Of a stretch of DNA of 40,576 bases, positions 1-40,576 are shown piece by piece. Numbering within the stretch: position 1 is the first letter of the stretch; every line of letters starts with the position of its first letter. Below the pieces are notes generated by a model. That model ran no database searches and was not told the DNA's origin. It saw only the letters and a program-made list of their open reading frames with translations. The position numbers were made by a program, and so were the translations under genes. The stretch comes from an uncultured Lentisphaerota bacterium (lineage in GTDB: Bacteria; Verrucomicrobiota; Lentisphaeria; Victivallales; GWF2-50-93), in the NCBI GenBank assembly GCA_903872565.1, contig CAIQLG010000102.1, forward strand, positions 1-40,576, written 5' to 3'.

Positions 1-2
1 AC

Positions 3-86
3 TTGAATGACGCGGAGTTCATCTACCCTGGCACGGAGTTGCGAATGGTCTACAAGATGCTCGCACCGGCATCGTCCGGTGACTGA
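3..86 (+). CDS. 3' end of a gene, possibly LysM-domain protein (partial)
   Basis: An open frame enters from the left edge and stops with TGA at 84-86. Its last residues read LNDAEFIYPGTELRMVY followed by a short tail. The pattern N-x(4)-IYPGTELR resembles the end of a LysM peptidoglycan-binding repeat, where a (I/L)xPGxxL motif closes the domain. Only 27 codons are visible, so the call rests on one short motif. It converges with the minus-strand ankyrin gene and overlaps its 3' end by about 37 bases, which lowers confidence that both are real to their ends. Confidence 0.33.
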   Translation: MNDAEFIYPGTELRMVYKMLAPASSGD

Positions 87-1717
87 AAACCATACAACCT
101 CTTTTTCCACGAATCAAGAAGTCTGAATTTAAGATTGTTCTTCTCTAAAATATATTTGACAAACACAGCGATTTGTTCATTACTCAAACCATCCAAGTTT
201 ATTTTGCAACTCATATTACTTAATATTCTCCGTGAAGTCTCATCTGATATGGCAAAATTCAATAATTGGTATTCTGAGCACATATTAATAATACCAACTA
301 ATCCGTTTGAACTCATTGTCAAACACTTCTCTCTCTCTAAAATTTGAGACTTTGCCTCATAACATATAACATTCTGGATATCATTTTTGTCTATTTTTCC
401 ACCAGATTTATTCTTTACTTCGTAATAGGGGTATTCGTCTATTGTCACTCCTTCAAGTTCCAAGAAATTTTCCCCGGGACAGAATTTGAATCTCATTTCT
501 CCTTGGTGAGAGTTTATGAGAACTAAATCCATTTTGTTGTCATGCCCGATTAATTTGCTGATAGAGGTTCTAATTTTATCAATCCGTTCAGCATCTGGAA
601 CTGCTGTTTTTTCTTCCAATGGAAGAAGCGAAGTACTGTAATCACTGTCGTTAGCAAATTCATTTGCTGGTTTAGGAAGAATATCATCGAGATTAAATTT
701 TTTAGCTAATATATAGACATTATTTCCTTTTTTGTTTTTCAAAGATAGGTCTGGATTATACTTAAGGAGAAGTTCGACCATTTGTCTGTTCTTGTCACGT
801 ACAGCCAGCATGATGGGGGTTCTCCCCATAGAATCGCTGGTGTTTATATCCGCACCTTCCTTTAAAAGATTCTCGACAGTGCTATATTCACTTTTTTTAA
901 TAGCCCTAAAAAGCAACTTGTTGGTATCTGTCGTTTCAATGGTTTCTGATGGCTCCTGATTTTCATTTTCTTTCTTACTTATATAAGGTCTATCTGATTC
1001 ATCTATTTTTCCGCTTTCTTCAAAGGATTTGTTTTCATCAATAACATCATAATTCTTATCATCTACATTAACAATTTTTACCTTATTTTTCTCAAGAACC
1101 AATTTAAGGAAATTCAATAAATTATCCGGGTTCAAATTATTTATCTGGTATAGATTTTTCTGAGATTTTTCAAGAATACATGAGGTGTAGGGATCAATAC
1201 TGAAATCAACACCAGTTTTTCCCTCAATCATTTGTATCAGGTCCATCAAAGTTCCATATAAGATTTTAGATGAGTCATATGAAATTTCTTTTCCATGCCA
1301 GTAATAATCCAGCTTCAAAACTTCTATTATGTCCTTTTCTAGAACTTGATCGTATCTTACGAAATAGATCTTGGATGATTTAATGGTTTCACCAGCGAAA
1401 TCTATCTCCTCCATAGGATTCGAAGACCCGAAACCTACATATTTTAAGGAAAAGGGCAAAAATAAAATGTATTCCAGGTTTTCAGGAGTTTCCTCCGGAT
1501 GGCATAAAATCACTATATTTTTAAGATCATTTATGAATTTATCAGCATAATTGACATCTTTAGGGTTGGTGTCAATGTTTTTTACCACAGAATCTTTAGT
1601 AATAATAGACACATTCCCGTTATCATCGCTTAAAAACACTGTTTTTGCAGCGTAGAGGACAATAACGGCAAGCATTGCAATTATTGCAATCTTAAGAATT
1701 TTTTCGAGTTTTTCCAT
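50..1717 (-). CDS. Membrane-anchored ankyrin-repeat protein with STN-like regions
   Basis: This 555-residue protein has one N-terminal membrane segment (about residues 9-29) and is otherwise soluble, probably facing the periplasm. Residues 266-345 hold about two ankyrin repeats (GADINTSDSMGRTPIMLAV and the following helix pair). Residues 153-225 (LMDLIQMIEGKTGVDFSID, later LLNFLKLVLEKNKVKI) resemble the secretin/TonB short N-terminal (STN) fold, and residues about 490-545 look like a second copy. Ankyrin repeats bind proteins; the STN comparison is by eye only. It starts 3 bases after the stop of the upstream aldolase gene, so it is probably the last gene of that operon. Substrate or partner is unknown. 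No enzyme motif was seen. Confidence 0.75.
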   Translation of the reverse strand: MEKLEKILKIAIIAMLAVIVLYAAKTVFLSDDNGNVSIITKDSVVKNIDTNPKDVNYADKFINDLKNIVILCHPEETPENLEYILFLPFSLKYVGFGSSNPMEEIDFAGETIKSSKIYFVRYDQVLEKDIIEVLKLDYYWHGKEISYDSSKILYGTLMDLIQMIEGKTGVDFSIDPYTSCILEKSQKNLYQINNLNPDNLLNFLKLVLEKNKVKIVNVDDKNYDVIDENKSFEESGKIDESDRPYISKKENENQEPSETIETTDTNKLLFRAIKKSEYSTVENLLKEGADINTSDSMGRTPIMLAVRDKNRQMVELLLKYNPDLSLKNKKGNNVYILAKKFNLDDILPKPANEFANDSDYSTSLLPLEEKTAVPDAERIDKIRTSISKLIGHDNKMDLVLINSHQGEMRFKFCPGENFLELEGVTIDEYPYYEVKNKSGGKIDKNDIQNVICYEAKSQILEREKCLTMSSNGLVGIINMCSEYQLLNFAISDETSRRILSNMSCKINLDGLSNEQIAVFVKYILEKNNLKFRLLDSWKKRLYGFQSPDDAGASIL

Positions 1718-1720
1718 CTT

Positions 1721-2782
1721 CTATTTTTGTTCATTGACGTAGTAGCGTTCGAGGTGATATTTGGAGAAGAAGATTTTCTTTTTAACTGGCTTCAGGCGTT
1801 TTGCGATTTTTTCGACAAGTTCCCTTGGTGCATTGATCTGGTCGATCTTGCAAAGTTCAATTATGAGTTCCCTTGGGTCAACGCAATAATGGTTGGAGAA
1901 TTCCCTTATGAGTGGCATATAGCTCGAATGGAAAAGGGCATACCCTGAAACAAGATCAATTGGGTTTAGACCCATTTGGACAAGCATCGGTTGGACTGTG
2001 TCAAAGCCAAGATCAAGAATCTTAAAAAGGTCTATTCCGTGTTCATAACCGGATCTTGAAAGTACCATTGCCATTTGTTCGGTCGAGGCGTTTCCAGCGC
2101 TTCTTCCAAGCCCCTGAAGAGACGTATCAACAAATTTGACTCCATTTTTAACTGCAATGAGCGAATTTGATACTGCAAGTCCGAGGTTGTTATGGGCATG
2201 GTATCCGAGTTCTACGTCACAATTGTCTTGTATGGCCTTTATATAGTTTTCGAGCTCACACGGCAACATTCCGCCAGCAGAATCCACAATATAGACCATA
2301 TCTACTCCGTAGGACTTCGAGATCTTTGTTTTTTCGGCAAGTTTTTTGGGACTTAGCGCATATGATTTCATATAGTTGGCACATACGAACATACCATATT
2401 TTTTCGCCTTTTTAATAAAATCCTTGCTCGGTTCAATCTCTGTTACATTTGTTCCCACCCTGACAAATTTCATTCCGCAATCGTGAGCTAAGTCGAGGTC
2501 GGAAAGCTTGGCAAAACCTGGAATGCAGAACATTCCTATTTTCGCATTTTTTACGCTCGGAACTGCGACCTTGAGGTATTCCTCATCGGTAGCGGCGGCA
2601 GCATATTCTCCTCCCTTGCGGTAGGCACCGAGTCCTTGACCGTGTCCGATTTCTATGAATTTGAGTCCGGCATCATCGAGTTTTTCGGCAAGATATGCGG
2701 TTTCCAGCATCGAAAATTGGAAGCGGTTCACATAGCTTCCATCCCGCAGAGTTGTTTCAAGAATTGTAATTTTTTTTGACAT
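1721..2782 (-). CDS. DRE-TIM metallolyase (HMGL-like / 4-hydroxy-2-oxovalerate aldolase-like)
   Basis: This 353-residue protein is a TIM-barrel aldolase of the HMGL-like family. The family signature TLRDGSYVN places the catalytic Arg-Asp at residues 13-14. The metal-binding HAHNN motif is at 195-199, followed by DTSLQGLGRSAGNA, typical of the glycine-rich strand that binds the oxoacid. Family members cleave or form C-C bonds next to a keto acid using a divalent metal. The length fits a single-domain aldolase without the long C-terminal regulatory domain of isopropylmalate synthase. No acetaldehyde dehydrogenase partner (as with DmpG/DmpF) is nearby. Its position among glycan genes suggests it makes or breaks a keto-acid precursor of a surface sugar, but that is inference. 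Confidence 0.8.
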   Translation of the reverse strand: MSKKITILETTLRDGSYVNRFQFSMLETAYLAEKLDDAGLKFIEIGHGQGLGAYRKGGEYAAAATDEEYLKVAVPSVKNAKIGMFCIPGFAKLSDLDLAHDCGMKFVRVGTNVTEIEPSKDFIKKAKKYGMFVCANYMKSYALSPKKLAEKTKISKSYGVDMVYIVDSAGGMLPCELENYIKAIQDNCDVELGYHAHNNLGLAVSNSLIAVKNGVKFVDTSLQGLGRSAGNASTEQMAMVLSRSGYEHGIDLFKILDLGFDTVQPMLVQMGLNPIDLVSGYALFHSSYMPLIREFSNHYCVDPRELIIELCKIDQINAPRELVEKIAKRLKPVKKKIFFSKYHLERYYVNEQK

Positions 2783-2847
2783 CCATAATTTCCTTTTGAT
2801 TGTATTTAAAGTAGAGCGGGCTATTCAGCCTGTTTTTTGAAGATTAC

Positions 2848-2975
2848 TTGTAATGCGTAAGTGTCTTCCGGCAAATGGCCTTTTTGGAGGGACGGCTTCC
2901 ACGCCGTCCGCTTGGGTCGGGGTGGAACCCGACCCTCCACCAATATCGGAAAAACATTAAACTGACGCATTACGA
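2848..2975. repeat. Nested inverted-repeat element (REP/MITE-like)
   Basis: A 128-bp intergenic element. The outer 17-bp arms (2848-2864 and 2959-2975) are inverted repeats matching at 14 positions, core GTAATGCGT / ACGCATTAC. Inside are two GC-rich hairpins. The first has a GGACGGC/GCCGTCC stem (2890-2896, 2903-2909) and loop TTCCAC. The second has a GGGTCGGG/CCCGACCC stem (2914-2921, 2928-2935) and loop GTGGAA. The two loops are exact reverse complements and the two hairpins are mirror copies bounded by TGGAGGG/CCCTCCA. It touches the end of the downstream-oriented M28-like gene. This organisation resembles paired REP (BIME) elements or a non-autonomous transposon. Confidence 0.8.
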
Positions 2976-4241
2976 TTATTTTTTCAGGAGGCCTTTTTCC
3001 TCGAGGATTTTGACAGTGTCAAGGAGGTCGCTGATGCAAAAACCAGTTTTTTCAGCAATGTCTACGAGAGAGTGTTGTCCATCCGAGAAATTAAGAATCG
3101 AGAGGACTTTTTTTATGTACTTACTTCCGTCCATCTGTGCGCCAAGAGTGGAGTAAAGTCCATATTTTGAGAGGAATGGTTCGCAAAATGGGTTTGTGTT
3201 CAAATATTTGAAGTCGGCTTCAAACGCCTCGATAATTTTTGTATAAATGTCGAAGGTTTGATTAAGGCCTTCTTCGGTTACAAAGTCGAGATTGTCCTGG
3301 GAGGAATGATATTTCGGAAGTCCGTAAAATGATCTCATAAGCGAGCCGGCCGGGATGTTGAAACCTGGAGAGGAGTATTGTCTTTCATCGCTACCTGGCA
3401 GGAAAAAGTCGTGCATGTGGTGTTTGAATCCACTATGCTTAAGAATATTTTCTGCAATTCTGTCAAGGCTGTGCGTTCCTTGTCTGGTTTTTTTATAGTT
3501 GAAATCTCCAGGGTCGCCAACGCAGGTAAGAACCATTCCGCAGAAGGTGCTTTTCTTCAACATCTCTCCGTATTTGCTCAGATATGCGATGGCACCGATG
3601 GTTTCAGGGACAAAGATAAATCTATAGCTGTAATAATTGTCTTTCCTATTCTTCAGATATTCATAAAGTTTTGTCGTCATCACTACCCCAGAAATGGAGT
3701 CGTCCGCCATTGACGGATGACAGACATAGCAGGAAAAGAAGATTTCCTTTTCAGTTTTTCCTTTTATGAATGCTTCGGCAAGCGTCAGAGAACCAGGCTT
3801 GAGGCTTGAATCAATGTGAACCTGATATTTCCCTTCCTTGAGTGTTTCAAACTGCCTGTGGCTCATGCAGAACCCCCAGCGTTTTTCATAGTAGCTTGTG
3901 CGGTATGGAATGGCATCCGGGCGTTCCGGATCGGTATAAATGTGTTTTTTCAGATCTTCAAGGGTTATTTCACCCGAATATGGAATGCTGTATCCTAGAA
4001 TATGCAGATTGTGTTCGGAAAAATCAACAATTTTATTTCCATTCCAATCTTTTATCCAGGCAGATTTTATATTCCACTCATCAGGAATTACCCAGTCGAA
4101 GCATTTTGTTCCGGAGGAAAATTCCTGTACTTCGAGTGGAATATGCTTTTTCAGAATTTCAAAAGTCTGTCGAACACCGTTTCCAGTTAAACTGCGGCAT
4201 ATTGGGAAGAGTTCTTTGAGAAGATCATACATTTTTATCAT
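2976..4241 (-). CDS. M28-like aminopeptidase-fold protein, DUF4910/DUF2172 type
   Basis: This 421-residue protein matches the three-part DUF4910 family found in O-antigen and capsule clusters: an N-terminal and interrupted domain (about 1-130), a zinc-peptidase-like core, and a C-terminal winged-helix-like tail (about 345-421). Candidate metal ligands of the M28 fold are visible: H175 in CHPSMADDSISG, D180/D181, E213 in VPETIGA, and H312 in YHSSQDN. Such proteins are believed to hydrolyse an amide bond on a sugar or sugar precursor; no substrate is known. The start is uncertain between residues 1 and 4. The stop codon lies against the terminal arm of the 128-bp repeat. It belongs to the minus-strand glycan operon. 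Confidence 0.75.
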   Translation of the reverse strand: MIKMYDLLKELFPICRSLTGNGVRQTFEILKKHIPLEVQEFSSGTKCFDWVIPDEWNIKSAWIKDWNGNKIVDFSEHNLHILGYSIPYSGEITLEDLKKHIYTDPERPDAIPYRTSYYEKRWGFCMSHRQFETLKEGKYQVHIDSSLKPGSLTLAEAFIKGKTEKEIFFSCYVCHPSMADDSISGVVMTTKLYEYLKNRKDNYYSYRFIFVPETIGAIAYLSKYGEMLKKSTFCGMVLTCVGDPGDFNYKKTRQGTHSLDRIAENILKHSGFKHHMHDFFLPGSDERQYSSPGFNIPAGSLMRSFYGLPKYHSSQDNLDFVTEEGLNQTFDIYTKIIEAFEADFKYLNTNPFCEPFLSKYGLYSTLGAQMDGSKYIKKVLSILNFSDGQHSLVDIAEKTGFCISDLLDTVKILEEKGLLKK

Positions 4242-4307
4242 TTTGTAGCTTCCATTTGTTAGAAGTAGTTCATTTCATACACTACCAATATTATTTGTTG
4301 GTGAAAA

Positions 4308-5903
4308 TTATAAGGCGAATTTTTTTATCAATTCATAGCTTATGTTGTTTTTTGACTTTTCAACTGCCTTGGCGATTTCCGCAGAATCATAGTCCAGCTT
4401 GCCACCATCTTGAAGTTTCATATTTACAATGGCACATCTTTGTTTGAGCAGGGGATAGACCGAAGGATGCCAGTAATTTGTCTTCAAATCCATTAGGACA
4501 ACTGGTCGGTTGGTCATCAAAGTATAGCCAAAAGTGGTCGAATATGGCACTCCGAAAAATACACAGTCTGCTTTTCTCCATACATTCTCAAATTTTTCAG
4601 TAATGATTTCATCGCAGAAAGGTGCATATAGATCGCGGGTCTGCGACAACGTATCGGGATGTGCCTTGTATATGATATAATATCCGGCTTTTTTCAGATC
4701 CTTCATTATTCTAATCTCAAGGCTGACATATGTCATTGTGTTAATCTCTGCGGAATACGAATAATTATTGTAATCCGTTGGGAACCCCACATACATCACT
4801 TTTTTTATTTCCTTTACAGAATCTGCTTTTTGAAATTCTTTGAAAATGGGATTGTAGATGGAATTTTTATATGTGGCGAACTCAATATTGTTCCTGAATC
4901 CAAATTTAAAATCTTTTTGCGCATATTCGAGAAGCCTTTTTTCCCCTTCTGATGCGACGATGAAGCGGTCATATATTTGGAACGCCCCATTTAGTATGTC
5001 GCCAGGCACATAGGCGTAAGGGTAGATGTTGCCATGTGAAAACCCCACAACTTTTCCCCCGAGCGTATTCCAGGCGGATGCGAAAATTCTGTGATGGACA
5101 TTTCCTATGTGAGTAACAAGGAGTTCTTCCTTAATACTCCATGATTTTATTCTTTTTTGGCAAGTTTTGAGAGCCTTTAAGGAGTTTGAGAGAAGTTCTA
5201 AAAACTGATCTTTAAAACTTTGATCTAGCAGTCCATCTGTCAGAGAACATCTTGCTGAAAGTTTTTCAAAAAATGAATTGGAAAAGGATTCTATTTTGGA
5301 TCTGTCACTTTCCTGTAGCCGATATTTGCTAGATCCCATAAAGAAAAGCAGCGGTCTTAGACAAACTGGATGAACAGTGGCTTCGTGGACATACTGAATA
5401 AGTTCCTTCTGACTCCTGTCTCCGATAATGTAATGTCTGTAATTTACCATGCCCGGGAAAAAGGCGCAAAACATGCAAGCCCTCCCAAAATTTGTTCTTA
5501 CAGCCCTCCATCGCTCCCTTAGCCTGTCAATCCCTTTAAGTTCAAATATGTCAGTATCGATGGAAATTTTACGTTTTTTAACATCCAAGATTTCTTCTAT
5601 TTTGACAGGTTCTTTGCCGGCAACATATTCATAGCCATTCTCCCTGATCTTCTTAAGTGAAACAATTTCATATAGGTGCTGGGTTATCTGAGGTATGACC
5701 TTATAGTTTGAAACAGCAGAATAATATATTTCAGGATCTATGTGACGCGACGGAAGAGCTTCAATGAACGATTCGAAAACCGAAGCATAAAGTTTCTGAT
5801 ACTCTCCGCAAGGAATGTTTGGAGGAAAACTGTCAATCCATTTTTGCGGACCGATAAGCCTTACGCCAGGAATGTCAACAGGATAAAATTTTTCTGAACT
5901 CAT
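4308..5903 (-). CDS. GT-B-fold glycosyltransferase-like protein of surface polysaccharide synthesis
   Basis: This 531-residue protein is cytoplasmic with no clear membrane segment. Its second half carries features of GT-B nucleotide-sugar transferases related to capsule and CDP-glycerol-type enzymes: GGKVVGFSHGN near residue 285, a Rossmann-like start KKVMYVGFPTDY, the KAHPDT motif near 418, and VFFGVPYSTTFGYTL near the nucleotide-binding end. The N-terminal 200 residues are not recognised. The donor and acceptor cannot be told from sequence. It lies 6 bases downstream of the methyltransferase gene, and the M28-like gene follows after 66 bases, consistent with one operon acting on the same glycan. 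Confidence 0.6.
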   Translation of the reverse strand: MSSEKFYPVDIPGVRLIGPQKWIDSFPPNIPCGEYQKLYASVFESFIEALPSRHIDPEIYYSAVSNYKVIPQITQHLYEIVSLKKIRENGYEYVAGKEPVKIEEILDVKKRKISIDTDIFELKGIDRLRERWRAVRTNFGRACMFCAFFPGMVNYRHYIIGDRSQKELIQYVHEATVHPVCLRPLLFFMGSSKYRLQESDRSKIESFSNSFFEKLSARCSLTDGLLDQSFKDQFLELLSNSLKALKTCQKRIKSWSIKEELLVTHIGNVHHRIFASAWNTLGGKVVGFSHGNIYPYAYVPGDILNGAFQIYDRFIVASEGEKRLLEYAQKDFKFGFRNNIEFATYKNSIYNPIFKEFQKADSVKEIKKVMYVGFPTDYNNYSYSAEINTMTYVSLEIRIMKDLKKAGYYIIYKAHPDTLSQTRDLYAPFCDEIITEKFENVWRKADCVFFGVPYSTTFGYTLMTNRPVVLMDLKTNYWHPSVYPLLKQRCAIVNMKLQDGGKLDYDSAEIAKAVEKSKNNISYELIKKFAL

Positions 5904-5909
5904 ATATTT

Positions 5910-6536
5910 TCAGGGACGTTTAGGTGGATTAGGGTTGCGATATATGTAAAGTGTGAATTCATAAAGGGGGTAATTATGGCAGAGTGTAACCCATCTTGAT
6001 AATTTCATCGCCATTTTTACCGCCTCTTCCGGAGAATAGTGAAAATCCTTGTCCATCTCATAATCAACATATTTAGAGAGAAAATTGACCACCAGTCCTT
6101 CCGTGCAAAGATTGAACATTGTCTTTACCATATTTTCAAGATATTCGAGATGATTAGGACCGGTCTTGAAATTAAGAACTCCGGATGCTAAGACGTAGTC
6201 GAATTTCCTTTCAGGAGGATTTTCCAAGATGTTCCGCACTTCGAATGAGCCCTCTGGAAACTGTTTTTTCGCCTCTCCAATCAGTGTTGGACAAATGTCT
6301 ATGCCATAATAATCAACATTACCGAATCTGTTTTTTAGATAGGGATAGAAATCACCAAAACCACAGCCGATGTCGCAAATTGACTTGTCTGCGAGATTCG
6401 CAATGTCTGCCAGAACTTTGAAGCGCAATATTTGAGTCTCAACGCTTCCCCAGCCAAGCGTTTTATAACTATAGCCGTGTTCTTTGAATCTCTCCTCGTA
6501 GTGCTTGTAAAGATCTTTAGTTTTCATTTCTTCCAT
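5910..6536 (-). CDS. Class I SAM-dependent methyltransferase
   Basis: This 208-residue protein has the class I methyltransferase motif I, CDIGCGFGDFYPYL, near residues 54-67, followed by an acidic residue ending strand 2 (YYGIDICPTL) and a motif near FDYVLASGVLNF. No substrate-specific domain is attached, so it may methylate a sugar, an amino group or a small molecule. The gene sits directly upstream of the GT-B-like gene on the minus strand. Methylation of a glycan or nucleotide sugar would fit the context but is not shown by the sequence. Confidence 0.75.
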   Translation of the reverse strand: MEEMKTKDLYKHYEERFKEHGYSYKTLGWGSVETQILRFKVLADIANLADKSICDIGCGFGDFYPYLKNRFGNVDYYGIDICPTLIGEAKKQFPEGSFEVRNILENPPERKFDYVLASGVLNFKTGPNHLEYLENMVKTMFNLCTEGLVVNFLSKYVDYEMDKDFHYSPEEAVKMAMKLSRWVTLCHNYPLYEFTLYIYRNPNPPKRP

Positions 6537-6608
6537 TTTTCAGAAAATTGATGATACTATACACTCTTATTCCGAATTATCCTTCGTGTAAATCAGTGAA
6601 ATTCGTAT

Positions 6609-7307
6609 CTAAATGTTTTTCGAGGCGAAATCCCAGTCAAGAAGCTTTTCTATTATGGCATTGACATAGTCTGCCCGGCGGTTCTGGTAATCGAGGTAAT
6701 ATGCGTGTTCCCAAACATCAATCATAAGTAGAGGTTTCAGCCCTACCGTGGTAGGGCTGTCCGCATTTCCTGTTTTAACTATTTTTAGTTTGTCACCATC
6801 TTTTACAAGCCATCCCCAGCCACTTCCGAACTGGGAAATTACTGTACTCGCAAATTCTTTCTTAAATGCGTCAAAACTTCCAAAGGATTTTTCAATCATA
6901 TCCTTGATTTTTCCTGAAGGTTCACCTCCACCTTTAGTATTCAGACTTTTCCAGTAGAAATTATGATTCCACACCTGCGCCGCATTATTGAAAATTGATG
7001 TCTTATCGGCTTTCCCAACCGTTTCACTGACTATTTTTTCAAGTGGCATACCGGCAAATTCTGTTCCTGCAATAAGCCTGTTGAGATTGTCAACATATCC
7101 TTTGTGATGCTTGCCATAGTGAAAACTTATCGTTTTTGCCGATATTACTGGATCAAGAGCATCTTCCGGATAAGGAAGTGGTGGAAGCTCTATCGAAGAA
7201 ACTTCCTTTTGGGATTGGCCATAGCCTGGTAAGGCAGCGGCAATAGCAAATGCTCCGGCAGTGGCAATAAATTGTTTTCTTGAAATTCCCTCTGAATTAC
7301 TTTTCAT
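6609..7307 (-). CDS. sodB: Superoxide dismutase, Fe-type, with export signal
   Basis: This enzyme converts superoxide to oxygen and hydrogen peroxide. Metal ligands are visible: H63 in FHYGKHH, H115 in VWNHNFYW, and D197 and H201 in [11 protein letters not shown]. The AAQVWNH segment and GNADSPTT region look more like iron than manganese enzymes. The first 31 residues ([20 protein letters not shown]) form a Tat-like signal with RK instead of the usual RR, so the enzyme probably acts in the periplasm. Most bacterial Fe-SODs are cytosolic, which makes the leader notable. A run of eight G residues (minus strand, 7315-7322) lies a few bases before the start codon. The gene sits inside the glycan locus with no obvious link to it. 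Confidence 0.93.
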
Positions 7308-7314
7308 GTTCCTG

Positions 7315-7322
7315 CCCCCCCC
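7315..7322 (-). repeat. Poly-G(8) tract in the leader of the sod gene
   Basis: Eight consecutive C on the plus strand, so G8 on the coding strand, lie 7 bases upstream of the sod ATG, next to the AGGA-like ribosome site. Homopolymers of this size can slip during replication and change ribosome-site spacing. No length variation can be seen from one sequence. Confidence 0.6.
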
Positions 7323-7357
7323 TTGTAATTTTTTATATCTTTCAGCAAATTGAGATA

Positions 7358-8131
7358 TTAATCCAATAATTCCAAAGAATTTTCTTCCAATATTTTACCT
7401 TTTATTTCGGGGGATAGTTTCATTTTTCTCAATTCCATCATCGATAATCGGATAGTTTTGGCATAAGGCCTGTCCGGATAATCAGTTCCCCATAAAATCT
7501 TTTTCCCTCTGCTGCTTTCAAGAACGTATTTCATGTCCTGCATTACTCTTGGACAGGCTCGATAGTAAAGCAGTGTAAATGAAATGTCCAAATAAAGGTT
7601 TGGACAACTTTTCATTATCATCATCGAGTCAACAATCTTGTGTCCACCAGCATGTGCCATAACAATTTTTGTTTCAGGACATTTGTCGGCAAGTCGTCCA
7701 AAAGCATCTGGGGTATTTCCGAGTTTAAGGTTCAATCCATCCATAAAACCGCAGATAATGACAGGAAGACCAAGCTCCCCTGCAAATTTCACAGTTTTTA
7801 TGCAGTATTGAGTCTCTATATTGTACTTGTGAAGCCTTGGATGAAGTTTTATCCCTGAAACACCGTGTTCCTTTAATTTTTCTATGTTTTTGAACGTTGT
7901 ATTTTCATCTGGATCAACTCCAGCAAAAAACTTGAAGAAGCCGTCATACTGCTGTAATTCTGCCAATACAGCCTCATTTTTAAATCCTTCAGAACCGTCA
8001 AACTGCCGTCCCGGCAAATTGCACAGGAAGATTGTTGCAACCTTTACAGATTTTGCCTTCTCGTGAAGTTCAGCAACTGCTCTATGTACAGTTTCAAGCT
8101 TTAAATCAAGATGACAAAGTGAATCAATCAT
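7358..8131 (-). CDS. Amidohydrolase-2-type metal-dependent hydrolase
   Basis: This 257-residue TIM-barrel protein resembles the amidohydrolase_2 family. It starts with IDSLCHLD in place of the usual DxHxH, so only part of the N-terminal metal motif is present. Later motifs fit the family: GIKLHPRLH (strand 4), VMAHAGGHK (strand 5), YLDIS, and the closing aspartate in LWGTDYPD. Members hydrolyse amides or decarboxylate aromatic acids. The gene begins 3 bases after the stop of the ATP-grasp gene, so the two are almost surely co-translated and may act in sequence. The substrate is unknown. Confidence 0.72.
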
Positions 8132-8134
8132 TAT

Positions 8135-9331
8135 TTAATATCCAATTTTAATTATTCCAGCGGCTTTGTCGGCCGTTTTGACCGCATTTTCGCGGGAGTC
8201 CGAATAAACAAGTATATGGCCTATTCTGTCAGCACCAGAAGTTAGATTTCTGGTCTTGTCTCCCGGTTTAACATATATTTCTATTTCCTCTACACCCTTC
8301 ATTTTTCTGACCTCTTCAACCCTTTCTATTGATTTTACTATTCCTTCTTTACCAGCAATAAATTTAATGGCACTGGCACAGACATTAGATGGATTTATTT
8401 CAGGATTGATCCCGAAAGAAACTGCGATATTCGCATAAAGGACATCAACTCCGGTCACTTTGGGAATTATATGTGTGAAAACCTTGAAGCCAGGTCCCCT
8501 AAGACCTACCTCAACAATCCTTGGTCCATCAGGTGTAATCATTACTTCCATATGAAATGGAGTTGGATTCAATTTTAAGCTTTTCATTATATTGACGGCC
8601 ATTGATTTTGTATCTGAAAGCAGGGGGTCTATATACTTTGACGGAAAAATGACGTCCGTGTCTAAAAGGTATGGGGGAGGGGTGCGGATCTTATCTGAAA
8701 GTGTAACAATATGCACAGCATCCTTCAATACAAACCCTTCAACACTTGACTCCACCCCATGCATAAAAGATTCAATAAGAACCCCACTTTTAGTGTGCCC
8801 TTTTGCACTATCATAGGCTTTGCGAACTTCGCAGTCCGAATTGACAAGCGTAACACCGCGGCTTCCAGAACTATCCATCGGTTTTACAACACATGGAAAC
8901 CCGGCTTTCCCACATTTTTCGCTGCATTCCTCTAAAGAATATGCCGGAGCAAAAAATGGAACAGGAATTCCAGCTACAGAACAAATTTTTCTTAGATTGA
9001 ACTTATTTAGCCCTCTGTCAACCATTTCGTGATTTAGCCCTGGAAGACTTAACTTTTCAACGACTTCTGCAACAGAATGGAGTGCCGCATCACAGCAGAA
9101 AGTCATTACGGCGTCAATTTTCTTCTTTTTCGCAAGTTCAACGACTTTTCCCACCTTTGAAAAGTCTAAAGCTTCGAATTCATTTGTGAATTTGAATCCT
9201 GGTGAGTCTGCATTGCCGTCAATTGCAATCACATGGCACCCGAGTTCTTTGGCGCGTTTTATTCCGGCGGCCTGGGCCGTACCCGCCCCAATCACAAGTA
9301 GTTTTTTGTTTTTTAAGCTCATAATTGTCAT
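8135..9331 (-). CDS. ATP-grasp ligase (carbamoyl-phosphate synthase L-like)
   Basis: This 398-residue protein has an N-terminal Rossmann-like domain (KLLVIGAGTAQAAGIKRAKE, then VIAIDGNADSPGF) and an ATP-grasp domain. The latter shows FPCVVKPMDSSGSRGVTLV (phosphate-binding lysine and flexible loop), the acidic metal site FHMEVMITPDGPRIVEVGLRGPGF, and a C-terminal lid. Such enzymes join a carboxylate to an amine or other nucleophile through an acyl phosphate. Homologues recur in polysaccharide and small peptide clusters, where they attach amino acids. The start could be residue 1 or 4. It lies between pseG and the amidohydrolase, suggesting ligation on or near the sialic-acid-like sugar, which is inference. 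Confidence 0.78.
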   Translation of the reverse strand: MTIMSLKNKKLLVIGAGTAQAAGIKRAKELGCHVIAIDGNADSPGFKFTNEFEALDFSKVGKVVELAKKKKIDAVMTFCCDAALHSVAEVVEKLSLPGLNHEMVDRGLNKFNLRKICSVAGIPVPFFAPAYSLEECSEKCGKAGFPCVVKPMDSSGSRGVTLVNSDCEVRKAYDSAKGHTKSGVLIESFMHGVESSVEGFVLKDAVHIVTLSDKIRTPPPYLLDTDVIFPSKYIDPLLSDTKSMAVNIMKSLKLNPTPFHMEVMITPDGPRIVEVGLRGPGFKVFTHIIPKVTGVDVLYANIAVSFGINPEINPSNVCASAIKFIAGKEGIVKSIERVEEVRKMKGVEEIEIYVKPGDKTRNLTSGADRIGHILVYSDSRENAVKTADKAAGIIKIGY

Positions 9332-9363
9332 TTACCAAACTATTTTAATTCATTTAAATACTG

Positions 9364-10413
9364 TTATCTTTTCAATGCATTCCAATCATCTATCCCAACA
9401 GGTTCAACTGGAAACTCGTATTCTAAAACTTGTCTTTCCAACGACTTAAGTGTTTCTATAATCCGCCCTACACCTTTTCCGTCAACAAGTAGCATTGCAT
9501 TTTCGGACATTTTTTTGCGAAATTCGCAGTCTTTCATCATATTTAACGCTTTTTTAACTCCATTTTCTACAAAATTCGCAAAAATACACCCATCTTGAGT
9601 TTCAATAAATTTCCCAAAAATTGCTTCATCTCCAGTTTGCGGAATAACAATTGTTGGAATACCAAGAAACATTGATTCGATAAGGGTTGTTCCAGCACCA
9701 CAAATTACAAGATCTGCATTTGACATATATGTTTCAATATTTCCGACAGCCTCGATTACTTTAAAGTTATGAGGCAGAGTCCGAGATTTCTCCAAGATTT
9801 GCTTTTTAGAAGTAAAATTCACACCAATAATGGCGGTTACACGCATATTCTGGAACCATTTAGGATTTTCAAGCAGTTTCAGAGTGTTGCCAGCAGGATC
9901 GGCACCACCAAAAGTAATCAGAACATTTTCGATTGTTTCAGATATGTTTTTCTGCAAATTTCGCAATGGAAAGAATTGTTCTCTTATTATTGCGAACTCT
10001 GGACCGCTCAAGAATCTTGTTTTATTGTTTTTCTCTCGCTTGGCAAGCATTCTTTGATGGTCAAAAAGATTTATTATGGTGGTGATATTCTCATCTGCAG
10101 AATCCGAATAATCCAGGGCAGTTATTTGAGCTATTGGGTTCGAATTTCTAAAATTTGCTATGAACCCTGGATCCGGAAAAGGCATATCATAGAGGAGAAA
10201 GTCGGCAACTGGAAAAATCTCTCCGTCAGTTTGAGCTATTTCAAATGGTTTATCCTTAAAAAAATCTTTAAGTTCAGCATTTTCAGCCGTCATAAGTAGA
10301 AATTTGACGACGATTCCTTTTTTCTTCAGGAAATTAGCCACGGCAAGCGATCGAAAAAGATGGCCCATTCCGTACTTCGAGGAACCGTATGCTCTGATAA
10401 ATCCAGTTTTCAT
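9364..10413 (-). CDS. pseG: PseG-type UDP-sugar hydrolase
   Basis: This protein resembles UDP-2,4-diacetamido-2,4,6-trideoxy-beta-L-altropyranose hydrolase, which releases UDP to give the free sugar used by PseI. The 349-residue length is normal. The GYGMGHLFRS-like start (IRAYGSSKYGMGHLFRSLAV) contains the family's catalytic-type histidine at residue 18. The nucleotide-binding half shows NVLITFGGADPAGNT and LVICGAGTTLIESMFLGIP, typical of the MurG-like GT-B fold. No PseH acetyltransferase domain is fused at either end. A small lipoprotein gene separates it from pseI. Confidence 0.83.
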   Translation of the reverse strand: MKTGFIRAYGSSKYGMGHLFRSLAVANFLKKKGIVVKFLLMTAENAELKDFFKDKPFEIAQTDGEIFPVADFLLYDMPFPDPGFIANFRNSNPIAQITALDYSDSADENITTIINLFDHQRMLAKREKNNKTRFLSGPEFAIIREQFFPLRNLQKNISETIENVLITFGGADPAGNTLKLLENPKWFQNMRVTAIIGVNFTSKKQILEKSRTLPHNFKVIEAVGNIETYMSNADLVICGAGTTLIESMFLGIPTIVIPQTGDEAIFGKFIETQDGCIFANFVENGVKKALNMMKDCEFRKKMSENAMLLVDGKGVGRIIETLKSLERQVLEYEFPVEPVGIDDWNALKR

Positions 10414-10431
10414 TATATTAAAATATATTCT

Positions 10432-10459
10432 CTCACATAGACACGGAGGGCACAGAGAA
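10432..10459 (+). repeat. Short dispersed intergenic repeat, copy 1
   Basis: A 28-bp segment containing ACACGGAGGGCACAGAG. It aligns at 22 of 28 positions with the reverse complement of 34070-34097. Both copies are intergenic. Motifs of the form CACGGAG..CACAGAG recur between genes of many environmental bacteria; that recollection is general, not searched. Confidence 0.5.
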
Positions 10460-10466
10460 AAAATTT

Positions 10467-10832
10467 TTATTCAGAAGATTTGTTTTTCCATCGTCTCGAA
10501 TACTTTACAAGCTGTCCTTCACTATTGATTTCAATGTCGACTATACGACCAAGGTTGTGATAGGGATAATCTGCGCAAGCTTGTACCAACCAAATATTAT
10601 TTATTTTTGATATAGGAAATAGAAAACCAGTATCATGTTCCGCTAAGACAAAGCTCCATTCCAGTTTTTCTTCTCTTCCTTTTTCTTCTATAACTTTTTG
10701 AGCCATTAGGCGTATCTTTGGCCATTCTGGATCATCCTTCAGTTCTTTGGTCTGGACAATAGCTGTGGAAGTGGTACAACCTATAACTAGTAAGAAGAAA
10801 CAGACCATAGACATATATGTGATAAATCTCAT
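10467..10832 (-). CDS. Small putative lipoprotein
   Basis: This 121-residue protein starts with a lipoprotein signal: basic MRF, hydrophobic core, and lipobox LVIGC with Cys19 as the acylation site. The mature part (about 100 residues) is not recognised. It contains KIRLMAQKVIEEKGREEKLEWSFVLAEH and ends with a basic tail. It is probably anchored in a membrane. It lies between pseI and pseG with spacers of about 50 and 40 bases, so it may be an insertion into that operon rather than a glycan gene. Confidence 0.65.
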   Translation of the reverse strand: MRFITYMSMVCFFLLVIGCTTSTAIVQTKELKDDPEWPKIRLMAQKVIEEKGREEKLEWSFVLAEHDTGFLFPISKINNIWLVQACADYPYHNLGRIVDIEINSEGQLVKYSRRWKNKSSE

Positions 10833-10873
10833 TTCTCTATATGCCCAACAACTTAATAATGTGCAGATTTATA

Positions 10874-11941
10874 TTATGTCTTCTGAATCAAATTCCAAGT
10901 AAGCGCTGTGCCTTTTTTTGCGTCTTTCGCAATTTTTTTGCCGAGGATTTCTTCATAATGTTTGGGAGGGAGACCGAGGCTGGGACGGATTGATCTAATA
11001 TTTTCCGGAGTGAAGACTTCCCCTTTTTTCATATCTTTGACAACATATAATGAACGGCGGCCTATCAATGATTTCTTTTCATCTCCTGCTGGTCCATAAT
11101 GGACTTTACCAATGGCAAGCCAGGCGCTTTTTGTGTCTTGAACAAGTGTTTTCAGTTCCTGAGGTTCCATTGAGAATGCAGAATCCGGGCCACCATCCGA
11201 ACGTTTCAAGGTGAAATGTTTTTCTATTACCATCGCACCAAGGGCGACTGCGGCAATTGCCACGGCAGTCCCCATAGTATGATCTGAAATTCCTGTTTCA
11301 ACTTTAAATTTTTCCCTCAAATCAGGCAAGGTTTTTAGGTTGGACTGTTCGGGACTTGCCGGATACGATGTAGTGCATTTAAGAAGGATCAAATTCTTGC
11401 AGCCGGCAGAGCACACCGCCTCCACGGCTTCCATGATTTCATTTTCAGTTGCCATACCGGTTGACATTATCACAGGCTTTCCAGTTTTTCCGACTTTTTT
11501 TATCAGGGGAATATCAACGAGTTCTGGTGATGCTATTTTGTATGCAGGAACATCAAGTTTTTCGAGAAAATCCACTGCTGTGAAATCAAAAGGTGAACTG
11601 AAGCATATCAGCCCTCTTTTTCGGCAGTGTTCCATAATCGGCTTATGCCATTCCCAAGGTGTGTAGGCCTCCTGATAAAGCTCATAAAGTGACTTCCCAT
11701 ACCACAAACTGCTCTTGTCACCAATAAAGAATTCATTTTCTCTACAGTCTATGGTTAAAGTATCTGCGGTATATGTTTGAAGTTTAATGGCATTTGCACC
11801 GTTTTTCGCTGCGGCATCAACAATTTGAATGGCCCGATCGAGCGATTGATTGTGATTGCCGGACATTTCCGCAATAATAAAAGGAAGATTACCGAGTCCT
11901 ATTTTGACTCCTCCAATATTTATTTCTCTGTCCCTATTCAT
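10874..11941 (-). CDS. pseI: Pseudaminic acid synthase (NeuB family)
   Basis: This enzyme condenses phosphoenolpyruvate with a 2,4-diacetamido-trideoxy hexose to form a nonulosonic acid. The NeuB TIM barrel is clear: FIIAEMSGNHNQSLDRA, NAIKLQTYTADTLT, FSSPFDFTAVDFLE, KIASPELVDIPLI, KPVIMSTGMAT, LLKCTTSYPA, and GISDHTMGTAVAIAAVALGA followed by EKHFTL. The C-terminal 70 residues form the SAF (antifreeze-like) domain. The 355-residue length is normal. Its start overlaps the stop of the DUF190 gene by 4 bases, so they are translationally coupled. PseI versus LegI or NeuB is decided by the accompanying pseB, pseC and pseG. Confidence 0.9.
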   Translation of the reverse strand: MNRDREINIGGVKIGLGNLPFIIAEMSGNHNQSLDRAIQIVDAAAKNGANAIKLQTYTADTLTIDCRENEFFIGDKSSLWYGKSLYELYQEAYTPWEWHKPIMEHCRKRGLICFSSPFDFTAVDFLEKLDVPAYKIASPELVDIPLIKKVGKTGKPVIMSTGMATENEIMEAVEAVCSAGCKNLILLKCTTSYPASPEQSNLKTLPDLREKFKVETGISDHTMGTAVAIAAVALGAMVIEKHFTLKRSDGGPDSAFSMEPQELKTLVQDTKSAWLAIGKVHYGPAGDEKKSLIGRRSLYVVKDMKKGEVFTPENIRSIRPSLGLPPKHYEEILGKKIAKDAKKGTALTWNLIQKT

Positions 11942-12303
11942 TTTTCAACTTTTCCGTGTGTATATTTAAGGACTTTAACTTTTTCTATTGTCACGAGGCC
12001 ACCACAACCTGATTTTTCTAACATCTCATTTATTTTAGGTATAAAAGCTTCAATTTTTTCCTTTTTATCGGCAATTTCTACAATTATTGGCAAATCTGAT
12101 GACAAATCAAGAATTTTGTTTGTCCGGATATGGCTTGATGCTCCAAACGCAAGAATTCCCCTGAAAACTGTAGCACCTGCAAGTCCAGATTTTTTTGCTT
12201 CTCGGACTATTGCTTCAAACATTGAAAGATGTCCACATTTGTCATCTTCGCCTAAGAAAATGCGAAGGAGTTCAGCATCTGAATTGGTTTCCATAAGTTT
12301 CAC
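11938..12303 (-). CDS. DUF190 (PII-like) protein, CrcB partner
   Basis: This 121-residue protein has the DUF190 pattern: LLRIFLGEDDKCGHLSMFEAIVREAKKSGLAGATVFRGILAFG, then IRTNKILDLSSDLPIIVEIADKKEKIEAF. The family has a PII-like ferredoxin fold and is commonly found beside fluoride channel genes, where a regulatory role is presumed. It overlaps crcB by 4 bases at its start and pseI by 4 bases at its end, so three genes are tightly coupled. Confidence 0.85.
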   Translation of the reverse strand: MKLMETNSDAELLRIFLGEDDKCGHLSMFEAIVREAKKSGLAGATVFRGILAFGASSHIRTNKILDLSSDLPIIVEIADKKEKIEAFIPKINEMLEKSGCGGLVTIEKVKVLKYTHGKVEK

Positions 12304-12689
12304 CCTCCAATTTTTGCTTTTAAAATAAAATATCCAAGATAAAAAGCCAGGAATGAACCTGTGAGTGTTCCAGCAAAATACAAAAACGCATAAAAATGTT
12401 CTCCAAGACGCATAAATTCCGCCATTTCATACACAAAGGAGGACATAGTAGTAAATCCTCCGCAGAATCCCACCGCGATTGCAAGCCTCATCTGAGGTGA
12501 AATATTATGTTCAGTACTGACAAGTTGAGAGAGCAGACCAATTACAAAACAGCCTAAAATGTTTACAGCCACAGTGCCAAGTGGAAATGTCAATGATAGA
12601 TTGCGGAATCCCAATGTCAATAGATAACGGGCTACACAACCAAAAAATCCGGCACTTCCAACAATTAGGCAGTCTGTAAAAACTTTCAT
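12300..12689 (-). CDS. crcB: CrcB/Fluc fluoride ion channel
   Basis: This 129-residue protein with four predicted membrane segments belongs to the CrcB (Fluc) family, which exports fluoride through a dual-topology dimer. Family motifs include GCVARYLLT near the start, FPLGTVAVNILGCFVIGLL with the conserved Asn, and GFCGGFTTMSSFVYE, which carries the central ion site and phenylalanine box. It starts 9 bases after the stop of pseF, leaving no room for a fluoride riboswitch upstream. A single crcB copy is present; some organisms use a pair of unlike subunits. Confidence 0.92.
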   Translation of the reverse strand: MKVFTDCLIVGSAGFFGCVARYLLTLGFRNLSLTFPLGTVAVNILGCFVIGLLSQLVSTEHNISPQMRLAIAVGFCGGFTTMSSFVYEMAEFMRLGEHFYAFLYFAGTLTGSFLAFYLGYFILKAKIGG

Positions 12690-12698
12690 TTTAAGATA

Positions 12699-13391
12699 TT
12701 AATCTTTATAAGTTTTAAAGATAAGTTCTGCAAGCCTCCAATCGTTTTCCGTATCAATATCGATTGCAGAGTTTTCAGGAATAATTATTGCCCCAGTATT
12801 GTCTGTCAGACATTTTTTATTTTCCAAGAAGCTTTTAGTCCGCATCCAATAAAAAAGGCCAGCATCGTGATATGATGGCTCCAAGTCTTGAGTTCGCTTC
12901 GAAAAATTTTCCGGCCAGAACATCGTCAATTTGCCGTCATTCACCTTAAATGCCCTCTGTATTGGAGGATTAAACCTGACGACTGGTATGACGGAGTCGA
13001 ATTCTCCATTATTTAGGATTTTAAACGACTCTGAAAGCATTTCTTCCGAGATAAATGGGGCGGCCGGGAATATACAGCAGAGAAATTCGAATGATTGTCC
13101 TATCTTTTCATACTCCTGAAGAACTTCCATTATGACTTCATTTATGACGGCATGGTCGTGCGATGTCTCTTTAGAACGCATAAAGGGAACTTGAGCCCCT
13201 GCGGATTTTGCGAAATTTGCAATTTCCTGGTCGTCGGTTGACACCATCACTTCTTCGAATACATCAGACCTCAAAGCCGCATCAATGGAATATTTGATAA
13301 TTGGCTGCCTGACAAATTCGCGAATGTTTTTACGTGGGATTCTCTTACTTCCGCCTCTGGCGGGAATCAGAGCTAAAGCTTGGGTTTTCGT
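12699..13391 (-). CDS. pseF: Acylneuraminate (pseudaminic acid) cytidylyltransferase with apparent ACG start
   Basis: This enzyme activates the nonulosonic acid with CTP to give the CMP-sugar. The reading frame is open well upstream of the first in-frame ATG/GTG/TTG-type start (TTG at 13274). The upstream codons spell the obligatory nucleotide-binding N-terminus LALIPARGGSKRIPRKN. The frame is closed by TAA at 13407-13409. Between that stop and the motif there is no ATG, GTG or TTG. There is an ACG at 13389-13391 placed 6 bases after AAGGAG (13398-13403), giving a normal-looking 230-residue protein starting (M)KTQALALIPARGG. A start codon mutated from ATG, a true ACG start or a base error are all possible. 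The rest includes VMVSTDDQEIA and the DAGLFYW region. Confidence 0.8.
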   Translation of the reverse strand, partial: TKTQALALIPARGGSKRIPRKNIREFVRQPIIKYSIDAALRSDVFEEVMVSTDDQEIANFAKSAGAQVPFMRSKETSHDHAVINEVIMEVLQEYEKIGQSFEFLCCIFPAAPFISEEMLSESFKILNNGEFDSVIPVVRFNPPIQRAFKVNDGKLTMFWPENFSKRTQDLEPSYHDAGLFYWMRTKSFLENKKCLTDNTGAIIIPENSAIDIDTENDWRLAELIFKTYKD

Positions 13392-13548
13392 GGCACTCTC
13401 CTTTTGTTATAAGTAGTTTTTTTCTCTTTAATTTCATTTCCGCGGGTAATTTTCTTTTCCTCTGTAGTTTAATACGGTATTTCTTGATTTTCTGATAAAA
13501 ATCATAAAGTTGGGCAAGATCCCATATAGTTTTTTCATTTTTTGTCAT
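13345..13548 (-). CDS. Small hypothetical ORF overlapping pseF
   Basis: A 67-codon frame, very rich in lysine and arginine, that runs into the first 47 bases of pseF in another frame. It begins MTKNEKTIWDLAQLYDFYQ and its start overlaps the 3' end of the preceding small ORF by 14 bases. The last 15 residues are read from what is almost certainly the pseF ribosome site and start region, so the ORF is either spurious there or a decayed gene that lost its stop. No family recognised. Confidence 0.35.
   Translation of the reverse strand: MTKNEKTIWDLAQLYDFYQKIKKYRIKLQRKRKLPAEMKLKRKKLLITKGECHENPSFSSDSRQRRK
13398..13403 (-). promoter_or_regulatory. Ribosome binding site deciding the pseF start
   Basis: AAGGAG on the minus strand, followed by the 6-base spacer AGTGCC and then ACG AAA ACC CAA. 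A GTG inside the spacer is in another frame that stops after seven codons, so it cannot start pseF. Confidence 0.6.
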
Positions 13549-13678
13549 TTTCCTTCAATTTTTTGATATCAACTTTATCCTGATCAGAATTTCTTGCCTT
13601 TTTTAATTTAACAAGGTCTTTACTTGATGCGATTTTGACATCTCCTACATAGGATTTTCCCAAAATCGTATTCTTCAT
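13535..13678 (-). CDS. 47-codon ORF resembling a nucleotidyltransferase C-terminus
   Basis: This short frame starts at the ATG embedded in the vapC stop (TAATG), so it is translationally coupled to vapC. It reads MKNTILGKSYVGDVKIASSK, then DLVKLKKARNSDQDKVDIKKL. The pattern VxIASSxDLVxLKxARNxxxDKVDIxxL matches the tail of minimal nucleotidyltransferases (AbiEii-like and related antitoxins), where this segment follows the active site. The catalytic half is missing, so it is probably a remnant. It could instead be a small coupled accessory of the toxin module. Confidence 0.45.
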   Translation of the reverse strand: MKNTILGKSYVGDVKIASSKDLVKLKKARNSDQDKVDIKKLKENDKK

Positions 13679-14055
13679 TATTTTTTTTGTGTGAAATATT
13701 TGACATTTGGGAGTGTTTCAAAGTCTTTGTCCTGAGTCCAAAGAAGGGCATCAAATTTTACGGCGGTTGCATAGATTATGCTGTCAGCCATTGGAATCTC
13801 ATATTTCAAGCTGATTTTAGCAGCCGCAATAGAAAGAGATGCATCAAGTTCTATTAACTGGCCTTTTTGCATCAAGGCAAATGTTTGCATGGCGTAATTT
13901 TCGCCTTTCTGCCTATACACGGATCTGAAGACTTCATATATTGTTATTGCCGGGACAATAAGATTATCTGCATCAGATAGGGGTTCTATGAAAAGATTTG
14001 CATTAGTCCCATCTGACAGGAACTCCAACCAAGCGGAAGAATCAACCACATTCAT
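13678..14055 (-). CDS. vapC: VapC-type PIN-domain toxin ribonuclease
   Basis: This 125-residue PIN-domain protein is a likely RNA-cleaving toxin. The four acidic positions of the active site are present: D5 in VVDSSAWLEF, the glutamate in TIYEVFRSV, the aspartate in MADSIIYATA, and the aspartates in LLWTQDKDF. Its start overlaps the antitoxin gene by 4 bases, the usual arrangement. It is in the accessory block that splits the pseudaminic locus. Confidence 0.9.
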   Translation of the reverse strand: MNVVDSSAWLEFLSDGTNANLFIEPLSDADNLIVPAITIYEVFRSVYRQKGENYAMQTFALMQKGQLIELDASLSIAAAKISLKYEIPMADSIIYATAVKFDALLWTQDKDFETLPNVKYFTQKK

Positions 14056-14258
14056 GTTCTGTCAGGTTCTCTTATTATATTTGTATCAATCCCTCTGAGG
14101 AATCCTCTCATCTCAGAAATTTCTCGGCAAGGGATATACTCAACCCTTCCTTCGTATTCAATAACTTGCATTTTTTGTCCAGGCTTAAGATGCAAAGAAT
14201 TTCTTATGGCAAGTGGTATCACAATTTGATATTTTGGAGAAACAGTTACTTGTTGCAT
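14052..14258 (-). CDS. vapB: AbrB/SpoVT-domain antitoxin (VapB-like)
   Basis: This 68-residue protein has the swapped-hairpin AbrB DNA-binding domain: VTVSPKYQIVIPLAIRNSLHLKPGQKMQVIEYEGRVEYI. The C-terminal segment (SEMRGFLRGIDTNIIREPDRT) is the type that wraps the toxin. It probably represses its own promoter. The upstream 107 bases (14259-14365) are highly AT-rich and contain the partial repeat GATATTATGATATTTTATC, a candidate operator. Confidence 0.87.
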   Translation of the reverse strand: MQQVTVSPKYQIVIPLAIRNSLHLKPGQKMQVIEYEGRVEYIPCREISEMRGFLRGIDTNIIREPDRT

Positions 14259-14365
14259 ATAAATATAGTTCCTTTTTGATTATATATTACGATAACACTT
14301 ATAGTATTTCATTTCAATATGTGATATTATGATATTTTATCGATACTAGAATTGTAATACTAATG

Positions 14366-14941
14366 TTAAACTTTTATTTTTTTTGCGAGCCAGGCGATTC
14401 GTTTGCCGAGGTCGGCCATATTTTCCATTGCTTCCTTGTCATTTTCGACTTCGCCTTTTTCCCTGCCCAGCCCGAAATTCCAGTATGTTGAGCCGACAAT
14501 TATCATACTGCTTATCTGGAACAGATGGTTCATTGTGTCGAAGGTATGTGTAGCACCGCCTCGGCGGACGGCTACAACTGCTACTCCAATTTTATTTTGC
14601 AACAGATTACCGCCCATTCTTGAAACAAAGCCAAGCCTATCAATCAAAGCCTTCATTTCGGCTGATACGTCGGTAAAGTAGGTTGGACTTCCTAATATTA
14701 TGATGTCGGCTTCAAGCGCCTTTTTGATGTATTTGTTCATATCATCCGATTCAATGGCGCATTGTTTGTTTTTCCTTTCCACACATTTCATACACGCCAC
14801 ACATCCACGTAATGCTTTCCCTCCGATTTGGACAATCTCGGTATCTATTCCTTCTGCTTCGAGTTCTGCAAGAACCTTTTTAATCAAAATTTCCGTGTTT
14901 CCGCCTTTCCGCGGACTTCCATTAAATGCTACAGCGTTCAT
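14366..14941 (-). CDS. NADPH-dependent FMN reductase / flavodoxin-fold protein
   Basis: This 191-residue flavodoxin-like protein starts with the FMN phosphate-binding motif AFNGSPRKGGNTEIL. It continues with ALRGCVACMKCVERKNKQCAI, a cysteine cluster common in iron-sulfur flavoprotein-like reductases, and with IILGSPTYFTDVSAEMKALIDR. I chose the ATG at 14941 because the FMN motif follows at once and GAGG lies 6 bases upstream. A longer frame reaching 15061 would overlap the amidohydrolase gene. It probably reduces quinones or metal/flavin acceptors; the substrate is unknown. Confidence 0.85.
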   Translation of the reverse strand: MNAVAFNGSPRKGGNTEILIKKVLAELEAEGIDTEIVQIGGKALRGCVACMKCVERKNKQCAIESDDMNKYIKKALEADIIILGSPTYFTDVSAEMKALIDRLGFVSRMGGNLLQNKIGVAVVAVRRGGATHTFDTMNHLFQISSMIIVGSTYWNFGLGREKGEVENDKEAMENMADLGKRIAWLAKKIKV

Positions 14942-14964
14942 AAATACCTCATGATAAAATTCAT

Positions 14965-16086
14965 CTATACACCAAATATTTTTCTGCCTTCTGCGAAGAC
15001 AGCCACAGGATATGATGACATTTCGAAGGGGTCCCCGTTCCAACATACGAAGCTTGCCCACTTGCCTTTTTCAAGTGTTCCGAGGAACTTGTCAACCCCA
15101 AGAATCTCAGCATTATCTTTTGTAAGTATTTCCACCGCGCTAGCTTTAGAAACTCCGAGGCGTAGAAAATATCTCAGTGTGCAAAATAGCTGTTCCTGCA
15201 GGACAACAGGGTGATCACTCATCAGACCGAATTTAACCCCGCTTTTCAGGAGAAATCTGATATTTTTCCAACTTTTGTGCTTGAGTTCGACCTTGTAGCC
15301 AAAACTGTCCACAGGACCATAAATTACGGATATTCCTCTTTTTGCAAGGTTTTCAAATGTCTCGAGGTCGTGAACATCTCCGGCATGTTCGACAGTAATT
15401 TTAATTTTGAATTCATCTGTGAAACGCAGAAGTGCCGCGATGTCATCTGTTTTATGCACATGGACTCTGAGAATCGTTTTGCGGTCTAGAAGTTCTTTCA
15501 GAACTTTCTGGCGCGGATTGAGCTTATCAGCCTCTTTCTTACTCTTTGACTTGTCTTTTATTTCGAGAAATTCATTTCTAAGGACAGCCAAACAGCCCAT
15601 TCGCGTTTGAGGACGGGTTCCTTTCCAGTTTATTGTGGACATTGGATTGTATCCAAAGGCTGCCTTCATTCCTGTCCGACAGATAAGGGCGGAATTTGTG
15701 TCTCTCGCATAATTTTTAATAAATGCTGACTGTCCTCCTATGATGTTTCCGCTTCCCGGCAGAACGCATGAGTAAAGCACTCCAGCTTCTATGCTGTCTT
15801 TGAACGCGGAATCATCCATCTGAACTGAATCAAGTGCATCTGCAAGGGCGAGAATGGTATCAAAATGCTCATTGGCTTCGTCTTCTGAAGCCGGTTCACC
15901 TTCCCTGCACATGCCTATATGAGAATGTGGGTCTATGAATGCCGGAGTTATTGTGTGATATTCTTCGCAAATCTTGTCTGAAGCCTTTTCTCCAATAGAA
16001 ACTATTGTTGTGCCATTGAAGTTGATGACTGCGTTCTGGCGGAATTCGCAGCCTGTGTAAAAATTATTTGCTTTTATCGAGTTCAT
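14965..16086 (-). CDS. Amidohydrolase-superfamily protein (imidazolonepropionase-like)
   Basis: This 373-residue metal-dependent hydrolase shows the HxH motif in AFIDPHSHIGM, then VLPGSGNIIGGQSAFIKNYA, KAAFGYNPM, VHVHKTDDIAALLRF (strand-5 histidines), ITVEHAGDVHDLE (strand-6 histidine) and GLMSDHPVVLQEQLF with the catalytic aspartate. The C-terminus returns to the small beta domain (KWASFVCWNGDPFEMSSYP), as in family members processing cyclic amides. The substrate is unknown. Its start overlaps the phosphatase 3' end by 23 bases, so the pair is coupled. Confidence 0.87.
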   Translation of the reverse strand: MNSIKANNFYTGCEFRQNAVINFNGTTIVSIGEKASDKICEEYHTITPAFIDPHSHIGMCREGEPASEDEANEHFDTILALADALDSVQMDDSAFKDSIEAGVLYSCVLPGSGNIIGGQSAFIKNYARDTNSALICRTGMKAAFGYNPMSTINWKGTRPQTRMGCLAVLRNEFLEIKDKSKSKKEADKLNPRQKVLKELLDRKTILRVHVHKTDDIAALLRFTDEFKIKITVEHAGDVHDLETFENLAKRGISVIYGPVDSFGYKVELKHKSWKNIRFLLKSGVKFGLMSDHPVVLQEQLFCTLRYFLRLGVSKASAVEILTKDNAEILGVDKFLGTLEKGKWASFVCWNGDPFEMSSYPVAVFAEGRKIFGV

Positions 16087-16696
16087 TTTGCCCCTGTTTT
16101 CCAGTTAAATCTTTTTTTAACGAATCTATATCAAGTTCTTTGATGAATGTCTCGAGATTTGCCCATATTTTATGGAAATTATAAGCTCCGTCCTTCATTT
16201 CCTTCAATGCATCCTCTTTTGTCCAATTTTGAACTACTATGCGGTAGACTGCGCACATTGTCCCAGTCCTATCAGCTCCGTGCTGGCAATGAACAATAAC
16301 CGGTGTTTTATCAGGATCAGACACGATTTTAAGGAATTTTACAATATCTTCTTTCTCCGGATGCCAGGTTTTCATATAAATATGTTCATAATTGAATTTT
16401 TCCCCACTGTCCTCAATTTTATCCTTATCGGAGTGTAATGCGCGAAGACTTACAATCGTTTTAACTCCGAGCTCCTTGAGCCTTTTCATTCCTTCCTCTG
16501 TCGGCTGTGCGCTTCTGTAAAGCTGATCTGAGACTTTATGCAGGTTGGGAATCCCTTCTTTTTCGATTGGAACAGCCCATTTTTCCGGTCTTGTTTTCCC
16601 TTCCTCTGCCACAGAATTTGGAACATCCTGAGAAATGGCCGAAAAAGTAAAAACAGTTGAGAGTATAAAAATACTGATTGAAAAAAATATTTTCAT
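16064..16696 (-). CDS. Secreted dual-specificity/tyrosine phosphatase-like protein
   Basis: This protein has a signal peptide (MKIFFSISIFILSTVFTFS, cleavage probably after about residue 22) and a phosphatase domain with the P-loop HCQHGADRTG (catalytic cysteine about residue 137, arginine about 143). The YRSAQPTEEGMKRLKELGVKTIVSLR segment is typical of the DSP-like family that acts on phosphotyrosine, inositol phosphates or other small phosphates outside the cytoplasm. I chose the ATG at 16696 because the signal peptide begins there and it shares bases with the stop of an upstream decayed frame (ATGA). The longer start at 16723 adds nine polar residues. Confidence 0.85.
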   Translation of the reverse strand: MKIFFSISIFILSTVFTFSAISQDVPNSVAEEGKTRPEKWAVPIEKEGIPNLHKVSDQLYRSAQPTEEGMKRLKELGVKTIVSLRALHSDKDKIEDSGEKFNYEHIYMKTWHPEKEDIVKFLKIVSDPDKTPVIVHCQHGADRTGTMCAVYRIVVQNWTKEDALKEMKDGAYNFHKIWANLETFIKELDIDSLKKDLTGKQGQNELDKSK

Positions 16697-16968
16697 TCTA
16701 TTTTTCCCCATCCGGGAATGCAAGTTTGGAAATCTTTTTTAAAAGGAGTTAAAACCTTAATTTTTTCCAGTTTTTCCCATTCATTTAAGATATACTCCCA
16801 GAAATCTTTTTTTCTTCCAAATAAGGATATTTATTCTTTCACTACTTTCTAGCTTCGATTTTATTTCCTCGACAGTCCAATTTCTGTAACTGATCCAGCA
16901 GGCCGTCCATCTTCAAAAGCCATAAAAAAACCATGGGGATCAGCGGAATAAAATGATTCCGCATCTGA
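16694..16968 (-). pseudogene. Decayed coding stretch, GNAT-acetyltransferase-like at its 5' end
   Basis: Three minus-strand frames each carry protein-like sequence in turn. The first, 16861-16968, reads SDAESFYSADPHGFFMAFED and then GRPAGS, a clear match to the start of GNAT acetyltransferases (DPxGFFxAxxDGxPxG). A second frame continues as SYRNWTVEEIKSKLESSE. A third frame (about 16693-16840) reads GRKKDFWEYILNEWEKLEKI to a stop that shares ATGA with the phosphatase start. Frameshifts at A-rich tracts would explain this. It is either one broken gene or two fragments. The AT-rich sequence holds no intact ORF. Confidence 0.45.
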
Positions 16969-17001
16969 CTATAGCTTAACGGCTTCATAGAGAACTATTT
17001 C

Positions 17002-17328
17002 TTATTTATTGACTGATTTCCTCTTTTTCCTTGGCTTTTTCCAAACACTTGATGGAACTTCCATAATAAATGAAGGCTCATCAGAGTCATATTCCAAATC
17101 CGAATCATTGTTCTGATTATATGTCGAAGCTAAGAAGCAGAATAATTTTACAATGAAATACATGGCACCGACAGAAAAAACGGCTCCTGCTATAAGGACA
17201 TGACCTGAATCAATCTGGGGGAAGGCAATATGGAGACAATAAGCAATTCCAAGACCAAATCCTATGATGACTCCGCAAATCAATGCTACAATAATTGAAA
17301 GTACAAATATTCGAGATGCCATTACCAT
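17002..17328 (-). CDS. Small two-helix membrane protein
   Basis: This 108-residue protein has two hydrophobic segments (about residues 7-33 and 44-68) and an acidic then basic cytoplasmic-type tail (NDSDLEYDSDEPS, then KKPRKKRKSVNK). AGGA lies 6 bases before the first ATG, supporting that start. No family was recognised. It lies just downstream of the mod gene on the same strand with a spacer of about 64 bases, and may or may not belong to the restriction operon. Confidence 0.55.
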   Translation of the reverse strand: MVMASRIFVLSIIVALICGVIIGFGLGIAYCLHIAFPQIDSGHVLIAGAVFSVGAMYFIVKLFCFLASTYNQNNDSDLEYDSDEPSFIMEVPSSVWKKPRKKRKSVNK

Positions 17329-17392
17329 AATTGTCCTTTCAAAAATACTTTATGCAAATCAGTATAAATCTGCCTTGTTGATCTCATCTGTT

Positions 17393-19393
17393 TTATATTG
17401 CATTTATGCTCTCATCGCCTGCAATGTTGCGGATTTTAATTCTGATGGGTTTTTGGGGAGAGAAGATTTTTCCATCCCAGAATTCTTTTGTTTTTTTGCC
17501 ATTTTTGATGACATAGCCCTTCCTGTCAATCTTGATTTCTGTGTTGCTGTGCCAAACACCATCTTTGTTTTTACAGTCTATGCTAATAAATTCTATTAAT
17601 TCCAAGCCTGTTTCACTTATCTGAATGGGAGTAAAATTACTATCTTTTCCATTAACAGCTACATCATCGTTATCTTCTTCATCGTCACCATTCTCATTGT
17701 CTGAATCACTTCCTTTATCGGGATCTGCCTCTTTTTTAGGAAGAAGAGATTTTCCGATTTTCTGAAGTTCTTTTTTCTTATTGTATTCTTCAATTTTCTG
17801 AATAAGGCGGTCGCTGGTGAATGATTTAAATCGAACAACATATTCTTTACCTTCCTTTTTCATCTCGAAATCTGCAACATCATTGATCACAACATCATCA
17901 AGAACCTCCTTCAGGTCTCGAAGTTCTATTTCAAGATCCGTCGGATTATTCTCCCGGATGAAGGCGTCGAGCTCTTTTTCATCTTCAATGTCAACATAAT
18001 GGACAATTACTTTTTTGACGCTGTCCGGTAGTTCCGGCATGGCTATATTAATAATCCTGTTCATAAGAGGAATATCAAGAATTTTTGTACTGTGATCGAG
18101 AAGATTTGGGATATAACAGGGCATCATCCCTAATTTGCTGTCATGTATTGCACCCACCCAAAAGCTGTCGAGGCTGTCCTCGTTTTTCAGTCCGGTTATG
18201 AGAGTTTTCAGCTTATCCATCGTCTGGGCGGGGTTACGGAAGAGCGAAACCCCGTCCTGAACATCGTAAATATCAAATGGGGCTCCGGCGGCGATAAGCC
18301 TGTCGCGGGCGGTCTGGATACTATTTATTCCCACATCAACGTGAATAAATTTCCGCTTCAAGTCATTTGCGACTTTCGCAGTTACCCCGCTGCCACCAAA
18401 AAAGTCAGCGACAAGCATGCCTTCATCCGAGGATGCCTTTATAATACGATCAATTAACTTCTGAGGTTTTCCTGTCGCATAGCCAATTTCTTTTATTTCT
18501 GAAGCATTTATTCCAATATTCCAGACATCATATTCACCAACACCTGCCTTTTTGAATGTTTTAACTCTTTCCCCACGAGGATTGATATTCCAATAGTACC
18601 AATTTCCCCTATTTTCATCCCATTGATCAAATCTTGCTTCCTGTTCCTTTGTATATGGAATCGCAACTTCATCAAAATTGAAAGTCCATTTTTCAATATC
18701 TTTTGTGTACCAAAAAATGTTATCATGTTTTCTGTTAAATTGTGGGAAGGGATCGCTTCCGCTTGGATACCACCAAACTATCTCATTTCTGAAATTATCC
18801 TCGCCAAACACCTCATCCATGAGGATTTTGACATAGTGGCCGATGTGCCAGTCGAGATGGACGTAGATGCTTGCAGAGTCGTTCATGACGCTTTTTATGG
18901 CGGTGAGATTCTCGAACATCCAATTGAGATAGTCCTCCTTGTTCCAGATGTCGCCGTACATTTTTTCCTCGAAGGCGCGGAGTTCATCAAAGTCTATGCC
19001 ACCGTTCTGATCGCCGTTGCCATTTGTATTATATTCCTCTTCCATTTCAGCGATTTTCCTGGCGATTTCCGGACACCTGCGCAGATTAACTTTCTTGGCA
19101 TAGTCCGCACCACTTGCAAACGGGGGATCAATATAGACGAGGTCAACTTTAACCCCTTTGTCCTTCAGATATGCGCAGGCGGATATGCATTCACCACGGA
19201 TCAGCATATTTTTAGAATTTTCCCCTACAGTTTCTATCTTTTCAAGTTCATAGAAAGGCATTCCACGCCTAATCCGGTCATGGACTCTGTCGTTGTCACG
19301 GTAACTAAGGGCGCGCCTTGTTCTGGTAAAATTATTCAGGATTGCCTGACCTTCGACCGTGCTAGGATAATATGGGATATATTTAACAGGCAT
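17393..19393 (-). CDS. mod: Type III-like DNA methyltransferase (Mod, beta class)
   Basis: This 666-residue protein methylates DNA, most likely adenine. Motif IV DLVYIDPPFASGADY (DPPF at 89-92) comes before motif I VADFFGGSGVTAKVA (331-336), the order of beta-class N6-adenine or N4-cytosine enzymes. Residues 150-320 between them would hold the target recognition region (WWYPSGSDPFPQFNRKHDN and GNWYYWNINPRGE). About 300 residues follow, including the acidic stretch DPDKGSDSDNENGDDEEDND and a basic end. It starts 9 bases after the res stop, so res and mod are one operon. The order res then mod is the reverse of the classical Type III layout. Confidence 0.9.
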   Translation of the reverse strand: MPVKYIPYYPSTVEGQAILNNFTRTRRALSYRDNDRVHDRIRRGMPFYELEKIETVGENSKNMLIRGECISACAYLKDKGVKVDLVYIDPPFASGADYAKKVNLRRCPEIARKIAEMEEEYNTNGNGDQNGGIDFDELRAFEEKMYGDIWNKEDYLNWMFENLTAIKSVMNDSASIYVHLDWHIGHYVKILMDEVFGEDNFRNEIVWWYPSGSDPFPQFNRKHDNIFWYTKDIEKWTFNFDEVAIPYTKEQEARFDQWDENRGNWYYWNINPRGERVKTFKKAGVGEYDVWNIGINASEIKEIGYATGKPQKLIDRIIKASSDEGMLVADFFGGSGVTAKVANDLKRKFIHVDVGINSIQTARDRLIAAGAPFDIYDVQDGVSLFRNPAQTMDKLKTLITGLKNEDSLDSFWVGAIHDSKLGMMPCYIPNLLDHSTKILDIPLMNRIINIAMPELPDSVKKVIVHYVDIEDEKELDAFIRENNPTDLEIELRDLKEVLDDVVINDVADFEMKKEGKEYVVRFKSFTSDRLIQKIEEYNKKKELQKIGKSLLPKKEADPDKGSDSDNENGDDEEDNDDVAVNGKDSNFTPIQISETGLELIEFISIDCKNKDGVWHSNTEIKIDRKGYVIKNGKKTKEFWDGKIFSPQKPIRIKIRNIAGDESINAI

Positions 19394-19402
19394 AACCTCT
19401 CC

Positions 19403-22276
19403 CTAAAAGAATTTTTTTATTGTTTTACTCAAAATCATTATATTATCATCCATGCTCTTATCATCTGACAGATATAGATAATCGAATTTATTGTATCCAA
19501 ATTTCTCATTGTTCATGCTGATGAATTCAGATTCTACGAAGTTACGTCTTAGTAGAAATCTTTTCTCTTCGGCATAGCCGGAGCCTTTTGTTTCAATAAT
19601 CAGAATTTTATGTATTTCTCCATCTTTCCGTTTAATCAAGAGGAAATCCGGCGTATATTTACCAACCCATTTCCAGCATGTCCGATTCCTGGCATAACAA
19701 TCAATCTGAAAATTTGATAAAAATCTGTCACCGTTGTAATACAACTCAAGGTTTCTACCAATCAGATCGTCAATTTTCAATGCCTCCTTAAGAAAATTAA
19801 GCTCGAATGCGCTTTGGGGAAAATTGTATGGAAGATAATGAAATGATCTGTCCTTATCATAGACCGGCAAAGACAACTTTGGTGTGGGCACCATTGAGGC
19901 AATTAAAGGATTTGCTCTTTTTAGTTGTTCAAAATCCTCAAGAAGTTTTTGCAGGGCTTTATCAGGAGATTCTCCTGTCTTGTCGAGTTCTAGTATCTGT
20001 GTACAGGCACCTTCATCCGGGAAAAGGCTTTCGCTTTTTAGGATTGGCTTAAGGTTTTTCACCAATAGCATTTTGGCACTATTGGGAATTATTTCACTTT
20101 CAGTCTTCAGTTCTCTTCTGCTACGGAATGCAAGTCTTATAAGTTTTCTGACTTCGTCCTGCTTGATAGCTTCGTTAAAGAAAATACAACCATCTTTTGG
20201 ACAAGTTATATTTTTAAATATTTTGAGTAATTTATCCTTATAAAGTGACAAGTCTCTTAAAGCTACTGAACCTAAACTTTCCTTTGAAACCTGGAGAACC
20301 CATTGGTTGAAGTCGGCTTTTTTGCCTACAAGCTCATAAATAAGCGTTCTGGTTTCTTTTATATGTTCCAGATTCCTGTGCTCTACAAAAGAGCCTTTTG
20401 ACAAACGATCTTCTTGTCCCAGGATTGAATCAAGTTTGTTTTCAGTGTCTGGTGATGCGTCAATAATAGTTTCATTATATCTTACTTTAAGCTGATAAAA
20501 TTTTACTTCTGGCAATTTAAGATATTCGAGCCTTGAAACCTGTTGGACTGTATCCAAACACTTATTCTTTGACAGCTCGTTGATTTCTTCGATGCTTGTG
20601 TGCTGTTCATCCTTCAATTGCTTGTTGAGTTTTTCGGCGTTGAATTCGTTGAGCCATATCACGGCAGACTCATCCTGCCCTTTGTCAACCTGCCTGAGAC
20701 AGCGGCAGGATGTCTGGAGAACCATGTTCGAGGGACTGTCTCCTTTTTGCGACAATATAACACCCGTCAGACTGCGGCAATCCCATCCTTCCTTGCCTAT
20801 TTGAACAAGCAAAATGAGTTTCCTGTTTTTCCCTGCATTTGTCTCAGGAATGTCGAGAGAAAGGAATTCGAGCTCGTTTTCTTTAGGCAGTTTATGTTTT
20901 TTATTGCCTCTGTGAAACTTCAATATATGCTCCGGATTGATATTCATTTCTCCAATTAGAAACGGGTAGATTTCCTCCTCGAGCCGTTCAATTGATCCGC
21001 AGTAGATGGCGAGTTTGGCACTGCATCCGTTGAAGTAAGTCTTCAGCCCATATTTCGAATAGAAATCCTCGACCCCTTTTTTGATTATCCCTATTGGTTC
21101 AAATCCATGTGCAACTTCGACTTTGGGTTTTTTGAGAAAATTCTGGATTGCAGTGGCAAGAGGATAATAATAGACCGTATTTGTAATTTGTGGCAATTTC
21201 AAGATCACTTTGTCTGCAATTGCAACTTTTTCAGCAGGTGAAAGATAGGGAGTTCCAGAATAACCACAAACCCCTGTAATAGTTCCTCCGGCATTCCACA
21301 TGTTCACAACTTGCCGGAGCTTTATTTCATCTTTCGCCGCATGGTGAACCTCGTCAATATGAATGGCAAGATTTGGAATTTTCCCAATTAGATTGCGCAA
21401 TTCGTTGGCAAAATGATCCTTCTCGTCATCCGATTTTTCAATTAATTCACCAGATTTATCCAAGTCAAGTCTGTCAAGGATGACTTTTTCAGCATTTACT
21501 ATCATGACAAGTCCCCTCAGAGTGTCGAATGGCTGAAAATGGGCGATTTTTTGTGAGTTTGGATTCCTTGCCTTGTTGCTTTTCTTTGCGCTCTTTGGCT
21601 TGTCAAGAATTTCAAATTTCAATATTTTTCTTATATTTGAAGCCGATGGCTCTGGAAGGATCCATGAAGGATCAAAGTTTTGGATTGTTTTCAAGCTCGG
21701 AACAATGGATGATTTCAAACCGGAGGGAATGAGAATTATGAAATTATGGGCGAAAACTTTGTTTTCAGGTTCATTAATTGCAAAATAAAGATCAAGATAA
21801 ATGAATACAGCCATCAAAAATGTTTTCCCGGCACCCATTGGAAGGCTAAAAAGATAGTCAGGATAGTCTATTGAATAGAATAATTTTCTTATTGTTTCAG
21901 GAAAATTTATTTCATCGGCATTTGCAATGATGAATTTTTCAAGGTCTGGGAAAACTGGTTTGCTGTCACCGTTTTTTATCTTGGAAAATTCATAAAAAGC
22001 CCGTGCAGAATTATCTTTTTCAAAAATATTTCTTACCTTCTGGCTTATATGCAGGTCTGACAAATCCTCCCTGCAATTGAAAAGTTCCTGAAAAAACAAA
22101 TTTCTAAGTGGTTTGTTTTCGCATTTCAGCTTTAAAAACAAATATGTTTCAATGGCTTCGATCTGCGTTTCCCTCAGAGAAGCTTTGTCCCTAATGTACT
22201 TAATGATTGAATTAACAGGGCAGCCAGGGGAATTCAACCACCTGTTTTTTGAAACTTTAATTTGCTCGTAAATCAT
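19403..22276 (-). CDS. res: Type III-like restriction subunit: DEAD/DEAH helicase with nuclease end
   Basis: This 957-residue superfamily 2 ATPase has Walker A GAGKT at 148-152 (SLPMGAGKTFLMAVF) and DEVHH at 308-312. The helicase C part includes VQIGKEGWDCRSLTGVILSQ and MVLQTSCRCLRQV (motifs V and VI). The C-terminus has a PD-(D/E)xK-like nuclease core, PDFLLIKRKDGEIHKILI then IETKG (about 876-898). Together with mod it would cut DNA lacking the methyl mark, after ATP-driven translocation or sliding. The N-terminal 120 residues are unrecognised. A 57-base AT-rich spacer separates it from the upstream gene. Confidence 0.88.
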   Translation of the reverse strand: MIYEQIKVSKNRWLNSPGCPVNSIIKYIRDKASLRETQIEAIETYLFLKLKCENKPLRNLFFQELFNCREDLSDLHISQKVRNIFEKDNSARAFYEFSKIKNGDSKPVFPDLEKFIIANADEINFPETIRKLFYSIDYPDYLFSLPMGAGKTFLMAVFIYLDLYFAINEPENKVFAHNFIILIPSGLKSSIVPSLKTIQNFDPSWILPEPSASNIRKILKFEILDKPKSAKKSNKARNPNSQKIAHFQPFDTLRGLVMIVNAEKVILDRLDLDKSGELIEKSDDEKDHFANELRNLIGKIPNLAIHIDEVHHAAKDEIKLRQVVNMWNAGGTITGVCGYSGTPYLSPAEKVAIADKVILKLPQITNTVYYYPLATAIQNFLKKPKVEVAHGFEPIGIIKKGVEDFYSKYGLKTYFNGCSAKLAIYCGSIERLEEEIYPFLIGEMNINPEHILKFHRGNKKHKLPKENELEFLSLDIPETNAGKNRKLILLVQIGKEGWDCRSLTGVILSQKGDSPSNMVLQTSCRCLRQVDKGQDESAVIWLNEFNAEKLNKQLKDEQHTSIEEINELSKNKCLDTVQQVSRLEYLKLPEVKFYQLKVRYNETIIDASPDTENKLDSILGQEDRLSKGSFVEHRNLEHIKETRTLIYELVGKKADFNQWVLQVSKESLGSVALRDLSLYKDKLLKIFKNITCPKDGCIFFNEAIKQDEVRKLIRLAFRSRRELKTESEIIPNSAKMLLVKNLKPILKSESLFPDEGACTQILELDKTGESPDKALQKLLEDFEQLKRANPLIASMVPTPKLSLPVYDKDRSFHYLPYNFPQSAFELNFLKEALKIDDLIGRNLELYYNGDRFLSNFQIDCYARNRTCWKWVGKYTPDFLLIKRKDGEIHKILIIETKGSGYAEEKRFLLRRNFVESEFISMNNEKFGYNKFDYLYLSDDKSMDDNIMILSKTIKKFF

Positions 22277-22289
22277 AAATTTTAAAAAA

Positions 22290-22312
22290 CACTGATTAAA
22301 CTGATTTTTACC
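22290..22312 (+). repeat. Short dispersed intergenic motif
   Basis: CACTGATTAAACTGATTTTT between res and the upstream gene contains two tandem (A/C)CTGATT units. It resembles the CAGATTAAACAGATT-type motifs seen between genes in many environmental bacterial genomes. Only one copy is seen here. Confidence 0.3.
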
Positions 22313-22333
22313 AGCTTAACTTTTACGATTAAG

Positions 22334-22881
22334 TTAGTGCAACATCCCATTTATTTCGTCAATGTCAAATTCAGAGGGGTCAAATTTCCGGCCATACCAT
22401 TCGAGCATTTCTTCGTGTTCCGGGTGTGAAGGCGATTTCATGATTTCCACAAAGTTATAAAATCCTGGAATACCTCCGACATCTTCCGGTGGGCAGGCGT
22501 TTTTACCAGCGATACAGAAAGGCAAAGTTATTCCCGCTTTGATGGGGAGTATCTTTACAAGTTCTATTTTGTGCTCCCAACTGTCTCCGAAGTCGTATTC
22601 ATAAATTATTAAATCCTTTTCCATAGCGAGAAGACTGTCGAGCCTTATCTTTGTTTCATCAAGCATATCATTTTCAAAATCAGGATCAGGTACACCGTAA
22701 TAAGTCTTATCGCGGGTTATAAATTGATGAAGATGCGAGTTTGACCACCCCATGCAGACTTGTAGAATGTCATTCAATTCCGGCAATTTAATGTCGCTTT
22801 CAACCAAAAATTTCCTCCAAATCAGTGGTTTTGTGTCCTGAAGTGAAACCTTCAGTTGATAAACGGTTTTTTTTTCTCCAT
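22334..22881 (-). pseudogene. pRiA4b ORF-3-like protein gene, frameshifted at a poly-A(9) tract
   Basis: The intact downstream frame encodes DILQVCMGWSNSHLHQF, YEYDFGDSWEHKIEL and GIPGFYNFVEIM, characteristic of the plasmid pRiA4b ORF-3-like (IS1096 TnpR-like) family of unknown function. The family N-terminus is also present in the same frame upstream (VYQLKVSLQDTKPLIWRKFL) but has no start codon. The only well-placed ATG (22879-22881, AAGGAG 7 bases upstream) opens a frame that is one base off across nine consecutive A (22867-22875). Ten A would give MEKKKTVYQLK and a full-length protein of about 182 residues. It begins two bases after the pseC stop. Confidence 0.75.
22867..22875 (-). repeat. 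Poly-A(9) tract at the frameshift
   Basis: Nine T on the plus strand, so A9 on the coding strand, occurring at codons 3-5 of the pRiA4b-like gene. Runs of nine or more A are known sites of polymerase slippage, so a minority of transcripts could carry the extra A needed for full translation. Confidence 0.7.
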
Positions 22882-22883
22882 TC

Positions 22884-24002
22884 TTAATCTCCTTCTATTA
22901 GTTTTACTGTCAAATTTTGTTGTTCTTCTGTCAATCCTGGGAACATTGGAATGGAAAGAATTTCCTTGAAAGCTTCTTCGGCGACCGGGCATAATCCGGG
23001 CGAAGTTTGAAGATTTTTCTGATAGTAGGGATGTAGATGAACTGGGATATAATGAACATTGACGCCAATACCGGCATTTCTGAGCTTTTTAAACATTTCA
23101 TCACGACCGATGTTCTGCGAAATTCGCAGGACATAAAGATGATAGGCATGGGTAAGTTCAGAAGAAACTCCAAGCGGTTTTATGTCAGGATTGCCTTTAA
23201 ATGCTCCGTCATACCGTTCGGCAATTTCCCGTCGTTTTGAAATCCAGCCCGTCAGTTTCTTAAGTTGACTTATTCCGAGTGCGCATTGGAAATCGGTGAT
23301 TCTGTAATTATAACCAAGTTCTGCCATTTCATAGAACCAGGAGCCTTTTTCTTCTCTTTGACGGTAGTCGGTAGTAATTCCGTGATTGCGAAACACACGC
23401 ATTTTTTCGGCGAATTTCGCATTGTCTGTAACAATCATTCCACCTTCTCCGGTGGTGATATGTTTGACCGGATGAAAACTGAAACAGGTCATATCGGCAA
23501 GAGTTCCGACTCTGCGCCCCTTGTATTTTCCACCGATTGAATGACAAGCATCGGAAATTAGAATAATTCCGTATTTTTTTGCGATTTTCGCAAGCTTGTC
23601 ATAGTCGCAGGGCTGTCCTGCATAATCAACTGCAATTATTGCTTTTGTTTTTTTTGTGATTTTCTTTTCAACTTCTGCCGGATCAAGGAGAAGTGTTTCC
23701 GGCAGGACATCTGCAAAAAGAGGGATTCCACCGCAGTAGAGGATGCAGTTGGCACTGGCAACAAAGGTCATTGGAGTGACAATGACTTCATCTCCGGTGC
23801 CGATTCCGGCGGCGTTTGCGGCACAATGAAGAGCGGCAGTTCCATTTGAAACTGCGACTGCGAATTTCGCACCTGTAAAATTGCAGATGGCTTTTTCAAA
23901 TTCAGCTACTTTTGGTCCGGTGGTGATGAAATCCGATCTCAAAGCTTCGATGACGGAATTCACATCATCCTGCTCAATTATCTGTTTCCCGTAGGGTATC
24001 AT
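22884..24002 (-). CDS. pseC: PseC-type PLP aminotransferase (DegT/DnrJ/EryC1)
   Basis: This enzyme transfers an amino group to C4 of the UDP-4-keto-6-deoxy sugar made by PseB. The 372-residue protein shows the family pattern: FAVAVSNGTAALHCA (cofactor phosphate site), TPMTFVASANCILYCGG, the cofactor aspartate in LISDACHSIGG (D151), and the PLP lysine K180 in FSFHPVKHITTGEGG. The tail HYIPVHLHPYYQ is typical of PseC-like enzymes. It starts next to the ketosynthase stop (TAAATG), so both are co-translated. Confidence 0.88.
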   Translation of the reverse strand: MIPYGKQIIEQDDVNSVIEALRSDFITTGPKVAEFEKAICNFTGAKFAVAVSNGTAALHCAANAAGIGTGDEVIVTPMTFVASANCILYCGGIPLFADVLPETLLLDPAEVEKKITKKTKAIIAVDYAGQPCDYDKLAKIAKKYGIILISDACHSIGGKYKGRRVGTLADMTCFSFHPVKHITTGEGGMIVTDNAKFAEKMRVFRNHGITTDYRQREEKGSWFYEMAELGYNYRITDFQCALGISQLKKLTGWISKRREIAERYDGAFKGNPDIKPLGVSSELTHAYHLYVLRISQNIGRDEMFKKLRNAGIGVNVHYIPVHLHPYYQKNLQTSPGLCPVAEEAFKEILSIPMFPGLTEEQQNLTVKLIEGD

Positions 24003-24926
24003 TTATTTTGCGCGGATAAGGATGGTGGAGGCCCAGGAAAGCCCTACGCCGAAGCCACTTATGAAGATTATTTTATTGTCTTTTCCGTTCATCTCGTTCT
24101 CGAGAAGAATCGGGATCGAGGATGAAACAGTGTTCCCATAGTCCCAAGCGTCAAATACGACTTTTTCCTGCGGAAGTTCGAGCCTTTTAGCTATGGTGTT
24201 GACGATGTGGAGGCTTCCCTGGTGGAATACAAATCTGTCAACTTCCGCCAAAGTCAAATTGTTCAATTTCATGCAGCAAACGACATCCTTCGGAACGGTT
24301 TTTGCCGCAAAATTGAATACCGATCTCCCGTTCATAATTAGTTTGCCGTCCTTGCAGATCAGATCCTGATAGTCTTTCCCGGTAGTTCCGTAGGAAAATT
24401 TGCCTGTTATATATTTAGGGTTGTCTGAAATCAGGGTCACGGCGGCGGCATCCCCGAAAAGAAGGGAAGTGTTCTTGTCCTCCGGGTTGATTATTTTGGA
24501 GTAGGGATCCGAAGTGAAGAGGAGTCCTGTCCTGAATTCGTTTTCCTTCATGAATGACTGTATTATGCTTAGTCCATATACGAAACCGGAGCATCCAAGC
24601 GAAATATCAAAGCTTGCACATTTTTCTGGCATATCAAGCTTTCCATGAACAATTGCCGAAGTCTGTGGAAGACTGAAATCTGGATTTTGAGTTATTACTA
24701 CGAGGACATCAACGTCTTCTTTTTTGATTTTGATCTTTGCCGCGAGATTGTTGAACGCCTTGATGCAGAGATCGGAACTTTCCTCGGAAGGATCTCTGAC
24801 GGAGATGGACTTGACACCGATCTTTTCGTCAATGAAGTCGGCAGTTATTCCAAATTTTTCCGTACGCTCATAGTTCGAGACTCTTTTTCCCGGGATGTAT
24901 GAGCCGATTTCCTGTATTCCGAGCAT
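24003..24926 (-). CDS. Ketoacyl-ACP synthase III-like enzyme in the pseudaminic operon
   Basis: This 307-residue thiolase-fold enzyme has the full FabH catalytic triad: C112 in LGCSGFVYG, H235 in FVFHQGS and N265 in DYGNTVSSS. HQGS replaces the more usual HQAN. It probably condenses an acyl-CoA with malonyl-ACP, or moves an acyl group to another acceptor as some relatives do. It lies between pseB and pseC, contacting pseC directly, so it is likely part of the sugar pathway. No acetyltransferase PseH is recognised in the locus. It may supply an unusual N-acyl group (for example a C4 acyl) for the sugar. It is probably not the housekeeping FabH, given its operon. Confidence 0.85.
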   Translation of the reverse strand: MLGIQEIGSYIPGKRVSNYERTEKFGITADFIDEKIGVKSISVRDPSEESSDLCIKAFNNLAAKIKIKKEDVDVLVVITQNPDFSLPQTSAIVHGKLDMPEKCASFDISLGCSGFVYGLSIIQSFMKENEFRTGLLFTSDPYSKIINPEDKNTSLLFGDAAAVTLISDNPKYITGKFSYGTTGKDYQDLICKDGKLIMNGRSVFNFAAKTVPKDVVCCMKLNNLTLAEVDRFVFHQGSLHIVNTIAKRLELPQEKVVFDAWDYGNTVSSSIPILLENEMNGKDNKIIFISGFGVGLSWASTILIRAK

Positions 24927-25017
24927 AAATCTACACTTTTTTGGACGACGTTTTATTTAAATATGACCCTCTACAGTACACCAAAGAAGCAAAGTGACAA
25001 GGGAAATATTTTTTTCT

Positions 25018-26025
25018 TTATTCCGATTTATGTTCTTCCTCGAAATCTTTGACAAGTGTTCTGATGTCTTCTAATGAGAGCCACTTGTCGTTCGTATTAC
25101 TTTTGTATGAGAAGCCCTCAGGACAGAGTGTTCCGCCGTCGTGTATAAGTTTCGCCTCATTGGTCCACCAGTGGAAATCAGGCTGAATCACGAAATATCT
25201 CTCGAACTCAAGGGTATGTCGCGATTCGTCCTCGGGTATCATGAGTTCGTGCAGTTTTTCACCCGGGCGTATTCCGATGACTTGTATTTTTGCGTCTGGA
25301 GCCACGGCCTTTGCAACATCAAGAATCTTGTAGCTTGGTATTTTTGGGACAAACACTTCGCCACCATGCATTATGTCAAAGCATTTCATGACGAAATCAA
25401 CACCTTCCTGGAGTGTTATTGAAAAGCGAGTCATCCTTTCGTCGGTGACCGGAATGACACCACCTTTTTTCTTTTTGAGGAAGAAAGGTATAACAGACCC
25501 CCTGCTTCCTACTACATTTCCGTATCTGACAACCGAGAATATTGTTCCATCACCGCCCCTCATGGAGTTTCCGGCGATGAATAGCTTGTCCGAACAGAGT
25601 TTTGTTGCGCCATAGAGGTTAACGGGGTTTGCGGCCTTATCCGTGCTGAGCGCTATGACTTTGCCAACCTTGTTCCTTATTGCAGCGCGGATTATGTTCT
25701 GTGCACCCATAACATTTGTCTTGACCGCCTCGATGGGGTTGTACTCACAGGCTGGGACTTGCTTGAGGGCGGCGGCATGCACTACATAGTCCACGTTCTG
25801 GAATGCCTCGTCGAGCCGGTTCTGGTCGCGTACATCGCCTATGAAATACCTCATGAACTTGTATTTTTTCCCAGAATATACCTGTTCCATCTCGAACTGT
25901 TTGAGTTCGTCTCTGGAAAAGATGATAAGTTTTTTTGGTTTATAATTTTCCACAACGGTTTTGACGAGTTTTTTCCCGAAGGACCCCGTTCCGCCCGTGA
26001 TAAGTACAACTTTGTCGTTCAGCAT
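25018..26025 (-). CDS. pseB: PseB-type UDP-GlcNAc 4,6-dehydratase (C5-inverting)
   Basis: This enzyme makes UDP-4-keto-6-deoxy-L-hexose from UDP-GlcNAc, the first step of pseudaminic acid synthesis. The 335-residue short-chain dehydrogenase fold shows the NAD(P) motif TGGTGSFGKKL (10-20), VVHAAALKQVPACEYNPIEA, the catalytic region STDKAANPVNLYGATK (D129, K130, Y138, K142) and VVRYGNVVGSRGSVIPFF. These are the FlaA1/PseB hallmarks rather than the larger CapD-like membrane form. It is the first gene of the minus-strand locus, 166 bases from the divergent glycosyltransferase. Confidence 0.9.
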   Translation of the reverse strand: MLNDKVVLITGGTGSFGKKLVKTVVENYKPKKLIIFSRDELKQFEMEQVYSGKKYKFMRYFIGDVRDQNRLDEAFQNVDYVVHAAALKQVPACEYNPIEAVKTNVMGAQNIIRAAIRNKVGKVIALSTDKAANPVNLYGATKLCSDKLFIAGNSMRGGDGTIFSVVRYGNVVGSRGSVIPFFLKKKKGGVIPVTDERMTRFSITLQEGVDFVMKCFDIMHGGEVFVPKIPSYKILDVAKAVAPDAKIQVIGIRPGEKLHELMIPEDESRHTLEFERYFVIQPDFHWWTNEAKLIHDGGTLCPEGFSYKSNTNDKWLSLEDIRTLVKDFEEEHKSE

Positions 26026-26104
26026 GATTTTTCCTTAATTAAAGTTTTGATAAAACTAAACAAGCTCCGCCCCGTCAATTGCACACCGGACAAGGAAAAT
26101 GAAA

Positions 26105-26132
26105 TTGACGCCTTTGTAAAGTGTCATAATAG
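26105..26132 (+). promoter_or_regulatory. Possible sigma-70-type promoter for the plus-strand glycosyltransferase genes
   Basis: TTGACG at 26105-26110 and TAATAG at 26127-26132 are separated by 16 bases in the 166-base divergent region between pseB and the GT39-type gene. Both boxes are approximate, so this is only a candidate. Confidence 0.3.
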
Positions 26133-26191
26133 TTTTAACCTGCTACATTACATCTATGCACCCTCTATTTCAAGTGTAAAACATTTCTATT

Positions 26192-27076
26192 ATGTTCCTG
26201 GACAGATGTGAAAATCTGAATTATTTTAGGAGCTGTTTTCCGGAGATTGTTTTAAATTGGATGAAAGAAGCCTTTATGTGGAAATTTAATTCGACGCTCA
26301 AACTCCTGATTCTTATGATGATTGCCGGTCTGATCTTCCGGGTCGCACGTATTTTCGAGGATCATTACATAGACAAGGACGCGGTGGTATATATTTCAAT
26401 GGCGGACAAGATGGCGGATGGGCACCTCAAGGAGTCATTCAGCATAATGCCACGGATTCCCCCTCTTTACATTGCGCTGATGGCTTTAGGAAAAAAAATT
26501 GGAATAGGAACCGAAACTGCCGGTAATATAATATCGCTTTTGGCTGGCATTCTATTAATAATCCCTGTTTTTGTTGTAGCCCGAGAGATTGCTGGCGAAA
26601 AGGTGGCGCTTGCGGCGGCATTTCTCGCCACGACACATCCGTATCTCATACGTGACAGCGCGGAAGTGATGCGTGATTCCCTTTTCCTGACCCTACTTTT
26701 CACAAGCATTGCATTTGCCGTGAAGGCCGCCGGAAAAGAGGCTTATTCCAGACTGTGGTATCTTTCCGGTTTTTTCGCCGCATTGAGCATTCTTACAAGA
26801 AGCGAGGGGAACGAGCTCCTGTTGGCATTTCCTGTATGGGTTTTATATGAGATTCTGAGTTCTTGGGAAAAAGGTGATTTGAAACTTGTTTTAAAGAGAT
26901 TTTTGTTTTCTGCTACTGCGGCTTTCGCGGGATTCATCATTGTGGCGGTGCCATCACAGTTTTTTCTTTTCAGAAACGGCTCGGATTGGACGATGCTTGA
27001 CAGGAGGATCTTCAGCTATGCAGAATCCTTCATGTCTCTTTCCAAAGAGCAGATAATAGAAACGGAAGGACAGTGA
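26192..27076 (+). CDS. GT39-type membrane glycosyltransferase, N-terminal part
   Basis: This 294-residue protein is polytopic, with membrane segments near residues 36-52, 108-127, 138-155, 163-180, 190-206, 218-234 and 247-266. HYIDKDAVVYISMA provides the acidic residue after the first helix, and MPRIPPLYIALMALGKK is the PPLY motif of the PMT/ArnT-like GT39 group that uses lipid-linked sugars on the periplasmic side. It stops at TGA 27074-27076, overlapping the start of the next ORF in another frame. GT39 proteins normally have 10-13 helices and 500-700 residues, so this is probably the front half of a gene broken by a frameshift. The exact start (26192, 26262 or 26274) is uncertain. Confidence 0.7.
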   Translation: MFLDRCENLNYFRSCFPEIVLNWMKEAFMWKFNSTLKLLILMMIAGLIFRVARIFEDHYIDKDAVVYISMADKMADGHLKESFSIMPRIPPLYIALMALGKKIGIGTETAGNIISLLAGILLIIPVFVVAREIAGEKVALAAAFLATTHPYLIRDSAEVMRDSLFLTLLFTSIAFAVKAAGKEAYSRLWYLSGFFAALSILTRSEGNELLLAFPVWVLYEILSSWEKGDLKLVLKRFLFSATAAFAGFIIVAVPSQFFLFRNGSDWTMLDRRIFSYAESFMSLSKEQIIETEGQ

Positions 27077-28257
27077 TGAACGCCATTTTCTCAATGGAAC
27101 TCTGGTTTTATCTTGTAGGGCGGGTTTCCAATGCGCTTCTTCCTATCCTTCTTGTGCTTCTTTATTTTGCCTGGAGATCCCGCAGGTCATTTGCCAGAAG
27201 CGGTGCTGTCCGTCTTTTTCTCATATTTTCAGCGCTTGATATTCTAGTCCGTTTTTTTCTGTTTTTTGGAGGGGTACCCTATCAGGGCAGATATTTCCAT
27301 GTCCTCATCATCATCTGTTGTATTCTCGGTGCGGCAGGTTTTCTCCCATTTGTAGAATATGTTTCACGCTTAGGAAAAAAATTCAAATGGCTGAACTACA
27401 AGAAGGTTCTCGCCGGAACTGTCATTCTTGTTCTTGCCGTGCATGTGGGCAAGGCGTTGAGCCCGCCCGATAGAAAATGCTGGCTCGATGAGATTCCGGC
27501 ACTGATCAGAAAAAACTGCCCCGAGGGAAAAAAGCCAATTCTCATATCGGAGGACGACGACGTCAGGATCGGATATTATGGCGGAGCCGAATACTTGAAA
27601 TTTTCACGGCCCGATGCGGTTAATTTTTTTATGGAAGAGCCATTTACAGTGGCTGGAAAAGAAAGTCGGATGGAAAACCTTCTTTCGCTTTCGGACGGCA
27701 AGAAAGATCCTAAAATCGAATTCGAGGGTACGGCAGAATTAAGGGTTGACCTTAAAAAAACCTATATTTACAGCCGCGGAACAATAGTATTTTGTGGGGA
27801 AGGGCTGGACAGGCTGGAAATCCTTCTTCCAGAAAATAAGAAAAACAATGCCAAGTGGCTGAAACTTGAGAAGAACTTGGACGGCACTTATTCGGCAAAC
27901 TATCTTGGCTTTCCTTCAAAATCTTTCAAAATACTTGTCCGTGCGCCTGAAGGAACACACTGGAAACTCGGTGAAATTTCACTTGTACTTGGAAACAAAT
28001 GGGAATTCCTGCGCCTTGGCAGGGAAAACACGACAGGATTCAAATTCCCTGTGCTTCCCGGCAGAAACATCAGCGAGATAGATAAATCCATATCTGAACT
28101 TGGCGGAGACAATGTTTTTGTTCTTGTCAGGGTAAACGACGAGAAATTCAGAGCGCTTTTCAAAAATGCATGTTGTAATTTTCCGTTCAAATTCATCGCG
28201 GAAAAAAAAGACCGCCGAAAGGGATTTTATACTCTTTACCAGGGAAGATCCAGATGA
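27073..28257 (+). CDS. GT39-type membrane glycosyltransferase, C-terminal part
   Basis: This 394-residue protein has about four membrane segments in the first 140 residues (LVGRVSNALLPILLVLLYFAW, LFLIFSALDILVRFFLFFGG, IICCILGAAGFLPF, VLAGTVILVLAVHVG). GVPYQGRYFHVLIII resembles the conserved Y(Q)xRY region late in GT39 membrane domains. The remaining 250 residues form a soluble periplasmic domain rich in beta strands. It begins at GTG 27073 or ATG 27076, sharing bases with the stop of the upstream ORF. The most economical reading is one gene of about 690 residues with a single frameshift; two coupled genes cannot be ruled out. Confidence 0.68.
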   Translation: MMNAIFSMELWFYLVGRVSNALLPILLVLLYFAWRSRRSFARSGAVRLFLIFSALDILVRFFLFFGGVPYQGRYFHVLIIICCILGAAGFLPFVEYVSRLGKKFKWLNYKKVLAGTVILVLAVHVGKALSPPDRKCWLDEIPALIRKNCPEGKKPILISEDDDVRIGYYGGAEYLKFSRPDAVNFFMEEPFTVAGKESRMENLLSLSDGKKDPKIEFEGTAELRVDLKKTYIYSRGTIVFCGEGLDRLEILLPENKKNNAKWLKLEKNLDGTYSANYLGFPSKSFKILVRAPEGTHWKLGEISLVLGNKWEFLRLGRENTTGFKFPVLPGRNISEIDKSISELGGDNVFVLVRVNDEKFRALFKNACCNFPFKFIAEKKDRRKGFYTLYQGRSR

Positions 28258-29267
28258 AAGTCCTTTTCCTTTTAAAATCACTGAAGACACCAAGTTCGAG
28301 GATCAGGATTCTCGATATCATGCCGGAGCTTGAAAAGCTAGGCATAAGATGTGACTACGAGACTTTTCCCCGCAATATTATTAAGAGATATGTTTTATTC
28401 CGGAAATGTGAAAAATACGATGCCGTGGTTTTCCAGAAGAAACTCCTTAATTCAATCGAATTTGCAATTCTCAGAAAACACAGCAGATTTCTCGTTTTCG
28501 ACTATGATGATGCGATATATTATAAGAATGCATCCCCATCGCAGGATATGAAGGACTATCTAAGTTCGTCAAGTGAAAGAAGATTCAGGAGAATCATAGA
28601 AAAATGTGATCTTGTTGTTGCGGCTAACCGGGTGCTTGCATCAAAGGCAGGGGAAACAACCCCTGATTCAAAAATCCGCATAATTCCTTCGCCAGTGAAG
28701 ATGGATGAAATTCTTTCCAGAAGCGACACGGAAATAAGGGGGATTCCAGTGATAGGCTGGATCGGGATGAAAGGAAATCTCACCTTCATTGAATATATTT
28801 CGGATGCTTTGCGCGAACTTCGCAAAAAGCAGGATTTTGTATTGAAGATCATTTCCGACAATTCCATCGAAATTCCCGGGATAAAAATAGAATTTGTGAA
28901 ATGGAGTCTAGACGCGCAAAATCGCGAAATTCGCAGTTTTGACATTGGAATAATGCCACTTTCGGCTGATCCTTATTCGGAGGGCAAGGCTGCATACAAA
29001 CTGATCCAATATCTTGCTGCGGGTGTACCTTCTGTCTGCTCGCCTGTCGGAATGAACCTGGATTTCTGCCGGAACGACGAATATGCTATTTCAGCTGAAA
29101 AATCGGAAGATTTTGCGGAAAAGATCCTTCTCCTTGTGAAAAACTGCAAAATTCGCGCTATATTAAGCGAGAGTGGAAAAAAACTGGTGCGTGAAAGATT
29201 TGACATTGGTGTTGTGGCAAAGTCCTATGCGGAAGCTTTAAAGGATAATTTGCCACAAAAAGGCTGA
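28254..29267 (+). CDS. GT4-type glycosyltransferase
   Basis: This 337-residue GT-B glycosyltransferase has a short N-terminal domain starting MKVLFLLKSLKTPSSRIRIL and a donor-binding half starting at PVIGWIGMKGNLTFIEYI. The GT4 signature is in IGIMPLSADPYSEGKAAYKL followed by IQYLAAGVPSVCSPVG, with the E-x7-E-like positions partly kept. It overlaps the GT39-type gene by 4 bases, so both are made together and probably build the same glycan. The sugar transferred is unknown. Confidence 0.8.
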   Translation: MKVLFLLKSLKTPSSRIRILDIMPELEKLGIRCDYETFPRNIIKRYVLFRKCEKYDAVVFQKKLLNSIEFAILRKHSRFLVFDYDDAIYYKNASPSQDMKDYLSSSSERRFRRIIEKCDLVVAANRVLASKAGETTPDSKIRIIPSPVKMDEILSRSDTEIRGIPVIGWIGMKGNLTFIEYISDALRELRKKQDFVLKIISDNSIEIPGIKIEFVKWSLDAQNREIRSFDIGIMPLSADPYSEGKAAYKLIQYLAAGVPSVCSPVGMNLDFCRNDEYAISAEKSEDFAEKILLLVKNCKIRAILSESGKKLVRERFDIGVVAKSYAEALKDNLPQKG

Positions 29268-29339
29268 TTTTTATGAAAATTATTCTGTTATAGGCACAAT
29301 TCCTGCTACCAACATGGCTTTATGGCTTTTAAGGCAACT

Positions 29340-29876
29340 ATGAATTTTTTATCGAAAAACAGGGAAGATCAGCGTGGGCAAGCTACTGCTGAGCTTGTAG
29401 TGGCACTGGTTGCCATTGTCGCGATGGTTTCTGGATTCTTTCTTATCTCGCAACTCGGCATGACAAGCATAAAAAGTGTTCTGGCGGCTTCAGAGCAGGC
29501 GGGCATACAGTCTATCCAAGGAGTAAGCCAGGGTGCTCCGGTCTCAATTCGAGACTGGAACATTGGAAATGACAATATGGAAATGTCTCCTGATGATGTT
29601 CCAGTGACCGGAACTTTCGAGGACTCTTCGCGATTCACTGGAGAACTTTACACTTATGGGCTCAATCTCAGTGGAAAGCAGAAAAATTTTGCAACTGATC
29701 TTTCAAACTCAAATTTCTTTGTTTTTGCCGCAAATCTTACGAAAGGATCGGATACAAGTCAAGTTGACATTGAAGATGCCGCAAGCCTGTCCTGCGGCGG
29801 AAGGACACTTTTCGGGCTTACCAGCATAACCATAGAAAATAACATTTATCTTCCCGCCTTGACCGGCGAAGAATAA
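29340..29876 (+). CDS. TadE-like pilus assembly protein
   Basis: This roughly 178-residue protein begins with the TadE/pilin-like signature RGQATAELVVALVAIVAMVSG, a glutamate at +5-like position followed by a single hydrophobic helix. Proteins of this type are minor components of Flp/Tad pili. The rest (residues about 60-178) is an acidic exported domain with few recognisable motifs. I prefer ATG 29340, which has AAGG 5 bases upstream; a longer start at 29322 adds six residues. No other tad genes are in view, so it is isolated. Confidence 0.65.
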   Translation: MNFLSKNREDQRGQATAELVVALVAIVAMVSGFFLISQLGMTSIKSVLAASEQAGIQSIQGVSQGAPVSIRDWNIGNDNMEMSPDDVPVTGTFEDSSRFTGELYTYGLNLSGKQKNFATDLSNSNFFVFAANLTKGSDTSQVDIEDAASLSCGGRTLFGLTSITIENNIYLPALTGEE

Positions 29877-29898
29877 ATTCCGATTTCTTCTTCAACTG

Positions 29899-30354
29899 CT
29901 ATTTTGTGCTTTCTATGGCCTTTTTTGCCTTTTCATTTCTCACTTTTGCGCTGACTTCGATTTCCCATTCAAGGTTTATAGTGCGGATTTTTCCTACGAC
30001 ATCGCCGCCTTTCTGAATGATGGATGCACCCTCTGGAGAAGAATAGAATTTGATCATGGCATCAAGTTCCTCCTCGGTATAAAACTCCATATATGCGGGG
30101 ACAAATTTTTCCGCGAGGCTTTCCGATGTGGCAAACTTATGATAGAGTTTCTTGTCCTCCTCGCTTATCGGAGCCTGCTTGAGGTTTTCTAGAAGTGTAT
30201 CAACATAAATCTCCGAAATTCTTGTGAGGGAAATGACCTTTTCCGCCTTCTCTTTTTTTATGTTTTTTTTCACCTGGACTTCGTTGTCCTCGGTGAAAGC
30301 CGAAAATGCAAAAATAAAAAGAATGGAAAGCAAAGCCAAAATTCCGACCTTCAC
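29899..30354 (-). CDS. DUF2059-domain exported protein
   Basis: This protein has a signal peptide or anchor (VKVGILALLSILFIFAFSAF) and a DUF2059-like domain: AEKFVPAYMEFYTEEELDAM followed by IKFYSSPEGASIIQ. The family is of unknown function and normally exported. I chose GTG at 30352-30354, preceded by AGGAG with 8-base spacing; a longer ATG start at 30381 adds nine residues that are the ribosome site itself. It converges with the plus-strand TadE-like gene. Confidence 0.75.
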   Translation of the reverse strand: MKVGILALLSILFIFAFSAFTEDNEVQVKKNIKKEKAEKVISLTRISEIYVDTLLENLKQAPISEEDKKLYHKFATSESLAEKFVPAYMEFYTEEELDAMIKFYSSPEGASIIQKGGDVVGKIRTINLEWEIEVSAKVRNEKAKKAIESTK

Positions 30355-30390
30355 TTGAATATCTCCTTTTATGGGGAACATGAAATTTCG

Positions 30391-30421
30391 TTAAAAATAA
30401 AAACCCCGCATCTGCGGGGTT
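30391..30421 (-). terminator. Rho-independent terminator after the 69-residue gene
   Basis: On the minus strand AACCCCGCA and TGCGGGGTT form a GC-rich stem with a very short loop, followed by TTTTTATTTTTA. It lies 23 bases after the stop of the small gene at 30444. Confidence 0.8.
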
Positions 30422-30443
30422 CGAAAAAATCTGTAAAACCGCC

Positions 30444-30653
30444 TTATCCTTTGGCAAGAGGGCATTTAAGGTTGTCAAAAGTTTCCTTATTGACAAATTT
30501 TGTCAGGTTTGATCCGTCATTGTCTTTGGCACGCACGGCATATCTGAACTGGATGCCTTTGCTGGTGTTCCTTTCGTAGACGACCTTTCTGCATTCGGTC
30601 TCTTCGATGTTCGCCTCTGTCCTTTTCTTGACGTTGAAAAATTTCACTTTCAT
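30444..30653 (-). CDS. Small conserved-looking hypothetical protein
   Basis: A 69-residue basic protein (MKVKFFNVKKRTEANIEETE, then YAVRAKDNDGSNLTKFVNK). It has no signal peptide or membrane segment. GAGG lies directly before the ATG, and a strong terminator follows, so it is a real independently expressed gene. The pattern YAVRAKDxDGSxLxKFV with two cysteines looks like a compact beta-rich fold, but I do not recognise the family. The upstream AT-rich region (30654-30853) would hold its promoter and that of the divergent transporter. Confidence 0.65.
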   Translation of the reverse strand: MKVKFFNVKKRTEANIEETECRKVVYERNTSKGIQFRYAVRAKDNDGSNLTKFVNKETFDNLKCPLAKG

Positions 30654-30853
30654 CCTCGACTTCTCCCTTTTTAAGGTTAAACAACGCTATATCGAGCTTA
30701 AATAATCTATTGAAACATCAAATTCAAGCACAAAATTGCCAAAAAACATTTTTTTTGATAATTTAAATTTAGTAATTTGTACAGGTATCAATTTACCATT
30801 GCAGGATTACCTTCCCTGCATCAAAAAAATCAAAAAAACATTATTTAATCCAT

Positions 30854-32077
30854 ATGAAACATTATCATGCAATAAGAAATAGAATCTCAAATGTCAACCG
30901 TGACATCTGGCTTTTCTTGCTCGCTGTCGGAATCATAGGTTTTTCCGGGCAGATGATCGAATCCACATTCAATAATTTTCTAAACGATACATATAAGATA
31001 GGCGTCCTAGAGAGAGGAATATTGGAATTTCCCAGGGAACTTCCCGGATTTTCTGTAGCCTTTGTCGCAGCTCTGCTTTTCTTCCTGCCCGGACGGCGAC
31101 TCGCAGCGTTTGCGATGGTACTGCAGGCGATCGGCCTGATCCTGCTCGCCTTCTGCGCATCGTCATTTTCGATCATGCTCGTATGGCTCTTTATCATGAG
31201 CATGGGAATGCACCTTTTCATTGCGTTACAGAACAGCATTGGCATGGAGCTTGCGCGTGAAGGGCATGAAGGCAGGAGGCTCGGGCAATTCAGCAGCATC
31301 AGAAATTTCACTGCGATAGGAGGAAGCTTCCTGGTATACGTTGGATTCAAATACCTGCACCTGACATTCGCCATCACGTTCGTAATATGCGCCGCAGTAC
31401 TGCTGGCAGCCGCAGTCTGCTTCATGGCAATGACACCGATGCCTGTCCACAAGGCGGGACTGCACCTGAAACTGTACAGGGAGTACAGTCTGTTCTACTG
31501 GCTTAGCGTGCTCTACGGCACCCGCAAGCAGATATTCATAACTTTCGCTCCATGGGTGCTGGTCACCATATATGGCAAGCCCACGCAGGTAATAGCGTAT
31601 TTCTTCACCATAGGGGGCATAGCCGGAATCTTTTTCCAGCCACTTCTCGGATGGGTGATTGACCACCTCGGGGAAAGATTCGTACTTGCCTTCGAAGGGG
31701 TGTGCCTGGTCTTCATCTGCCTAGGATACGGCTTCGCGAAATCGGTCTTCCCGGACGGGAACACCGCATATTACATTGCGGCGACATGCTTCATATTCGA
31801 CATGATCCTCATATCTGCGAGCATGGCCCGTGCGACTTATCTCAAGAAGATAGCCATCCATCCTTCTCATGTTGCGCCGACGCTCACAATGGGCGTAACC
31901 ATAGACCACGCTTTTTCGATAGCAATTTCAATTATATGCGGATTTATCTGGTATAAATTCGGGTTTCAGTATGTTTTCCTGGTAGGAATGTTCATCGCCA
32001 TTACGTATTTCTTCTCGGTGATGGCGATACAAATACCAAATAATGTAAAATTAAGGTTGAAATTGAACCACAAGTAG
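30854..32077 (+). CDS. Major facilitator superfamily transporter
   Basis: This 407-residue protein has twelve hydrophobic segments typical of MFS carriers. Loop motifs include GRRLAAFAMVLQAIGL (the motif A-like region between helices 2 and 3) and GWVIDHLGERFVLAF (the matching loop in the second half, D-x-x-G-x-R-like). The substrate cannot be told. Codon use and base content look more GC-rich than the genes on either side, suggesting a different origin or higher expression. It ends next to a long AT-rich hairpin and converges with the initiator tRNA. Confidence 0.85.
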   Translation: MKHYHAIRNRISNVNRDIWLFLLAVGIIGFSGQMIESTFNNFLNDTYKIGVLERGILEFPRELPGFSVAFVAALLFFLPGRRLAAFAMVLQAIGLILLAFCASSFSIMLVWLFIMSMGMHLFIALQNSIGMELAREGHEGRRLGQFSSIRNFTAIGGSFLVYVGFKYLHLTFAITFVICAAVLLAAAVCFMAMTPMPVHKAGLHLKLYREYSLFYWLSVLYGTRKQIFITFAPWVLVTIYGKPTQVIAYFFTIGGIAGIFFQPLLGWVIDHLGERFVLAFEGVCLVFICLGYGFAKSVFPDGNTAYYIAATCFIFDMILISASMARATYLKKIAIHPSHVAPTLTMGVTIDHAFSIAISIICGFIWYKFGFQYVFLVGMFIAITYFFSVMAIQIPNNVKLRLKLNHK

Positions 32078-32082
32078 TTGAC

Positions 32083-32140
32083 TATAGTTTTTCATGGAAA
32101 ATAAATTCACAATGTGAATTTATTTAAATGAAAAACTATA
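32083..32140. terminator. Long AT-rich hairpin after the MFS gene
   Basis: TATAGTTTTTCAT (32083-32095) pairs with ATGAAAAACTATA (32128-32140) and AAATAAATTCAC (32099-32110) pairs with GTGAATTTATTT (32114-32125), leaving a 3-base loop and one small bulge. That is 25 paired bases. It lacks the usual GC stem with T run, so it may be a bidirectional terminator or a small palindromic repeat between the convergent MFS gene and tRNA. Confidence 0.55.
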
Positions 32141-32169
32141 ATATATAGGCTTGGACACTGGCCAAAAAA

Positions 32170-32244
32170 TGGTAGCGGGGGTTGGAATCGAACCAACGGC
32201 CTTCAGGTTATGAGCCTGACGAGCTACCTCTGCTCCACCCCGCA
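32170..32244 (-). tRNA. Initiator tRNA-Met (anticodon CAT)
   Basis: A complete cloverleaf is read on the minus strand: acceptor TGCGGGG with CCCCGCT, D stem GAGC/GCTC, anticodon stem TCAGG/CCTGA with loop CTCATAA, variable loop AGGCC, T arm GTTGG-TTCGATT-CCAAC, then A and encoded CCA. The first acceptor pair is T against T, a mismatch expected of bacterial initiators, and the D arm is initiator-like. Two of the three G:C pairs of the usual initiator anticodon stem are kept, while the 29:41 pair is A:T. Confidence 0.93.
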
Positions 32245-32526
32245 ATAAATGAAGAAATATTTTGAAGTCGCCCTAATTATATAACGGAATTTCAATTTGT
32301 CAAGCCGAGAATATAATAAATTCTGATATCCAAGGAGTCAAATTATCTGTTATTCCGACGTAGTTCGACTCAGCTTTAAAAATGAGAATTGAATTTTGCA
32401 ATCCGGACAGAAATAATTTAAACCGTATGGGAAGTTTTACCTTTTGCGTATTTGGCGTGTTTCGCGGGAAAAAATATGGTATTAGTCTCAGCTTAACCGT
32501 TATATTCACACAGATGGGTACAGATT
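32245..32526. other. Intergenic stretch upstream of the tRNA, no gene seen
   Basis: About 280 AT-rich bases between the tRNA and the 274-residue gene. A minus-strand frame of 76 codons exists but has no protein-like composition or ribosome site. The end near 32507-32524 carries CACACAGATGGGTACAGAT, a direct repeat (ACAGAT twice) of the type seen in dispersed intergenic motifs. The tRNA promoter must lie here, but no clear boxes were chosen. Confidence 0.4.
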
Positions 32527-33351
32527 TCATTCATGCTTTTTCATAAACTTATTGATTTCATCTAGCATCGCAGGTCGATGCGGATACTTCTGTCTGAATT
32601 CTTCTATCAGTTCCAATGCCTTGTCGCGTCCATTTATCTCAAAAAGATGTTTGAGCCCGTAATTGCATAGTTTCCAATACTCGTTTCTGGCACTGGAATC
32701 ATCAGCCTGTTTCCTCAGATTATCTGCAACCATCATTATCACCTTGCCCGGATATATGGGAAGAAGGATCTTCTCATATGCGGAAATCCTCTCCGGAAAC
32801 TTCTGAACCAGTTCAAGAAGTTGCAGTCCCCAGTCCCAACCATTGTATTGCTCATTGTCCCACTCCTTGACGAGGTAATTGAAGAAATCCTTCCTTGTCT
32901 TTTCATCAAGCTTACGCTTTGAGGTGTCCTGGAAAATTTCCAAGCTTGTAGTGATGCATGATCCTATATTGCCCCCAGAATCATCGGCATGTTGCAGTGT
33001 CGGAACCATCTTTTCAAGTACCGCCTGCGCGGCAGTCAGAGCCTGTGCGATGTTTCCGGCCTTTAAGTTTTCTTGTGCCTTCTCCAAGACTGATTCCGCT
33101 CCAGTACATGCGGAAGATGAAGCATTGTACGGGATGAAACCTCTGCTCATGGCTCTGTTGAGGGCGGAAGAGACAATCTTCTTGTATTCGCTCTTTGTAA
33201 GGTCGCTGACGGAATACTTGGCTATTATTTTTGATTCAACTCTTTCATCCATTTCAGCCTCTTCTTTTATAATCCTGACAAGCTCCTTCCTGTCGAGAGA
33301 TTGGAGTATCGCGTCAAGACTGTTCGGGTTGTCGAGTTTTCTTGTTTTCAT
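32527..33351 (-). CDS. Hypothetical protein, helical-repeat type, paired with DUF2293 gene
   Basis: This 274-residue protein is mostly helical with no signal peptide. The middle (ALTAAQAVLEKMVPTLQHAD, DSGGNIG) and the start (LVRIIKEEAEMDERVESKI) resemble the alpha-solenoid part found next to SWIM zinc-finger proteins (DUF6880-like), but the similarity is from memory and weak. Its start overlaps the DUF2293 stop by 4 bases, so the two proteins are made together and probably work together. No catalytic motif is visible. Confidence 0.6.
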   Translation of the reverse strand: MKTRKLDNPNSLDAILQSLDRKELVRIIKEEAEMDERVESKIIAKYSVSDLTKSEYKKIVSSALNRAMSRGFIPYNASSSACTGAESVLEKAQENLKAGNIAQALTAAQAVLEKMVPTLQHADDSGGNIGSCITTSLEIFQDTSKRKLDEKTRKDFFNYLVKEWDNEQYNGWDWGLQLLELVQKFPERISAYEKILLPIYPGKVIMMVADNLRKQADDSSARNEYWKLCNYGLKHLFEINGRDKALELIEEFRQKYPHRPAMLDEINKFMKKHE

Positions 33352-34043
33352 ATACTTCCTTCCGATTCCCAGGCCTTTAAGACTTGTCCGACCTTGTCAT
33401 ATACGATTCTCCGAGCCTCTTGCTTTTCAAGCATGCCGGAAAGAAGTTTATCATACTCAGTTTCAACATGGCGGATGTGTGCGATTACTGCCAGGCGGAC
33501 AGCCTCTTCGTCAAGCTCTTTGGCGTTTGCACTGCGCCCAACCCGTCCGCTGTATTTTCTGCAGGCGTGTTCGGCAATCTCCTTTTCCCTCCCCCTTGGG
33601 CAAGAAGGGAACAATTCAAGGATACGTGCGGAAAAGGCGGCTATATATTTCCTGTCAAGCTCATCGGCGCGGATCGCGGCCTGAGCCTGACGTGTTTTAC
33701 GCTGTTCGGCATCTTCGATGCACTCCTCTTCGGCCTTTTCCAGTGCCTCGTTCTCGACCAGCAGTCCCTGGCGCTCATATCGTCCGCGTGCACGAGACCA
33801 CTTCAAGACGAGTGCTGAAAGTCGGGAATATTTCTTTGAACGACGGGTAAGCGCCATATCTCCGGAGGGTAGGAACACAAGATGATCCATGTCAGCACAA
33901 GTCAGACACAAAGCACCTTTGTTCTCCTTCAGGACAATCCATGCATGATTGCCAAGCTCATTGTCGCATTCGTCGCATTTCGAATCGCGGCTGGAAATAA
34001 AGACCTTGAGCTCATTATCAGAACTTCTTTTGTTATCACTCAT
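33348..34043 (-). CDS. DUF2293-domain protein with zinc-finger-like N-terminus
   Basis: This 231-residue protein has CDECDNELGNHAW and LCLTCADMDHLVF, a CxxC...CxxC set (residues about 18-21 and 38-41) likely to bind zinc. A basic helical middle follows, and then the DUF2293 domain: CRKYSGRVGRSANAKELDEE and AVRLAVIAHIRHVETEYDKLL. The family is of unknown function; nucleic-acid binding is plausible from the zinc site and basic residues. The gene lies just downstream of an hsdS remnant, so the pair may be a passenger of a lost restriction island. Confidence 0.85.
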   Translation of the reverse strand: MSDNKRSSDNELKVFISSRDSKCDECDNELGNHAWIVLKENKGALCLTCADMDHLVFLPSGDMALTRRSKKYSRLSALVLKWSRARGRYERQGLLVENEALEKAEEECIEDAEQRKTRQAQAAIRADELDRKYIAAFSARILELFPSCPRGREKEIAEHACRKYSGRVGRSANAKELDEEAVRLAVIAHIRHVETEYDKLLSGMLEKQEARRIVYDKVGQVLKAWESEGSI

Positions 34044-34069
34044 AATTTTCCAAACCAGCTATTTTAAAA

Positions 34070-34097
34070 CTCTCTGTGTACTCCGTGCCTCAGTGAG
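34070..34097 (-). repeat. Short dispersed intergenic repeat, copy 2
   Basis: On the minus strand this 28-bp segment contains CACGGAGTACACAGAGAG and matches 10432-10459 at 22 of 28 positions. It sits between the hsdS remnant and the DUF2293 gene. Confidence 0.5.
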
Positions 34098-34105
34098 ATA
34101 AATTA

Positions 34106-34264
34106 TTATTCTAACGTCTCTTTTAGAACGGATTGTATCAGCATTTCCGATTCGCGCCGGGATTTTCCTATCTGCTTCTCCAATTCATCGCAGTATGCAA
34201 ATAGATTTTCAACCTTTGAAACGGTCCAATCCCCGCTACCATTCTTTTTAGCCCCACTTTTGAA
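34106..34264 (-). pseudogene. hsdS: 3' remnant of a Type I restriction specificity gene (hsdS)
   Basis: A 52-codon frame bounded by in-frame stops on both sides, with no start codon. It reads SGAKKNGSGDWTVSKVENLF, AYCDELEKQIGKSRRESEML, then IQSVLKETLE. The LFAYCDELEKQIxxSRxxSExLIQSVLKExL pattern is the conserved C-terminal helix of HsdS, which recognises DNA for Type I restriction-modification. No other hsd genes are in view, so it is the end of a deleted cassette. Confidence 0.78.
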
Positions 34265-34283
34265 CTAAAATTCTTTCTATTTG

Positions 34284-35033
34284 CTAAAAACTAATCGAAT
34301 TGGAAGACAGTATAATTGCGGCCAAGAATGAGACAGTTTCGCCTATTTCGGAGACTGCCCCGAGTGTGTCCCCGGTGATTCCACCTATCTTATTTTTGCA
34401 GTAGAAGCTGAATGCAATACCGATCATTACGGGGACGAAAACGATAATTATTCCATTGATATGCAGGCAGAACCATCCTGTCACCATCGCTATAAGTAGT
34501 GGAACGACAAAATCTGATGGATGTCGAAATCTCATAAAAACCTTTGCGAGCCCATCTTGCCTTGCATAAGGAAACAATGTAAGACAGACGGACATTGCCG
34601 CCCTTGATGCGCATGGCGCAAGGAACAACATGGGGATTGCCTGTTCCGGCGCAAGAGATAAAAGTGCAATCCACTTTATCAATATGGCGAAGACAAGAGC
34701 CAGCACTCCCATCGTTCCAATTCTGCTGTCCTTCATTATTTCTAGAATCCGATCTGGGGAGCGATGGCTGAAAAGCCCGTCAGCGCCGTCCGCGAGCCCG
34801 TCGAGATGCAACCCTCCCGAAAGAACCGCGAGTGATACGACCGCAAGTGCCGAGGAAAGAATAGGTGGCAGATGCAGGCGGTTCGCCGCCCAATAGACAA
34901 GCGCCGAGACTGCTCCGACGCAAAGCCCGGCAATTGGGAACCAGGGGATTGAACGCCCAAGATCTTTTTCATCGGTCTTCAATCCGAGTGGAAAAACCGT
35001 GAGAAACTGAATTGCCGAAATTAGAGATTTCAT
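34284..35033 (-). CDS. cobS: Adenosylcobinamide-GDP ribazoletransferase
   Basis: This integral membrane enzyme joins adenosylcobinamide-GDP with alpha-ribazole (phosphate) to give cobalamin. The 249-residue protein starts with AIQFLTVFPLG, has the active-site motif GGLHLDGLADGADGLFS (about 72-88) followed by RILEIMKDSRIGTMG, and about seven membrane segments. Near the end GGITGDTLGAVSEIGE is also family-typical. It forms part of a minus-strand group with cobT, separated by one small ORF. Confidence 0.95.
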   Translation of the reverse strand: MKSLISAIQFLTVFPLGLKTDEKDLGRSIPWFPIAGLCVGAVSALVYWAANRLHLPPILSSALAVVSLAVLSGGLHLDGLADGADGLFSHRSPDRILEIMKDSRIGTMGVLALVFAILIKWIALLSLAPEQAIPMLFLAPCASRAAMSVCLTLFPYARQDGLAKVFMRFRHPSDFVVPLLIAMVTGWFCLHINGIIIVFVPVMIGIAFSFYCKNKIGGITGDTLGAVSEIGETVSFLAAIILSSNSISF

Positions 35034-35041
35034 AACATTTA

Positions 35042-35371
35042 TTATATCTTGTGTCGAGTGACTTGAGCTTTTGATATTGCCTTTAAAAATGCCGTTGTAT
35101 TTTCTTTTCCGTATATTGGTAAAATTATTTTTTTATGTTTTTTGTATGGATTTCCTGTAGTTATATCTTTCTTTTGTAATATTACTTTTATTATTTTCAC
35201 TTCTTTAATATCATTTAGACTTATTCTGATTTCATTTCCTTTTTTATAATTAGCATTTTCTTTTTTTCTCCTTTTAATATCTGGTTTTCTTTCGCAATAA
35301 GTAAATGGAGAAATAGCCATTTTGCTGTCTGACTTTATTTCATAATGTGGTGCTGATAAAAATCGTGACAT
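35042..35371 (-). CDS. Hypothetical basic protein between cobT and cobS
   Basis: A 109-residue protein rich in lysine and isoleucine (KPDIKRRKKENANYKKGNEI, RISLNDIKEVKIIKVILQKK). It has no signal peptide or membrane helix and no recognised domain. It is more AT-rich than cobS and cobT on either side, which suggests later insertion. The spacing (11 bases to cobT, 8 to cobS) keeps the operon tight, so it is probably translated. Confidence 0.5.
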   Translation of the reverse strand: MSRFLSAPHYEIKSDSKMAISPFTYCERKPDIKRRKKENANYKKGNEIRISLNDIKEVKIIKVILQKKDITTGNPYKKHKKIILPIYGKENTTAFLKAISKAQVTRHKI

Positions 35372-35382
35372 AATATCCTGCC

Positions 35383-36456
35383 TTATTTCTTTGATATTCC
35401 GGCCTTTTCCCAGGTTGCCATTTCATTCATCAGAAGAACCGCCGATTCGACGAAATGCATCGCCAGGACTGCGCCAGTTCCCTCGCCGAGACGCAAATTC
35501 AGAGACAGAAACGGTTTCTTCTTCAGTTTTTCCAGTGCGGCGTGGTGTCCGCGTTCCATGCTCTGATGCGAAGCTATCATATAATCCGTGGAATGGGGGC
35601 AAATCTCATTTGCGAGAAGCGCGCCAGCCGTGGAGATGAAACCATCCACCAGGACAGGTTTTCTCATTGATGCGGCACCAAGTATGAACCCCGCGATTGC
35701 GCCAATCTCGAATCCGCCAACCTTTGAGAGAATATCAATCGGATCATCCGGATTGGGCGAGTTCAATGCAATAGCCTTCGATATTATCTCGGCTTTTTTC
35801 AGGCGTCCTTCCTCGTCAATTCCGGCTCCGCGGCATGTCACGGCTTCGGGATTCATCCTGCAGATTACAGAAACAATGGCACTGCTCGAAGTTGTGTTTC
35901 CAATCCCCATGTCACCGGTGGCTAAGATGTCATTTTTCTTAGCCGATTTCAGCGCGATTTCAATCCCGGCTTCGATGCTGCGTATTGCCTCGTCCCGTGT
36001 CATCGCCGGTTCTTTCACCATATTTTTTGTTCCGTTTGCGATATGCTTGTCAATAACAAGACCTTTCTTGACGAACTCGGACACATCGCCTGCGACACCC
36101 ATGTCAACCACGAGGATCTTTGCTTTTGCCTGTCTGGCGAGAACATTGATTCCGGCACCTGCGAGTTCCGCAAAATTCCTTATCATAAGGAGTGTTACAG
36201 CCTGAGGATAAGGGCTCACTCCTTCCGTAGCCACGCCATGATCGCCTGCCATTATGACAACTGTCCTGCGTTTAATCGGGGGATTTAGGGAGCGGGTAAT
36301 TCCGGCAATGTCAACAGCCAGATCAAGCAGTCTCCCGAGAGCCCAGGGGGGCATTGTGAGATCAATAATTCTTTCCTTTGCTTTTTCACGCCATTCCAAG
36401 TCGGCAGGGCTGATCTGTCCGATTGTCTTTCTAATCAAATCACTCATTTCAGTCAC
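35383..36456 (-). CDS. cobT: Nicotinate-nucleotide:dimethylbenzimidazole phosphoribosyltransferase
   Basis: This enzyme makes alpha-ribazole phosphate, the lower ligand of cobalamin. The 357-residue protein carries MAGDHGVATEGVSPYPQAVT, ATGDMGIGNTTSSSAIVSVI, CRGAGIDEEG and the C-terminal LNLRLGEGTGAVLAM with the catalytic glutamate. Length and motifs are standard. With cobS it suggests late-stage or salvage cobalamin synthesis; the corrin ring genes are not in this window, nor is cobU. Confidence 0.95.
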   Translation of the reverse strand: MTEMSDLIRKTIGQISPADLEWREKAKERIIDLTMPPWALGRLLDLAVDIAGITRSLNPPIKRRTVVIMAGDHGVATEGVSPYPQAVTLLMIRNFAELAGAGINVLARQAKAKILVVDMGVAGDVSEFVKKGLVIDKHIANGTKNMVKEPAMTRDEAIRSIEAGIEIALKSAKKNDILATGDMGIGNTTSSSAIVSVICRMNPEAVTCRGAGIDEEGRLKKAEIISKAIALNSPNPDDPIDILSKVGGFEIGAIAGFILGAASMRKPVLVDGFISTAGALLANEICPHSTDYMIASHQSMERGHHAALEKLKKKPFLSLNLRLGEGTGAVLAMHFVESAVLLMNEMATWEKAGISKK

Positions 36457-36510
36457 CTTTTTTATAGTTATCTTAATGCTAAATACCGGATTTTCAAAAA
36501 CGAATATTTA

Positions 36511-37962
36511 CTACACCTTGAGCCCTTCGTTCCGTTTGGAGGATGTTTTTAAGATTGCATCATATTTTTTCAGGACGGGTTTGACTTCTATTTTCAGGAA
36601 TTCTTCAACCTGTTCCGGGGCGCGGCCAACATAATTTTCCGGGCTCATCATCTTGTCGAGGGTCTTTGCAATTTTCACAAAGAGGACATCTTTTTTGATC
36701 CTTTCAAGCAGGTCGTTTGGTTTTCCGTATTCCTTGACCATTCTTCCCGCCTCGAGGGAGTGTTTTCTGATCGCCTCGTGCAGTTCCTGTCTATCGCCTC
36801 CCGCCTTCACGGCCGCCATCATTATATTTTCACTTGCCATGAAGGGAAGTTCGGCCATGATGTGGCTTCCCGCAACTTTCGGCCAGAGTTTCATCCCGCC
36901 TGCGACATTCGCAACAAGTTTCAGAATCGCATTCACGCCAAGAAACGCCTCTGGAAGTACGATTCTGCGGTTCGCCGAGTCGTCGAGTGTTCTCTCGAAC
37001 CACTGCGTCGAGTGCGTCTGGGCGGCATTGTCCGTGAGCGACATCACATATCTTGCGAGCGAGCAGATTCTTTCGCTCCTCATCGGGTTTCTCTTGTACG
37101 GCATGGCGCTGGAACCAACCTGTGCCGACTCGAAAGGTTCGTCAAGCTCTTTCAGATTCGATAGCAACCGGACATCTCCGGCAAACTTATATGCGGACTG
37201 CGCAATTCCGGAAAGGACGGCGACTGCATAGAAATCTATTTTCCTCGTGTATGTCTGCCCACTGACGGGTATGATTTTCTCGAAACCCATTTCTGTGGCA
37301 ACCATTTTTTCGAGTTTTCTGACTTTTTCGTGATTGCCGTCGAAAAGTTCAAGGAAGCTCGCCTGTGTCCCAGTTGTCCCCTTCACGCTTCTGAATGGCA
37401 GATTTTCGAGTTGGAACTCGAGATTATTCAAATCAATGAGGAAATCCTGCAGGTAGAGGCAGAATCGTTTTCCAAAAGTTGTAAGTTGCGCGGGCTGGTA
37501 ATGGGTGAACGCGAGTGCCGGCATAGCCTTGTATTTCTCTGCGGCATCTGCGAATTTCGCAATCACACCGAGAATCTGGCCACGGACATACTGGAACGAT
37601 TCCCTTATCTGGATGAGCTCGGTGTTGTCCGTTACGAAACAGCTTGTCGCTCCGAGATGGATGATAGGTTTCGCCTTCGGGCATTGTTCCCCAAAAATGT
37701 GGATATGGCTCATCACGTCGTGGCGCAATTCCTTCTCCTTCGCCTCTGCGGCATTGAAGTCAATGTCTTCAAGATGCGCCGCCATCTCCTTCAGTTGTGC
37801 ATCGGTGATTTTTAATCCCAGGGTTTTTTCACATTTTGCAAGTGCGAGCCAGAGCTTCCGCCAGGTCGAATGTTTTTTTTGTGCGGACCATATACGGCTC
37901 ATTTCGGCATCAGAATAGCGGCTGATCAGGGGGTTTTCATATTTTTCACAGCTCTGTTCCAT
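36511..37962 (-). CDS. purB: Adenylosuccinate lyase
   Basis: This enzyme releases fumarate in two steps of purine synthesis. The 483-residue protein is typical: HIHIFGEQCPKAKPIIHLGATS with a helix-domain histidine, TGTQASFLELF, and the fumarase/lyase signature GSSAMPYKRNPMRSE at about 283-297, with the catalytic serine loop. It does not overlap its neighbours. Its C-terminal part resembles the eukaryote-like longer PurB type. It is followed by cobT after 54 bases on the same strand. One exact TGCGAATTTCGCA lies inside it (37549-37561). Confidence 0.95.
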   Translation of the reverse strand: MEQSCEKYENPLISRYSDAEMSRIWSAQKKHSTWRKLWLALAKCEKTLGLKITDAQLKEMAAHLEDIDFNAAEAKEKELRHDVMSHIHIFGEQCPKAKPIIHLGATSCFVTDNTELIQIRESFQYVRGQILGVIAKFADAAEKYKAMPALAFTHYQPAQLTTFGKRFCLYLQDFLIDLNNLEFQLENLPFRSVKGTTGTQASFLELFDGNHEKVRKLEKMVATEMGFEKIIPVSGQTYTRKIDFYAVAVLSGIAQSAYKFAGDVRLLSNLKELDEPFESAQVGSSAMPYKRNPMRSERICSLARYVMSLTDNAAQTHSTQWFERTLDDSANRRIVLPEAFLGVNAILKLVANVAGGMKLWPKVAGSHIMAELPFMASENIMMAAVKAGGDRQELHEAIRKHSLEAGRMVKEYGKPNDLLERIKKDVLFVKIAKTLDKMMSPENYVGRAPEQVEEFLKIEVKPVLKKYDAILKTSSKRNEGLKV

Positions 37963-38053
37963 AAATTTTTCCTCAACTTTAATTTTTAAAACATTTGAAT
38001 TTAGCCATAAGTCAGTTTAGTGTCTTAACCTTTATTTGAAAACAACAAATTAA

Positions 38054-38434
38054 ATGATTTTAAGCAACAAAAACAAAAATAGCTTTTACGGAGTGATAAT
38101 CAAGGTTAAAAATCTTGATGTCTGCCGTTCTTTCTACCGAGACATACTCGGGCTTGGCGCGCCAATTATAGACAGCAGCTTCTGGATCGAGTTCAAAGTG
38201 CAGGAGGATGTTGCGCTCGTCCTAGAACCTGTCATCGAGGGTGAAACAATCCCCGAAAAAGATGGCAGAACTTCATGGCTCTACAAGGTTGAAGATCTTG
38301 ATGGAATGATCCGCCGCCTCGAGGAACACGGCTATGAGCCTGTGAGAGGCGAGCAGGAACGACTTGGATACAGGGTATATGTATTCAATGATCCGGAAGG
38401 AAACCACATATACCTTTTCTCTGGCAAAGAATAG
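38054..38434 (+). CDS. VOC-superfamily (glyoxalase-like) protein
   Basis: This 126-residue protein has the betaalphabetabetabeta vicinal-oxygen-chelate pattern: GVIIKVKNLDVCRSFYRDIL with VEDLDGMIRRLEEHGYE, and the ending VYVFNDPEGNHIYLFSG. A metal-ligand glutamate is not certain. Such proteins act as glyoxalases, dioxygenases or binding proteins, and no substrate is evident. It lies 7 bases before hisH and may be co-transcribed with hisH-hisA. Confidence 0.8.
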   Translation: MILSNKNKNSFYGVIIKVKNLDVCRSFYRDILGLGAPIIDSSFWIEFKVQEDVALVLEPVIEGETIPEKDGRTSWLYKVEDLDGMIRRLEEHGYEPVRGEQERLGYRVYVFNDPEGNHIYLFSGKE

Positions 38435-38441
38435 TTCCGTT

Positions 38442-39065
38442 ATGATCGCAATTATTGACTATGAAATGGGAAATCTTCTGAGTGTGAAAAAAGCACTCGA
38501 ATTTGTCGGCGCATTTCCGGAAATTACTTCGTCCCCGGTAAAAATCCACAAGGCCGATGCAATAGTTCTGCCAGGCGTTGGAAACTTCGGAGATGGCATC
38601 AAGCATTTGAAAAAAAAACGTCTTGATGTCGCTATAAAGAATTTCATCTCTTCGGGAAAACCTTTTCTGGGGATTTGTCTTGGGATGCAACTTCTTATGG
38701 AGGCAAGCGAGGAGGCGCCAGACTCGAAAGGGCTCGGTATCTTCAAGGGAGGCGTTGTCCGATTCCACGATTCCGGGCTCAAGGTGCCGCACATGGGCTG
38801 GAACCAGCTGAAAATAGAGAATTACAATCCCTGTCTGGCCGAAGTCCCGGACATGAGTTATTTCTATTTTGTCCACTCTTATTTTGTCAGGCCGGACGAT
38901 CCTAGAATCATCGCAGGAAGCTGTAGTTACGGAGTTGACTTTGCCGCCGCCATTGGAAAAGGAAACATTTTTGCTACACAGTTCCATCCGGAAAAAAGCC
39001 AGGATCTCGGCCTCCGGATTCTACGCAATTTCACAAAAATTGTCCACTACAAGAATAGCATCTGA
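38442..39065 (+). CDS. hisH: Imidazole glycerol phosphate synthase, glutaminase subunit
   Basis: HisH supplies ammonia to HisF in histidine synthesis. The 207-residue glutamine amidotransferase has the nucleophile C79 in PFLGICLGMQLLME and the catalytic His-x-Glu in TQFHPEKSQDLG. The start at 38442 begins MIAIIDYEMGNL, the normal HisH N-terminus; a longer frame upstream overlaps the VOC gene. The partner hisF is not in this window. Confidence 0.95.
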   Translation: MIAIIDYEMGNLLSVKKALEFVGAFPEITSSPVKIHKADAIVLPGVGNFGDGIKHLKKKRLDVAIKNFISSGKPFLGICLGMQLLMEASEEAPDSKGLGIFKGGVVRFHDSGLKVPHMGWNQLKIENYNPCLAEVPDMSYFYFVHSYFVRPDDPRIIAGSCSYGVDFAAAIGKGNIFATQFHPEKSQDLGLRILRNFTKIVHYKNSI

Positions 39066-39079
39066 AAGGTCTTGCATAA

Positions 39080-39820
39080 TTGAAGAAGACAAAAATAACC
39101 CTGATTCCGGCAATTGATATTCTTGGTGGCAAATGCGTCCGGCTCGAACAAGGCGATTATTCGCGTGAAACCGTTTATTCTGATGATCCGGTCTCGCAGG
39201 CGCTCAAATGGCGCGACGAAGGAGCGGAAATCATTCACATCGTGGATCTTGACGGAGCGAAAAAAGGTTTGCCTGTGAACATTGGCATAATCGAAAAGAT
39301 GATTAAAGCAGTTGGAATCCCCTGTGAAATAGGCGGCGGGATAAGGACTTGCGAAACTGCCACGAAATTCGCGGAAATTGGTGCCGCAAGGGTGATATTT
39401 GGCACTGCCGCAATACAGGATCCGGACATAATTCAAAAATTTCTCCAAGGGCATCCTGAAAAGACAGTTCTTGGAATTGATGCCAAAAATGGAATGGTCG
39501 CGGTGAAAGGCTGGCTCGAACTACATTCTGTCACCGTAAAAGAACTTTCCGCGAAATTCGCAGAAATGGGAGTTATAAGATTCATCTACACTGACATTGC
39601 GACCGATGGAATGCTTGCTGGTCCGAACTACAAGGAAATTTCCAATTTCTGCGACAATGTCCCAACAGCTGCAGTGATCGCTTCCGGTGGGATTTCCTCT
39701 GTGGAAAACATAATGGAGCTTGCCAGGCTCGGGAAACCCAATCTTGAGGGCGCAATCGTTGGAAAAGCTCTGTATTCTGGCAAAATCAGTCTAAAAGAGG
39801 CGATAGAGAAACTACGCTAG
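39080..39820 (+). CDS. hisA: ProFAR isomerase (phosphoribosylformimino-AICAR-ribotide isomerase)
   Basis: This TIM-barrel enzyme performs the Amadori rearrangement in histidine synthesis. The acid and base residues are visible: D13 in LIPAIDILGGKCVRL and the aspartate in YTDIATDGMLAGPN. Phosphate-binding loops are in EIGGGIRTCE and VIASGGISSVENI. The only start in frame near the N-terminus is TTG at 39080, with an in-frame TAA just before it and GAAAGG 10 bases upstream. It follows hisH after 14 bases. Confidence 0.95.
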   Translation: MKKTKITLIPAIDILGGKCVRLEQGDYSRETVYSDDPVSQALKWRDEGAEIIHIVDLDGAKKGLPVNIGIIEKMIKAVGIPCEIGGGIRTCETATKFAEIGAARVIFGTAAIQDPDIIQKFLQGHPEKTVLGIDAKNGMVAVKGWLELHSVTVKELSAKFAEMGVIRFIYTDIATDGMLAGPNYKEISNFCDNVPTAAVIASGGISSVENIMELARLGKPNLEGAIVGKALYSGKISLKEAIEKLR

Positions 39821-39842
39821 GCGACAAAACCGCAACCAAAAA

Positions 39843-39882
39843 GTGTCAATGTGTCAATGTGTCATAGTATCAAAGAGTCAAA
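39843..39882 (+). repeat. Five imperfect 8-bp tandem repeats
   Basis: GTGTCAAT, GTGTCAAT, GTGTCATA, GTATCAAA and GAGTCAAA lie head to tail in the intergenic space after hisA. Related TGTCA units in the opposite orientation (CTGACACTCTGACACAG at 39893-39909 and TTTGACACTT at 39940-39949) lie nearby, so the region can fold back on itself. Confidence 0.65.
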
Positions 39883-39908
39883 GATTTTTTTACTGACACT
39901 CTGACACA

Positions 39909-39931
39909 GTGATTTTCAAAAGGAAAATCAC
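39909..39931. terminator. Hairpin between hisA and the EF-hand gene
   Basis: GTGATTTTC and GAAAATCAC form a 9-bp stem with a 5-base loop (AAAAG). There is no flanking T run on either strand, so its role as terminator of the convergent genes is uncertain. It sits inside the 8-bp repeat region. Confidence 0.4.
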
Positions 39932-40013
39932 GATGATACTTTGACACTTAAAGATAAACTATTTGATGATGGAAGTGTAGGGAAAGGGACTAATATCTGA
40001 TTAGGAAAAGAAA

Positions 40014-40409
40014 TCACTCTTTGGATTTGTCTTCGGATTTCACATCTTTCTTTGACTTCGCCGCCTCTTCTTTCTCTGCCTTTTCCATTTCCTCGTGATA
40101 CTTCTGGCATTCCTCGTGACTCAGCATTCCATCGCCGTCCTTGTCAATTTTCTTGAATGTCTCATCATCAATGGAAATATCGTGGGTTTTTTTCGCGTTT
40201 TCCAACTCTTTCTTGTCAAGTTTGCCGTCCTTGTTCTGATCTGCTCCGCTGAAATCATCTTTCTCTCTCATCTTTTTGAGCCTTTTTGCCGCAATCCTTC
40301 CAATCATGAATCCGCCCCTCGGGGTAAATTCTTCCGCACTAATCAACCCAATTGAAGAGATAAAAATCACAGCCGCCATCATAAAAATTCTTGATCTTCT
40401 CATATTCAA
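40014..40409 (-). CDS. Exported EF-hand calcium-binding protein
   Basis: This 131-residue protein has a signal peptide (about residues 1-25, SSIGLISA-E) and two EF-hand loops, DQNKDGKLDKKE (57-68) and DKDGDGMLSHEE (89-100), each with the standard calcium ligands at loop positions 1, 3, 5 and 12. The C-terminal tail is highly charged (EKAEKEEAAKSKKDVKSEDK). It probably binds calcium outside the cytoplasm; no enzymatic domain is attached. Confidence 0.88.
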   Translation of the reverse strand: MNMRRSRIFMMAAVIFISSIGLISAEEFTPRGGFMIGRIAAKRLKKMREKDDFSGADQNKDGKLDKKELENAKKTHDISIDDETFKKIDKDGDGMLSHEECQKYHEEMEKAEKEEAAKSKKDVKSEDKSKE

Positions 40410-40576
40410 GCCCTTTCTAAAAATGTTCTTGCTCCGTACTTTCAGACTTCCTGATCCGCCCTAATTCTGTATTCTGTGTAACTACCTTAAATTCAATCTG
40501 TTAATTCCAGTTCTGGCGTGTCAGCTCTTTTTTGCAAGTGGAAAAAAGGGATGTACCTTTCCTTAAAAAAACAACG
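40410..40576. other. Non-coding edge of the window
   Basis: The last 167 bases hold no convincing frame on either strand. They should include the promoter of the EF-hand gene, but no clear boxes were chosen. Confidence 0.4.

Follow-up and report, generated by a model that had tools for sequence, protein, structure and literature searches.

A short nested inverted repeat lies between two genes near the start of the 40,576-nt stretch of DNA from an uncultured Lentisphaerota bacterium analysed here (the window), and it raises the question of what kind of element this is and what would have moved it. The original prediction, made from the sequence, placed it at 2848-2975 with 17-bp outer arms around two hairpins and suggested a REP pair or small transposon moved in trans, perhaps by a Y1-type RAYT. 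The nested structure is present far beyond chance, with two occurrences of the hairpin pattern in the window compared to 0.05 expected, but its limits have to be redrawn to 2850-2973 (124 bp rather than 128 bp), with outer arms of 13 bp that are paired at 12/13 positions (14/17 if counted as 17 bp).

Anatomy and genomic setting

The element and its parts are arranged as follows:

2842..2849 (unstranded): left target duplication, GATTACTT, identical to the right copy at 7/8 positions; 8-bp duplications occur family-wide
2850..2973 (unstranded): IS66-type MITE, 124 bp, a frame with terminal inverted repeats and target duplications and dozens of relatives in the genome
2850..2862 (plus strand): left terminal inverted repeat, GTAATGCGTAAGT, 12/13 against the right one; the consensus, GTAATGCGTCAGT, is common to the full-length IS66 element G000:C121:10417-13279
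2886..2909 (plus strand): REP-like hairpin A, GGAG + GGACGGC(TTCCAC)GCCGTCC
2886..2938 (unstranded): REPIN-like cassette, with T|GGAG and CTCC|A as the exact points where homology between different frames is lost
2915..2938 (minus strand): REP-like hairpin B, in inverted orientation, read on this strand as GGAG + GGTCGGG(TTCCAC)CCCGACC
2961..2973 (minus strand): right terminal inverted repeat, ACTGACGCATTAC on the plus strand, an exact match to the consensus
2974..2981 (unstranded): right target duplication, GATTATTT, within which the minus-strand gene 2976-4241 has its stop codon (2976-2978)

Both hairpins have perfect 7-bp stems and, as predicted, 6-nt loops that are exact complements (TTCCAC/GTGGAA), with a linker of 5 nt between them; on the plus strand, hairpin B reads GGTCGGG-GTGGAA-CCCGACC followed by CTCC. 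Folded as RNA, the element reaches -61.8 kcal/mol compared to a shuffled mean of -37.85 (z = -6.3), and none of 200 shuffles folded as well. The element occupies a 193-bp gap between two minus-strand genes, one at 2976-4241 encoding a peptidase-like protein of 421 aa (without an NCBIfam match) and one at 1721-2782 encoding a 4-hydroxy-2-oxovalerate aldolase-like protein. The 421-aa gene still ends in an intact stop codon; the MITE copy would have landed on this codon and preserved it, while separating the gene from its next same-strand neighbour. No intrinsic terminator (a GC-rich hairpin followed by a T run) was found in 2600-3200, and no Rfam family matched at the element. Elsewhere in the window, a tRNA gene (Rfam RF00005) is located at 32173-32244 on the minus strand.

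The same locus was compared in relatives of the genome. In G006, the orthologous peptidase-like and aldolase genes share an overlap of 4 bp and the element is absent from their junction, and in G001 the peptidase-like gene has a different downstream neighbour. The G006 locus supports an insertion in the lineage of the window, as the arrangement in a diverged genus and not as an exact pre-insertion allele.

IS66-type ends, target duplications and a resident transposon

Copies were counted with pattern and BLAST searches in the genome to which the window belongs, a fragmented MAG (6.56 Mb in 606 contigs, 93.6% complete, 5% contamination). The window element, which is short and lacks a transposase gene, has about 50 BLAST matches in this genome, and the outer arm consensus has 80 matches at ≤1 mismatch compared to 9 for the reversed control. 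One copy is also present in a relative from another genus of the same family, and a 60-bp core searched across 137 genomes of the order was present only in the own genome and one relative. Additionally, a search by end-sequence pattern recovered a MAG labelled Victivallis vadensis (DYRX01), which possesses IS66-type ends of the same sequence and one copy of the MITE with its REPIN; the TnpC protein, used as a query for named relatives, had no match among the genome contigs.

Pairing of arms within 60-420 bp yielded 66 candidate frames in the own genome. The octamers flanking these frames agree at a mean of 5.17/8 positions, compared to 2.48 for shuffled pairings (maximum, 3.15 in 2000 shuffles), and the true mean is higher because the 66 include some pairings that arose by chance or overlap. 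Twelve frames match at 8/8 and sixteen at 7/8, such that 28/66 reach ≥7/8. For the window copy, the 7/8 match has a probability of ~0.0005 based on composition, and imperfect duplications of this kind suggest that many of the copies are not recent. Some duplications of 7/8 also flank frames with an extra unit of ~65 bp (TAACCTCGCC...GGCCTCAAAATGAGGCATTACAGC...GTGTAATATAGGAG) just inside one MITE end (L079, L085, L090, L148, and L005).

On contig C121, two opposite arm matches bound an element of 2863 bp (C121:10417-13279); its inverted repeats measure ~35 bp, and the octamer AATTCAAT is perfectly duplicated at its flanks. It encodes a 500-aa IS66 transposase (NCBIfam NF033517, 198.5 bits with a cut-off of 180; PF03050, 111 bits) and a DUF6788 protein. 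A second IS66 gene, 85% identical and with the same end, is found on C385, where only one end is clear. The window element shares the terminal GTAATGCGTCAGT and the 8-bp duplications with these IS66-family insertion sequences, and one side of the MITE also has TTTTCCGGC; in contrast to them it carries no gene, and the common sequence is restricted to the outermost 13-23 bp rather than the whole inverted repeat. In Frankia, IS66 ends have been reported to begin with GTAAGCG and to produce 8-bp repeats (PMC11946415), and GTAATGCG agrees with that start if one base is inserted. The outer arms are assigned as IS66-type ends because the same ends close both the complete 2.9-kb IS66-family transposon and the IS66 elements in the Victivallis-labelled MAG.

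Ends, duplications and copy number uphold the suggestion of a small non-autonomous transposon of a kind moved in trans. A single copy without homologues would have counted against the prediction, but the element has many copies and a homologue outside its own genus. The proposed Y1 RAYT mobiliser gives way, as both the outer ends and the 8-bp duplications match the resident IS66-family DDE transposon. Judged from sequence, mobilisation in trans by an IS66 DDE transposase, not by a Y1 RAYT, is best supported: an IS66-family derivative that has GTAATGCGTCAGT ends and no genes would have been spread through the genome by TnpC, an IS66-type DDE transposase that would act on double-stranded ends and leave 8-bp target duplications.

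Interchangeable cores and their RAYT associations

Three core types (R1, R2, and R3) are found in one MITE frame. R1 is the type of the window, with stems GGACGGC/GGTCGGG, R2 has stems GGACGCG/GGCCACG, and R3 has GTAG heads and is mostly found outside of the MITE frame. After deduplication there are 55 cores of types R1 and R2, for 43 of which both MITE ends are recognisable. The R1 core is also present in a second palindromic frame (TACTAGAT...GCGGAAAGACTT; L020, L022, L023, and L029), the only other frame found. When the contexts are compared, homology begins and ends at T|GGAG...CTCC|A or T|GTAG...CTAC|A. The second frame, in the same four loci, reads TACTAGATAATCT...GCGGAAAGACTT...AGATTTGCC...CTAGTA, with no duplication recognised.

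Several further sequences interrupt or adjoin the cores. The REP hexaloop is split at a single spot (TT^CCAC) by a small palindrome, e.g., CATGTCACGCCGTAGTTTGCAAGCGAACAAAGGCGG, in L071/L034 (C38:5294-5455), L074 (C114), L118:1151-1364 (C542), and L029 (C534); the split affects hairpin A, and L118 shows it in hairpin B too. In L014, L017, L027, L074, L098, and L126, a second unit of ~30 bp (TCGAAGATCCCGGGCGTTGGCGTCTCGGGA) lies where the loop of hairpin A meets its stem (GTGGAAG|CCGTCC), and a composite repeat, in which the tract GAACTTAACCGGCTACGCCGGGACTTA is repeated before a GTAG-headed REPIN, is present in L015, L086, L097, L111, and L121. From ~10070 in L109 (C564), an R1 core is cut short by sequence resembling the 5' end of a group II intron; this candidate was rejected, with no Rfam match and a 578-aa ORF on the other strand that encodes an unrelated transposase-like protein.

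The window-type core fits the anatomy of a REPIN, with two inverted REPs that each consist of a 4-nt head (GGAG) and a hairpin, in line with the predicted REP pair. The genome has ten Y1_Tnp genes, and a RAYT gene on C305 (L172, G000:C305:1-1100; NF047646, 96.4 bits with a cut-off of 80), has GTAG-headed R3 units in arrays on both sides, with near-identical REPINs inside the IS66 MITE frame. Since R3 flanks this RAYT, the MITE frame carries a bona fide REPIN in at least one of its core types. The prediction had proposed a search for a RAYT with the matching terminal sequence, which succeeds for this other REPIN type and fails for the window-type REPs: none lie within ~1.5 kb of the ten Y1_Tnp genes of the own, incomplete MAG or of 25 from seven family relatives. 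No RAYT was found for R2, and R1 and R2 are called REPINs by anatomy only because no RAYT was found for either. Other Y1_Tnp genes have their own distinct GTAG- or GGAG-headed inverted hairpins (L067, L068, and L070, on C581, C38, and C410), and several RAYT-REP systems exist side by side in the genome. Compared to described REPIN/RAYT systems (PMC3116915, PMC2817692), the two inverted hairpins and their 4-nt heads are the same, and one core of the MITE frame likewise flanks a RAYT, whereas the window-type core has a GGAG head, is without a known RAYT and is almost always within a MITE.

The two layers also differ in how they vary. Hairpin stems are paired in 90-95% of cells, and compensated changes are numerous between the stems of R1 and those of R2. 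Several R1 copies carry a double change from G-C to A-T in stem B (7 compensated cells compared to a shuffled mean of 1.9), possibly from one event. The outer arms are 68% paired and lack covariation, falling slightly under the shuffles. Based on these pairing and covariation results, the inner hairpins appear to be folded-strand structures and the outer arms independently decaying duplex ends.

Competing readings and the significance of a probable two-layer element

With a probability of roughly 0.87, the element is a two-layer mobile element, an IS66-type MITE that carries a REPIN-like cassette. The modularity of the inner layer is seen in its precise ends and its different frames; either RAYT-type single-strand transposition or recombination may have brought the cassette into MITE frames, after which it would have been multiplied along with the MITE as its cargo.

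A reading in which the whole 128-bp unit is a REPIN or BIME moved only by a Y1 RAYT would account for the REP anatomy of the inner hairpins and is compatible with the ten Y1_Tnp genes and with the RAYT flanked by one core type of the MITE frame, but it leaves the IS66 ends and 8-bp duplications unexplained. It is very improbable, as the family-wide duplications largely refute it, the window-type REPs have no adjoining RAYT, and the outer arms fall below the shuffles without pair covariation, in keeping with ends that are recognised as duplex DNA. Selection for a kissing-loop or a single long cruciform, in RNA or single-stranded DNA, could draw on the strong fold and on loops that are exact complements in the consensus of both core families. 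However, compensated changes between loop A and loop B number 0 within R1 and 1 within R2 (shuffled mean, 1.7), and loop complementarity arises from the inverted order of two REPs having the same loop, such that the predicted kissing interaction finds no covariation support and selection of this kind is the most improbable of the explanations.

It is also conceivable, if rather unlikely, that the core is an ordinary internal part of the MITE and not a REPIN, with hairpins kept for a role in RNA (protection of mRNA 3' ends or attenuation) or for the action of TnpC. Most window-type and CCACG/ACGCG-type cores do occur inside the IS66 frame (the 43/55 with both ends), the window copy lies between two same-strand genes, and divergence is lower in the hairpins (0.03-0.07) than in the ends (0.11-0.15) and spacers (0.19-0.38), though for R1 the low hairpin divergence is partly ascertainment, as these copies were found by their core. 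Many R2 copies were found by their ends, and ascertainment does not easily explain their low hairpin divergence. Against an internal origin stand the R1 core in a second frame, the RAYT-linked core in the MITE frame and the breaks in homology at the 4-nt heads, as well as the lack of either an intrinsic terminator pattern or an Rfam family at the element. An RNA role for the window copy is possible.

Parts of this arrangement have been published, namely REP-containing MITEs and REP dimers within palindromes, and REPINs have already been compared with MITEs (PMC3116915). QMITE2 of Coxiella burnetii is, like the window element, a MITE containing a REP; it is described as having a GTAG REP that is a target for another transposon, as occurring in 3' untranslated and intergenic regions and as having duplications of 7-11 nt, and it differs in that the portion of that account consulted mentions no IS66 link and describes one GTAG REP instead of several interchangeable REP pairs (PMC5896051). 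In Anabaena variabilis GTAG-15 and H. neapolitanus CGTC-1, REP dimers occur inside longer palindromes (PMC3733652, section 7), and, as in the window element, the paired REPs lie in an outer palindrome not found without them; those outer palindromes were left unexplained, whereas here the frame is an IS66-type MITE (PMC3733652). Among the open-licence papers searched, an IS66-driven MITE with interchangeable REPINs was not found.

The two-layer element joins two classes of short repeats that are usually separate, the IS66-type MITE (DDE, with 8-bp duplications) and REPIN-like cassettes (HUH/Y1, without duplications), and for the outer frame a driver can now be named within the same genome, where the earlier REP-dimer palindromes had been unexplained. 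Such repeats have hardly been described in this phylum, and the relatives are Victivallis-labelled MAGs. As a more tentative extension of the two-layer reading, which we consider possible but doubtful, REPINs may use MITEs as vehicles, with RAYT-type single-strand transposition loading interchangeable cassettes into IS66 MITE frames, a second and unrelated DDE transposase amplifying them, and further small palindromes loaded in turn into the REP loops. If true, this would represent the spread of REPs without a RAYT and could explain the repeats of other bacteria in which REP dimers lie within a palindrome.

Follow-up and report, generated by a model that had tools for sequence, protein, structure and literature searches.

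Palindromic words that recur across entire genomes are known mainly from cyanobacteria, and to our knowledge their purpose is still unsettled after decades. The matS site of enterobacteria, bound by MatP, is a palindrome with a 5-3-5 layout. Cyanobacterial HIP1 (GCGATCGC) and the alternate HIPs that replace it in particular lineages are highly iterated and lie mostly within genes, and Elhai reported a matching methyltransferase for each HIP or alternate-HIP genome (PMC4390886). The DNA uptake sequences of Neisseriaceae (DUS) and Pasteurellaceae (USS) occur in hundreds of copies, within genes and under reading-frame constraints, in dialects that share a core, and a steep mismatch profile has been reported for uptake sequences (PMC1939737). 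Here we describe an iterated word in Lentisphaeria that has features in common with each of these systems.

Results

The window, by which we mean the whole 40,576-nucleotide stretch that was analysed, carries nine GCGAANTTCGC cores where ~0.1 would be expected, a count reached in 0 of 100 dinucleotide shuffles. The original prediction had placed 13-mers at 8821, 9516, 23116, 23859 and 37549, additional 11-bp cores at 23410, 28813, 28924 and 39551, and one-mismatch variants at 6390, 8423, 9953, 13209, 18368, 23580 and 36901, and every one of these coordinates is exact. Full 13-mers are found in an ATP-grasp gene (8135-9331, minus strand; TGCGAACTTCGCA at 8821..8833, CEVR frame), a glycosyltransferase-like gene (9364-10413, minus strand; TGCGAAATTCGCA at 9516..9528, CEFR frame), an aminotransferase gene (22884-24002, minus strand; TGCGAAATTCGCA at 23116..23128, LRISQ frame, and TGCGAATTTCGCA at 23859..23871, AKFA frame) and a purB-like gene (36511-37962, minus strand; TGCGAATTTCGCA at 37549..37561). 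The aminotransferase gene additionally holds the core GGCGAATTTCGCA (23409..23421, AKFA frame) and the site TGCGATTTTCGCA (23580..23592, AKIA frame), the ATP-grasp gene the site TGCGATATTCGCA (8423..8435, ANIA), and the purB-like gene the site TGCGACATTCGCA (36901..36913). On the plus strand, the gene at 28254-29267 has two cores with C/A ends, CGCGAACTTCGCA (28812..28824) and CGCGAAATTCGCA (28923..28935), and a hisA-like gene (39080-39820) has the core CGCGAAATTCGCA at 39550..39562 in the AKFA frame. Two further minus-strand genes carry TGCGAGATTCGCA at 6390..6402 in ANLA codons (gene 5910-6536) and the relaxed site TGCGAGTTCCGCA at 36160..36172 (gene 35383-36456).

A restriction/toxin block had been described as free of cores. 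Strict cores are indeed absent from 9.6-23.1 kb, but relaxed sites are present there, namely the TGCG-N5-CGCA site TGCGTCTTTCGCA at 10919..10931 (gene 10874-11941, minus strand) and TGCGACTTTCGCA at 18368..18380, inside an N6_N4 methylase gene (17393-19393, minus strand). The methylase gene (666 aa) adjoins one whose 957-aa product matches no Pfam family (17393-22276 together), and the two are likely a restriction-modification pair. The G+C content of the window is 41.4%, compared with 46-50% in most sampled stretches of the host genome.

The excess extends to the whole genome. The host draft (6.56 Mb) has 525 copies of GCGAANTTCGC against 3 of the reversed pattern, and the claim of an excess over chance was understated; the word TGCGANNNTCGCA (TGCGA-N3-TCGCA / TGCG-N5-CGCA) has 596 copies against 4 of its control, an excess of the HIP class. 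Relaxed sites occur in 20 of 20 sampled stretches of the host genome; they are mildly clustered, and regular spacing along the genome was not seen. Beyond 17 bp, the sites share no flanking similarity.

The motif is a gapped palindrome of rigid spacing, TGCG-N5-CGCA, with TGCGA-N3-TCGCA as its best form and 8 bp from half-site to half-site. In a de novo search, the best form was among the top gapped palindromes in samples of the host's own genome (407 kb), of G230 from the same family (322 kb) and of G219 from another family of the same order (205 kb). The three samples contain 53, 42 and 98 N3 copies, respectively, against 0.3-0.5 expected (~100-fold), and the other spacings between N0 and N8 gave 0-1 copies and no comparable excess. 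The four-base TGCG core is sharp. In the centre there is a graded preference for AAWTT whose degree depends on the lineage, A is preferred at position 2 from the centre, and the flanks favour Y before and R after the site. Perfect sites are 10- to 63-fold above the spacing control, sites with one mismatch 1.3- to 2.2-fold and sites with two ~1-fold, the main tolerated variant being a change of the outer T to C. The dyad symmetry is perfect, and the word thus lacks the asymmetry of the known DUS and USS. On the coding strand of the host's genes, C..A ends (13) outnumber U..G ends (6), that is, pairing-preserving variants are not favoured, and an RNA hairpin is for this reason disfavoured.

To follow the word among relatives, we used whole-genome pattern counts, with de novo statistics on samples of 0.1-0.9 Mb per lineage; most of the genomes compared are drafts, and kinship labels such as f1 and g4 denote program-assigned groups. 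In the host's family, all eight genomes examined contain TGCGANNNTCGCA, in 509-1041 copies against 1-12 of the control. The densest site count belongs to G219 of family f7, with 1184 copies, and its relative G386 has 231; other carriers are genus g56 (124-235) and G390 (209). The whole record of Lentisphaera marina has 1155 TGCGN5CGCA sites against 22 of the control, and the first 457 kb of its contig 1 contain ~100 of them, which matches the genome mean. Because the site coordinates coincide, G212 is the L. marina genome. Density across carriers ranges over ~90-730 sites per Mb and varies about tenfold between relatives. In families f2, f3, f5 and f10, large sister families among them, TGCGANNNTCGCA is near background. 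Two genomes use dialects, CGCGA-N3-TCGCG in G214 (47 against 0.7 expected) and TTGCG-N5-CGCAA in G318 (18 against 0.12 expected), and the samples of G011 and G037 gave no such word.

Several neighbouring observations were made in these genomes. Three Oligosphaera relatives (G083, G264 and G403; f10, g47) have 81, 56 and 120 copies of the reversed control ACGCTNNNAGCGT against 3-4 of the forward pattern, which suggests that they carry a different iterated gapped palindrome in the same 5-3-5 layout. The G219 sample (L130-L149) holds further gapped palindromes, e.g., CCCACC-N2 (13 copies) and TACCGC-N2 (20 copies), which are probably short interspersed repeats. In G239, G162 and G388 there are dispersed repeats of ~160 bp (L114:6255-6435; ~80% identical, dozens of copies) and of ~70 bp (L114:9762-9840; ~95% identical). 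By PurB identity to the window, the closest relatives with a name are a sulfidic-cave MAG labelled Victivallis vadensis (DYRX01000120.1, L030), at only 72%, and L. marina, at 64%, which places the host in Lentisphaeria. The MAG and G132 are one genome, assigned to the host's family, and the species label of the MAG looks wrong.

Several results bear on the level at which the word is maintained. With genes called by a simple codon-usage caller, 72 of 76 sites in the own genome are intragenic (~62 expected), leaving four outside genes where ~13.5 would be expected. All three codon phases are used, as originally claimed, with GCG-NNN-NNC-GCA (AxxA) favoured. When codons were shuffled with proteins and codon usage kept, three samples of genes gave means of 1.1 (maximum 4), 0.8 and 0.8 sites, against 53, 40 and 83 observed. 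The genome-wide count and the synonymous-codon shuffle had both been named as possible refutations, and the motif survives the two. The peptides A[KN]FA (27 against 3.5) and CE[FILV]R (15 against 1.3) exceed composition several-fold, and proteins are therefore bent to fit the DNA word. Of four genus-g4 orthologues of the purB-like gene, three have GCGANNNTCGC at the codon aligned with site 36901. Site 37549 has a same-codon counterpart in four genus-g4 orthologues, and a further three sequences of the family, two of which come from one genome, have a site at a distance of three codons from it. Most orthologues of this gene in the family have sites, at five alternative codon positions, and the residues change to match.

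Conservation was measured between G230 and G239, which belong to one genus and have a mean identity of 80%, over 48.6 kb of alignment with 20 sites. Fourfold positions are identical in 40 of 47 cases within site cores and in 2537 of 4727 outside (85% versus 54%; p = 1e-5), and GCG/GCA alanine codons are kept in 26 of 28 cases within sites and in 184 of 404 outside (p = 5e-7), while amino-acid identity is equal inside and outside sites. Since synonymous positions are kept within sites between congeneric species, the constraint is on DNA, whether as purifying selection or as a continuing drive, and the claim that DNA rather than protein is constrained is upheld by these positions and by the shuffles alike.

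The word is also found on viral DNA. An exact 15-mer scan of IMG/VR gave three matches (one 36,940-bp contig). This contig, with genes for terminase, major head, tape-measure, DnaB and O-like proteins, has nine TGCGN5CGCA sites and no control sites (0.24 sites per kb), and a 10,068-bp contig encoding portal, head protease, major head and tape-measure proteins has 13 sites and one control site (1.3 sites per kb). Both are tailed-phage contigs, and they probably belong to phages of motif-carrying hosts, an assignment made from the motif only.

Discussion

There are multiple possible explanations for a word of this kind. That it merely reflects the usage of codons or amino acids, or is a dispersed repeat, has a negligible probability: the favoured AxxA phase is what usage bias might leave, but all phases are used, the codon shuffles rule out codon or protein bias and the dissimilar flanks a repeat, and both the conservation of synonymous positions and a reversed-pattern control near zero count against it. 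The sites could also be operators of a transcription factor or of a very large regulon, and the graded, dimer-like logo does resemble a regulator site. However, hundreds to more than 1000 copies run along genes and, in the own genome, are under-represented between them, a location that rules out promoter operators and makes the regulon explanation very improbable. A methylation-based explanation of the HIP1 type, in which an orphan DNA methyltransferase would act on the word and methylation-coupled repair would make or keep it, draws on the HIP1-like phenomenology (highly iterated, palindromic and intragenic, with other words in relatives). Against it, G219 and L. marina both lack PF00145, PF01555 and PF02086, G162 lacks PF00145 and PF01555, and G390 lacks PF02086, PF02384 and PF07669 and has partial matches only to PF00145 and PF01555. 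The model predicts a methylase shared by all carriers, and each of the five methylase families searched is missing from at least one motif-rich genome. With drafts 72-96% complete and methylases of other families in existence, this may tell against a simple HIP1-type model, which we regard as unlikely. A Dam-like PF02086 gene (G000:C34:36973-37770) has orthologues in G132, G162, G230, G239 and G388 (six of eight family members); as the cognate methylase it is ruled out by its absence from the f7 and f11 carriers.

Accumulation through biased uptake during natural transformation is another scenario. The density, the reading-frame preferences and the fixed-core lineage dialects resemble Neisseriaceae uptake sequences (PMC3630211), the mismatch profile is steep as it is for uptake sequences, and ComEC is encoded in nearly all motif-rich genomes. 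ComEC is nevertheless equally common in motif-poor relatives, being near-universal in the genomes compared, and is absent in G214 and G413, so that it does not track the motif. Moreover, two symmetric arms imply that duplex DNA is bound by a dimer, and uptake does not obviously predict phages in which sites are as dense as in the bacterial carriers or denser. We consider it rather doubtful that the word is an uptake sequence. The original likening of the motif to HIP1 and uptake words holds for an iterated intragenic palindrome under DNA constraint, but a simple reading as a methylation site finds no support in the five methylase families.

As a tentative preference, held at less than even confidence, we suggest from the sequences that a putative dimeric protein uses the word throughout the genome as a docking site or as a mark of self. 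Two arms, rigid spacing, a graded centre and strand symmetry point to the site of such a protein, and the graded preferences at the centre and in the flanks resemble those of a dimeric DNA-binding protein more than the sharp site of an enzyme. A sequence-specific dimer would recognise TGCGA-N3-TCGCA, its specificity would drift slowly between lineages, and any DNA residing in the cell would have to offer it a site every 1-12 kb. The likeliest purpose would be nucleoid organisation or the marking of DNA as own, and selection would accordingly favour phages that bear the site. Copies in phages speak for a role, for instance in organisation or self-marking, that all DNA residing in the cell requires, although repair acting across the whole host could alternatively have brought the word into phages. 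Against the docking site, uptake- or repair-driven accumulation could also yield conserved sites, and a roughly tenfold variation in density between relatives would be surprising if the site were architectural and essential.

A more specific version, that the dimeric protein reads the lineage-specific two-arm word as self and that phages acquired the word of their host in order to pass, is improbable in our estimation. Self-marking of this kind would rest on sequence instead of methylation, and would have dialects. The presence of the word in cultured Lentisphaera marina IMCC 11369 makes both the binder and the modification state directly testable. In addition, the word distorts protein sequence, which matters for interpreting AKFA-type peptides in carrier genomes, and could serve to assign viral contigs to hosts.

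Finally, we compare the Lentisphaeria word with the systems described above; none of the papers in the collection searched contains the motif strings. matS is a 13-bp site for a DNA-binding protein and is repeated on the chromosome (PMC3330122), and the present word has the same length and is likewise repeated, but matS has 23 sites confined to the Ter domain, whereas the present word has hundreds to more than 1000 genome-wide, and a Ter-restricted arrangement is ruled out by the 20 host stretches and by the mean density on L. marina contig 1. It shares with DUS and USS the copy number, the intragenic location, the frame constraints and the dialects, but these are not palindromes, and ComEC does not follow the motif. 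With HIP1 it shares high iteration, palindromic form, a location mostly in genes and lineage-specific replacements, and it differs in being a gapped two-arm word with a graded centre, in its occurrence in phages, in lacking a consistent methylase among the five families and in its lower density, as HIP words generally number 1000-2000 per Mb (PMC4390886). The word joins the HIP1-like and uptake-like words (PMC4390886, PMC3630211, PMC1939737), and is set apart from them by its bipartite form, its phylum, its presence in phages and the apparent lack of a methylase common to the carriers. Its rigid pair of arms, its spread through the family, its dialects and its copies in phages go beyond what the window alone shows. 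Lentisphaeria thus offer a counterpart of the cyanobacterial words in another phylum, with a clearly protein-like two-arm site, a measurable constraint at the DNA level, lineage dialects and copies in phages.
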